Assembly: GCF_004210375.1 (NCBI RefSeq)
Contig: NC_134832.1
Span: forward strand, 150,161,592-150,225,591
Direction: 5' to 3'
Length of the DNA stretch: 64,000 nucleotides
DNA from: Tachypleus tridentatus
Taxonomy: Eukaryota; Arthropoda; Merostomata; Xiphosura; Limulidae
The position numbers were made by a program, and so were the translations under genes. The notes under the pieces were generated by a model that saw only the letters and a list, made by a program, of their open reading frames with translations, was not told the origin of the DNA and made no database searches. This document shows positions 1 through 64,000 of the stretch, in pieces (positions within the stretch are counted from its first letter, which is position 1; each line of letters opens with the position of its first letter).

Positions 1-804
1 CGTGGGAATGTTGAAATAAAATGGCGGGTTTCATGGCTATCTTTATAAACATCCTCAACCTTAATGGAGAAAGTGTTTATAAATATATATATTATTTTTA
101 GTGGTAACAGGTCGTGAATCATGTATCAAGGATCCACAGTCCAGTGTACTGACAACTCTGACGCACTGCCTGAAAGAACATTCAATCTTTTTTTCCCATG
201 TTTATGACCACAAGCCACACTCCAGTCATTTGTTTGAATTTTTAAAGTTTAGGAGTGCACAGTGAAAAGAAAATCAAATATTCATAGAGAGTATGATACG
301 TAGATACAAGAATGTAACCTACGGTTCATTTGTTAATAATACTTCATATAAAACAAATGTGACGAAGTGGTTAGCGGGGAGATTACGAATGAGAGAAACC
401 AGGCGTGTGTCTCGCTAGTATAAAATCACATTTAGTACTTTAAATTAGTGGATGTGTAATGAGTGTGACAGTCACATTTTAATATTTGATGATAGTAGTC
501 CAACAGCAGTAGATATAGTACTTTAGCTGTTTTCTCTCCAGTTCAATATTAGGAATGGTTAGTATCATAAAAACCTTGGAAGTTTTCCATGAATATCTGA
601 TATTAAAAATAACAACAGTAAGTAATTCACTTTAAACTGAACACCATCCTAACCTGGTGTGAAGATTATTAGCCTTATTTCATACGAAAGGAAACACGAT
701 ACGTAAATAAAATGTTGCACTAAATAGTTTATAAGTCGTTAAACATCAATTCAACATCTTATCTGTGAAACTACAGCCTACATCAGTAACATTAAATCAA
801 TTCC

Positions 805-925
805 CTAGTGGCATATTGGACCGTTTGTGGACTTAAAACTCTTGCAAATTGATTTTGATACTCGTGGTGTGAAGAGAATAGGCAACTGTTTATGTTGCTT
901 TGTGCTTAACCACAAAACAAACAAA
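805..925 (+). mobile_element. SINE family 3 remnant in intron 1 (copy 1)
   Basis: It starts with CTAGTGGCA, has a decayed tRNA-like body with the B-box-like GATACTCGTGG, and ends in TTTGTGCTTAACCAC plus an ACAAAC tail, as in the better preserved member at 27,784. It lies just before the exon 2 acceptor, in the same orientation as the gene. The same insertion is at 7,485-7,604, 13,789-13,908 and 20,531-20,650, so it predates the array's duplication. Confidence 0.75.
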
Positions 926-970
926 TGTTAAAGTCACTTGTGTTTCTAAACACGAATTATATTCTTTCAG

Positions 971-1189
971 CTTGTCATCTGTGTTGTCTTATCCCTTGTT
1001 GCTACAAGCTTGGCTGGGTATTATGGAGGACTTTTAGGTTACAGAGGTGTTCTTGGCGGTGGATATGGAGGTTATCTTGGCGGTGGGTATGGAAATTATC
1101 TTGGCGGTGGGTATGGACACGGAATTCACGGTGTCTACTGTCCTTGGGCTTATCCCGTTTACCCTCATTACGGTGGTTATTACCACTAA
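971..1189 (+). CDS. Secreted Gly/Tyr-rich small protein, copy 1 (exon 2 only; exon 1 outside window)
   Basis: This is the second coding exon of the array gene. The acceptor TTCTTTCAG ends at 970, and the exon supplies the rest of the signal peptide (LVICVVLSLVATSLA) and the whole mature chain. Exon 1, coding Met-Lys-Phe-Thr, must lie left of the window. This copy has three GGGYG repeats where the other three copies have four. It is 24 bp (8 residues) shorter, with GGY rather than GSY after the first repeat, for a predicted mature chain of 57 residues. The C-terminal part with the single Cys, from HGVYCPW to the final His, is the same as in the other copies. No frame damage is visible. Function is not known; a structural cuticle protein or a Gly-rich defence peptide are the likely options. 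Confidence 0.8.
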   Translation, partial: LVICVVLSLVATSLAGYYGGLLGYRGVLGGGYGGYLGGGYGNYLGGGYGHGIHGVYCPWAYPVYPHYGGYYH

Positions 1190-1657
1190 ATGGTTAGTTC
1201 ATTAAATATTTAATTAATAATTATAAGGGTTATATCTACTTTGTCTTACAACAGGAGGATGTATGATATTGAAATATTGTACGAATTTATTTGATATAAA
1301 TAACAAAACTGACGTTGTGAAAGCAATGTGTTAAAATACCAAAGCCTTTTTTATTTTTATTTCACGATATTTATATTTTAATAAACCGTCACCACTAGAA
1401 TAGTTTGTAAGTAACATTTGTATCTGTAGGTTTGATATAACATAAGTTCAGGTTAATCACTGTTATTATTAATGTAGATAAATACTGACAAGGGGGGAAC
1501 TTAGAATTGTTTAATAAGTGTGATTGTTAATCTAGAGATCTAAGAATTAAAACGATACTTAAATGAAGTGACATGTGATAATAAAATTGACTGTCGTTTC
1601 TTGTTCTGTTATAACTCAATCGAACAACTTTGTACTGACAGACTCTTTACTTTCCAG

Positions 1658-1800
1658 GATGTAAGGAAAGTGGCCAACGAAAAGAGCCGTTTACATGTTC
1701 GTCGCATCAAACAAGATAATCAAGTTGTGAATTCGAATTACTGTACTATGCATTTCTTTTGTAAATTTACACTAGTAAATAAATGTTTTGAAATGAAAAC
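1658..1800 (+). other. Candidate 3' UTR exon of copy 1
   Basis: A strong acceptor (CTTTACTTTCCAG, ending 1,657) is followed by about 120 bp and AATAAA at 1,778-1,783. A donor-like GTTAGT lies 3 bp after the exon 2 stop (from 1,193), so a 3' UTR intron is plausible. A second AATAAA near 1,380 could instead end an unspliced transcript. The arrangement is repeated in all four units. Confidence 0.45.
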
Positions 1801-4800
1801 TGTTTTATGATTTTTCACCGAGGCTTAACATATGCTTAAGGCATAATGAACACATCCGTCTGAGTACAGTATACTGTTGTTCATTGTCCTTAAAGGGTAG
1901 TCGGGAACTTTTGTGTGTGAGTTTGTAACAGAACAAAGTTCATGATAAACATCTGCCAACAGGAGAACCATAGTGGTTTATATGTTACATTTCTCTCAGA
2001 TGAAAACATTCGTATAGCAACACTGTTGGTTGACAAAAGAACAAAAGAAAGGATGGCATGGTGCTCCAAGTAAAAGTTAATAAATTCAGATAGTCTCATA
2101 TTTAGAACACTATCGGTATCCACAATAACACCCACAAGAGAATTATGACCATAATGTTCACTGGTAAGGTGAAGACGATGATTACATAACAAACTTAACA
2201 CAATCCCCGAAACACAAACACACATCAAAGAAAAACAAGATAGAACGAAATAAAGTTCTTTCTAGTGTCTTGTGCTGTTAATAAGATAATACCTATTATC
2301 TTGGAAGGTAATGTTCACATACTCATATTCCAGGAGAATTGTAGTCAGTTTGTAAAGATAACTGGTCTATCAATAACCTTGTTTTGCTTCCCAGAAGCTG
2401 TTTGAGATAGAAATTGTAGTTCAGGGTAACACTGGATAACCATAAGCACGAGATTAAATACGAGGGTTGAGAAAACAAGTATTTAATGGGAACAAACCTC
2501 AATATAAACGGTCAGTATATCTCTGTAAATATTAATTTATTGGAGGAAACCTAAACGTATAAAAGCCACGTCATAAAATTTAGTTTTGTACAACTTACAA
2601 TAGTGGGAGTATTCTGTATATACGTAACTATGTATGTGACTGAAATAATAAAACAGTTTGACGTTATTTATTTGATCACATAATTTCATAAAATAATTCC
2701 ATACTTCGGGTATCGAAGACTCCAAGAATTATAAAATACTTACCATGTGTACAACAACCATTCCTTTATCAAGGAACACAATTTTAAATACAAGCACTTT
2801 ATTCACAAGAATAACATAACTTCACTAGAACTGTACGTGAGGGTTTAGTTATATCTTTATTGATGTAAATTATAAATACAGTTCTTATAAAGGAGTTGAT
2901 AAACCATTGTTATTTTTCAGTAAAGGGTACAACTTTGAATACATAAAAATATTACAGTTTATATCAGCACTGTCTAAACACGTTTCTCCTGTAGTACTTC
3001 ACAGAAAAATCTCTTTTGAGAAAGTGTTCATTTTTCTTAATGTTTCTAAATGAGGTATGGATACTGCGTTTAATAATTAATAGCATAAACATCTGCACAT
3101 AGGTCGTCAATTCTACAAGTATCCTAAAATACGAATTGATTCACTAGGTGTAACAACTGACAGTTATGGGTGCTTATAGAAATAAATTATATTTAAAATT
3201 CTGTAGTTTCTATTTTCTAATGTTATCTATTGAACAACACGAGCATAATAAACTAAATAGGCGACTTAGTAAAGGCCAGTGACCTACTGACATCTGGATC
3301 TCTCCGATCAATTGTTTAATGTTTACTCGTGCTGAGTACAGCGATAGTAGACCACGAGACATCCTTTCAGATACAACAAAACAAACACTAAACAGTTATG
3401 TAATGGATATTTCACTGTTTTAAGGTTCAAATGATATAACTTATTTTAATTTATGTTATAGATGTTTGCCTATAACAATTTATCCCCATGTGTGATATTA
3501 GTTTGAGTAAAATATATTTATAAGATTCATTATAAGTGGTATCTAGAGGGATAATATATCATCTATTTACGTATATATCTTAACCAGTTTGATCTTTATC
3601 CACTAGAGGTGATAAAACCCTCGATTTTGGAGTTTTAAATCATTATCTCTTCCAATGTTACTCTGTTTGACCATCATTGTTTTAACTATCATTTATCTTT
3701 TATACAACATTTTACCAGCAACAGAAGAATAATGATTTGATTGATATCTGTATCATAGAGAAATACCCGTTTTCAAAATAGCTTTGAAGAGTAAAATTCT
3801 TTGTTTGTTCTGCTCAACTGGAATGTTGAAAACTGAAACCATGTTTTGAAAGTTAGAAGTCTCCAAACTAATCATAGTTTCAGTGGGGAGCGGTGTTGGG
3901 TTCGTAACGTTTTTGTCCAGTTTTTATTACAATAAATATGATATCAATATATGAATTATTTTAGGTTTTACAAAATGTGCTTATATTTACAGGATAATAA
4001 GTACAATCTAAAGAAGGTTATGTTAATATAAATGTTTAATTGGTGGTAATATAAAGGTTGTCTTACTTTCAGGTTTAAAAAGCACCGATTATTATTCAGT
4101 TTTAGAAAATTATATTTTTCACTTTGTGTCATTGATTTTGAAACTTATAGATTAGAACCTAACCAAAACTCAACTTATGAACCTTAGATGAAATCTTTCC
4201 TTTACCCAAGATGGAGACATTTGTTGAGTCATTCATACTTCATGATATATATGAGGCATATAGAGTATATATTTCATAGATTGCAGGACAGAGCATAATG
4301 TAAAATCCATAACCTCGTATAAAAAAGTATATACATTAGAAAAACTGAATACTTCTCTCTGTTTTACTGTCGTCTAGGCTTACGTAACCCTAATCCAAAG
4401 ACTGATGATAAGCCTGAACTTAGTTGTTTTACAAACTAAACACAAACAACAAATAATAATTCATACTAACTAAAATTATAGAATTACTAAAATAAGTTTA
4501 GTAGCTACTCTTAAATATAGCCATGAAATGTTTTATTTTCTAATGCTTGGTGTAACGTCTTTGATCAACATATGATGATATACATGGAGAACAAATACCA
4601 ATAATGATACGAGTGATTTAAAACTTTCGTAACAATGTATTTAATATCGCAAGACGGACGTGACTGAGTGATAAACGGTTATGGTCTTGAAATGGGATGA
4701 TTCGTGGTTCGCTATCCGTTACTTACCAAAATGGTCTGCAGTTAGGGGCTCTTTTATAGAGTTGGTCACATATTTCCATTTCTCACAGAAAAGTATGCCT

Positions 4801-5394
4801 GGAGTTGGCGGCGAGTTTTGTTGCCTTCCCTTTAGTTTATCAGACTAGACACAGAGACCCTTCTCTTATAAGATATTAAAAAATCTTCAATAATTTTTTT
4901 GTTATTTACTAGAATGAGACTGGTAACAAATTTGATCATATATTTATTTCGTAAAGATCTGACATATCAAGTTATACATTCATTGTACACCATAAGACTG
5001 AACACATCTAACACATAAACGTGCACACGAACATTGCTCAAATCAGAAATAGACGAGTCCTTTTATGTAGTTGTTTACATATATAATGTAATATGTTTAT
5101 GTATACGTATTATGTTAATACACATAAAGAGAAATGAAACTATTAAAATAACCAGATAAGATTATCAACAGTACATCCTTTCTTTAACATCACAAACTAG
5201 TCTTCCTAGCAATTTAAATGTGTAGAGGAACAACCTACGTAAATAATAGTGTAGTTTAAACGGCTACCAATATATGTCACTTACGTACGATTCAATAAAT
5301 AAATTCAAGCGCAATTTTTGAATGAACAAAATATATATTCTTTGATTTTTGTTAAATTTCTGTTGTTATAACTGAGAAGATTGGAAGTGTCAAA
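1801..5394. other. Spacer of unit 1, subtype A
   Basis: I see no convincing gene here. Open frames on the minus strand (1,890-2,228 and 2,537-2,725) recur in the other units only because the units are near-identical, and indels change their ends. Subtype-A markers are CATAGGTCGTC near 3,100 and TATAGAGTATA near 4,260, both shared with unit 3. Confidence 0.7.
4640..4870 (+). mobile_element. Old SINE family 1 remnant in the spacer
   Basis: A decayed tRNA-like head (GGTTCGCTATCCG) is followed by the family 1 body: GAGTTGGCGGCGAGT, TTGCCTTCCCTTTAGT, then a diverged tail. Equivalent copies are at about 17,675-17,905 and 24,395-24,625. In unit 2 the head has been lost by a deletion near 11,340 and only the body remains (about 11,345-11,440). 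The insertion predates the array. Confidence 0.6.
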
Positions 5395-5419
5395 TGATTG
5401 GTAGAATTTAAACCAATCA
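5395..5419. promoter_or_regulatory. Paired inverted CCAAT boxes upstream of copy 2
   Basis: TGATTGGT (5,395-5,402) and ACCAATCA (5,412-5,419) form a perfect 8-bp inverted repeat with a 9-bp spacer, so a CCAAT box lies on each strand. It lies about 410 bp upstream of the TATA box. The same element is at 11,962-11,986 for copy 3, where a deletion brings it to about 173 bp, and at about 18,429-18,453 for copy 4. Binding by NF-Y is a guess from the motif. Confidence 0.4.
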
Positions 5420-5809
5420 GAGAGCTGTGATATTTAATACCTATAAGTATTATATGATCTGATATATCAGGGCTCGAGTTGAACGACATGATTGTAAAAA
5501 TTGTTATCAGTTAAAACTTGTACTACCAGTCAGCTGTTGCTTAGATTATTTTGTTTTTCCACATACAAATATATTTAATACGTTAACATTAGTTAGTGTT
5601 TGTAAATCTTGTTATATCGGGGAACTGAAAATAAACCTTAAAAAAATAAATTATGAATATTTGAAAGAAAACGAGAAAAAACAAAATAAGGTAAACAATA
5701 AAAATGCCTTTAAAACTGACTCTAGGTATTCGTATACTATTTTCATTAATAAATACATTAGATAACTATCAATAATTTCTCTCAAAAAATATGTTTAAGA
5801 ACTTCCTGT

Positions 5810-5836
5810 GAACGTTCTCGGCGAATAGTATAAAAG
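5810..5836 (+). promoter_or_regulatory. Core promoter of copy 2: GAACGTTC palindrome and TATA box
   Basis: TATAAAAG is at 5,829-5,836, 78 bp before the ATG. The 8-bp palindrome GAACGTTC is at 5,810-5,817. It has the GAAnnTTC form of two facing heat-shock half sites, although a palindrome of this size can serve other dimeric factors. Transcription would start about 30 bp after the TATA, near 5,860. The same layout stands before copies 3 and 4. Confidence 0.7.
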
Positions 5837-5913
5837 GAGGTTTGTTGTACCCAAGCAGGTATTATCGAGTTGTTTGAGAAAACGAGAGAGTTTGTTTGGT
5901 TAGTGCTAAAAAG

Positions 5914-7892
5914 ATGAAGTTCACTGTAAGTATATGTTAATAACAGTAGTTATCTAGATATACTAAAATATATGTACTTATTCAATTCATTAACTAAGTG
6001 TAACAGACTATTATTTTATTTTAGGATTTAGATTCATTCAATTAACTCTCTTTGAAACGAAAGTATAATTAGGCTTAATACGGATTACACAAAATAACTT
6101 GTGTTGATATGACTTTTCATCTATAAATAAATATTGGATTAAAACAATTCTCTAAAGTAAAATTAAGCAACAACAGCATTCCACGTCAAATCTAAATATT
6201 TCACTCAATTAAAATGTTAGTGAAGAAAAATCGTGTTTTATCTTTTGGTAAGAACAAAGTAACACAATATGATATTTTGTTCTGAACACATTTTATAGCC
6301 CCTCAATTTACCGTTGTGGTTTGGAAAACCAACACAAATAAGGACCAATTTGGTTTAAAATACGGAAGTCATAACATTTAATATTTTCTTTACCATGTGA
6401 ACCATAAAATTGTTTAAAATTTATTATGTTGAAGTTATCTTAATATTAAAAGCTTTCTGCACTACCTAATTGGACTTGATAAACTAGAGGGAAGTGTTTA
6501 ACACCTGCCACCGTAAACACGTGATCTGTTGAAATGAGTGTGTGTGTTTTCTTGGAGCAAAGCCACATAGGGCTATCTGCTCAGCCCACCGAGGGAATCG
6601 AATCCCTGATTTTAGCGTTGTAAATCCGGAGACATACCGCTGTACTAGCGTGGGAATGTTGAAATAAAATGGCGGGTTTCATGGCTATCTTTATAAACAT
6701 CCTCAACCTTAATTTGAGAAAGTGTTTATAAATATATATATTATTTTTAGTGGTAACAGGTCGTGAATCATGTATCAAGGATCCACAGTCCAGTGTACTG
6801 ACAACTCTGACGCACTGCCTGAAAGAACATTCAATCTTTTTTTCCCATGTTCATGACCACAAGCCACACTCTAGTCATGTTCATGACCACAAGCCACACT
6901 CAGTCATTTGTTTGAATTTTTAAAGTTTAGGAGTGCACGAGTGAAAAGAAAATCAAATATTCATAGAGAGTATAATACGTAGATACAAGAATGTAACCTA
7001 CGGTTCATTTGTTAATAATACTTCATATAAAACAAATGTGACGAAGTGGTTAGCGGGGAGAGATTACGAATGAGAGAAACCAGGCGTGTGTCTCGCTAGT
7101 ATAAAATCACATTTAGTACTTTAAATTAGTGGATGTGTAATGAGTGTGACAGTCAAATTTTAATATTTGATGATAGTAGTCCAACAGCAGTAGATATAGT
7201 ACTTTAGCTGTTTTCTCTCCAGTTCAATATTAGGGATGGTTAGTATCATAAAAACCTTGGAAGTTTTTCATGAATATCTGATATTAAAATAACAACAGTA
7301 AGTAATTCACTTTAAACTGAACACCATCCTAACCTGGTGTGAAGATTATTAGCCTCATTTCATACGAAAGGAAACACGATACGTAAATAAAATGTTGCAC
7401 TAAATAGTTTATAAGTCGTTAAACATCAATTCAACATCTTATCTGTGAAACTACAGCCTACATTAGTAACATTAAATCAATTCCCTAGTGGCATATTGGA
7501 CCGTTTGTGGACTTAAAACTCTTGCAAATTGATTTTGATACTCGTGGTGTGAAGAGAATAGGTAACTGTTTATGTTGCTTTGTGCTTAACCACAAACAAA
7601 CAAATGTTAAAGTCACTTGTGTTTCTAAATACGAATTATATTCTTTCAGCTTGTCATCTGTGTTGTCTTATCCCTTGTTGCTACAAGCTTGGCTGGGTAT
7701 TATGGAGGACTTTTAGGTTATAGAGGTGTTCTTGGCGGTGGATATGGAAGTTATCTTGGCGGTGGGTATGGAAATTATCTTGGCGGTGGGTATGGAGGTT
7801 ATCCTGGCGGTGGGTATGGACACGGAATTCACGGTGTCTACTGTCCTTGGGCTTATCCCGTTTACCCTCATTACGGTGGTTATTACCACTAA
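5914..7892 (+). CDS. Secreted Gly/Tyr-rich small protein, copy 2 (two coding exons)
   Basis: Exon 1 is 5,914-5,925 (ATG AAG TTC ACT), followed by donor GTAAGT. The phase-0 intron of 1,724 bp ends with TTCTTTCAG, and exon 2 is 7,650-7,892 with a TAA stop. The spliced product is 84 residues. Residues 1-19 (MKFTLVICVVLSLVATSLA) are a textbook signal peptide, with Ser and Ala at -3 and -1. The 65-residue mature chain is 26 Gly and 16 Tyr: four GGGYG repeats about 8 residues apart, a single Cys, then a Pro/Tyr-rich tail ending GGYYH. The exon pair is supported by the TATA box 78 bp upstream and by the way exon 1 completes the signal peptide exactly. Gly/Tyr-rich secreted proteins of this kind include arthropod cuticle and silk-like proteins and some antimicrobial peptides; which one this is cannot be told from sequence. 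The single Cys could allow disulfide dimers. Confidence 0.85.
6541..6650 (-). mobile_element. SINE family 2 in intron 1 of copy 2
   Basis: Read on the minus strand it starts CGCTAGTACAGCGG, has a GGATTCGATTCCC-type B box and the body GGTGGGCTGAGCAGATAGCCC, and ends in TTTGCTCCAAGAAAACAC. It lies opposite to the gene. The same insertion is at 12,871-12,984 and 19,579-19,692. The window's first base falls at the edge of the copy 1 equivalent. Confidence 0.8.
7485..7604 (+). mobile_element. SINE family 3 remnant in intron 1 (copy 2)
   Basis: This is the copy 2 equivalent of the element at 805-925: CTAGTGGCA start, GATACTCGTGG, TTTGTGCTTAACCAC and an ACAAAC tail. The 69-codon open frame at 7,507-7,716 is mostly this SINE and is not a gene. 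Confidence 0.75.
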
Positions 7893-8359
7893 ATGGTTAG
7901 TTCATTAAATATTTAATTAATAATTATAAGGGTTATATCTACTTTGTCTTACAACAGGAGGATGTATGATATTGAAATATTGTACGAATTTATTTGATAT
8001 AAATAACAAAACTGACGTTGTGAAAGCAATGTGTTAAAATACCAAAGCCTTTTTTATTTTTATTTCACGATATTTATATTTTAATAAACCGTCACCACTA
8101 GAATAGTTTGTAAGTAACATTTGTATCTGTAGGTTTGATATAACATAAGTTCAGGTTAATCACTGTTATTATTAATGTAGATAAATACTGACAAGGGGGA
8201 ACTTAGAATTGTTTAATAAGTGTGATTGTTAATCTAGAGATCTAAGAATTAAAACGATACTTAAATGAAGTGACATGTGATAATAAAATTGACTGTCGTT
8301 TCTTGTTCTGTTATAACTCATTCGAACAACTTTGTACTGACAGACTCTTTACTTTCCAG

Positions 8360-8502
8360 GATGTAAGGAAAGTGGCCAACGAAAAGAGCCGTTTACATGT
8401 TCGTCGCATCAAACAAGATAATCAAGTTGTGAATTCAATTACTGTACTATGCATTTCTTTTGTAAATTTACACTAGTAAATAAATGTTTTGAAATGAAAA
8501 CT
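8360..8502 (+). other. Candidate 3' UTR exon of copy 2
   Basis: The acceptor CTTTACTTTCCAG ends at 8,359 and AATAAA lies at 8,479-8,484. The matching donor GTTAGT begins at 7,896, 3 bp after the stop, so the 3' UTR intron would be 464 bp. A nearer AATAAA around 8,082 gives an unspliced alternative. Confidence 0.45.
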
Positions 8503-11500
8503 GTTTTATGATTTTTAACCTAGGCTTAACATACGCTTAAGGCATGATGAACACATCCGTCTGAGTACAGTATACTGTTGTTCATTGTCCTTAAAGGGTA
8601 GTCGGGAACTTTTGTGTGTGAGTTTGTAACAGAACAAAGTTCATGATAAACATCTGCCAATAGGAGAACCATAGTGGTTTATATGTTACATTTCTCTCAG
8701 ATGAAAACATTCGTATAGCAACACTGTTGGTTGACAAAAGAACAAAAGAAAGGATGGCATGGTGCTCTAAGTAAAAGTTAATAAATTCAGATAGTCTCAT
8801 ATTTAGAACACTATCGGTATCCACAATAACACCCACAAGAGAATTATGACCATAGTGTTCACTGGTAAGGTGAAGACGATGATTACATAACAAACTTAAC
8901 ACAATCCCGAAACACAAACACACATCAAAGAAAACAAGATAGAACGAAATAAAGTTCTTTCTAGTGTTTTGTGCTGTTAATAAGATAATACTTATTATTT
9001 TGGAAGGTAATGTTCACATACACATATTCCAGGAGAATTGTAGTCAGTTTGTAAAGATAACTGGTCTATCAATAACCTTGTTTTGCTTCCCAGAAGCTGT
9101 TTGAGATAGAAATTGTAGTTCAGGGTAACACTGTATAACCATAAGCACGAGATTAAATACGAGGGTTGAGAAAACAAGTATTTAATGGGAACAAACTTCA
9201 ATATAAACGGTCAGTATATCTCTGTAAATATTAATTTATTGGAGGAAACCTAAACGTATGAAAGCCACGTCACAAAATTTAGTTTTGTACAACTTACAAT
9301 AGTGGGAGTATTCTGTATATACGTAACTATGTATGTGACTGAAATAATAAAACAGTTTGACGTTATTTATTTGATCACATAATTTTATAAAATAATTCCA
9401 TACTTCGGATATCGAAGACTCCAAGAATTATAAAATACTTACCATGTGTACAACAACCATTCCTTTATCAAGGAACACAATTTTAAATACAAGCACTTTA
9501 TTCACAAGAATAACATAACTTCACTAGAACTGTACGTTAGTTATATCTTTATTGATGTAAATTATAAATACAGTTCTTATAACGGAGTTGATAAACCACT
9601 GTTATTTTTTCAGTAAAGGGTACAACTTTGAATACATAAAAATATTACAGTTTATATCAGCACTGTCTAAACACGTTTCTCCTGTAGTACTTCACAGAAA
9701 AATCTCTTTTGAGAAAGTGTTCATTTTTCTTAATGTTTCCAAATGAGGTATGGATACTGCGTTTAATAATTAATAGCATAAACATCTGCACATAGAGCGT
9801 CAATTCTACAAGTATCCTTAAATACGAATTGATTCACTAGGTGTAAGAACTGACAGTTATGGGTGCTTATTGAAATAAATTATATTTAAAATTCTGTAGT
9901 TTCTATTTTATAAAATTATCTATTGAACAACACGAGCATAATAAACTAAATAGGCGACTTAGTAAAGGCCAGTGACCTACTGACATCTGGATCTCTCCGA
10001 TCAATTGTTTAATGTTTACTCGTGCTGAGTACAGCGATAGTAGACCACGAGACATCCTTTCAGATACAACAAAACAAACACTAAACAGTTATGTAATGGA
10101 TATTTCACTGTTTTAAGGTTCAAATGATATAACTTATTTTAATTTATGTTATAGATGTTTGCCTATAACAATTTATCCCCATGTGTGATATTAGTTTGAG
10201 TAAAATATATTTATAAGATTCATTATAAGTGGTATCTAGAGGGATAATATATCATCTATTTACGTATATATCTTAACCAGTTTGATCTTTATCCACTAGA
10301 GGTGATGAAACCCTCGATTTTGGAGTTTTAAATCATTATCTCTTCCAATGTTACTCTGTTTGACCATCATTGTTTTAACTATCATTTATCTTTTATACAA
10401 CATTTTACCAGCAACAGAAGAATAATGATTTGATTGATATCTGTATCATAGAGAAATACCCGTTTTCAAAATAGCTTTGAAGAGTAACATTCTTTGTTTG
10501 TTCTGCTCAACTGGAATGTTGAAAACTGAAACCATGTTTTGAAAGTTAGAAGTCTCCAAACTAATCATAGTTCCAGTGGGGAGCGGTGTTGGGTTCGTAA
10601 CGTTTTTGTCCAGTTTTTATTACAATAAATATGATATCAATATATGAATTATTTTAGGTTTTACAAAATGTGCTTATATTTACAGGATAATAAGTACAAT
10701 CTAAAGAAGGTTATGTTAATATAAATGTTTAATTGGTGGTAATATAAAGGTTGTCTTACTTTCAGGTTTAAAAAGCACCGATTATTATTCAGTTTTAGAA
10801 AATTATATTTTTCACTTTGTGTCATTGATTTTGAAACTTATAGATTAGAACCTAACCAAAACTCAACTTAAGAACCTTAGATGAAATCTTTCCTTTACCC
10901 AAGATGGAGACATTTGTTGAGTCATTCATACTTCATGATATATATGAGGCATCTGTGTTGAGGCATATATTTCATAGATTGCAGGACAGAGCATAATGTA
11001 AAATCCATAACCTCGTATAAAAAAGTATATACATTAGAAAAACTGAATACTTCTCTCTGTTTTACTGTCGTCTAGGCTTACGTAACCCTAATCCAAAGAC
11101 TGATGATAAGCCTGAACTTAGTTGTTTTACAAACTAAACACAAACAACAAATAATAATTCATACTAACTAAAAATTATAGAATTACTAAAATAAGTTTAG
11201 TAGCTACTCTCAAATATAGCCATGAAATGTTTTTATTTTTTAATGCTTGGTGTAACGTCTGTGATCAACATATGATGATATACATAGAACAAATACCCAT
11301 AATGCTACGAGTGATTTAAAACTTTTTGTAAACAATGTTTCTTTCTATTTCTCACAGAAAAGTATGCCTGGAGTTGGCGGCGAGTTTTGTTGCCTTCCAT
11401 TTAGTTTATCAGACTAGACACAGAGACTCTTCTCTTATAAGATATTAAAAAATCTTCAATAATTTGTTTGTTTTTTACTAGAATGAGACTGGTAACAAAT

Positions 11501-11961
11501 TTGATCATATATTTATTTCGTAAAGATCTGACATATCAAGTTATACATTCATTGTACACCATAAGACTGAACACATCTAACACATAAACGTGCACACGAA
11601 CATTGCTCAAATCAGAAATAGACGAGTCCTTTTATGTAGTTGTTTACATATATAATGTAATATGTTTATATATACGTATTATGTTAATACACATAAAGAG
11701 AAATGAAACTATTAAAATAACCAGATAAGATTATCAACAGTACATCCTTTCTTTAACATCACAAACTAGTCTTCCTAGCAATTTAAATGTGTAGAGGAAC
11801 AACCTACGTAAATAATAGTGTAGTTTAAACGGCTACCAATATATGTCACTTACGTACGATTCAATAAATAAACTCAAGCGCAATTTTTGAATAAACAAAA
11901 TATATATTCCCTGATTTTGTTAAATTTCTGTTGTTATAACTGAGAAGATGGAAGTGTCAAA
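8503..11961. other. Spacer of unit 2, subtype B
   Basis: No gene seen. Subtype-B markers shared with unit 4 include CATAGAGCGTC near 9,796 and GCATCTGTGTTGAGGC near 10,950. About 130 bp of the SINE region is deleted near 11,340, compared with units 1, 3 and 4. Confidence 0.7.
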
Positions 11962-12166
11962 TGATTGGTAGAATTTAAACCAATCAGAGAGCTGTGATAT
12001 TTAATACCTATAAGTATTATATGATCTGATATATCAGGGCTCGAGTTGAACGACATGATTCGTATACTATTTTCATTGATAAATACATTAAATAACTATC
12101 AATAATTTCTCTCAAAAAATATGTTTATGAACTTCCTGTGAACGTTCTCGGCGAATAGTATAAAAG
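11962..12166 (+). promoter_or_regulatory. Shortened promoter region of copy 3
   Basis: The inverted CCAAT pair (11,962-11,986) and TATAAAAG (12,159-12,166) are both kept, but the 237 bp that correspond to 5,494-5,730 of unit 1 are missing at about 12,060. The deletion joins ATT to ATT, a 3-bp microhomology. Copy 3 therefore has a shorter upstream region than its sisters. Confidence 0.7.
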
Positions 12167-12243
12167 AAGGTTTGTTGTACCCAAGCAGGTATTATCGAGT
12201 TGTTTGAGAAAACGAGAGAGTTTGTTTGGTTAGTGCTAAAAAG

Positions 12244-14196
12244 ATGAAGTTCACTGTGAGTATATGTTAATAACAGTAGTTATCTAGATATACTAAAATA
12301 TATGTACTTATTCAATTCATTAACTAAGTGTAACAGACTATTATTTTATTTTAGGATTTAGATTCATTCAATTAACTCTCTTTGAAACGAAAGTATAATT
12401 AGGCTTAATTCGGATTACACAAAATAACTTGTGTTGATATGACTTTTTATCTGTAAATAAATATTGGATTAAAACAATTCTCTAAAGTAAAATTAAGCAA
12501 CAACAGCATTCCACGTCAAATCTAAATATTTCACTCAATTAAAAATGTTAGTGAAGAAAAATCGTGTTTTTATCTTTTGGTAAGAACAAAGTAACACAAT
12601 ATGATATTTTGTTCTGAACACATTTTATAGCCCCTCAATTTACCGTTGTGGTTTGGAAAACCAACACAAATAAGGACCAATTTGGTTTAAAATACGGAAG
12701 TCATAAAATTTAATATTTTCTTTACCATGTGAACCATAAAATTGTTTAAAATTTATTATGTTGGAGTTATCTTAATATTAAAAGCTTTCTGCACTACCTA
12801 ATTGGACTTGATAAACTAGAGGGAAGTGTTTAACACCTGCCACCGTAAACACGTGATATGTTGAAACGAGTGTGTGTGTTTTTCTTATAGCAAAGCCACA
12901 TAGGGCTATCTGCTCAGCCCACCGAGGGGAATCGAATCCCTGATTTTAGCGTTGTAAATCCGGAGACATACCGCTGTACTAGCGTGGGAATGTTGAAATA
13001 AAATGGCGGGTTTCATGGCTATCTTTATAAACATCCTCAACCTTAATTGGAGAAAGTGTTTATAAATATATATATTATTTTTAGTGGTAACAGGTCGTGA
13101 ATCATGTATCAAGGATCCACAGTCCAGTGTACTGACAACTCTGACGCACTGCCTGAAAGAACATTCAATCTTTTTTTCCCATGTTTATGACCACAAGCCA
13201 CACTCCAGTCATTTGTTTGAATTTTTAAAGTTTAGGAGTGCACGAGTGAAAAGAAAATCAAATATTCATAGAGAGTATAATACGTAGATACAAGAATGTA
13301 ACCTACGGTTCATTTGTTAATAATACTTCATAAAAAACAAATGTGACGAAGTGGTTAGCGGGGAGAGATTACGAATGAGAGAAACCAGGCGTGTGTCTCG
13401 CTAGTATAAAATCACATTTAGTACTTTAAATTAGTGGATGTGTAATGAGTGTGACAGTCAAATTTTAATATTTGATGATAGTAGTCCAACAGCAGTAGAT
13501 ATAGTACTTTAGCTGTTTTCTCTCCAGTTCAATATTAGGAATGGTTAGTATCATAAAACCTTGGAACTTTTCATGAATATCTGATATTAAAAATAACAAC
13601 AGTAAGTAATTCACTTTAAACTGAACACCATCCTAACCTGGTGTGAAGATTATTAACCTCATTTCATACGAAAGGAAACACGATACGTAAATAAAATGTT
13701 GCACTAAATAGTTTATAAGTCGTTAAACATCAATTCAACATCTTATCTGTGAAACTACAGCCTACATTAGTAACATTAAATCAATTCCCTAGTGGCATAT
13801 TGGACCGTTTGTGGACTTAAAACTCTTGCAAATTGATTTTGATACTCGTGGTGTGAAGAGAATAGGTAACTGTTTATGTTGCTTTGTGCTTAACCACAAA
13901 CAAACAAATGTTAAAGTCACTTGTGTTTCTAAATACGAATTATATTCTTTCAGCTTGTCATCTGTGTTGTCTTATCCCTTGTTGCTACAAGCTTGGCTGG
14001 GTATTATGGAGGACTTTTAGGTTATAGAGGTGTTCTTGGCGGTGGATATGGAAGTTATCTTGGCGGTGGGTATGGAAATTATCTTGGCGGTGGGTATGGA
14101 GGTTATCCTGGCGGTGGGTATGGACACGGAATTCACGGTGTCTACTGTCCTTGGGCTTATCCCGTTTACCCTCATTACGGTGGTTATTACCACTAA
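12244..14196 (+). CDS. Secreted Gly/Tyr-rich small protein, copy 3 (two coding exons)
   Basis: Exon 1 is 12,244-12,255 and its donor is GTGAGT, where copies 2 and 4 have GTAAGT; both are good donors. Exon 2 is 13,954-14,196. The predicted 84-residue product is the same as that of copies 2 and 4: a 19-residue signal peptide and a 65-residue mature chain with four GGGYG repeats and one Cys. The intron is 1,698 bp and carries the SINE family 2 and family 3 remnants. The promoter lacks 237 bp of upstream sequence present before copies 2 and 4. Function is as uncertain as for copy 2. Identical protein from separate units points to recent duplication or gene conversion. Confidence 0.85.
12871..12984 (-). 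mobile_element. SINE family 2 in intron 1 of copy 3
   Basis: Same insertion as at 6,541-6,650, minus strand, with B box GGATTCGATTCCC. Confidence 0.8.
13789..13908 (+). mobile_element. SINE family 3 remnant in intron 1 (copy 3)
   Basis: Same insertion as at 805-925, just upstream of the exon 2 acceptor at 13,953. Confidence 0.75.
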
Positions 14197-14664
14197 ATGG
14201 TTAGTTCATTAAATATTTAATTAATAATTATAAGGGTTATATCTACTTTGTCTTACAACAGGAGGATGTATGATATTGAAATATTGTACGAATTTATTTG
14301 ATATAAATAACAAAACTGACGTTGTGAAAGCAATGTGTTAAAATACCTAAGCCTTTTTTATTTTTATTTCACGATATTTATATTTTAATAAACCGTCACC
14401 AGTAGAATAGTTTGTAAGTAACATTTGTATCTGTAGGTTTGATATAAGATAAGTTCAGGTTAATCACTGTTATTATTAATGTAGATAAATACTGACAAGG
14501 GGGGAACTTAGAATTGTTTAATAAGTGTGATTGTTAATCTAGAGATCTAAGAATTAAAACGATACTTAAATGAAGTGACATGTGATAATAAAATTGACTG
14601 TCGTTTCTTGTTCTGTTATAACTCAATCGAACAACTTTGTACTGACAGACTCTTTACTTTCCAG

Positions 14665-14808
14665 GATGTAAGGAAAGTGGCCAACGAAAAGAGCCGTTTA
14701 CATGTTCGTCGCATCAAACAAGATAATCAAGTTGTGAATTCGAATTACTGTACTATGCATTTCTTTTGTAAATTTACACTAGTAAATAAATGTTTTGAAA
14801 TGAAAACT
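14665..14808 (+). other. Candidate 3' UTR exon of copy 3
   Basis: The acceptor CTTTCCAG ends at 14,664 and AATAAA lies at 14,785-14,790, as in the other units. Confidence 0.45.
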
Positions 14809-17800
14809 GTTTTATGATTTTTAACCGAGGCTTAACATATGCTTAAGGCATAATGAACACATCCGTCTGAGTACACTATACTGTTGTTCATTGTCCTTAA
14901 AGGGTAGTCGGGAACTTTTTGTGTGTGAGTTTGTAACAGAACAAAGTTCATGATAAACATCTGCCAACAGGAGAACCATAGTGGTTTATATGTTACATTT
15001 CTCTCAGATGAAAACATTCGTATAGCAACACTGTTGGTTGACAAAAGAACAAAAGAAAGGATGGCATGGTGCTCCAAGTAAAAGTTAATAAATTCAGATA
15101 GTCTCATATTTAGAACACTATCGGTATCCACAATAACACCCACAAGAGAATTATGACCATAGTGTTCACTGGTAAGGTGAAGACTATGATTACATACCAA
15201 ACTTAACACAATCCCCGAAACACAAACACACATCAAAGAAAAACAAGATAGAACGAAATAAAGTTCTTTCTAGTGTTTTGTGCTGTTAATAAGATAATAC
15301 CTATTATTTTGGAAGGTAATGTTCACATACTCATATTCCAGGAGGATTGTAGTCAGTTTGTAAAGATAACTGGTCTATCAATAACCTTGTTTTGCTTCCC
15401 AGAAGCTGTTTGAGATAGAAATTGTAGTTCAGGGTAACACTGGATAACCATAAGCACGAGATTAAATACGAGGGTTGAGAAAACAAGTATTTAATGGGAA
15501 CAAACCTCAATATAAACGGTCAGTATATCTCTGTAAATATTAATTTATTGGAGGAAACCTAAACGTATAAAAGCCACGTCATAAAATTTAGTTTTGTACA
15601 ACTTACAATAGTGGGAGTATTCTGTATATACGTAACTATGTATGTGACTGAAATAATAAAACAGTTTGACGTTATTTATTTGATCACATAATTTCATAAA
15701 ATAATTCCATACTTCGGATATCGAAGACTCAAGAATTATAAAATACTTACCATGTGTACAACAACCATTCCTTTATCAAGGAACACAATTTTAAATACAA
15801 GCACTTTATTCACAAGAATAACATAACTTCACTAGAACTGTACGTGAGGGTTTAGTTATATCTTTATTGATGTAAATTATAAATACAGTTCTTATAACGG
15901 AGTTGATAAACCACTGTTATTTTTTTCAGTAAAGGGTACAACTTTGAATACATAAAAATATTACAGTTTATATCAGCACTGTCTAAACACGTTTCTCCTG
16001 TAGTACTTCACAGAAAAATCTCTTTTGAGAAAGTGTTCATTTTTCTTAATGTTTCTAAATGAGGTATGGATACTGCGTTTAATAATTAATAGCATAAACA
16101 TCTGCACATAGGTCGTCAATTCTACAAGTATCCTAAAATACGAATTGATTCACTAGGTGTAACAACTGACAGTTATGGGTGCTTATAGAAATAAATTATA
16201 TTTAAAATTCTGTAGTTTCTATTTTCTAATGTTATCTATTGAACAACACGAGCATAATAAACTAAATAGGCGACTTAGTAAAGGCCAGTGACCTACTGAC
16301 ATCTGGATCTCTCCGATCAATTGTTTAATGTTTACTCGTGCTGAGTACAGCGATAGTAGACCACGAGACATCCTTTCAGATACAACAAAACAAACACTAA
16401 ACAGTTATGTAATGGATATTTCACTGTTTTAAGGTTTAAATGATTGGAGACTATAAACGAGTTAGATATAACTTATTTTAATTTATGTTATAGATGTTTG
16501 CCTATAACAATTTATCCCCATGTGTGATATTAGTTTGAGTAAAATATATTTATAAGATTCATTATAAGTGGTATCTAGAGGAATAATATGTCATCTATTT
16601 ACGTATATATCTTAACCAGTTTGATCTTTATCCACTAGAGGTAATGAAACCCTCGATTTTGGAGTTTTAAATCATTATCTCTTCCAATGTTACTCTGTTT
16701 GACCATCATTGTTTTAATTATCATTTATCTTTTATACAACATTTTACCAGCAACAGAAGAATAATGATTTGATTGATATCTGTATCATAGAGAAATACCC
16801 GTTTTCAAAATAGCTTTGAAGAGTAACATTCTTTGTTTGTTCTGCTCAACTGGAATGTTGAAAACTGAAACCATGTTTTGAAAGTTAGAAGTCTCCAAAC
16901 TAATCATAGTTTCAGTGGGGAGCGGTGTTGGGTTCGTAACGTTTTTGTCCAGTTTTTATTACAATAAATATGATATCAATATATGAATTATTTTAGGTTT
17001 TACAAAATGTGCTTATATTTACAGGATAATAAGTACAATCTAAAGAAGGTTATGTTAATATAAATGTTTAATTGGTGGTAATATAAAGGTTGTCTTACTT
17101 TCAGGTTTAAAAAGCACCGATTATTATTCAGTTTTAGAAAATTATATTTTTCACTTTGTGTCATTGATTTTGAAACTTATAGATTAGAACCTAACCAAAA
17201 CTCAACTTATGAACCTTAGATGAAATCTTTCCTTTACCCAAGATGGAGACATTTGTTGAGTCATTCATACTTCATGATATATATGAGGCATATAGAGTAT
17301 ATATTTCATAGATTGCAGGACAGAGCATAATGTAAAATCCATAACCTCGTATAAAAAGTATATACATTAGAAAAACTGAATACTTCTCTCTGTTTTACTG
17401 TCGTCTAGGCTTACGTAACCCTAATCCAGAGACTGATGATAAGCCTGAACTTAGTTGTTTTACAAACTAAACACAAACAACAAATAATAATTCATACTAA
17501 CTAAAAATTATAGAATTACTAAAATAAGTTTAGTAGCTACTCTTAAATATAGCCATGAAATGTTTTTATTTTCTAATGCTTGGTGTAACGTCTTTGATCA
17601 ACATATGATGATATACATAGGAGAACAAATACCAATAATGATACGAGTGATTTAAAACTTTCGTAACAATGTATTTAATATCGCAAGACGGACGTGACTG
17701 AGTGATAAACGGTTATGGTCTTGAAATGGGATGATTCGTGGTTCGCTATCCGTTACTTACCAAAATGGTCTGCAGTTAGGGGCTCTTTTATAGAGTTGGT

Positions 17801-18428
17801 CACATATTTCCATTTCTCACAGAAAAGTATGCCTGGAGTTGGCGGCGAGTTTTGTTGCCTTCCCTTTAGTTTATCAGACTAGACACAGAGACCCTTCTCT
17901 TATAAGATATTAAAAAAATCTTCAATAATTTTTTTGTTATTTACTAGAATGAGACTGGTAACAAATTTGATCATATATTTATTTCGTAAAGATCTGACAT
18001 ATCAAGTTATACATTCATTGTACACCATAAGACTGAACACATCTAACACATAAACGTGCACACGAACATTGCTCAAATCAGAAATAGACGAGTCCTTTTA
18101 TGTAGTTGTTTACATATATAATGTAATATGTTTATGTATACGTATTATGTTAATACACATAAAGAGAAATGAAACTATTAAAATAACCAGATAAGATTAT
18201 CAACAGTACATCCTTTCTTTAACATCACAAACTAGTCTTCCTAGCAATTTAAATGTGTAGAGGAACAACCTACGTAAATAATAGTGTAGTTTAAACGGCT
18301 ACCAATATATGTCACTTACGTACGATTCAATAAATAAATTCAAGCGCAATTTTTGAATGAACAAAATATATATTCTTTGATTTTTGTTAAATTTCTGTTG
18401 TTATAACTGAGAAGATTGGAAGTGTCAA
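14809..18428. other. Spacer of unit 3, subtype A
   Basis: No gene seen. It shares the unit 1 markers (CATAGGTCGTC near 16,110, TATAGAGTATA near 17,290). It has a private insertion of about 20 bp near 16,443 (GATTGGAGACTATAAACGAG). An old SINE lies at about 17,675-17,905. Confidence 0.7.
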
Positions 18429-18862
18429 ATGATTGGTAGAATTTAAACCAATCAGAGAGCTGTGATATTTAATACCTATAAGTATTATATGATCTGATAT
18501 ATCAGGGCTCGAGTTGAACGACATGATTGTAAAAATTGTTATCAGTTAAAACTTGTACTACCAGTCAGCTGTTGCTTAGATTATTTTGTTTTTCCACATA
18601 CAAATATATTTAATACGTTAACATTAGTTAGTGTTTGTAAATCTTGTTATATCGGGGAACTGAAAATAAACCTTAAAAAAATAAATTATGAATATTTGAA
18701 AGAAAACGAGAAAAACAAAATAAGGTAAACAATAAAAATGCCTTTAAAACTGACTCTAGGTATTCGTATACTATTTTCATTAATAAATACATTAGATAAC
18801 TATCAATAATTTCTCTCAAAAAATATGTTTAAGAACTTCCTGTGAACGTTCTCGGCGAATAG

Positions 18863-18870
18863 TATAAAAG
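18863..18870 (+). promoter_or_regulatory. TATA box of copy 4
   Basis: TATAAAAG lies 79 bp before the exon 1 ATG, with the GAACGTTC palindrome just upstream (about 18,844-18,851). The full-length upstream region is present, unlike copy 3. Confidence 0.7.
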
Positions 18871-18948
18871 GAGGTTTGTTGTACCCAAGCAGGTATTATC
18901 GAGTTGTTTGAGAAAACGAGAGAGTTTGTTTGGTTAGTGCTAAAAAAG

Positions 18949-20938
18949 ATGAAGTTCACTGTAAGTATATGTTAATAACAGTAGTTATCTAGATATACTA
19001 AAATATATGTACTTATTCAATTCATTAACTAAGTGTAACAGACTATTATTTTATTTTAGGATTTAGATTCATTCAATTAACTCTCTTTGAAACGAAAGTA
19101 TAATTAGGCTTAATACGGATTACACAAAATAACTTGTGTTGATATGACTTTTCATCTGTAAATAAATATTGGATTAAAACAATTCTCTAAAGTAAAATTA
19201 AGCAACAACAGCATTCCACGTCAAATCTAAATATTTCACTCAATTAAAAATGTTAGTGAAGAAAAATCGTGTTTTTATCTTTTTGGTAAGAACAAAGTAA
19301 CACAATATGATATTTTGTTCTGAACACATTTTATAGCCCCTCAATTTACCGTTGTGGTTTGGAAAACCAACACAAATAAGGACCAATTTGGTTTAAAAAT
19401 ACGGAAGTCATAACATTTAATATTTTCTTTACCATGTGAACCATAAAAATTGTTTAAAATTTATTATGTTGAAGTTATCTTAATATTAAAAGCTTTCTGC
19501 ACTACCTAATTGGACTTGATAAACTAGAGGGAAGTGTTTAACACCTGCCACCGTAAACACGTGATCTGTTGAAATGAGTGTGTGTGTTTTTCTTGGAGCA
19601 AAGCCACATAGGGCTATCTGCTCAGCCCACCGAGGGGAATCGAACCCCTGATTTTAGCGTTGTAAATCCGGAGACATACCGCTGTACTAGCGTGGGAATG
19701 TTGAAATAAAATGGCGGGTTTCATGGCTATCTTTATAAACATCCTCAACCTTAATTTGAGAAAGTGTTTATAAATATATATATTATTTTTTATTGGTAAC
19801 AGGTCGTGAATCATGTATCAAGGATCCACAGTCCAGTGTACTGACAACTCTGACGCACTGCCTGAAAGAACATTCAATCTTTTTTTCCCATGTTCATGAC
19901 CACAAGCCACACTCTAGTCATGTTCATGACCACAAGCCACACTCCAGTCATTTGTTTGAATTTTTAAAGTTTAGGAGTGCACGAGTGAAAAGAAAATCAA
20001 ATATTCATAGAGAGTATAATACGTAGATACAAGAATGTAACCTACGGTTCATTTGTTAATAATACTTCATAAAAAACAAATGTGACGAAGTGGTTAGCGG
20101 GGAGAGATTACGAATGAGAGAAACCAGGCGTGTGTCTCGCTAGTATAAAATCACATTTAGTACTTTAAATTAGTGGATGTGTAATGAGTGTGACAGTCAA
20201 ATTTTAATATTTGATGATAGTAGTCCAACAGCAGTAGATATAGTACTTTAGCTGTTTTCTCTCCAGTTCAATATTAGGAATGGTTAGTATCATAAAAAAC
20301 CTTGGAACTTTTTCATGAATATCTGATATTAAAAATAACAACAGTAAGTAATTCACTTTAAACTGAACACCATCCTAACCTGGTGTGAAGATTATTAGCC
20401 TCATTTCATACGAAAGGAAACACGATACGTAAATAAAATGTTGCACTAAATAGTTTATAAGTCGTTAAACATCAATTCAACATCTTATCTGTGAAACTAC
20501 AGCCTACATTAGTAACATTAAATCAATTCCCTAGTGGCATATTGGACCGTTTGTGGACTTAAAACTCTTGCAAATTGATTTTGATACTCGTGGTGTGAAG
20601 AGAATAGGCAACTGTTTATGTTGCTTTGTGCTTAACCACAAACAAACAAATGTTAAAGTCACTTGTGTTTCTAAATACGAATTATATTCTTTCAGCTTGT
20701 CATCTGTGTTGTCTTATCCCTTGTTGCTACAAGCTTGGCTGGGTATTATGGAGGACTTTTAGGTTATAGAGGTGTTCTTGGCGGTGGATATGGAAGTTAT
20801 CTTGGCGGTGGGTATGGAAATTATCTTGGCGGTGGGTATGGAGGTTATCCTGGCGGTGGGTATGGACACGGAATTCACGGTGTCTACTGTCCTTGGGCTT
20901 ATCCCGTTTACCCTCATTACGGTGGTTATTACCACTAA
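18949..20938 (+). CDS. Secreted Gly/Tyr-rich small protein, copy 4 (two coding exons)
   Basis: Exon 1 is 18,949-18,960 with donor GTAAGT, and exon 2 is 20,696-20,938. The predicted 84-residue protein is identical to copies 2 and 3 (MKFTLVICVVLSLVATSLA signal peptide, then the GGGYG-repeat chain ending GGYYH). The intron is 1,735 bp and carries the same two SINE remnants. It also has a 30-bp direct duplication near 19,890-19,950 that is shared with copy 2 but absent from copies 1 and 3. The gene is followed by a candidate non-coding exon with AATAAA. It is the last copy seen on the right of the array. Confidence 0.85.
19579..19692 (-). mobile_element. SINE family 2 in intron 1 of copy 4
   Basis: Same insertion as at 6,541-6,650, minus strand. 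Here the B box reads GGGGTTCGATTCCC, closest to the family form. Confidence 0.8.
20531..20650 (+). mobile_element. SINE family 3 remnant in intron 1 (copy 4)
   Basis: Same insertion as at 805-925, upstream of the exon 2 acceptor at 20,695. Confidence 0.75.
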
Positions 20939-21405
20939 ATGGTTAGTTCATTAAATATTTAATTAATAATTATAAGGGTTATATCTACTTTGTCTTACAA
21001 CAGGAGGATGTATGATATTGAAATATTGTACGAATTTATTTGATATAAATAACAAAACTGACGTTGTGAAAGCAATGTGTTAAAATACCAAAGCCTTTTT
21101 TATTTTTATTTCACGATATTTATATTTTAATAAACCGTCACCACTAGAATAGTTTGTAAGTAACATTTGTATCTGTAGGTTTGATATAACATAAGTTCAG
21201 GTTAATCACTGTTATTATTAATGTAGATAAATACTGACAAGGGGGAACTTAGAATTGTTTAATAAGTGTGATTGTTAATCTAGAGATTTAAGAAGTAAAA
21301 CGATACTTAAATGAAGTGACATGTGATAATAAAATTGACTGTCGTTTCTTGTTCTGTTATAACTCAATCGAACAACTTTGTACTGACAGACTCTTTACTT
21401 TCCAG

Positions 21406-21548
21406 GATGTAAGGAAAGTGGCCAACGAAAAGAGCCGTTTACATGTTCGTCGCATCAAACAAGATAATCAAGTTGTGAATTCGAATTACTGTACTATGCA
21501 TTTCTTTTGTAAATTTACACTAGTAAATAAATGTTTTGAAATGAAAAC
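21406..21548 (+). other. Candidate 3' UTR exon of copy 4
   Basis: The acceptor CTTTCCAG ends at 21,405 and AATAAA lies at 21,526-21,531. Confidence 0.45.
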
Positions 21549-24500
21549 TGTTTTATGATTTTTAACCTAGGCTTAACATACGCTTAAGGCATAATGAACA
21601 CATCCGTCTGAGTACAGTATACTGTTGTTCATTGTCCTTAAAGGGTAGTCGGGAACTTTTGTGTGTGAGTTTGTAACAGAACAAAGTTCATGATAAACAT
21701 CTGCCAATAGGAGAACCATAGTGGTTTATATGTTACATTTCTCTCAGATGAAAACATTCGTATAGCAACACTGTTGGTTGACAAAAGAACAAAAGAAAGG
21801 ATGGCATGGTGCTCTAAGTAAAAGTTAATAAATTCAGATAGTCTCATATTTAGAACACTATCGGTATCCACAATAACACCCACAAGAGAATTATGACCAT
21901 AGTGTTCACTGGTAAGGTGAAGACGATGATTACATAACAAACTTAACACAATCCCCGAAACACAAACACACATCAAAGAAAAACAAGATAGAACGAAATA
22001 AAGTTCTTTCTAGTGTTTTGTGCTGTTAATAAGATAATACTTATTATTTTGGAAGGTAATGTTCACATACACATATACCAGGAGGATTGTAGTCAGTTTG
22101 TAAAGGTAACTGGTCTATCAATAACCTTGTTTTGCTTCCCAGAAGCTGTTTGAGATAGAAATTGTAGTTCAGGGTAACACTGTATAACCATAAGCACGAG
22201 ATTAAATACGAGGGTTGAGAAAACAAGTATTTAATGGGAACAAACTTCAATATAAACGGTCAGTATATCTCTGTAAATATTAATTTATTGGAGGAAACCT
22301 AAACGTATGAAAGCCACGTCACAAAATTTAGTTTTGTACAACTTACAATAGTGGGAGTATTCTGTATGTACGTAACTATGTATGTGACTGAAATAATAAA
22401 ACAGTTTGACGTTATTTATTTGATCACATAATTTTATAAAATAATTCCATACTTCGGATATCGAAGACTCCAAGAATTATAAAATACTTACCATGTGTAC
22501 AACAACCATTCCTTTATCAAGGAACACAATTTTAAATACAAGCACTTTATTCACAAGAATAACATAACTTCACTAGAACTGTACGTGAGGGTTTAGTTAT
22601 ATCTTTATTGATGTAAATTATAAATACAGTTCTTATAACGGAGTTGATAAACCACTGTTATTTTTTCAGTAAAGGGTACAACTTTGAATACATAAAAATA
22701 TTACAGTTTATATCAGCACTGTCTAAACACGTTTCTCCTGTAGTACTTCACAGAAAAATCTCTTTTGAGAAAGTGTTCATTTTTCTTAATGTTTCCAAAT
22801 GAGGTATGGACACTGGGTTTAATAATTAATAGCATAAACATCTGTACATAGAGCGTCAATTCTACAAGTATCCTTAAATACGAATTGATTCACTAGGTGT
22901 AAGAACTGACAGTTATGGGTGCTTATTGAAATAAACTGTATTTAAAATTCTGTAGTTTCTGTTTTATAAAATTATCTATTGAACAACACGAGCATAATAA
23001 ACTAAATAGGCGACTTAGTAAAGGCCAGTGACCTACTGACATCTGGATCTCTCCGATCAATTGTTTAATGTTTACTCGTGCTGAGTACAGCGATAGTAGA
23101 CCACGAGACATCCTTTCAGATACAACAAAACAAACACTAAACAGTTATGTAATGGATATTTCACTGTTTTAAGGTTCAAATGATATAACTTATTTTAATT
23201 TATGTTATAGATGTTTGCCTATAACAATTTATCCCCATGTGTGATATTAGTTTGAGTAAAATATATTTATAAGATTCATTATAAGTGGTATCTAGAGGAA
23301 TAATATGTCATCTATTTACGTATATATCTTAACCAGTTTGATCTTTATCCACTAGAGGTAATGAAACCCTCGATTTTGGAGTTTTAAATCATTATCTCTT
23401 CCAATGTTACTCTGTTTGACCATCATTGTTTTAATTATCATTTATCTTTTATACAACATTTTACCAGCAACAGAAGAATAATGATTTGATTGATATCTGT
23501 ATCATAGAGAAATACCCGTTTTCAAAATAGCTTTGAAGAGTAACATTCTTTGTTTGTTCTGCTCAACTGGAATGTTGAAAACTGAAACCATGTTTTGAAA
23601 GTTAGAAGTCTCCAAACTAATCATAGTTCCAGTGGGGAGCGGTGTTGGGTTCGTAACGTTTTTGTCCAGTTTTTATTACAATAAATATGATATCAATATA
23701 TGAATTATTTTAGGTTTTACAAAATGTGCTTATATTTACAGGATAATAAGTACAATCTAAAGAAAGTTATGTTAATATAAATGTTTAATTGGTGGTAATA
23801 TAAAGGTTGTCTTACTTTCAGGTTTAAAAAGCACCGATTATTATTCAGTTTTAGAAAATTATATTTTTCACTTTGTGTCATTGATTTTGAAACTTATAGA
23901 TTAGAACCTAACCAAAACTCAACTTAAGAACCTTAAATGAAATCTTTCCTTTACCTAAGATGGAGACATTTGTTGAGTCATTCATACTTCATGATATATA
24001 TGAGGCATCTGTGTTGAGGCATATATTTCATAGATTGCAGGACAGAGCATAATGTAAAATCCATAACCTCGTATAAAAAAAGTATATACATTAGAAAAAC
24101 TGAATACTTCTCTCTGTTTTACTGTCGTCTAGGCTTACGTAACCCTAATCCAGAGACTGATGATAAGCCTGAACTTAGTTGTTTTACAAACTAAACACAA
24201 ACAACAAATAATAATTCATACTAACTAAAAATTATAGAATTACTAAAATAAGTTTAGTAGCTACTCTCAAATATATCCATGAAATGTTTTTATTTTTTAA
24301 TGCTTGGTGTAACGTCTGTGGTCAACATATGATGATATACATAGAACAAATACCCATAATGCTACGAGTGATTTAAAACTTTTGTAACAATGTATTTAAT
24401 ATCGCAAGACGGACGTGACTGAGTGATAAACGGTTATGGTCTTGAAATGGAATGATTCGTGGCTCGCTACCCGTTACTTACCAAAATGGTCTGCAGTTAG

Positions 24501-24770
24501 GGGCTCTTTTATAGAGTTGGTCACATATTTCCATTTCTCACAGAAAAGTGTGCCTGGAGTTGGCGGCGAGTTTTGTTGCCTTCCCTTTAGTTTATCAGAC
24601 TAGACACAGAGACCCTTCTCTTATAAGATATTTAAAAAATCTTCAATAATTTGTTTGGTATTTACTAGAATGAGAATGGTAACAAATTTGATCATATATT
24701 TATTTAGTAAAGATCTGACATATCAAGTTATACATTCATTGTACACCATAAGACTGAACACATCTAACAT
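21549..24770. other. Spacer of unit 4, subtype B, ending the array
   Basis: No gene seen. It shares the unit 2 markers (CATAGAGCGTC near 22,848, GCATCTGTGTTGAGGC near 24,005) but keeps the old SINE head (about 24,395-24,625) that unit 2 lost. From about 24,640 substitutions become more frequent, and after about 24,770 only a diverged resemblance remains. Confidence 0.7.
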
Positions 24771-25620
24771 TGCATAAATCATAAACAGACGAGTCCTTTT
24801 ATGTAGCTGTATTGAAATAAAGTAATATGTTTATATATATAATATTAATAAACCTAACTGGATAAATGAAACAATAATAACCAGATAAAATTATCAATAT
24901 TACTTCCGTTCTTTGACATCACAGACAACTGTTTATAGACATTTCAGCCTAAACTTTGTTACTCTAGAGACTAAACACAAACGGTGAATAATAATTTGTA
25001 GAAACTAAAAATTACAGAATTAGTAAAATAAGTTTATTATCGGCTCTTAAATATACTCACATAATGTTTTTTTTATTTCTTAATACGTGACGTAGCGACC
25101 ACTGATCAACATATGATGATATAACTAGAAAAACAAACACCCATAATGTATGAACGACCTACGTAAATAACTATGTAACTTCATCGGTGATTTGTTTTGT
25201 ATCCACTTTGTAAATTTAAACATCTACCAGTATTTGTTACTTACGTACGTTTCTATACTTAAGTTCATGCACTGTATTTTAATGAACGCATGAGATATTT
25301 CGTTGTATGTTTTCGCGACAATCCCGTAGTTGAAACTACATTATTACTACGAGGACATGTTGGTGGATTGAAAACAAAATTAAAATATTAGTTTTTGAAA
25401 GAAAACAAGAAAATGTAAAGAATAAAACTTGGAATAGGAAGTGAGTGTTTGTTATATTACTTTCTTAAATAAACATATTAAATAATTATTGATAATTTCT
25501 TTCAAAATAGAAGAATCCTAGAATTTGTTACTTTAATGCATTTCAAGACGTACTCCTATGTACTATAAATAAAAACACAACAAATTTGTTGTATGTTTAC
25601 AGAAACTTCATTGTTACAAC
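24771..25620 (+). repeat. Old, diverged copy of the array spacer and promoter region
   Basis: Short matches to the array unit appear in the same order with many substitutions and indels. Examples are GACGAGTCCTTTTATGTAG (24,790), AACCAGATAA (24,880), ACCTACGTAAATAA (25,158), ACTTACGTACG (25,240), TTTGAAAGAAAAC (25,396) and GATAATTTC (25,490). An extra piece at about 24,963-25,150 resembles a more upstream part of the unit (24,185-24,365). At the promoter position there is CTATAAATAAA followed by TTTGTTGTA, like the TATA and leader of the genes, but I find no first exon and no coding exon after it. Confidence 0.6.
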
Positions 25621-25655
25621 CAGAACTTTATGATAGATTGACAGATAATTCATTA

Positions 25656-25728
25656 TGATGTTCAACTCGGGCCATGATATATTAGATAATCTGATATTTA
25701 TACATGTTAAATATCATATCAGACTTAT
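25656..25728 (-). repeat. Inverted, diverged fragment of the array's upstream region
   Basis: The reverse complement gives TATCATGGCCCGAGTTGAAC, close to TATCAGGGCTCGAGTTGAAC at about 5,465, together with GATATTTAA next to it. It follows the direct diverged copy, so the array's edge includes a rearranged piece. Confidence 0.4.
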
Positions 25729-26439
25729 TTAGCGTCTGTATTTATATATATATTAGTGGTAATATGTATTATACAGAGCTTTCTAATGGACTGACAGTAC
25801 GTGACTTAGAAATTTTCTGTTGAACATTAAATTTGTGTACAAATATATGAGTACCTATAGATTAATCGTTTATTTTGAATATTGAGTAAAAAGTAAATAT
25901 ATAAATAACGACAATATATTATAATTGTCTTGTGGAACCTTTATTTATATATTATTTTTTTGTCAATCGTATTGCCTTTTTTTTTGAAAATATGAATTGC
26001 ATAGAGTTGTTTTAGCGAACAGCCTGACATCAGCCCTTATATTTTCTACAACCAAGTCTATTGAGCTGGTTAATGGTGTTAAATATTGATCAGAGACTCA
26101 TTTTAGGAATAGGGTGGAAGAGACCAAGCCAATGTATAAACTGTAAGAAATAAGCTTTAGGCATTACAGAAAAGTTAAGAATGTTACTTACATAGATCCT
26201 TTAAACTCTAGTAATTTATAAAACTAAAAATGATAATAAGCGTCCTTTTCAGGATCAATAGATGATAGTTACATAATTTATATTCGTGAGGAAGTGCAAG
26301 AATTATTATTATATTTTGATGTGAAACTAATGAATTATTGACGTGTTTTATAGATGGGTAATAATTCAAATTATGTATAATATGTTAGAACAGTTGAAGT
26401 GTTAAAATACTGGTTTTAGTTAGGACACATACCCTATAA
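25729..26439. other. Intergenic, nothing recognised
   Basis: AT-rich sequence with no long open frame, RNA gene or repeat that I can identify. Confidence 0.6.
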
Positions 26440-27230
26440 TGCCATGTTGAAAATGGATTTGTCTCTTAGTAATACAATGCATATATATAGATATATATAT
26501 AGAACTTTAGTAAGACCATTCGCTTATAGAAACACAATGCACCTCCTAATACACTTAAGTATACAAATAAACTACAAAATGTTGTGAGAAACACTTTTAT
26601 TTGGTTAAACTAGCAAAAATAATAGTTTTATGTTCGATTTAAGAGTGTGTATTTTTTATGAAAACTACACATGTGGCTATTTATTGTGTTTATCATTGGG
26701 ATTCGAACCCCTAATTTTAGCATTGTAAATCCAAATATTTATCACTCTCTCATGTGGAAACAAGAGAAAAACGCTTTCGGTCTTTTTCCAATATATGTAA
26801 GTTCAAACCTTAAATAACTGTCAAAAGACACATAATTAAATATAGACATTGATGCCATTTTAAGACATGATAAAAATCAGTTTGCCATAAATAACACAAT
26901 ACACATATAGAACCTTAGTAATAGCATCTGTTTTATAAGTTACATACAATTTGCGTTGTAAGACAATCTGCTTATGAAACATTAGTAACACTATCTGCCT
27001 TTAGAAATACCACCCTCCTGTATAAAACACATGCAATATATAAATGAAAATTATAAGTTTAATTCTGAATGCAGTCTATTGGACTATCCACTTTTGTAAA
27101 ACACACGTAGTCCACCTAATAGCACCAACCGCCTGTAGAGAGCATTGTAAAACATTCATGTTTAGTTACAGCATCCATCTATAGAACCTTAGTAACATAG
27201 AATGCTTATAGTAAGAAGTCCGCTGGTACC
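26440..27230. repeat. Degenerate old tandem repeat
   Basis: The phrase AGAACCTTAGTAA, with variants, followed by a C-rich/TTATA stretch and ACACAATGCA recurs at about 26,460, 26,502, 26,890, 26,970 and 27,165. The spacing is irregular, so this looks like a decayed minisatellite interrupted by a SINE. Confidence 0.4.
26670..26755 (-). mobile_element. SINE family 2 fragment
   Basis: On the minus strand it has GGATTTACAATGCTAAAAT, a B box GGGGTTCGAATCCC, and the decayed body toward 26,670. Confidence 0.65.
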
Positions 27231-27299
27231 GAACTATGATATTACCCTAACACACTCTTTCTGACGCCACTTCGTGTAGAAACACAAATAAAATACTAT

Positions 27300-27500
27300 A
27301 ATTTGACAATGTTATCCCAAACGAGTTACGTGCCAGTCAGTTTGACATCAAAATGGTTGAGGAAGTCAGGCACAACTGTTCAGTCATTTGTTAACCTGAA
27401 GATGAACTAAGAAGGTCGAAATGTTGTTCTGTACTTTATTTTAATTAAATTACTAACACCTATAGCAGCCGTCTTGGGAATACATGTTCAATCATTGAAC
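27300..27500 (+). mobile_element. Penelope-like retroelement remnant with hammerhead-like core
   Basis: CTGAAGA (27,397-27,403), a short stem of GAAC against GGTC around CTAAGAAG, and GAAA (27,419-27,422) fit the CUGANGA-stem II-GAAA core of hammerhead ribozymes. Such cores are known in Penelope-like elements. The text after it (TTTTAATTAAATTACTAAC, then TATAGCAGCCGTCTTGGGAA) is what I remember as the end of such a repeat in horseshoe crabs. No coding part is seen, so this is a terminal fragment. Confidence 0.45.
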
Positions 27501-27783
27501 AATGATACCAACCGCAGAACAAAATACGGAAACAAAAGGACCATTAAATTTCTCAGGATGTTTTAGTAATTTTGTTCGTATAATGTAATTTCATTTAGTA
27601 AATCTTCTAATATGTTTAGTTTAATGTTTATAAACATGTTCTCTGTGTTTCTTCCATAAAATCTTTGGGACCGCAGGGTGTCATACAGATAAAAAAGCAA
27701 AAGTCACTGTTGAATTGGAATAGTACAACAGTTGTTTTGAGATGCTGTTTACCAACTACCTTCCCTCAAGTATACCCCCCCTC

Positions 27784-27898
27784 CTAGTGGCACAGCGGAA
27801 CGTCTCCGGATTCACACCGGGCTTCAATACCTGTGGTGGGCAGAGCACAGTTAGCCTATTGTGTAGCTTTGTGCTCAATTCTAAACAAACGAACAAAA
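27784..27898 (+). mobile_element. SINE family 3, well preserved
   Basis: It starts CTAGTGGCACAGCGG, continues with GGGCTTCAATACCTGTGG (B-box region) and GGGCAGAGCACAG, then TTGTGTAGCTTTGTGCTCAA and an ACAAAC-like tail. The 63-codon open frame that spans it is not a gene. Confidence 0.85.
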
Positions 27899-28822
27899 TC
27901 CGTAAAGTATATCATTTGAAAATTAGGAACTAAGTTACAAGATAACGTTATAAGTTTGGTTTTCTCATTTTGCTAACCTCACCCTAACCTTAAATACAAA
28001 TCGTATTCTTAAAGAATTAATGTCTGAAAATGTTCTACTATTTTCTATCAGTGAATGAGCAGTGCACATCATAAAGGTTACGTCAGAGACACGTGTATTT
28101 ACCAAACGATTTGGGAAAACTCTTAAAACAATCGCACAATATCCATAACCAACGTAAGGTGGACGTCATTGTTGTCTTGCCACTAGGTCGAACTGAATCG
28201 TTGAAGTAAAAAGAAAGTTCTATGAATTTATTCAAACTTGTTCGTTTTTTTCTTCTACAGCCACAGAAGAGGAAATACGATTAACTTGAAACTTATAAAA
28301 CGATTTGATTTTAAATCAGAAACAAACTTGAGGAACAAAGATTTGCATCATTTATAGCTAATGGTATAAAAAGATATTTGAAAGATACTGAACTAGACAC
28401 TGATTATATATATATATTTCATACATTGATTTAGAGAGTCATTAGGAACCTGAAATATATTAGAAAAGTTTATAAAGCTATGTTAAACATTTCAAATAAA
28501 ATTCTATAAGTAGCCAGATTGATAGAATAGTGCAAAGAACAAGCATTGTATTTGTGTCGTTTAATGTCATATAAAAAAGAATATAGAGACAACACTGGTA
28601 GATGTATATTTTTTACTGTGTTATTTACAAGATTGGAAAAACTTAGTGCCTAGTCATACGGACAAGTAAAATATTTTTCTGCGAAACTGAAAATACCCAT
28701 ATTGATTGTGAATACCAACAAAATATTGGTAACCAATTTTGATATACAAATAGAAAAAACCCACACCGATTGTAAATAATAATTTAATACTGATGTGTTG
28801 AGTGACGTGTTGATATATAGAT
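27899..28822. other. Intergenic, nothing recognised
   Basis: AT-rich, with a short TA run near 28,410. No gene or recognisable element. Confidence 0.6.
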
Positions 28823-28874
28823 GGTTAGGGCAGATAGCTCTCGTGTAGCTTTACGCGAAATTGAAAAAACCCAA
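28823..28874 (+). mobile_element. SINE family 1 tail fragment
   Basis: GGCAGATAGCTCTCGTGTAG, then CTTTACGCGAAATTGAAAA, matches the 3' end of family 1. The head is missing. Confidence 0.6.
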
Positions 28875-30335
28875 ATAGACAGCTGTAATTAAAACACCTT
28901 AATAACTGTTTTGTGTTTTTATCATTTGGAACATATAACTGGAACGTACTAACAATAAGCTGGTAATTATCTCTTTCAACGCTTACGTATCATATATTTA
29001 TTTCGTTATAAACACACTCATTTAATTGTTTAAATGTATATTATAAATAAAGATCTTTGTGTTATTATATTTTAAATGTATGCTATTAAGAAGTTATATA
29101 AAGTTATGACAGTTTATAAACAAGGTACACTATGTTGTCACAGAATAAAAACATGTAATAAACAGTGTTATTGTAGTGTAAATTTTCTATATAAACTGGC
29201 CATATGTTTTTATAGTAGTTCTTTTTATTATCCTATAATAACATATTTTCTCAGATTCTCAGTGGAAATGTCACACGTTTTTACACCTCTTCACCTAATC
29301 CAAGGTGGGTGAGATAAATAACTATTTTTCGTGTCTATTTTTCGTTTTTGGTATTTTTTAAAATCGCAAATAGAATGAAACTCATACATGGTGGTTGACG
29401 TCATGACTGTGATATTCGTATCACTGCTTTTTGTAGACTCGTGGCATATGTCGGACAAACAACGCATAGTAATAACCTCAATTCGCAGTATAGGGTGGCC
29501 TGCTCACAATTCCAAAACACTGCCAAAATAAGTAAAGATGTGGGGAGTATGGAATAAAAACATAAGTTAGGGTGAGTAAAACATATGTAAAACCATGCAT
29601 TACTTGGTAGCCACAAACCCATACTAAAGACAACGATATTTGAAAAGTTTTTGTGAAATATAGTTTGTTAAGTAGTATACAAATAGTTTACATATAAACA
29701 ACATTCATTAATTGAATCCATGGTTTATTTAGATTGACTCTTAGAAGTAAGAACATTAATCTACACAAATGAAACGTCTGTATGTATAGGTAACAAAGGT
29801 AGATTTTCTGCCCGACGTAACAATGTGGTATACAGTTTTAACAACAGATAATACAGGAATGTCTATAAAAAAAACACAGTTACTAAGAAAACAAAGACTA
29901 CGTTAAAATTGACAATAAAACTACAAACATTCATGATATAAATACAGCAAATGGACGACATTTCGATGGAACTCTTGTGTGGGTCTTACGGGCAGTCAGA
30001 AAATAACGTGTTTGATGTAGTTTATTCTGTAATATACGTCAGTATCTGTAGGTACATCAGAATGTTTAAACATTACTATCTAGCTCAAAACTAATGCAAC
30101 TCGTAATTTTAATACTAATTTTTCAGGAAGACAGGATAGACGTTGACACTGTAAGCAGAACGAACAATTTTCTAGTAAAATTGTTTTTCTTACACTGAAG
30201 CTTTTCCCTTTGAAACAACTAAGTTTCCACAAGGTTATGATAGACAAACAGTAAAATGTTTAAAAGGACATCACATGCAAAATCGAATGCCTGGGAGGTT
30301 CGTGAAATATTATAAAACCTTTTAGTTTTTGTTGC
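28875..30335. other. Intergenic, nothing recognised
   Basis: Short open frames at 29,076-29,312 (plus) and 29,401-29,622 (minus) show no known domain, no splice context and no repeat support. Confidence 0.55.
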
Positions 30336-30585
30336 TTTCATTTTGAATTTTACCTAAAGCTAGCCGTCCCTAATTTAGCAGTGTAAGACTAAAGGGAAGG
30401 CAACTAGTCATCACCACCCACCGCAAAGACTTGAGCTACTCTTTTACCAACGAATAGTGGGATTGACTGTCATATCATAACACACGTACAGCTTAAATGG
30501 TGAGCATGTTTGGTGCGACGGGGATTCGAACCCCCGACCCTCAGAGTACGAGTTAAGCACCTTAATCACCTGTTTATGCCAGAAC
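30336..30585 (-). mobile_element. SINE family 1, near full length
   Basis: On the minus strand the head has a tRNA-like A box with GTGATTAAGGTGCT, the B box GGGGGTTCGAATCCCC, CACCAAACATGCTC, the core AAGAGTAGCTCAAG followed by GCGGTGGGTGGTGATGAC, and a tail ending in AATTCAAAATGAAAG. Confidence 0.85.
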
Positions 30586-32379
30586 AGTTTTGTTGTTAAC
30601 TTTATATGAAGTCTTCTTTATTAAAATTGTAACAAACAAACACCAAGAATACTTGTGACTTTGAGTATAATAATTCATATTAATAGTTCTACAAACTATT
30701 ATTTTTGATGTTGTAAACCTAACTTTTAACAGTAGTAATTTTAATAATATAGGTTTAATAATTGTTAATAATAATTTTATGAATTAATTTTTATTTATGA
30801 AGATGGAAACCTAAGGTCTAACAGATATAATTTATGATGCTCTCTGTACATTTATTTTCCTAGACCGTTCACAACACCTACAACTATCAAATCGGTATAT
30901 AGTAACCAACGACATATTTACTCTGTAGTTAGAAAGTCAATATGTGAGAGGTTTTAGATAAATATTCCTTAAACGTAAAAAAATAGAGATAAACATAATC
31001 AAGAAGTAATTCTACAAAACTGTCATACAAGACTAGTAGACTATCCTATGTTGATCCGATGAAAATGACTTTAAACATCCTGGGTTGTTTTGATCAAATA
31101 TTAGTCTTGATTTCTCGAAAACATATCGTAATAAGTTTTACGTAAATAACAGTTTCATTCAAATGAATAAAAACAATTTATATATATATATATTTGTTAA
31201 AGTTGTTTAAATCAAAAGAAAACCTGGTACATAGCTCCTGCTTCCTGCATGTGCTCTACACAACATTTTGAGTTTCATAAACAAAATTCCCTCTCGATCG
31301 GTAACATGGTTTCTCTTGTGTAGTCAAGTATCGTTTCCATATTATTATTCAGACTTTATTATTGTTCCATTTTATCAAGAACTGATTTATTCTCTCTTCG
31401 CTACATCACAACGTAAATGAAAATTTGCTAATACCAAACGCTTTCGTAAAGTCGTTGTATAGCCGATTCTTGCGAGTACATGCAAGCAAAGCCTATTTAC
31501 TTGAAAGAGTGTACACGCATGCTCGAGAGAAAGCATCAGCTTTTATCAGCTAATGGAGAGTTGGCATGTATGTGTAAAAGAAGAAAAAGAAATAGAAGAA
31601 TGATAGCTAACAGTGAATGTTCAAAGAAACAAATGAAGACTCCATGAATTTGTTAAATCGTTTTAACACATAATTGATCATGGATAGAATAATTAGAAGA
31701 GGTTCTCACATACAGAATAAATTAAATGATTGATTTTTTGATCACACATTAACAAAAGTTTCGGCCTTTTTTAATTTGAGACCAATGGTCATTCTGTTTG
31801 ACAAAGGTTGCTATACTGGTCACTTTGCTGCAGCCACAAAGTCCTTGTTACTTTCCACATAAAGTTGTATCTGTACCCCGAGTTTATAACTTTAAAGATA
31901 TAGTAGTGCATAAGGAACAGACTCACAGAAAAAGACATTCGCACTTATATTTATATAGAGATATATAGATAGATAGTCGAATAACCGTCACATGGAGGGT
32001 TTGTTGCTGAATATCATTACACCCAGATAAGTAAAGGTCATATGTCACTGTTAACAATCAAAACACGTCTTTTAGACAATTCTCTTAGAAAACAAACAGT
32101 AATTGTAGAACGTGACACGAGGTTTTCTTGACAAATAATCGTATCATATGTATGGAGATTGAGAATAATTGAAAAATTAGATAAAATTATAACGTTTTGT
32201 CTTTTGTGTTTCTTCGACTCTGTGGCTACATCATCATTACTGTACAATGTTTCTATTGGTAGTTAAGACAGACTAATTCTTTAAACATTGATTATTGGAT
32301 AAATGGTAATGTTACACGTTCTAAAACATGGATTGAAAAATAGTCAAATATACAGTGTTTTGGTCTGAATTTCAGCGTA
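30586..32379. other. Intergenic, nothing recognised
   Basis: AT-rich with a TA run near 31,175. The 69-codon minus frame at 32,038-32,247 has no recognisable features. Confidence 0.55.
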
Positions 32380-32510
32380 CAGTTTGATTCATCATCATAT
32401 TATAACGTCCCAACGGCTATAAAGGAAAGAACTTGGGGTGGAACGGATTATTCGAACAGACGAACAGCGAGTTGAGCACTTTAACCACTTGGACATGCTG
32501 GGTGAAACAT
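32380..32510 (-). mobile_element. Diverged SINE family 1 head
   Basis: On the minus strand: GTCCAAGTGGTTAAAGTGCT, then GTTCGAATAATCC and GGGACGTTATAATATGA. It is the tRNA-like half only. Confidence 0.6.
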
Positions 32511-32747
32511 ACTGCTTAAAGTTTCAGTGAAATAACTCAGCCCAAAGGTTACCTGTTAACAGACGATTCTTTCACTTTGACAGCTTTTTCTCCAATGAAA
32601 CAGCGTTATGCAACTGGTACTAAAAACCGACAAATAAAAGCACGTTTTATCTGTCATGAATATTTTGTGGTAGGTCATATACATACATTTCAAGTACAAC
32701 ACCCACACACCCATGTATTTTGGTTTATATGTGAGAATAAATAAATA

Positions 32748-33064
32748 CTTTTCTTAAGTTTCCGTTATTACAGAACAAAAAGGGCAGGTAGCTGATAGGA
32801 CACTTTTCTTAAGTTTCCGTTATTACAGAACAAAAAGGACAGGTAGCTGATAGGACACTTTTATTAAGTTTCCGTTATTGCAGAACAAAAAGGACAGGTA
32901 GCTGATAGGACACTTTTCTTAAGTTTCCGTTATTACAGAACAAACAGGCCAGGTAGCTGATAGGACACTTTTCTTAAGTTTCCGTTATTACAGAACAAAA
33001 AGGACAGGTAGCTGATAGTACACTTTTCTTAAGTTCCGTTATTACAGAACAAAAAAGGACAGGT
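32748..33064. repeat. 55-bp minisatellite, about 5.8 copies
   Basis: The unit begins ACTTTTCTTAAGTTTCCGTT and ends with CAGGTAGCTGATAGGAC. Copies differ by a few bases. It ends about 570 bp before the assembly gap. Confidence 0.9.
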
Positions 33065-33637
33065 GGGATATATAAATAGGTTATTGCTGTGGGAAATTCC
33101 TTCACTATGGAACATCGTTAAGACAGTCTGTGCTGTTCAGGGACCTTGGTGGAGAATATAAAGGAAATTACGTGATATACTAAAGAATGCTAGCTGTAAT
33201 GCAGCCTTCTTAGTGCAGACAGGAACAAAGGATATAGGAAAGGGTATTGTAGTGGAGCGGAATGTTGAGTACAAGGTATTAATGAGAACATTCAAAGTAA
33301 AGGGTCGTGATAACACATATAGGAATTAAATTACATGTAGGCTTAATGATTGATGGCTAGGCTTAGGTTAACACGTAAGTAAAGTCAAGTTAGGTGGTTG
33401 GGTTTTGGCCAGATGACAGAAAAAGGGATTTTTTTTCATGGAATTGATGGATTACGTTTATAAATAGTAGGGAATGGCTTATTGTAAATGTTTCTAACTG
33501 AAATGCAAGACCAAACGTAAACTAGGATTAGACGAAGTTCAGAGCCAGGATAATGTTGAAAACATATAATATACAACTGGGTATATCCTGGGAACAAGAT
33601 AGAAAATTACTTTTTATTTTATTGAATGATTTTTTAG
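33065..33637. other. Intergenic, nothing recognised
   Basis: No open frame or repeat that I can name. Confidence 0.5.
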
Positions 33638-34137
33638 NNNNNNNNNNNNNNNNNNNNNNNNNNNNNNNNNNNNNNNNNNNNNNNNNNNNNNNNNNNNNNN
33701 NNNNNNNNNNNNNNNNNNNNNNNNNNNNNNNNNNNNNNNNNNNNNNNNNNNNNNNNNNNNNNNNNNNNNNNNNNNNNNNNNNNNNNNNNNNNNNNNNNNN
33801 NNNNNNNNNNNNNNNNNNNNNNNNNNNNNNNNNNNNNNNNNNNNNNNNNNNNNNNNNNNNNNNNNNNNNNNNNNNNNNNNNNNNNNNNNNNNNNNNNNNN
33901 NNNNNNNNNNNNNNNNNNNNNNNNNNNNNNNNNNNNNNNNNNNNNNNNNNNNNNNNNNNNNNNNNNNNNNNNNNNNNNNNNNNNNNNNNNNNNNNNNNNN
34001 NNNNNNNNNNNNNNNNNNNNNNNNNNNNNNNNNNNNNNNNNNNNNNNNNNNNNNNNNNNNNNNNNNNNNNNNNNNNNNNNNNNNNNNNNNNNNNNNNNNN
34101 NNNNNNNNNNNNNNNNNNNNNNNNNNNNNNNNNNNNN
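33638..34137. other. Assembly gap of exactly 500 N
   Basis: The round length suggests a placeholder of unknown true size. All open frames that span it are artefacts of N translation. Confidence 0.98.
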
Positions 34138-34300
34138 CATAGTTGGTCAAATCCCACTATTCGTTGGTAAAAGAGTAGCCCAAGAGTTTGGCGGTGGGTG
34201 GTGATGACTAGCTGCCTTTCCTCTAGTCTTACACTGTTAAATTAGGGACAGACAGCGCAGATAGTCCTCGGGTAGCTTTGCACGAAATTCAAAACAACCA
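34138..34300 (+). mobile_element. SINE family 1, cut by the gap
   Basis: The body from GTCAAATCCCACTATTCG through GGCGGTGGGTGGTGATGAC to GCACGAAATTCAAAACAAC is present. The tRNA-like head would lie inside the gap. Confidence 0.85.
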
Positions 34301-34562
34301 AGTCTATACTTAAGTGTATTGCGTTCAACTGTTTAATAGAAGCAGAGAATCTAATCTCTGTTGATAAAAGTTATCAGATCTTTAATACGAGCTTCCAGAG
34401 TTTCCACTGTGCTGACATAGGTTTTACTTATGAGCAAACTAACTAAATTACTCATTCTCATGGCGGTGTTTCACAAGTGCATTAAAAGTTTTCACAGAGA
34501 CAATGAAGAGTTTCGATTTATTTTTTTGAACTGGGTCTACTTGAAATGAGACTAGTTCTCAA

Positions 34563-34616
34563 TAGCCCAGCACAGACAGCTCATTGTGTAGTTTTGCACT
34601 TAACAACAAACCAACA
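34563..34616 (+). mobile_element. SINE family 3 tail fragment
   Basis: AGCACAGACAGCTCATTGTG, then TAGTTTTGCACTTAACAAC and a CAAAC-rich tail. Confidence 0.6.
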
Positions 34617-35635
34617 ATATAAGGATAAATAAGTGGAATTTCTCTACCACCTTAGTTTTGGTTTCTGTGTACGTTTAGTTATTGATTTCTATATGTATGA
34701 ACTATGTAAATCCGTCGTTTTGTTGTTGTTTTCGTTAGAGAAAGTTTAGATGAAGTGTGAAAAGAAAGGATGTGTTTGAGGTCTTCTTGAGCTCGTTTAA
34801 AAACTTTCAGTAAACTAATGATTCTATTGTTTAATTCATTGTTTTTTATTGTTCTTGTCCGATGTTCAGCTGGACGTTTCTCATTTTCTATAATTAACTT
34901 TCACCGACGTCTACTTCCCTATAACTTTATATTTAACTGTTGTATCAACAGCTAAACCAGACTGTAATTATGGCTAATTTGTTCTATTGAAATCTTCAAA
35001 TTTCTCCCACCACATTTTATTACCTTCTAAGGATATTCTTAACTACTAAATCTTATTAGAATTCTGAGTTTTTTAACTTAATATAATTATATTTACAACT
35101 TACAACAGCTTAAGGCCTAATTGGATTCAAGTACGAATTAAATATGTTCCTATTATAATTAACCGGTTTCCTTTTTTCCTTCTTTATCATGTCCAAGGCT
35201 TACGGGAAAGTATTATAACAAAAAAAAGGTGTTTTACTTTGGAATTTTTTTCACCCCTCTTAGTTTTTCCCTCCGTTAAAACTGAGACGACGAGCAATGG
35301 AAATAAGATTAGTAGAAATCTATTGAGTTGAATGACAGGACTAGATGAAAATACAGGTCTGATCCAATCAAACCAAAATCCGGTAGTCACAAACAATCTA
35401 TCTTACATAAAGCCCGTCTAGGTGTCACTTCTGAGCTATCCAGCTGTTTCTTTTTTACATGAGTCATGACGTTACTGTAATAGAAGTAAAGAGAAATATC
35501 AATCAAATCAATAATTATTAATTGACACTTTAGTATTTTCAATATAAAGAAAATTTCACTAATTCATTAAAAATATATAATCTAAGTTTCTTTATCTCAG
35601 TTCACTAAACATATCAAACACTTCGTTTCGTTACA
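34617..35635. other. Intergenic, nothing recognised
   Basis: The minus frame at 35,187-35,396 (69 codons) has no recognisable domain. Confidence 0.5.
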
Positions 35636-37110
35636 TTTCGCGCTAGTTTCACTCGCCGTCCCTAATTTTAAAAAAAAATAGATTGGAGGGAAGACTAGTA
35701 ATCAACAGCACCCTGCCAACTCTTCAACTAAGAATAATAGATTGGAGGAGAAGACTAGTTTTCAACAGCATCCACTGCCAACTCTTCAACTAAGAAGTAA
35801 TAGATTGGAGAGAAGACTAGTAATCAACAGCACCCACTGCCAACTCTTCAACTAAGAAGTAATAGATTGGAGAGAAGACTAGTAATCAACAGCACCCACT
35901 GCCAACTCTTCTAGAAGTAATAGATTGGAGAGAAGACTAGTTATCAACAGCATCCACTGCCAACTCTTCTACTAAAGTAATAGGTGGAGGAGAAGACTAG
36001 TAATCAACAGCACCCACTGCCAACTCTTCAACTAAGAACTAATAGATTGGAAGAAGACTAGTAATCAACAGCACCCACTGCCAACTCTTCAACTAAGAAC
36101 TAATAGATTGGAGGAGAGACTAGTAATCAACAGCACCCACTGCCAACTCTTCAACTAAGAAGTAATAGATTGGAGGAAGACTAGTAATCAACAGCACCCA
36201 CTGCCAACTCTTCAACTAAAGTAATAGATTGGAGAGAAGACTAGTAATCAACAGCACCCACTGCCAACTCTTCAACTAAGAACTAATAGATTGGAGGAAA
36301 GACTAGTAATCAACAGCACCCACTGCCAACTCTTCAACTAAGAACTAACAGATTGGAGGAAGACTAGTAATCAACAGCACCCACTGCCAACTCTTCAACT
36401 AAGAACGATAGATTGGATGGAGGAAAACTAGTAATCAACAGCACCCACTGCCAACTCTTCAACTAAGAGTAATAGGTGGAGGGAAGACTAGTAATCAACA
36501 GCACCCACTGCCAACTCTTCAACTAAGAAGTAATAGGTGGAGGAAGACTAGTTACCAACAGCACCCACTGCCAACTCTTCAACTAAGAAGTAATAGAGTG
36601 GAGAGAAGACTAGTAATCAACAGCACCCACTGCCAACTCTTCAACTAAGAACGAATAGATTGGAGGAAAAACTAGTAATCAACAGCACCCAGCCAACTCT
36701 TCAACTAAGAACTAATAGATTGGAAGGAAGACTAGTAATCAACAGCACCCACTGCCAACTCTTCAACTAAGAACTAATAGATTGGAGGAAGACTAGTAAT
36801 CAACAGCACCCACTGCCAACTCTTCAACTAAGAACTAACAGATTGGAGGAAGACTTATCAACACCATCCACTGCCAACTCTTCAACTAAGAACGAATAGA
36901 TTGGAGGAAGGACTAGCACCCAATCTTCAACTAAGAGTAATAGATTAGAGAGAGACTAGTAGATCTACAGCTACCCTGCCAACTCTTCAACTAAGGTAAT
37001 AGATTAGAGAGACTAGTAATCAACAGTACCCACTCCAGCTCTTCAACTAAGAACTAACAGATTGGAAGACTAGTAATCAACACCATCCACTGCCAACTCT
37101 TCAACTAAGA
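35636..37110 (-). repeat. Minisatellite of about 60 bp, roughly 24 copies, derived from a SINE family 1 body
   Basis: The plus-strand unit holds AATAGATTGGAGAGAAGAC, TAGTAATCAACAGCACCCAC and TGCCAACTCTTCAACTAAG. Its reverse complement aligns with the family 1 body: AGAGTTGGC, GTGGGTG, TGATTACTAGT and CTTCTCTCC, against AGAGTTGGCGGTGGGTGG, TGATGACTAGC and CTTCCCTC. The first unit is joined to GCCGTCCCTAATTTTA (35,657), which is the family 1 sequence expected next to it. Units vary from about 45 to 64 bp, with more damage toward the right end. Confidence 0.85.
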
Positions 37111-37830
37111 AGGCTTCATCTCTGGAGGCACCTTTCTTCTTTACTTGGGAATGTATAGAACCAGCTTTCTGCTTCATCTCTGGAGGCACCTTCCTTCCAA
37201 CTTCCTTTAGTTATTGAACTCATTATTTTAACAGTTGCTGACTGAGTATTCTCATCTGAAATTTGTACTTTAATGTCTAACTGCTTTTTGATGTTTCGGT
37301 AGCTTTCAGTGTGGTTTGGTTTCAGGATTCAACATAAATATATTGTCTTTTCGTTTTATCATCATCTGAAGATTCATAACCTTCCCGATTGTAACATCTC
37401 TGTTGTCTGCAATTAGTTTTTCACCTATCATCCTAGATACGTTTCTCAGCAGCTCCTAACAACATGTCCTTCGTTCTATTAAGTTCCTCTGAAACACCTG
37501 CTGTTCTTTGGTCGATTCTTCTATTTTGAGTAAACAGTCATCTAATTTATACTTTGAGGTTTACCATCAAAATTAGTTTCTGTTTCAAAATTGTTTGATC
37601 TGTCAACACCATAATTGCTGAACGGTGTGTTTAAACGTTTAGCTGCTACTTTAATTGATTTAAACTCTGTTACCAACTGGATAACTTACATTAAAGATGT
37701 GTGCCCACTTTACTTCAGTGTAGCTCACACATCTTCATTCACTTTAACATTGGTTGTGCCAATAAAACCATCATTTTACATAAAACGTCTGAATAAGATA
37801 GCATAACTCTTCACCAAGTTCATCTTAGGT
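37111..37830 (-). pseudogene. Decayed minus-strand coding stretch, family not recognised
   Basis: Between 37,830 and 37,110 the minus strand shows several consecutive protein-like open segments of 25-60 codons, rich in Lys, Glu, Ser and Asp, separated by a handful of stops and frame changes. Examples of the look are VAAKRLNTPFSNYGVD and KEGASRDEAESWFYTFPS. There is a local duplication: CTTCATCTCTGGAGGCACCT occurs twice (37,114 and 37,171). The composition is unlike the AT-rich surroundings. I cannot name the family. It could be a dead host gene copy, an exon of a gene that I misread, or part of a mobile element. Confidence 0.35.
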
Positions 37831-39289
37831 CTTGTTGTTTTCTCTGTATTTTTTTTGTTATATAGGTTTTTTTGGCGAAATACTCCATATATGTGTGATA
37901 AGTCGACCACTAATGCCTAATCATTATTACGGTTCTCAGACAATAGCTTAATCTTATTAAATTAAATAATTAAATTAAATAGCTTGATGTTTATCAAATC
38001 TGAAATTATTTCACTCTGTGCTTGATATTTCTTACGTCAGTTTACGACTTTTTCTATTGTTTGGTGGGCTCTTTCTTTGTTAAAGAAAATAATAAATAGT
38101 TTACGTTTACCTACAGGCTTAACTTTATAAATAAACTACATCTAACACAAACTTCATTTGCTAATATTGTACCTGTACCTTAATTTCAACATAAATTCAA
38201 TGTATAATGCACTGAATTAATTAACTGGTTGACGAAAACAAAATTACTAAATCAGTCACTTATTGTTGACTAATTGACCTAACGATGACTTGATGCAGCT
38301 CAATAATTTACTCTAATGACCTTAACAACTAACTCTAGCCTAATGCACTGTATTTATATGGCTCAAGTTGTTTCCTTAACGTTATAAAAAATATATAAGC
38401 ATCAGAATCCGCCCAGCACTTAACGTTCAACTTTCTACCGCTAAACTGTAATAAACATTCCTATAAAGCATAGATTGTATTATAGAGTCTGCAATAAAAC
38501 TTGGTTTTCAATGCAAATAAATCAATATTTTCAAATGTTTCTACAATCAAGAATAATTTTGATATGTAATAAAGCAGCAACCAATTATTTTCCTGTTATT
38601 AGCTGTATTAATTTTAAATAAAAATAAATTGTTATAATTCTCGTGTAGAATTTATTATATAACGATAATTACACTTACTAGATAATTTGTTGTAATAACA
38701 ATAGTCAAAGACTACATATAGATTCTGCTGTTGTTATCTTATAACTAAGTTACACAATGTTCACCGCGAGAAATCGAAGTCTGCCTTTTAACTTTGCAAG
38801 CCTATAAACTAACGGTGACCCAGCAGGGTCTCTACACATAATTAAGCCAATCACATAAATAAGCATTTTTTCCTGTTATCCTCAGTTCTGGTTTTCTACA
38901 GACAAATGTGTTAAGTACTCACATCAACTCCTGGCTATTTTGATCACTGAAACACATTCTGTATTTAACCGTTCCTTATTTTGGCCTGGCTCGACGTCAA
39001 AATCAACAATTAACTTTTCCAAAAACAGAGTCGGTAGTTTTCAATATGACTAAATTTAGAACATGTTTTCTTCAGCAGAAATTACGTAGATTTGATAGTG
39101 AAGTTTCTAAGAGTATGGAGTATTGTAGATCACCCACAAAAAAAAAAACAATTTATTTTGTATGATTATATTACATAAGAATGTAATTAAATTAATGACT
39201 AGAAATAAGAACGTTTGAGAAAGTTGTTGATTTCATACATCCAGTAAAAACAATATTATTCAAGAACTGCTAATAAAGCTTCTTGTGAT
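37831..39289. other. Intergenic, nothing recognised
   Basis: AT-rich sequence without a supported feature. Confidence 0.5.
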
Positions 39290-42200
39290 GAGACACTCAG
39301 GGTGGATTCCTATATGTGGTAAGGAGACCTCCAACAAAAGGTTCTGTATTTTCAGTTTACCTCCTATAGCATTTAAATATCCGTCGGTTTGTTTACCTTG
39401 AGGGGCAACCAGTAAAGGGGAGAAGAGGATCCTGGTGGTTGATGGTTCCAAACACGCCACTTTGGCTTTAAATCCCTGAAGATGGGCGTCCTTGGAGTGC
39501 CACTTAGGGTCAATCGACTGGTCCTCTTGGGCTAGGGTCAACCGAGTACCAATGTTGGACGTTCTCAACAAGTGGTTGGGACATTGTGTCTGATGCTGGT
39601 GTTTGAGTATAGTGCTCACAAAACTCTGTCGTTGCTAAAATGTCCTTATTTTACATTGTAACCATAGGACTTTATGGTGAGTGGGGTCAGTGTACACTGA
39701 ATCTTTTTCTTTTATTATGAATCGCCCAATCCAAATAAAACTAAGTTAATAAATTCGACAGATCGTTGGTAAACAATCACGTCTGAACATCAGTCTTCCC
39801 ATTCTTCTATACGTGTACCTCATTTTCTCATACTACACTCTTTATCAGACAAATATGATACAGAGGAAATGTCCATTCTAATCTGGATGGCATTAAAACT
39901 TCTACTCATTCCTATAATCCTGTGTGTCTTCTTTTACAGGAGAAAATTATGAAAACTGTCGATACAGCCAACTTTCGGCAGCTTCTTTCTATCAGAATGA
40001 CAGATTGTGTGTGCTGATCAAGTGCATGGAGGGTCAGCAATACTGGTCAACTAGCACTGGTCTTTGTCACTTGATACACCCTCGGAGGCTGTCGCCATCC
40101 GTGCTTCCTTGGGTCGTACTATCATTGTTTGTTCTCTGTATCTGTCACCTGGAGAGACCTATGATCAATCAGACCTTGATGCTCTCATTGAACAGTTGTC
40201 CTCTCCCTTTTTAATCCTAGGGCACTTTAATGAGCATAATTCCCTCTGGGGAGGTACTGATATTGATGAAGAAGTCGTTCCATAGAGAGTATGGTCGCAG
40301 ATCATGTTCTTTCTCTTTTCAATACTGGTTCTTATACTTATTTTAATGCACCTAGTCAGTCCTTTACTGCTATTGATATCTCTGTCTGCTTCCCATTGGA
40401 TAGTGATTAATTATCATTTTGAGAGAGACTGGCTGTAATCATTGCCACCCGACCCATGTGACTCAGTGGAAGCTGGATCAAATCAACTGGTTCTGTTTCA
40501 CTGCTCTCTTGGAACTTGGCCCTTACGTCGTCTGTAAGTCATCGATAGATGACTGTGTGGCAGTAGTGACTGACTGTATTGTCAGTATATCACAAATGGT
40601 TTCAAAACTGGCATGAGATATCTTTTGTAGGTATCCCACACTTTCAAACCGCATGACTTTTCAGTAGGACCATGCACATGCTTAGCAAAAAAAGACGCCA
40701 AAGCCAGAAGGAATCTTGGGTTAAGTATACAACCAGCATCTCTTCTACCATCACTTTCAAAGACTTATGGGACAAGATTCGGAAGGGAAGTGGACAGTAT
40801 GCTTCTGTCCCCTCTCGGTCTTGTTCTCTGATGGCCAGGACGTTGATCACCAAAGCATCACCGACACTCTTGACGAAAGTTTTCACGTAAATCTAGCACT
40901 AGTGTTTCATCCGTCACCTTCTTAACCATCAAGACTCGGCCAGAGCGATCGTCTCTATAACTATAATTGCCTCTTTATAATGGTGGAACTCAAGCTTGCT
41001 TTTCATTGGTCTGGCAGTACATCAGTTAGATATGATGATATTCACTCTGAGATTCTATTCTTCTGGTTATTTTTAACCGGATCTGGCAAGAGGATGGTTT
41101 TACTAATGCTTGACACCGTAATATTATCCTCCCTCTCTCTAAGCCTGGGAAGGATCCCAAGACTCCTTCAGACTACCGTCCAATTGCTTTGACGAGCTGT
41201 TTCTGTAAGATCTTAGAAAGGATGGTTAATGCTCATTTTGTTTGGGGTCTTCGAATCAAACAACCTCCTCTCACGCACCCAGTGTGGGTTCTGACGGTAG
41301 CGCTCCAGTCAGCGTGTACAGTCTGATTTGACTTAAAACATCGATCAGAGACGTTTTTTAAGTGACAATATCTTGACCTTGACCTTGGGAAGGCTTACGA
41401 CATGCCATTTTGTGAGACCTCCACTAATATGAGTTGCGTGGCTATTCACCCAGTTTTATCAAAAAAATTAATCGACTGGTGATTTCATGTCCATGTGGGC
41501 TCGACCTATCCCACTCTTTTCCACAGGAGCTTGGGTTCCTTCAGGGCTGTGTCTCAAGTGTTACACTTTCAGCGTGAAAATTAATGCCATCGTTGAACAA
41601 CTAACTTCCTCCTGCTTTTGCAAACGTGCTTTATATCAATGACTTCCATATCTTGTGTCAGTCGTAGAGCATGAGGCTTATTGAGAGACAACTTCGTATT
41701 TCCCTAAATCGTTTGTTGAAGTGGATCACAACAAACGGTTTTACCTTTTCTTCCTCTAAAACCATTTGCATGCACTTTTGTTGCTAACGGGTATTTCACC
41801 CTGATCCTGAGCTCCGTTTCAGTTATCTTGAACACCATTTCAGTGAAGATGTGTTTCTCGTGAACCCTGAGGTAAAGTTTTGGGTCTTATCTTTTACCAT
41901 AAGCTGACCATTCTTCAAATCAAACAGCCAGATGTCAGGTGTACAAGGTCACTGAATATTCTTTGTGTAATCTCTTCCACATCTTGGGGAGCAGATCAAT
42001 ATTCTATACTAAAGCTATAGTGTGCCCTTTTTCGTTTAAAACTGGATTATGGGTCTCTGATCTGTGATTCTCTCAGGACTTCTGCATTGAATATGTTATA
42101 CCCCATTTACTATCTGGGGCTTCGGCTCTGCACGAGGGCTTTCCACACTTTTCCAGTCTAGAATTTTTACACCGAATCTCACGAGCCTGCTTTACAACTC

Positions 42201-43410
42201 TGTCACTTGCAACTTCCTTTGCTGTATGTTTCAAACTTCGATCCTTACCACAGCATCCCGCCTGGGATTGTGCTTTCCTTTCTTTGCTGTATGTTTCAAA
42301 CTTCGATCCTTACCACAGCATCCCGCCTGGGATTGTGCCTTCCTTTCTTTACTGTATGTTTCAAACTTCGATCCTTACCACAGCATCCCACCTGGGATTG
42401 TGCCTTCCTTTCTTTACTGTATGTTTCAAACTTCGATCCTTACCACAGCATCCCACCTGGGGTTGTGCCTTCCTTTCTTTGCTGTATGTTTCAAACTTCG
42501 ATCCTTACCACAGCATCCTACCTGGGGTTGTGCCTTCCTTTCTTTGCTGTATGTTTCAAACTTCGATCCTTACCACAGCATCCCACCTGGGGTTGTGCCT
42601 TCCTTTCTTTGCTGTATGTTTCAAACTTTGATCCTTACCACAGCATCCCACCTGGGATTGTGCCTTCCTGGAATCGCTTCACGTTATTTTTCACCCTGTT
42701 CTCGTCAATATTCAAAACCTACTGGCCCATTTCTCTTTATCTCCCATTTCTATCCAATTTAGTTTTGATGGATACCAGACCACGTCGGTATTCATGGGAA
42801 CGAGCTCGTTGACACCGTAGCTAAGTCTGTCTGCTCTGATGCTGTCACTGACATGCCTGTTCCATGTATGGACAACAGTCCTGTATTTATGGCTCAGCTC
42901 CATTCTAATTGACAATCGACTTGGAATGAGTAACGTGACAACAATCTTTTCCAGATCAAACCGTCTGTTGCTCTTTGGCTGTCTTGTTTCCGTAATGACT
43001 AGAAGAAGGAAGTTGTCCTGGTTAGGATGTGCATTGGTTACAATTGTTTTTAGCTCATCGTTTTCTTTTATCTTGGACTGATGCATCAATGTGCGGCCTT
43101 TGGGACACACAAATCACAATAGCCCATACTTTACTGTCGTGTCGTCTATGGCACCACTTTAGACATGTTTATCCATGGGTATACTCCTGACACTACAAAG
43201 TGTCATTGGCGATGGTGGCACTGTCTAGCTTTCTTATATCTTTTAACTTTTTATAAGCCATTGGCCATTTTAATTTTATCTAACATTTTATATGAATTTT
43301 GGCCATTTTTTTGACTTCATTTCTTTTTACATGTTTTGATAATTTTGGTTTTATTTTTTACCAGTTGTCAAGCCTAGTTGCTTTGTGTCAATAAACGTTA
43401 ATCAACCAAC
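39290..43410 (+). mobile_element. Broken LINE of the Jockey/I group
   Basis: Coding remnants appear in the usual order on the plus strand. An APE endonuclease piece at about 39,950-40,285 contains AVAIRASLGRTIIVCSLYLS and LILGHFN. A linker lies at about 40,430-40,900. Reverse transcriptase at about 41,000-41,900 has DYRPIALTSC near 41,175, DLGKAYD near 41,385 and YIND at 41,632-41,643, where YVDD is expected. An RNase H end has HVGIHGNELVDTVAK from about 42,778. A 3' end with AATAAACGTTAATC lies near 43,390. The catalytic Asp of GDFN is His at 40,223 and the first Asp of the YVDD pair is Asn, and there are many stops and frame changes, so it is dead. 39,290-39,700 looks like its 5' region, with less certainty. 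Minus open frames over it (39,260-39,619; 40,644-40,886; 42,712-43,110) are shadows. Confidence 0.85.
42221..42675 (+). repeat. 65-bp tandem amplification inside the LINE, 7 copies
   Basis: CTGTATGTTTCAAACTTCG recurs every 65 bp (starts 42,221, 42,286, 42,351, 42,416, 42,481, 42,546 and 42,611). One unit is normal LINE sequence from between reverse transcriptase and RNase H. Because 65 is not a multiple of 3 and the unit is open, long frames of 115-201 codons appear in all three frames. They are not genes. Confidence 0.95.
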
Positions 43411-43501
43411 AAAATCAATCATGTTTAAACTTATCAGAATAAATTATTATAACAATTTATGCCACTCCTGTTGAATTCATGTAATTCTATTGGTGTTATT
43501 A

Positions 43502-43841
43502 CAAACATACTTGAAGAAAGAAAACATAAGTTTCTAATGCTTGTAAGTCAGGTCCAGCTAAATGGAGTTCCAATGATTAAATTGTTGATACCTACCATTT
43601 CATTGTGTGATGGTTAGGGCACTCAACTCGCCAACTGTGAAGAGCAGGTTCCAATCCCATCAACGAACCAACTGACCTGTTTAGTTGTATGGGCATTATA
43701 ATGTGTCAGTCAATTCCACTATTTGTTGGTAAGGAGAATCCCAATAGTTGGCGGTGAGTGGTGTTAAGTGGCGGCCTTCCCTCTATTGTCTCACTTCAAA
43801 GTTAGGGACGACTAGTTCTGATAATTCTTGATCAGCTTTGC
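43502..43841 (+). repeat. SINE family 1 member with unique 5' flank; source or sister of the 61.4-kb insertion
   Basis: About 100 bp of non-SINE sequence is followed by a tRNA-like head (GATGGTTAGGGCACTCAAC, GGTTCCAATCCC) and the body (GTTGGCGGTGAGTGGTG), and the SINE then runs on to GCACGAAATTC past 43,841. The 340 bp shown match 61,406-61,745 without gaps, with 7 differences. Confidence 0.85.
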
Positions 43842-44069
43842 ACGAAATTCGTTAACTAACATGAACCGTTACTTAAAGGAACACTATTTTTTCAGAGGTG
43901 AAAAAAAACATAAGTAACTTATGAACTAAATATATCTAGATAACGTGTTTTGTTAAGTCTGTAAATTATTTTCAAAGACAACACTATATTTTTATAGTGG
44001 ATCAAACGATTAGAAAATCTTTAACGCTTGGACTTTTGAGTATAAAAATATTGCTGCTTATACAAATTA

Positions 44070-44172
44070 TTTTGTTTTGTTTCTTGTTAAGCAAAAAGCG
44101 ACACAATAAGCTGTATGTTCTCTCTGCCCACTGCAGGTATCGAAACGTTATTTTTAGTGCTGAGCCACGAGG
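44070..44172 (-). mobile_element. SINE family 3 fragment
   Basis: On the minus strand: AACGTTTCGATACCTGCAG, GTGGGCAGAGAGAACATAC and a tail with CTTAACAAGAAACAAAAC. The plus frame at 43,997-44,278 and its minus partner are built on it. Confidence 0.6.
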
Positions 44173-44477
44173 GAAGGTAAGGATGTCATGTTTTCTTATA
44201 TTGCATTTGTTGAAATCAAAATTTTCAGCGACGCTCATTTTGAACAAAAACGGTGATCAAAATGATCTATTAAAGTAGAATGTCTTGGTCATTATACAGA
44301 TTTAGGTAGATATGGAAATAAAGACAAAGGACCATCTTTGATTCTGTGATAAACAGATTGTTTGAACAAAATGTTTGTTCAGAAGTAAAGACAGCGAAGA
44401 AGTTTTCATTATTTTGTTCTGTATATTAGATATTTCAAGCTAATAATTATGGTATGATATGATGGTACCTTACAACT
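44173..44477. other. Intergenic, nothing recognised
   Basis: No supported feature. Confidence 0.5.
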
Positions 44478-45195
44478 AATGTAAACTTCTCAAGTACAAT
44501 ATCAGAACTGTTAACTTCTCTGATACAATATTATAACTATTAACTTCTCAGGTACAATATTAGAAACTATTAACTTTTCAGGTACAATACTGGAGCTGTT
44601 AACTTCTCAGGTACAATATTATATCTATTAACTTCCCAGGTATAATATTATAACTATTAAGTTCTCTGCATACAATATTAGAACTGTTAACGTCTCTGGT
44701 ACAATATTAAAACGATTACCTTCTCAGGTAAATATTAGAACTGTGAACTTTTCATGCACAATATTATAACTATTAAGTTCTCTGGATACAATATTAGAAC
44801 TGTAAGCTTCTCAGGTACAATGTTAGAACTGTTAACTTCCCAGGTACAATATTATAACTATTAAGTTCTCTGGATACAATATTAGAACTGTTAACGTCTC
44901 TGGTACAATGTTAGAACTGTTAACTTCCCAGGTACAATATTATAACTATTAAGTTCTCTGGATACAATATTAGAACTGTAAGCTTCTCAGGTACAATGTT
45001 AGAACTGTTAACTTCCCAGGTACAATATTATAACTGTAAACTTCTTTGGTAGAATACTAAAACTATTAAATTCTCAGGAGCAGTATTAGAACTATTAACT
45101 TCTTAGGTACAATATTAGAACTATTAACTTCTCAGGTACAATATTAGAACTATTAACTTCTCAGGTACAATATTAGAACTTTTCTCCCCTCAGGT
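44478..45195. repeat. 29-bp minisatellite, about 24 copies
   Basis: The unit consists of AACTTCTCAGGTACAATATT followed by AGAACTATT, with many point variants (AGTTCTCTGGATACAATATT is a common alternative). The variants alternate in short runs, suggesting some two- or three-unit amplification. Confidence 0.9.
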
Positions 45196-46038
45196 AAAAT
45201 GTAGGAGCTTGTAAACGAATTAGGAATTTCTATTGCTGGTTTTCGCTGTCAAAATTAAGTCTATAACATGCCTGAAAAATATACAGATTTAACATGCGGG
45301 TTAACGTATTAACCCAGTGTCTGTTAACCTTTCTCTAGCTTGTGTTAACGCCACTTTATTAATTATATTCTTCCGAGGTTAAGCTGTCGTTGGGAAATTG
45401 AAACAAAACGTAAATAAAACAAGCATCTCGTTGTGAAACCTCTATTCAAAGGAAGATGATATAAACCTCGTGCTTAAATTGAACAGTCATATGGTACAAA
45501 GCTTCAAATATGCCAAGTGTGTTTACAAGATTTCAACAGCTGTGACTAGTAACCATTTCTGAACCGTTTGAGTACAACTGATAGAACTGACTGTTAATTT
45601 CTCATTTCACAAGTCACTAATAGAGGTTCTCTGGTGGAACAACAGTAATTATAGGGATTTAAAATGCTAAAATTTGATTCTAGTTCGATTCTCAATGTAG
45701 CCATGCTCCAAAATAATCAAACATCAGTAGAAATGAGAAACAACTGATGATTGTAGATGCACTTCGCTGGGACGAGTCGACATAAACATATACCAAACAG
45801 AAACTCAGAGTAACATATAGGAGGAGATTACCTTTCTTTATGTCGATAGGATATAAAGTCATAAGACAACTAAAGATAAGATTATAATTAAAGGAAATAA
45901 ATATTATAGGGGATTCGCTTTCTAAAGCGGTTGTACATTGCGGATAACGTGTGACACCTTTCAAGGATAGTTAAAGTTTCAACAGAATTTTCACGCATAC
46001 AGATTGTATAGGCATGCCTAACAACATTTCCAGACAAG
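45196..46038. other. Intergenic, nothing recognised
   Basis: The minus frame at 45,692-45,964 (90 codons) has no recognisable domain or splice context. Confidence 0.5.
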
Positions 46039-46310
46039 CCCAACAGAATACCTATGGATACCCAACAGAATACCTATGGACACCCAACAGAATACCTATG
46101 AATACCCAACAGAATACCTATGGATACCCAACAGAATACCTATGGACACCCAACAGAATACCTATGAATACCCAACAGAATACCTATGGATACCCAACAG
46201 AATATTTATCACATCCAACTGAATTTTCAGGAATACTTAATAAAATGTGCAGGTGTATCTAAAATAATGTTCCCCACATACCTAACACACCTTTCGGGAA
46301 TACCCAACAG
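46039..46310. repeat. 22-bp minisatellite, about 8 clear copies plus decayed ones
   Basis: The unit CCCAACAGAATACCTATGGA with TA is tandem to about 46,205 and then decays. Three variants (GGATA, GGACA, GAATA) repeat in a fixed order, so a 66-bp higher-order unit is present. Confidence 0.85.
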
Positions 46311-46669
46311 TGAAATTCTGAAAGCCACTTGTATGAGGCCAAGTGTATTTCATGATGTGACGAGTTAAAAACACGATTTTCTGGAATACTTTCTGCGGTT
46401 CTGTAATTTTGCCAAAGAAAAAACAACAGAACAAACCCGCCATGAACTCGTATAAGTTTACAAAAGGCTGGATAATTGAGTAAACGTTTTAAAGTTTAAA
46501 TTAAAGTATATATGTTATGTATACGAAAGCATTAATCGCTTTTCACGGTGTAGCTTGTGAAAAACGAACTAGGGTCAACTACGGATTAGCAGGATCTCTC
46601 TGATGTGGAAGTTTAATCGAAAAAAAACTGTTGGCATGTAAAGCATTCTAGATTAATACCGCGAAAAGA

Positions 46670-46945
46670 TTGTTTGTTTGTTTTGAATTTCGCTCAAAGC
46701 TACTCGAGGGCTATCTGCGTAAGCCGTTCCTAATTTAGCAGTGTAAGACTAGAGGGAAGGCAGCTGGTCATCACCACCCACCGCCAACTCTTGGGCTACT
46801 TTTTTACCAATGAATAGTGAGATTGACCGTCACATATAACACCCCCACGGCTGAAAGGGCGAGCATGTTTGGTGCGACGAAGATTCAAACCCGCAACCCT
46901 CGGATTAGGAGTTGAACGCCTTAACCCACTTGGCCATGCCGGAGC
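46670..46945 (-). mobile_element. Full-length SINE family 1 with target site duplication
   Basis: The element is flanked by ACCGCGAAAAGA at 46,658-46,669 and 46,946-46,957. On the minus strand it runs from GTGCTCCGGCATGGCCAAGT through the B box GGGTTTGAATC, the core AAGAGTTGGCGGTGGGTGG, and the tail GAAATTCAAAACAAACAAAC. It is a clean retroposition event and gives the true ends of the family. Confidence 0.92.
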
Positions 46946-46998
46946 ACCGCGAAAAGAGTGTAGAAAGAAATAATTTTGTGAGCAGATACAATACAATA

Positions 46999-47692
46999 CA
47001 TATTGTTTACACGTTTGCTATTCTTTTTATACAATACTGTATCATATTGTTTACACGTTTGTTATTGTTTTTATACAATACTGTATCATATTGTTTACAC
47101 GTTTGTTATTGTTTTTATACAATACTGTATCATATTGTTTACACGTTTGTTATTGTTTTTATACAATACTGTATCATATTGTTTACACGTTTGTTATTGT
47201 TTTTTTATACAATACTGTATCATATTGTTTACACGTTTGCTATTGTTTTTTATACAATACTGTATCATATTGTTTACACGTTTGCTATTGTTTTTATACA
47301 ATACTGTATCATATTGTTTACACGTTTGCTATTGTTTTTATACAATACTGTATCATATTGTTTACACGTTTGCTATTGTTTTATACAATACTGTATCATA
47401 TTGTTTACACGTTTGCTATTGTTTTTATACAATACTGTATCATATTGTTTACACGTTTGCTATTGTTTTTATACAATACTGTATCATATTGTTTACACGT
47501 TTGCTATTGTTTTTATACAATACTGTATCATATTGTTTACACGTTTGCTATTGTTTTTATACAATACTGCATCATATTGTTTACACGTTTGCTATTGTTT
47601 TTATACAATACTGTATCATATTGTTTACACGTTTGCTATTGTTTTTATACAATACTGTATCATATTGTTTACACGTTTGCTATTGTTTTTCT
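46999..47692. repeat. 44-bp minisatellite, about 15.7 copies
   Basis: The unit consists of TTGTTTACACGTTTGCTATT, GTTTTTATACAATACTGTAT and CATA. ATACAATACTGTAT is close to an inverted repeat. Left copies have GTTATT and right copies GCTATT, so expansion went outward from at least two variants. The frames of 216-260 codons over it exist because 44 is not a multiple of 3 and no frame of the repeat meets a stop. Confidence 0.95.
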
Positions 47693-47939
47693 AATGATAT
47701 TTCAAGCTATTCTGTTTGAGGAAGAGTCGAGCGTTAAATAAAATATCTGTTATTTTCTACACGTTTTGTTATTGTTGTTTTAACATGGCGTGGCTTTGGT
47801 CTATCTTTGCATCTACTTACCAATGGTTCACAAGCGGGTCTCTAATGCTAAAATTGTTAGGCTAACGTCTAGTCTCAAAATAATATTTATGCCTTTCAAT
47901 AGCATTCATTTTGAGATGGCATTGCAGTCATATAGAGGA
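47693..47939. other. Intergenic, nothing recognised
   Basis: A short stretch between repeat and SINE with no supported feature. Confidence 0.5.
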
Positions 47940-48232
47940 TTTGGTTTGGTTTGGTTTGGTTTGGTTTGAATTTCCGCAAAGCTACTCAAGGACTATCTAC
48001 GCTAGCCATCCCTAATTTAGCAGTGTTAGACCAGAGGAAAGGCAGTTAGTCATCACCACCTACCGTCAACTCTTTGGCTATTCTTTTACCAACGAATAGT
48101 TGTATTCACCATCAAATTATAACGCCCCCACAGCTGAAAGGGCGGACATGTTTGTTGGGACGGGAATTCGAACCCGCAACCCTCGGACTACGAGTCGAGT
48201 GCCTTAACCACCTGGCCATGCCAGGGACCCTG
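47940..48232 (-). mobile_element. SINE family 1, near full length
   Basis: On the minus strand: CTGGCATGGCCAGGTGGTTA, GGCACTCGACTCGTAGTCCG, B box GGGTTCGAATTCCC, the body, and a tail expanded into a run of about six AACCA pentamers (plus strand TTGGT). Confidence 0.9.
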
Positions 48233-48289
48233 TACTCAAGTACCCTTAATTTATTCTTCTATTATTGAATGAAAGCTTCTTGAGCATCG

Positions 48290-48545
48290 CCAGAGGGTTC
48301 AGATGGTTAGGACGCTCGGCTCGGTTCGTAATATGAGGATATTGGGTTCGAATCCCAGTGCCACCAAACATGATCGCCTTTTCAGTAGTGGGGCGTTATA
48401 ATGGCGGTCAATCCCACTATTCGTTGGTAAAAGAGTAGCCCAAGAGTTGGCGGTGAGTGGTGGCGTCTAGCTGCTTTCCTTCCAGTCTTACACTACTAAA
48501 TTAGGAACGGTTAGTGTAGCTTTATTTTGCGAAATTCAAAAACAT
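48290..48545 (+). mobile_element. SINE family 1 variant, opposite orientation to its neighbour
   Basis: Head CAGATGGTTAGGACGCTC, B box GGGTTCGAATCCC, CACCAAACATG, AAGAGTTGGCGGTGAGTGG, tail GCGAAATTCAAAAACATAC. With the element at 47,940 it forms a head-to-head inverted pair only about 60 bp apart. Confidence 0.88.
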
Positions 48546-49669
48546 ACTTTTTGGGTAGCGGCACGTAGCGGCAAAAAATGTGCTTATAGAAGTTAATTTT
48601 ACATACTTGTGATACAAAACTTGATAAAGAGGAGTCTGTGTTTCACTGACTTTCTGTACTTAAAATTAATTCAAATGTTTCTTACTAACTAACTATCGTA
48701 CCAGATAAAATATAAAATACTATTTTGGCATTCTATGATTTAAAACCAAAGTAACCGAAACTTTACAGTCGTGTATGATTCTTATGTACACGTTTCTTGG
48801 GTTTATGGTCCCACAATGGTGTATTAATTTTGCATAGTATGCAGTGTTTCAGAAACGTGAAACACCAGTGCAGTAGTTTCAATCGATCATTGTGGATGCC
48901 CTGTCCTCGAAGGTTTTATCATGTTTTCTGGTTCTCAGAACTATCTAACCAATCAGTTAATACCAACAGCTGTACATCCCACATGCTGAGATGTCCGTGC
49001 AGTGGCGAACCTGAAATTCTGCCCTAGTATTGCGGCAGTATTGGTTGTACGGCCAATTTAAGGTGGTTCGTTACACTAAATTTGGCGTGTTGTCCTTTCA
49101 CTGTTAGCTATGGAATAACAGTTGTATAGTCCATCTTTTGCATCTATATAATCCTAATTTACGCGTAAATATGGAAGGAAACTACACATCCAATAATTTT
49201 TTGATTGTATTTCTTTCGTTTGTTTCACATTTCGTCCTTTTGAAAGTTCCAAGTGACTCTAAATACTTCATAACCACCATGTATGAAGTTTTTATATTAC
49301 AAAGCCCAAAGTATCCAGTCTATAACAAAAGAGTTCTAATAACAGCAATGATGCAGCATCAAACATCACCTATTTTAAATTTCCATCTGAGTATATTATA
49401 AAACCACGTCGTATTTAACAACATGTTTCGTATGATTTAAAATAGTTTAATAAAATTTGATTAAGACAAATAACTTACCCTAAAAATTCTTATCTTAACG
49501 TTCAACACTAGAAATACAGATCTCTTTTAACAAGTTAACAAGCAGTTAGTTAAAGTGGAGGAGGTATTATAACCCCACCTAACTGAAGCCATTATTATGA
49601 AGCTGGGCATATCTCTTGTTACTATCAGCAAGTTATTAAACAAAGATTTAAAGTTTCCAAGCCATCACA
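48546..49669. other. Intergenic, nothing recognised
   Basis: Frames at 48,797-49,027 and 49,138-49,401 have no known domain. The first has a somewhat higher GC content than its surroundings and could be a piece of an old mobile element. Confidence 0.45.
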
Positions 49670-49998
49670 CTTCAATGGTTGTTTTCATGAGAAAGATGGC
49701 CAAATTGCACACCTCCAAACTCAATGGTTGTTTTCATGAGAGAGATGGCCAACTTGCACACCTCTAAACTCAATGGTTGTTTTCATGAGAGAGATGGCCA
49801 ACTTGCACACCTCCAAACTCAATGGTTGTTTTCATGAGAGAGATGGCCAACTTGCACACCTCTAAAGTCAATGGTTGTTTTCATGAGAGAGATGGCCAAC
49901 TTACACACCTCTAAACTCAATGGTTGTTTTCATGAGAGAGATGGCCAACGTGCACACCTCTAAACTCAATGGTTGTTTTCATATGAAAGATGGCCAAT
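49670..49998. repeat. 49-bp minisatellite, about 6.7 copies
   Basis: The unit consists of CTCAATGGTTGTTTTCATGA, GAGAGATGGCCAACTTGC and ACACCTCTAAA. The last copy is cut after GATGGCCAA. Confidence 0.92.
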
Positions 49999-50419
49999 GG
50001 AACAAGAATCGGAACAAACCCATTCAATCCCATGAATCCCCCATTCAGCCCCAATAAGTTTTATCTCTTTCCTCAACTCTTAAACGTTGCTTTGTCACTT
50101 GCTTGTTATAATAAAAATTATAGTTCCAGGCAGCAGAACTTAATTATGGTTATGAGAATGAACATGATGAACGATTGGAGATATTGTTTCAATGACTGCT
50201 CAAAAACTGGATTCGTTTCATAAAGTTCGATTAACTAAAACTAAAATAAATTTCAGAATACAATTGAATCTGTGTTAGTAAGGTTCGTCTCGATTTTGAT
50301 ATTACATTTAATATCTTAATCTAAGTCACCTAAGTATTAAAACCAAGTTGTCTTCTACCAGTTATTTGCTTGTTTCTCGTTACTTGTAATTAAGGATTAA
50401 TATTTCAGTCTGAAATAAT
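49999..50419. other. Intergenic, nothing recognised
   Basis: The open frame at 49,990-50,223 starts inside the minisatellite and has no known domain. Confidence 0.5.
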
Positions 50420-50760
50420 TTTTAGAAAAGTGAAAACAGCTATTTTTTAACCCTAACTTATATAAATGATTTTTTTATGATAATGTAAGCAATATCATGT
50501 TAACCCTAACTTATATAAATCTTTGCTTGATAAATATGAAAAAACAAAATCTTAAACCTAGTTTATGTAAATATTTGCTTGATTAATATAAAAACAGCTA
50601 TATCATAGTCCTAAAGTTTAAGTTACATAAATTTGCACTCGATCAAAATATAAATGCTGCATTTTAGCCGTATCGTATACAAATGGCTCTTTCATAAAAC
50701 TGAAAACAGCATTTTAATTTTAACTTATATCAAACGCTGATTTACTAGATATGATTTGTA
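50420..50760. repeat. Decayed tandem repeat
   Basis: Phrases such as ACCCTAACTTATATAAAT, TTGCTTGATAAATAT and AAAACAGC recur four to five times at roughly 65-75 bp with heavy divergence. It is an old minisatellite. Confidence 0.5.
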
Positions 50761-50849
50761 CGTACAAAAGTCTGTTTTAAGTGCGTAAAAGTGTGTTTCG
50801 AGTTATGAAATATTATTGTAGTTTTATGTGATTGTTTGGACGTTTGACG

Positions 50850-51215
50850 TTTTATGGCGCAAAGCAACTAGGCTATCTACATGAGTAAATGTGAATATGT
50901 GTATTTATCTGTTTCTTACAAGTTTCCCCATTTCTTTATCATTCTGCACCAAACTTGAAACATTAACACAGGATGATGTGAGGAAGGTTTTGATGAGATT
51001 GGGGGTTGGACACCCATCTAATTTAATATTTATGGAGTTATTTAAAACAGTATGTCTTTCTTTTCAGCTTTGGTTTACATGTTTTTATTGTACTTTTAAT
51101 GTTTATTGCGTTAAGGAAAAAATAAAAGAAAGAAACACAAACGAGATTTTATTTCTCCAGCTGGTTTTCTATATTGAAACTAGGTACTTTAGATACAAAG
51201 TTAAAGGATTAGCTT
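50850..51215 (+). repeat. Uncharacterised dispersed repeat, copy 1
   Basis: It shares GGCTATCTACATGAGTAAA, ATCTGTTTCTTACAAGTTT, GCACCAAACTTGAAACA, TATTTAAAACAGTA and ACAAACGAGATTTTATTT, in order, with the split copy at 54,565-55,270. The 128-codon frame at 50,891-51,277 lies over it. I do not recognise the family, and there are no clear terminal repeats. Confidence 0.6.
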
Positions 51216-51499
51216 ATGTTTCGTTTCAAAAGTGTGAGGTAATACAATCAATGCTTCGCAACAAAGACCCATCATGAAATTAAATGTTATACACATGGCT
51301 TAAACCCTTTGCAACAAATAATCACAAGTCTTCATCACGTGCTAGGAATTATATCTTCTTGTCTCAGTGGCTCCCATAAAATGTTCAACAGAGATTTATT
51401 CCAGCACATATTACAATTCATGACAATGGGTTATAACTATAGAGCTCGTGTTCTTCTCGTGAAAATAAGTAGGAGACGTTTCTACAAATGTGTGTTTAT

Positions 51500-51618
51500 G
51501 TTGTTTTTTTTATAACAGGGCCACATCGGGTTATCTGCTGTGTACACCAAGGGGAATTGAACCCCTGATTTTAGCGTTGTAAATCCGTATACTTACCGCT
51601 ATCCCAGCGAGGGACCTT
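51500..51618 (-). mobile_element. SINE family 2
   Basis: On the minus strand: TCCCTCGCTGGGATAGCGG, GGATTTACAACGCTAAAAT, B box GGGGTTCAATTCCCC and a TAGCCCGATGTGGC-like body. Confidence 0.8.
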
Positions 51619-51869
51619 TCTACAAATATCACTTCTTTTAAATGTGTTGTGTGTCATGAAAGAAACTAATAATTTCTAAAAAATGTAACAAAACCAGAGC
51701 TAAGCGGTTATAATTCTTGTATTTACGTGTACAAAATAGTAAAAAAATTACAAATTTTTAGCTTAGTATTATCTCAAAATTTCCTGACTTGTTTTCACAT
51801 GTATTATCGTAAAGCTATTCCAAACTTATCTACGCTACCTAACCCTCGTTTTGAACTGAAATGTTTGAA
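51619..51869. other. Intergenic, nothing recognised
   Basis: No supported feature. Confidence 0.5.
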
Positions 51870-52085
51870 GAAAGGTAACTATTTAACGGATTCTACCGCC
51901 GGCTACTGGGCTACTCTACTTGGATAGTGAGACTGACTGCGACTCTTATAACATACCCAAGTGCTCAGAGTGCGAAGTAATATTAATCAGCAATGGATGG
52001 CACACCATGAATCATTGGCTCCATTGTCCAACTTGCCAACTACTGAGCCACGCCTTCTACGATTTATATTACCTTCTCGTATTCG
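51870..52085 (-). mobile_element. Diverged SINE family 1
   Basis: Plus-strand traces read GGGCTACTCTACTTGGATA, GTGAGACTGACTGCGACTC, TTATAACATACCCA and, at the head end, GCCAACTACTGAGCCACG. Confidence 0.45.
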
Positions 52086-52214
52086 TATGGATAAAACTGG
52101 AATTGTTTACCCTAATGGCAGATACGCTGCATGAACTCGTTTGCGTGTTAGTCATTTTCAATTTAGGAGAGGAAAGATTCTGTTTGTTTTAAAGTAAAGT
52201 CGTATTATACCATC

Positions 52215-52280
52215 TGTTGTGTTCGCTGCGGGGAATCGAATCCTAAATTTCAATTATGTAGTTTCGTCCACTCACCACTT
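52215..52280 (-). mobile_element. SINE family 2 head fragment
   Basis: Plus strand GGGGAATCGAATCCTAAAT and TCCACTCACCACT match the tRNA-like head of family 2 in reverse. Confidence 0.5.
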
Positions 52281-53049
52281 AAATATTCATTAATATATTG
52301 TGAATATGTAGATGAATATAAAACATAGCTTAAACAAAAGGAGAAAGACGTGTCTCTCTGTCTGTTTGATATTAAACAATAAAGAGTAAACTTTATTAAT
52401 ACTATGTGAGGTATATAATTTGTAGTCATTTTCATTCAGGAAATTTGAATATCCTGAATTAATTATAAAACTACAAATTCACTTTCGGAAAGAAAATAAT
52501 TTTCTTTATAAGAGTATGTTTTGTTTTGTTTTTAGTCGAGGGCTTGTGGCCCGATAATTCAAAGCTCGTTACCTGCGGCAGGAACAGCGCTAGAAAACAA
52601 AAGACATTGTTATCTCTTTAAATAATAATATTCTCTATTCGTCAGAAGACCATAAAATATTTTAAGTTTTACACGAACAACGTAATTTAATTGTGAAGTA
52701 GACTGGAGTTCGAGCTGTGGTTTTCGTTTGTCGCAAACAACGTTCGTTATGGTGCTCCAAACAAGATTGGTAGAACGAGAACCAAACGAAAATCGGTAGT
52801 AATTTGGTCAAATATTTACTTGGAGCCTGAACCGATCTGCATATCGCGATCCCTCTAGGCACCATAGAATCGATATTGGATCAGTAGAACACAATATATA
52901 CCAATAAAGATTGCATAAATCTAATTAAATGATTGATTAGAAAAACTAAACTACAGACATGTTGAGTAAATGTCACTTAACTTGTGAAGTTTTAGTTTCA
53001 GGTAATTCAAAATAATGAATAATGAATTGACATTTCGAAATAATGTCAT
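52281..53049. other. Intergenic, nothing recognised
   Basis: Minus frames at 52,250-52,435 and 52,662-52,865 carry no known domain. Confidence 0.5.
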
Positions 53050-53232
53050 TATACAGGGTTGATAAATGATTTTTACTAATAATAATATATCGTAATATTA
53101 AATATAACGGGACGTACAGGTTTGATAAATGATTTTTTACTAATAATAATATATCGTAATATTGAATATAACGGGACGTACAGGTTTGATAAATGATTTT
53201 TACTGATAATGAGATAACGTAATACTGAATAT
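53050..53232. repeat. Minisatellite of about 63 bp, three copies
   Basis: The unit holds GGTTGATAAATGATTTTTAC, TAATAATAATATATCGTAAT, then a diverged AATATAACGGGACGTACA. The 117-codon minus frame over it is a by-product. Confidence 0.85.
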
Positions 53233-54564
53233 AGTGGTTTTTGCTCTTTAGAAAATTTAAGACATCTTTGTTATGTATCAATAGTTTTAATTTATAGGTA
53301 AATAACAGAGTGTGTTTTGTCATCATTTAACCTTATGGAAACCACTTTAACTATACACATATAATAGTACTGTCTGTTGTATGTCCATGTAACTACTTTC
53401 CGGGACGTGAATATATCTTCATCCAAATTTTAGTGGCTCGTTAGGTCTATGGAGCGTAGTGCAAATTTGTGGTTTCACATTTTACGTTTTGCAGTTTTTA
53501 TGAGTGTTATTCCATTTTTTGCAATTACATATAAGGGATGTAACGTTTCATGTCTTAAGATAACTTTTCATTAATGCAGTTCTATCCAGGGGACGTTGGG
53601 ACATATACTCCAGCTAGTATAGAATATTACTAATCTATGATATTCTTGGTCCTCTCTAGAGAACAGGCAGGCCTAGAAAATATCTAACTTTGTGCATCTA
53701 AGTGAATTACATTTATATCTGATTTATATAATAATAACTTCTTGTCTTATGTCAGATAAACACAATAATCCTTCATTAGCATCTTCAGTGTAAACAAAGA
53801 TAATAATATGTAAAATTTAAGAAACTTTACAAGAAGCTCAATCTAATTATTTGGAGATTAGAGAAAGTTACCTATTCTCATTTTCATATCTTAAACAATC
53901 ACACATGTTTAAAATCGGCTTACCATAGCAACAGATTTCTGTGTTTATTAGCGTATCGTGGCTACTGACTTTAATGTAAATAGTTATGACCAATAATCCC
54001 CTTGCAGCAGAAGTAACTCATGTCAAATCATGCAAACCGAGCGAATCAGCCAGGCTCGGCTTTTCTGGATTGTTATTTTGCCATGCGCCGATACCTGCAT
54101 TACAAACATAAAAATTTGAAGTTCAATAAACAAACTGTTAAACAATTAGAGTTGAGTTGCTGTTGGTAAAGCGTGAAATGTTTTATTTTGTTCTGAGAAA
54201 AAAAAAAAGTGACAATAGATACAGAAACATGTCTGTCAGAAGATTGGTTATTTCTGTCAATACAGAAGTGTAAGATACCTTCTTAATGACGAGAAACCCA
54301 CTTGAAATAAAAATGTATCTCAGAACGGCTGATGTGGCTGATACAATTTTATAAGCTACCTTGTCCTTTCGTTCACAATGACATATGTTTTCTGCAAACA
54401 AAATTAACAGCTTCAACATTTATAGTATCTTTTTTACAACTTTCTCAAGTCACGCATTATTATTTTTTACTAGTAGAAACAAGTGAGAATTTGTATTTCT
54501 ATTGAAACAGCAGTTATTTTAAATACAGGACTGTCTTAGGCCTAACATTAGTTAAGCTTTTATT
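53233..54564. other. Intergenic, nothing recognised
   Basis: The minus frame at 54,183-54,419 has no recognised domain. No RNA gene or known repeat seen. Confidence 0.5.
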
Positions 54565-55270
54565 AAAACAGGCTATCTATATAAATAAACGTTAATATGC
54601 GTATGTATCTGTTCATTACAGGTTTACTCATTTCCTAATCAGTCAGCACCAAAGTTGAAACAGTGATACAGAATGGCATAATAAATAATGCATAATACAT
54701 AATACATAATAAATAATGCATAATAAATAATACATAATACATAATAAATAATGCATAATAAATAATACATAATACATAATAAATAATACATAATAAATAA
54801 TACATAATAAATAATACATAATACATAATAAATAATACATAATAAATAATACATAATACATTATAAAGGTTATTATAAGTTATGCATGAAGTTAGATGAG
54901 AAGAGAGGGGTCCAATCCCCATAATAACCTTTATAATGTATTATGTATTATTTATTATGCATTATGTAATATTTATTATGTATTATGTATTATTTATTAT
55001 GTATTATGTATTATTTATTATGTATTATGCATTATTTATTATGTATTATGTATTATATTATATTATCATCTAACTTCATGCATAACTTATAACTAGATTA
55101 GAATAAACTATACAATCGCTATTGCTCGAATTATTCAAAACAGTAGTTTTTCCTTCCAGTACTGGTACCTTCATGTATTTTATTACACTTAACAGTTTTA
55201 TTACGCTAAGAAATAATCATGTAAGCACAAATTCCTATTATTTGTTACAAACGAGATCTTATTTTCCCTT
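54565..55270 (+). repeat. Uncharacterised dispersed repeat, copy 2, split by an AT palindrome
   Basis: The left part (54,565-54,672) holds GGCTATCTATATAAATAAA, ATCTGTTCATTACAGGTTT and GCACCAAAGTTGAAACA. The right part (about 55,125-55,270) resumes with TATTCAAAACAGTA and ACAAACGAGATCTTATTT. About 450 bp separate the two parts, where copy 1 at 50,850 has about 80. Confidence 0.6.
54673..55092. repeat. Large AT-rich palindrome with minisatellite arms
   Basis: The left arm is built of ATAATACATAATAAATA-type repeats on to TTATAAAGGTTATTATAAG and GCATGAAGTTAGATGA. A centre of about 20 bp (AAGAGAGGGGTCCAATCCCC) follows. The right arm is the reverse: AATAACCTTTATAATG, TATTATGTATTATTTATTAT repeats, then TCATCTAACTTCATGC and ATAACTTATAA. 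The last blocks are out of mirror order, so the right arm was rearranged or expanded on its own. Frames of 66-95 codons with MYYVLCI-type repeats are by-products. Confidence 0.85.
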
Positions 55271-55305
55271 TCCAAAGGACGAATACATTAGCTTGCATAT
55301 ATTTG

Positions 55306-55388
55306 TTATTCAACACAAAGCTGTGTATCGAAACTCGGTTTCTAGCGGTGTGACTCCGCAGACAAACCGCTGTGCCACGTCGAGGGTG
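55306..55388 (-). mobile_element. SINE family 3 fragment
   Basis: On the minus strand: TGGCACAGCGGTTTGTCTGC, GGAGTCACACCGCTAGAAAC and GAGTTTCGATACACAGC. Confidence 0.65.
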
Positions 55389-56473
55389 CACTAAATAAAT
55401 CAACACTGTAACTGAAGTATGGTTTTTGGTTTAGTTTAGTTAGGCCTCAACTTTCCCACAGTTAATTCCTCTGCAATGTAACTTGTCATATTAATCCACA
55501 ACCTAACTTTAGAGATGTTTGAAAACTTTGACAAGCTTTCAACATGTTGTTCTACAAAATATTTACCAAAGAATATTTGCATTACATTTTACAACCTCAT
55601 ATTTACGACTGAAGGATGTGAGTATTATCATAACTGATGAATTATTTACAAACTGTATGCTAGTTTAAAAATGGATAAAAAATAAATACTAACATTTGAT
55701 GCAAAACCTCAGTCGCGACAGGAGCACGTCCCTCACTTAGCAACATGTTCTCAGTGTGTTTTAATTGTGATTTATGGTTGCTGTCTAAACAGGCCTCATC
55801 CAACACCTTTAGATAATTTGTGTTAACGTTACCTCAGTAAAGACTGGCAAAAAAAGCGTAATCCTTCCGCAGTATCAACATACATCTTAAAACTTCGATT
55901 CTCAGCTGAAGGCACTTAAAATTAATTAGACATGTTCGAGTATTATATTCTGATTTAAAATTGAAAAGCGGAATTTCCTATAAAGTTAAGTAAACAAAGA
56001 AAAAAGTGCTAAAAAAAGTTTAATTAGAAGCATATAACGTAAGAAACGCATTAAATGGAAAAGGTTTTTGTATTTTTAAGCTTAGGAAAGGTTAAAAAAT
56101 CTTCACACGTCACAACCGTTAAACCTTTTAGTTAAATGACTGTTATCGGATTAAAGACAGTGGCAAAATTCTAATGTACAAATCTCTGATTGGACCCTTG
56201 AGATTAACTAAAAAATTAAACACCACTTCTTATTACATCTCTCAGCATTTCTCGCCAGATACCTCAAGGAATGATACATAAGTTAGTCCGATACACTATG
56301 TGTAGCGTCCGAAAACCCACAAAAGCTGAACAAATGGTTATCCGCATCTATCCGTCTCCAATTATTAGCTGATAGACGTAATCGAGAGTAAATAGTTAAC
56401 AACACCCAACTTAACAACAAATGTCTGAACGACTATAAAAATATCTTATAAAACACCCTAAATGTGCATAACG
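55389..56473. other. Intergenic, nothing recognised
   Basis: AT-rich sequence without a supported feature. Confidence 0.5.
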
Positions 56474-56475
56474 TA

Positions 56476-58097
56476 CAGTCATGTAAAAAAGTTAAGACAC
56501 CCTATGAAAGCCTGTGTATTTTTGTAACATTTTTGGATATATAGTTATTTAATCTCAATTTTAACAATACTAAGAGATTATAGGAATATAACTAAACAAT
56601 TAAAACTGGAGAAAAGACTTTTCAAGATCTTCTGTAAATGTAATTATACAAAAATGCATATTCTAACTGAGGAAAAAGTTAGGACACCCTACCTCCTAAT
56701 AGCTAGTGTTACCCCTTTGGCTGATATAACTGCAGTGAGACACTTCTTGTAGCCATCTGCCAGTCTCTGACATTGGTCTGAAGAAAGTTTGCCCCGCTCC
56801 TCAATGCAGAATTCTTTCAGGTGTGAGATGTTTGAGGGGTTTCTTGCATGTACAGCCCGTTTCAAGTCACCCCACAGAATCTCAGTGGGATTAAGATCTG
56901 GGCTTTGACTCGGCCATTCCAGGACTCTCCATTTCTTAGTTTTCAGCCAGTCCTTGATTGATTTACTGGTATGTTTTGGGTCATTGTCGTGTTGCAGGGT
57001 TCAGTTCCGCTTCAGCTTTAATTTTCTTACAGATGGTCTCACATGATCCTCAAGCACCCTCTGATGCACAGTAGAATTCATGGTGGATTCTATGATTGTG
57101 AGCTGTCCAGGTCCTGCTGCAGCAAAGCAGCCCCAAACCATGACACTTCCACATCCATGCTTCACAGTTGATATGAGGTTCTTTTCCTGGAATGCTGTAT
57201 TTGGTTTACGCCAAACATGTCCTATGTTTTGGTGTCCAAATAATTCAATTTTGGACTCGTCTGTCCAAATAACATTATTCCAGAAGTCCTGGTCTTTGTC
57301 TACATTTTCTTTGTCAAACTTCAGTCTGGCCTTGATGTTTCTCTTAGAGAGCAAAGGTTTCCTCCTTGCACACCTCCCATGCAAGTTAAACTTGTGCAGT
57401 CTCTTTCTGATTGTAGAGGTATGCACTTTTACATCAACAGTAGCCAGAGCCTGCTGTAGGTCCCGTGATGACATGTTAGGGTGTTTGGAGACCTCTTTTA
57501 GCATCTTGCGGTCTGCTCTCGGGGTTAACTTGCTTGGACGAACAGACTTGGGCATGTTGGCAGTTGTTTTGAAAGCCCTCCACTTGTTGACTATTTTCCA
57601 GACAGTGGAATGGCTGATTTCAAAATCCTTTGGGATCTTTTTTAAATCCCTCACCAGACTCATAAGCTGCTACAATTTTCCTTCTGAAGGCCTCAGACAG
57701 CTCTTTTGCTCTCATCATGGTGCTCACTCTCACTTCAACAGTCAGGAGCACACCAAACTAAATGTCTAAGATTTAAATAGAGCAAGCCCCATTCAAAATG
57801 CTGAGTAACGATCTTCTAATCATGTGCACCTGGTGTGATACACCTGTGCGTGAGTAGAGTCATTTTAAGTGGGAATAAATGTGGGGTGTCCTAACTTTTA
57901 TCTCAGTTATAATATGCATTTTTTGTAGAATTACATTTACAGAAGATCTTGAAAAGTCTTTTCTTCAGTTTTAATTGTTTAGTTATATTCCTATAATCTC
58001 TCAGTATTGTTAAAATTGAGATTAAATATCTATATATCTTAAAATGTTACAAAAATACACAGGCTTTCATAGGGTGTCCTAACTTTTTACATGACTG
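56476..58097 (-). mobile_element. Tc1-like DNA transposon, complete ends, 1,622 bp
   Basis: The ends CAGTCATGT and ACATGACTG are flanked by TA at 56,474-56,475 and 58,098-58,099, the expected target duplication. The terminal inverted repeats are about 215 bp (56,476-56,690 and about 57,883-58,097) and nearly identical. Each has an outer and an inner direct repeat of AGTTAAGACACCCT or AGTTAGGACACCCT type about 190 bp apart, which is the IR/DR layout. It holds one transposase gene on the minus strand. The close match of the two inverted repeats and the small number of lesions point to a young insertion. Confidence 0.95.
56689..57718 (-). CDS. Tc1-like DD34E transposase, disabled by one frameshift and one stop
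   Basis: The reading starts at the ATG pair at 57,718 (MMRAKELSEAFRRKIVAAYE, the first helix-turn-helix) and ends with TAG at 56,689-56,691, inside the inverted repeat. Total length is 1,030 nt, one more than a multiple of 3. The extra base is in a run of six T on the plus strand at 57,638-57,643, which breaks the frame after about 27 codons. The main open part (57,001-57,663) holds a second DNA-binding region (STVWKIVNKW, SKLTPRADRKML) and the first catalytic Asp in VIWTDESKIELFG. A TGA at 57,001-57,003 interrupts, where a Trp codon is likely in relatives. The rest stays open, with QHDNDPKHTS (second Asp) and SPDLNPTEILWGDLK (Glu); 34 residues separate Asp and Glu. About 342 residues is the usual family length. 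Confidence 0.93.
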
Positions 58098-58099
58098 TA

Positions 58100-59639
58100 T
58101 GTTTGTGGTAACGATTCTTTAACCATGAACCATCTGAGTTACCACCAGCCCACGCAAAGTCCCTTTTATTACTATAATTATTGTTCTGATAGCAAAATAA
58201 ATTTTAATTATTTGATTAACTAGAATGTCACAAAACTAAAACGGAAGCCAAAGCACAGTTGATATTCAAGCTTTTCCTTGTCATCTTTAAATATGTCAAG
58301 GTTACGTATGCATATTACAATGAACACATATTTCTAACTAAACAATGGCGTGGTCCATAATCAGAAAATTCAATATTAGGTCTGCTAAAATTAACAAAAA
58401 ACAAGTATTATTTTGCTGTTGTTATTATAAAACTAGTTTTTGCTCTCAATGACATTATATTCGCACATTCATTCAAAAGCTTCATAAAAAACTCCTAAAT
58501 ATACAATTGGTGTAAAATTTCTAACAGATTTAGTTTTACATTTAGTTTAGTGTCTACGCTTGTGTCTGTATAGTTTTATTTTTTGCATGTGACGTATATT
58601 TTTGGCTGTGTATTGCGCAAGTCCCGCCTGTTCTCCAAATTTGTAAAAAGTTCCAAAAACTGAAAATCAACAATATTTGTTTACGAAAACGCGCTGGAAT
58701 ATTGTTGAAGCGTGGAGAAATTACGTGAATTTTATAAAAAAGCGGCAAGCCCTGAAGCGAAAGAGAATATAACTGAACAGCTACAGTCAGTGTGCAATAA
58801 GCCGAGGAAGCTATAATTGTGATTAACGCCTATTTATGAGAAAACTACAGATATTGAACAGGAACGTTTATAGATTTCGAACATTACAAATAGTTCTACT
58901 TTAGTGAATTACTTCGGACGTTACTATTTCTACGAAGACATTAAATATCATCATCGGTGAGAGTCAGCGGTGTGAGGCCAATCAAGCTAGCTAGCTTAAG
59001 CGTGGTGTGACAGTATAAACTTAGAACTAATTTGTTCGTACTGGACCTGGATTGTCGATAATATATTTAGTTCTAGACCTGATATAAGACTCAGTATTGT
59101 TTGTAAATTTCTAAAACTCTTGTATATAAACCATTATTTGTAATAACTATTAGTAATAACCGTTATTATAAATTGTATTGTTTTATGTTTTTTATATTAA
59201 AATATGTTTGTGTTAAAAAAGGAAATAAATTTTTATCAATCTTGTTGGCAAATAACATAAACTTAACGTTTAATCAATTGCTAAGCTCAAATTAAAATTC
59301 CGGTTATTTGTAATTAATAATACGTATTATACGTAACGTAATAAATTGAAGACTCGTCCGAAACAAATTACAATAAGTAACAAATTAGAAATAATAATAT
59401 GCTTGATTTCCAGGAGTTGAGCGGCACGTTTTGAGACTTATAATGCTTATTTTCAGTGTTTGATCCCTGCAACATACACCTCGCTAATTATTCATCTTTA
59501 GGCTATAAAAAACGACAAGATACCTATACAAAGCCCGAATATGTCTAATAATTAAAATGAAAGCTTATAAAACCAAGAATCTAACGCTCGTGTTCTGCCT
59601 GTTGTCGCAAAATGGTGACCGAACTTTGGTGCCTAGGGT
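58100..59639. other. Intergenic; possible uncharacterised repeat at 58,540-59,270
   Basis: No gene is supported. The stretch 58,540-59,270 ends in AATAACCGTTATTATAAATT and TGTTGGCAAATAACATAAAC, wording I associate with a common horseshoe crab repeat. I see no second copy in this window to confirm it. Confidence 0.35.
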
Positions 59640-59755
59640 ACGTTATAAGAGTGGCAGTGAAATCTCACTATTCGATGATACAGTATGAGCCGAACAGTTG
59701 ACAGTGGGTTCTGTTGACGGTTAAGGGGAAATAGCGCATGTTCGTCTAAGCCAGA
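59640..59755 (+). mobile_element. Diverged SINE family 1 body
   Basis: GTGGCAGTGAAATCTCACTA, TTCGATGATACAGTATGAG and GTTGACAGTGGGTTCTGTTG follow the family 1 body in order with many changes. Confidence 0.45.
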
Positions 59756-59944
59756 AGATCCAAAACCAAATCTACTCACAACTGTTAAATCTCCAGTTTA
59801 CTGGAAGAGCAATACCATTCAGTCCCCAGGGACTAGCCAGCTCAGTCAGTTTTAAAATAGTTAGGATTTACTTTCTTTTATTAATTCTTGAATCACTTGT
59901 ACAATATTATGCAAACGTGTTAGAACATTTTTTTTCTTTGTTGT
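59756..59944. other. Intergenic, nothing recognised
   Basis: No supported feature. Confidence 0.5.
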
Positions 59945-60020
59945 TAAGCGCATAGTTACACAATGGATTGTCTGTACTATGCTCACCACGGGTATCAACG
60001 ATTTTTTGTATTAGAAACCT
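59945..60020 (-). mobile_element. SINE family 3 fragment
   Basis: Plus strand TTAAGCGCATAGTTACACAA, CTGTACTATGCTCACCACGG and GTATCAACG match family 3 in reverse. The 111-codon frame at 59,963-60,298 begins in it, and its remaining part has no known domain. Confidence 0.55.
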
Positions 60021-60654
60021 TACGATTTATGGATTGCATGACTAGAAGACGCTTATTTTATGAAACGTTTAACTTTAGGAACATAAGACATACTGTTGAT
60101 ACATTCCTCGTTCTATGGTTGTCATCCATCAGTGTGAGGTTTGAATCAAGTTATTTACCAAACTATACCAAAGTAGAAGATTCCTTCCACAAACCAACCC
60201 CCAGTGGAGCAGAGAAAATTTTCTATAACGCTCAAAACATGGGTTTAAGGAAGGCGCAACACAGGCAGTCCAATGATGTGATGCCGTATTACACTTAACA
60301 ACAACCAAACAACCAATCAGAACAAGGAATATCGAGAAATTGTAATATTCTTATAGTCATTATTAAAAAAAATGAATACGTACAAAAGACAACATTCTAA
60401 ATGAGTTAATTTTGACAGTTTAGAGGTAGTTACCGCTAAAAACAAAAAGAAGCGTCCTCTATTTTACAAAAAAAAAAGTATTTTCTGATAGTGTTTTTAT
60501 CCTAAAATCTTTATCGAGGTGTAAGCGTCACTATTAGAACCATTTTAAGACACCTAAGCCTATAAGGACTTTATCGATTTAAATATTATACAAATACAAA
60601 AAACTTCCATTTTAAATTTCCAAAAAATATATAATGTTTTATTAAAATTTACTT
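60021..60654. other. Intergenic, nothing recognised
   Basis: No supported feature other than the tail of the open frame noted above. Confidence 0.5.
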
Positions 60655-63600
60655 TAAAATATACAGAACAGACCTCAGACGTGGTGCTGCACTTATATTT
60701 ACTTAATGGTTTATAGAACACAACTCAGACGTGGTGCTGTACTTATATTTACTTAAAGATATATAGAACACAACTCAGACGTGATGCTGCACTTATATTT
60801 ACTTAATGGTTTATATAAGACAACTCAGATGTGGTGCTGCACTTATATTTACTTAAAGATATATAGAACACAACTCAGACGTGGTGCTGCACTTATATTT
60901 ACTTAATGGTTTATAGAACACAACTCAGACGTGATGCTGCACTTATATTTACTTAATGGTTTATAGAACACAACTCAGACGTGGTGCTGCACTTATATTT
61001 ACTTAAAGATATATAGAACACAACTCAGAAGTGGTGCTGCACTTATATTTACTTAAAGATATATAGAACACAACTCAGACGTGGTGCTGCACTTATATTT
61101 ACTTAATGGTTTATAGAACACAACTCAGACGTGGTGATGCACTTATATTTACTTAATGGTTTATAGAACACAACTCAGACGTGGTGCTGCACTTATATTT
61201 ACTTAATGGTTTATAGAACACAACTTAGACGTGGTGCTGCACTTATATTTACTTAAAGATATATAGAACACAACTCAGAAGTGGCGCTGCACTTATATTT
61301 ACTTAAAGATATATAAAACACAACTCAGACGTGGTGCTGCACTTATATTTACTTAAAGATATATAGAACACAACACAGACGTGGTGCTGCACTTATATTT
61401 ACTTACAAACATACTTGAACAAAGAAAACATAAGTTTTTAATGCTTGTAAGTCAGGTCCAGCTAAATGGAGTTCCAATGATTAAATTGTTGATACCTACC
61501 ATTTCATTGTGTAATGGTTAGGGCACTCAACTCGCCAACTGTGAAGAGCAGGTTCCAATCCCATCAACGAACCAACTGACTTGTTTAGTTGTATGGGCAT
61601 TATAATGTGTCAGTCAATTCCACTATTTGTTGGGAAGGAGAATCCCACTAGTTGGCGGTGAGTGGTGTTAAGTGGCGGCCTTCCCTCTATTCTCTCACTT
61701 CAAAGTTAGGGACGACTAGTTCTGATAATTCTTGATCAGCTTTGCTGCACTTATATTTACTTAATGGTTTATAGAACACAACTCAGACGTGGTGCTGCAC
61801 TTATATTTACTTAATGGTTTATATAAGACAACTCAGATGTGGTGCTGCACTTATATTTACTTAAAGATATATAGAACACAACTCAGACGTGGTGCTGCAC
61901 TTATATTTACTTAATGGTTTATAGAACACAACTCAGACGTGGTGCTGCACTTATATTTACTTAAAGATATATAGAACACAACTCAGACGTGATGCTGCAC
62001 TTATATTTACTTAATGGTTTATATAAGACAACTCAGATGTGGTGCTGCACTTATATTTACTTAATGGTTTATATAAGACAACTCAGATGTGGTGCTGCAC
62101 TTATATTTACTTAAAGATATATAGAACACAACTCAGACGTGGTGCTGCACTTATATTTACTTAATGGTTTATAGAACACAACTCAGACGTGATGCTGCAC
62201 TTATATTTACTTAATGGTTTATAGAACACAACTCAGACGTGGTGCTGCACTTATATTTACTTAAAGATATATAGAACACAACTCAGAAGTGGTGCTGCAC
62301 TTATATTTACTTAAAGATATATAGAACACAACTCAGACGTGGTGCTGCACTTATATTTACTTAATGGTTTATAGAACACAACTCAGACGTGGTGCTGCAC
62401 TTATATTTACTTAATGGTTTATATAAGACAACTCAGATGTGGTGCTGCACTTATATTTACTTAAAGATATATAGAACACAACTCAGACGTGGTGCTGCAC
62501 TTATATTTACTTAATGGTTTATAGAACACAACTCAGACGTGGTGCTGCACTTATATTTACTTAATGGTTTATAGAACACAACTCAGACGTGGTGCTGCAC
62601 TTATATTTACTTAAAGATATATAGAACACAACTCAGACGTGATGCTGCACTTATATTTACTTAATGGTTTATATAAGACAACTCAGATGTGGTGCTGCAC
62701 TTATATTTACTTAAAGATATATAGAACACAACTCAGACGTGGTGCTGCACTTATATTTACTTAATGGTTTATAGAACACAACTCAGACGTGATGCTGCAC
62801 TTATATTTACTTAATGGTTTATAGAACACAACTCAGACGTGGTGCTGCACTTATATTTACTTAAAGATATATAGAACACAACTCAGAAGTGGTGCTGCAC
62901 TTATATTTACTTAAAGATATATAGAACACAACTCAGACGTGGTGCTGCACTTATATTTACTTAATGGTTTATAGAACACAACTCAGACGTGGTGATGCAC
63001 TTATATTTACTTAATGGTTTATAGAACACAACTCAGACGTGGTGCTGCACTTATATTTACTTAATGGTTTATAGAACACAACTCAGACGTGGTGCTGCAC
63101 TTATATTTACTTAAAGATATATAGAACACAACTCAGACGTGATGCTGCACTTATATTTACTTAATGGTTTATATAAGACAACTCAGATGTGGTGCTGCAC
63201 TTATATTTACTTAAAGATATATAGAACACAACTCAGACGTGGTGCTGCACTTATATTTACTTAATGGTTTATAGAACACAACTCAGACGTGATGCTGCAC
63301 TTATATTTACTTAATGGTTTATAGAACACAACTCAGACGTGGTGCTGCACTTATATTTACTTAAAGATATATAGAACACAACTCAGAAGTGGTGCTGCAC
63401 TTATATTTACTTAAAGATATATAGAACACAACTCAGACGTGGTGCTGCACTTATATTTACTTAATGGTTTATAGAACACAACTCAGACGTGGTGCTGCAC
63501 TTATATTTACTTAATGGTTTATATAAGACAACTCAGATGTGGTGCTGCACTTATATTTACTTAAAGATATATAGAACACAACTCAGACGTGGTGCTGCAC

Positions 63601-64000
63601 TTATATTTACTTAATGGTTTATAGAACACAACTCAGACGTGGTGCTGCACTTATATTTACTTAATGGTTTATAGAACACAACTCAGACGTGGTGCTGCAC
63701 TTATATTTACTTAAAGATATATAGAACACAACTCAGACGTGATGCTGCACTTATATTTACTTAATGGTTTATATAAGACAACTCAGATGTGGTGCTGCAC
63801 TTATATTTACTTAAAGATATATAGAACACAACTCAGACGTGGTGCTGCACTTATATTTACTTAATGGTTTATAGAACACAACTCAGACGTGATGCTGCAC
63901 TTATATTTACTTAATGGTTTATAGAACACAACTCAGACGTGGTGCTGCACTTATATTTACTTAAAGATATATAGAACACAACTCAGAAGTGGTGCTGCAC
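60655..64000. repeat. 50-bp satellite with 1,100-bp higher-order structure
   Basis: About 60 copies of a 50-bp unit: GTGCTGCACTTATATTTACT, then TAATGGTTTATAGAACACAA or TAAAGATATATAGAACACAA, then CTCAGACGTG. Diagnostic variants (GAAGTGG; GTGATGC; ATATAAGACAACTCAGATG) recur in a fixed order. In the right block GAAGTGG is at about 62,287, 62,887, 63,387 and 63,987, i.e. spacings of 600, 500 and 600 bp, so a 12-unit block alternates with a 10-unit block to give a period of 1,100 bp. The array is interrupted at 61,406-61,745 and runs off the window's right edge. Confidence 0.97.
61406..61745 (+). repeat. 340-bp insertion in the satellite, matching 43,502-43,841
   Basis: The insert matches the other locus without gaps and with 7 differences. 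It includes about 100 bp of non-SINE flank and a SINE that stops at CAGCTTTGC, without its usual GAAATTC tail. Both junctions show microhomology with the satellite (TTA on the left, GC on the right). Confidence 0.92.

Follow-up and report, generated by a model that had tools for sequence, protein, structure and literature searches.

A clustered family of split signal-peptide genes in Tachypleus tridentatus predicted to encode small Gly/Tyr-rich secreted proteins, most likely of the cuticle

Introduction

The window studied here, i.e., the whole 64,000-nucleotide stretch of Tachypleus tridentatus C8 that was analysed, raises the question of what is made by a tandem array of genes whose signal peptide is split so early that the first exon encodes four residues, and of how many such genes there are. 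The initial annotation described three complete copies and one partial copy of a gene for a Gly/Tyr-rich secreted protein, held the protein to be unchanged, and took the combination of high copy number and identity to suggest demand for large amounts of a structural or defence secretion.

Gene structure of the array

The genes are real and had been correctly read: exon 1 at 5914–5925 and exon 2 at 7650–7892, together encoding 84 residues, were confirmed, and the proposed units of 6.3–6.7 kb agree with measured spacings of 6679, 6304, and 6742 bp. Four recent type I copies lie in the window, with second exons starting at 971, 7650, 13954, and 20696, and homology of the array extends to about 24923. 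The 12-nt exon 1 (MKFT) was found inside the window for three of the four. The three complete copies therefore stand, whereas the supposedly partial copy 1 is truncated solely by the window edge, with its promoter and exon 1 located 0.7–0.8 kb upstream. The features are as follows.

C8:150154994-150195228 (window -6597 to 33637): 40,235-bp contig between assembly gaps, occupying 1..33637 of the window
C8:150160765: copy 1, TATA box, upstream of the window
About C8:150160850: copy 1, exon 1 (pattern match), upstream of the window
971..1189, + strand: copy 1, exon 2 (76-aa protein)
1658..1783, + strand: copy 1, 3′-UTR exon predicted from sequence, AATAAA at 1778
5829..5836, + strand: copy 2, TATA box TATAAAAG
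5914..5925, + strand: copy 2, coding part of exon 1, ATGAAGTTCACT (MKFT)
7650..7892, + strand: copy 2, coding part of exon 2 including stop (84 aa), GT donor at stop+3 nt
8360 to about 8484-8490, + strand: copy 2, predicted 3′-UTR exon, AATAAA at 8479
12159..12166, + strand: copy 3, TATA box
12244..12255, + strand: copy 3, coding part of exon 1
13954..14196, + strand: copy 3, coding part of exon 2 including stop (84 aa)
14665..14790, + strand: copy 3, predicted 3′-UTR exon, AATAAA at 14785
18863..18870, + strand: copy 4, TATA box
18949..18960, + strand: copy 4, coding part of exon 1
20696..20938, + strand: copy 4, coding part of exon 2 including stop (84 aa)
21406..21531, + strand: copy 4, predicted 3′-UTR exon, AATAAA at 21526
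33638..34137: assembly gap of 500 N, across which window order is unreliable

A GT donor lies 3 nt past the stop codon in all ten gene models. Downstream of this donor, an acceptor and an AATAAA signal are present in all seven type I copies; with the narrow pattern used, two of the three type II models and none of the four type III ones had a recognisable acceptor. These signals make it very likely that a third exon is located in the 3′ UTR, a feature that goes beyond the initial annotation, as do the 76-residue variant and the wider family described below. The 12-nt length of exon 1 in the ten models was set by the search pattern, and the resulting frame is right in each. The models supply exact gene structures where open-frame scans fail. 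An Rfam scan of the window returned no matches.

Protein products and the conserved tail

The product appears to have been rightly described as a secreted Gly/Tyr-rich protein of a split signal-peptide gene: a signal peptide, as judged by eye, precedes a Gly-rich chain carrying GG or GGY repeats. When computed on the identical 84-residue protein of a second locus, the mature chain contains 40.0% Gly, 24.6% Tyr, and one Cys, in line with the 40%, 25%, and single Cys given earlier. Gly accounts for 40–54% and Tyr for 23–27% across the ten models. Lys, Gln, and Glu are absent from all ten mature chains and Asp from nine of them (two chains are identical), net charge (K+R-D-E) ranges from 0 to +2, and the C-terminal residue is His. 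Without Lys, Gln, or Glu, covalent linking is left to Tyr and the single Cys, which speaks against a transglutaminase route. The claim of an unchanged protein did not hold for copy 1, whose 76-residue product lacks one 8-residue repeat and carries one Ser-to-Gly change.

The tail HGVYCPWAYPVY is common to the three subtypes (types I, II, and III). All five variable sites within its 12 residues are synonymous, with no amino-acid change among the types (rough P 0.0004), a substitution pattern of the kind expected under purifying selection. For the first 21 codons, comparisons of type I with the other types gave dS of 0.81–2.89 and dN of 0.14–0.25, and those of type II with type III gave dS of 0.30–0.51 and dN of 0.04–0.12. 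Intron 1 failed to align in any of the three between-type comparisons made. Between adjacent copies, intron 1 diverges by 1.2–1.5%, so that about three changes per 243 exon bases would be expected regardless. Since so few changes are predicted, the identity of the window copies is weak evidence of constraint, and we rejected the reading of strong selection from it. The proposed step from high copy number and an unchanged protein to high demand is likewise unsupported, given this low divergence and an array that probably represents the alternative haplotype of a two-copy locus (see below).

The family in the genome

A pattern combining promoter and exon 1 matched 16 sites in the 2.17-Gb genome, every one of them on C8, and the reversed-pattern control matched none genome-wide; a slightly different pattern gave no match in thirty Markov simulations of the 194 kb of sequence read. 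The tail was found at 15 places in the genome, again all on C8. The window copies belong to an 11-gene cluster, in which copies lie both inverted and in tandem. The low-complexity proteins of this defined cluster, predicted to be secreted and sharing a conserved tail, come from a lineage that is informatively placed among arthropods. A weak match on C6 to the tail region (E 3) was set aside, as it contains no Gly/Tyr-rich frame of at least 70 residues. Further weak matches on C6 and C7 were repeat-only.

Within Pfam, NCBIfam, and PDB, which contained no relative of the family, searches bore out the earlier statement that the tail matches no named family. Three chain sequences matched NADH dehydrogenase subunit B8 (best E 0.037), there was a match to chitinase (E 0.4), and one of ten members matched the prion octapeptide model (E 0.057), the sole Pfam match of the ten-member scan; all three were sub-threshold, and we took them as low-complexity chance. 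A literature search covering mainly openly accessible journals gave no title on a Gly/Tyr-rich horseshoe-crab family among the matches listed. Horseshoe-crab cuticular proteins are reportedly the subject of a study by Iijima et al. from 2005.

Copy number and assembly structure

The four-copy contig matches C8:151671550-151698803 end to end, inverted, at a distance of 1.5 Mb. Substitutions in the flanks of the two loci number 11 of 4248 and 16 of 8637 positions (0.19–0.26%), and the loci differ by one 13-kb two-gene repeat: their lengths differ by 12,981 bp, compared with 12,983 bp for a gene pair. The contig beyond the gap also recurs almost identically at another place on C8, in a different orientation. 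From this assembly structure, the 40-kb contig is a probable unpurged second haplotype, its four genes most likely representing the alternative version of a locus that has two copies in the other haplotype.

The assembly does place both copies on one chromosome, as would be the case if the 40-kb block were a real second locus that arose 1.5 Mb from the main cluster by recent segmental duplication with inversion; the haploid set would then contain seven type I genes. We consider this very unlikely. The match starts and stops at the flanking assembly gaps, the flank substitutions are as low as stated, the next contig is likewise duplicated in a different place and orientation, and the assembly totals 2.17 Gb compared with 1.72 and 1.94 Gb in two other assemblies of the species. 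Copy number is thus probably inflated by the assembly, and copy counts in this part of it should be read with the warning that unpurged haplotype contigs are the probable cause.

Cuticular parallels and predicted function

A four-residue first exon is ordinary by analogy with cuticular genes. In Anopheles, genes of the R&R (CPR) class are reported to have a first exon of 3–36 nt, with a median and mode of 12 nt, and 86% of those with introns are split inside the signal peptide (PMC2259329); the short exon 1 is therefore not strange. A 12-nt exon-1 candidate is also present in two other Gly/Tyr-rich genes of the horseshoe-crab genome (MKTW and MKAV). The horseshoe-crab genes resemble that description further in their TATA promoter and near-identical tandem copies (PMC2259329). 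They differ in having a likely 3′-UTR intron at stop+3 nt and in lacking the R&R (Chitin_bind_4) domain, which a Pfam scan of ten family members did not detect at E up to 1; nor did the scan show any other known chitin-binding domain. The 12-nt exon 1, which yields the right frame in all ten models, indicates a shared layout and not membership. No R&R cuticular match was found within 15 Mb of the cluster among 150 scored of 299 candidates, and for the six R&R genes inspected in the same genome, exon 1 was not distinguishable from chance matches.

The products resemble the insect glycine-rich cuticular proteins (CPG), a multigene class with 29 members in Bombyx, whose BmorCPG1 carries GGY repeats and which also includes Drosophila EDG91; tyrosines of the GGY repeats have been proposed as cross-link sites (PMC2542385). 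The comparison is one of description, and the CPG source as consulted does not mention the invariant single-Cys tail (PMC2542385). Similarly, by description, GGY motifs occur in secreted glycine-rich proteins of ticks, found in cement and in part called cuticle-like, for which the source as consulted mentions no conserved tail (PMC11772090).

Our preferred reading, to which we assign a probability of about 0.6, is that the genes are functional, most likely have three exons, and form a clustered horseshoe-crab family for small extracellular structural proteins that are tyrosine-tanned and most likely cuticular. The exon layout, the secretion-signal-like N-terminus, the composition, and the purifying-selection pattern of the tail are read directly from the DNA. 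The TATA promoter would drive a transcript with a signal peptide split after four codons, a layout common among cuticular genes of arthropods; following cleavage, the low-complexity Gly/Tyr/Leu chain with its invariant tail would be secreted, pack through its Gly-Tyr repeats outside the cell, and be fixed by tyrosine oxidation (DOPA or dityrosine), with a disulfide via the tail cysteine also possible. We infer both epidermal expression and incorporation into cuticle.

The same chemistry would serve a Gly/Tyr-rich eggshell (chorion) or another tanned secretion from ovary or gland, and composition and repeats, which indicate just a low-complexity tyrosine-rich secreted protein, fit this equally well. 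Clustered, inverted, and tandem copies also suit high-demand eggshell genes, as in moth chorion. We nevertheless regard this source as unlikely, because the 12-nt first exon and GGY-type repeats have documented parallels in cuticle; nor does any feature noted in the DNA point to ovary. A defence role, as a glycine-rich hemocyte antimicrobial peptide like acanthoscurrin, ctenidin, or serrulin, would agree with the secreted, Gly-rich, and chelicerate nature of the products; spider and scorpion hemocytes contain glycine-rich peptides with antimicrobial activity (PMC6784228), and an antimicrobial role has been proposed, with no direct test, for tick GGY proteins (PMC11772090). However, that group of peptides is characterised as cationic; serrulin contains both Arg and Lys, and like the acanthoscurrins it is reported to end in an amidated lysine (PMC6784228), whereas the horseshoe-crab chains combine high Tyr and one Cys with a terminal His. 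Because they have no Lys in any of the ten models and a net charge of 0 to +2, the structural half of the earlier suggestion fits better, and the defence half is decidedly unlikely. Repeat structure alone can keep low-complexity Gly/Tyr frames open, as in chance frames or decaying pseudogenes, yet we give this next to no credence: all ten models retain promoter, splice sites, signal peptide, and tail, and every between-subtype change in the tail is synonymous.

Beyond the preferred cuticular reading, we tentatively suggest a bolder and rather doubtful extension, in which this unnamed horseshoe-crab family uses its single-Cys HGVYCPWAYPVY tail as an assembly cap. Disulfide pairing would precede tyrosine oxidation and allow hardening without transglutaminase, in an animal for which cuticle proteins are described as being linked by that enzyme. 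Gene number would vary between haplotypes, one locus carrying either two or four type I genes.

Gene structure of the window array

The window corresponds to C8:150161592-150225591. Its Gly/Tyr-rich secreted-protein genes (copies 1 to 4) have the following coding exons:

971-1189, exon 2 of copy 1
7650-7892, exon 2 of copy 2
13954-14196, exon 2 of copy 3
20696-20938, exon 2 of copy 4
starting at 5914, 12244 and 18949, 12-nt coding exon 1 of copies 2, 3 and 4, respectively

The three 12-nt exons bear out the initial annotation, in which exon 1 encodes only four residues, and the TATA box motif TATAAAAG starts 85–86 bp before each of them. Three complete copies and one partial copy had been counted, but the fourth (copy 1) is also complete; its exon 1 falls outside the window, near C8:150160850 on the upstream side. 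An unchanged 84-residue protein had likewise been described; this holds for the other window copies, whereas the copy 1 product has 76 residues. The mature chain of the 84-aa protein of type I, the window subtype, contains 40.0% Gly, 24.6% Tyr and one Cys, as previously read (40%, 25%, one Cys). A GT donor lies precisely 3 nt past the stop codon in all 10 gene models; downstream of it, the seven type I copies contain an acceptor and then a polyadenylation signal, and a 3'-UTR exon is therefore likely in these copies. A narrow search pattern picked out an acceptor in 2 of 3 models for type II and 0 of 4 for type III. An inverted, ~92% identical fragment of the unit 3' end occurs at C8:150156667-150157838, which lies 3.8 kb outside the left edge of the window, and at C8:151695953-151697122. 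It comprises exon 3, downstream sequence and a portion of the 3'-UTR intron, without the coding exon.

A gene family on C8

We surveyed the genome (2,167,478,450 bases, 205 contigs) for related genes. The promoter and exon-1 pattern gave 16 matches, every one on C8 (reversed control, 0), and the conserved C-terminal tail HGVYCPWAYPVY occurs at no fewer than 15 places, all on C8. The sole tail-less promoter, C8:151626979, has an assembly gap 95 bp past its end, and no tail exon was found between it and the next promoter. Types I (76, 84 or 92 aa), II (87–114 aa) and III (93–112 aa) share the signal peptide, promoter type, split point and tail. The genome is that of a horseshoe crab, as shown by 19 exon matches to the coagulogen family; one of these exons, aligned with the solved Tachypleus coagulogen 1aoc, agrees with it at 48 of 51 residues.

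Judged by sequence comparison, the family members are functional genes. None of the three between-type pairs compared gave an intron 1 alignment, and their downstream sequence yielded a single 29-bp match (types II vs. III). Over the first 21 codons, comparison of type I with the other types gives a dS of 0.81–2.89 and a dN of 0.14–0.25; in the 12-codon tail, the three types vary at five sites, all of them synonymous. Type I proteins hardly differ from one another, but neither does the rest of the sequence, with intron 1 of adjacent units diverging by only 1.2–1.5%; identity within the array therefore reflects mainly recency.

Copy number and assembly structure

The high copy number originally proposed is doubtful, as the array contig is probably a second haplotype. 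This 40,235-bp contig, with a 500-N gap at either side, matches C8:151671550-151698803 end to end, inverted, in two overlapping pieces. Alignment of the unique flanks shows 11 substitutions over 4248 sites and 16 over 8637, along with 14 and 16 small gaps, respectively. A segment of ~230 bp upstream of the promoter (5497-5727) is present in copies 2 and 4 and missing from copies 1 and 3, and the array is thus a two-unit higher-order repeat. The excess length of the contig is 12,981 bp, against 12,983 bp for the two-gene repeat; one haplotype therefore probably carries two units and the other four.

When 40 of 4,777 candidates were scored, a 2-kb probe taken from the array contig had two full-length places. 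A 2-kb probe from the next contig (38000-40000) likewise had two near-identical full-length places among 40 scored of 4,878 candidates. The second of these lies at C8:151286401-151288408 in direct orientation, and this contig also looks like a haplotype duplicate. The adjoining contigs thus belong to different places, a pattern that unpurged haplotype contigs set by scaffolding would produce. Other T. tridentatus assemblies, listed at 1.72 and 1.94 Gb in Table 1 of PMC7815833, agree with unpurged haplotypes without proving them. The type II copy at C8:150.818 Mb is 98.8% identical over 2.5 kb to that at 151.555 Mb, and is probably an alternative-haplotype copy. Omitting this copy and the four of the window array leaves 11 genes at C8:151.555-151.693 Mb: three type I, three type II and five type III, including the gap-cut one.

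Likely function

Transglutaminase linking requires Gln and Lys side chains. Such linking has been described for cuticle proteins of horseshoe crabs (PMC2956697), but none of the 10 mature chains analyzed here contains Lys, Gln or Glu (nine are also free of Asp), and they therefore offer it no sites. Linking by tyrosine oxidation would be the obvious route. For a Bombyx cuticular protein with GGY repeats, its authors describe di-DOPA linking by tyrosinase (PMC2542385). Together, the missing transglutaminase sites and the Bombyx precedent favor a tanned structural protein, most likely of cuticle (probability roughly 0.6). Several results count against this reading: no gene of the chitin-binding R&R cuticular class was found near the cluster among 150 scored of 299 candidates; Pfam, NCBIfam and PDB searches returned no match of any kind to the family; and neighboring frames resemble, by eye, repeats and transposon pieces rather than cuticle genes. 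Likewise, exon-1 candidates of six R&R genes of this genome were indistinguishable from chance matches. An eggshell or other tanned secretion ranks second and is rather unlikely. Of the structural or defence secretion first suggested, the structural half is favored; an antimicrobial role is the weaker reading because the chelicerate glycine-rich peptides are described as cationic.

The split signal peptide is not odd, because Anopheles R&R genes share this layout: among the intron-bearing ones, 86% have the signal peptide interrupted, and first exons span 3–36 nt with median and mode 12 (PMC2259329). The same source describes nearly identical tandem copies among these genes, and one tract with a higher gene count in the assembly than by qPCR. 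Two further Gly/Tyr-rich secreted-protein genes, C12:93955251 and C5:40838549 (L042 and L043), have 12-nt exon-1 candidates (MKTW and MKAV), with a TATA box adjoining only the first; unlike the C8 family, they lack the HGVYCPWAYPVY tail.

Other elements in the window

35677-37112, minisatellite of 62-bp units, organized in a higher order of 183 bp
57001-57663, minus strand, Tc1/mariner-type transposase fragment (PF01498, E 2.7e-22)
60665-64000, 50-bp satellite, ~66 copies, continuing past the window end

The 50-bp satellite reads as if interrupted by another element. Motifs at 43550 and 43711 recur inside it at 61454 and 61615.
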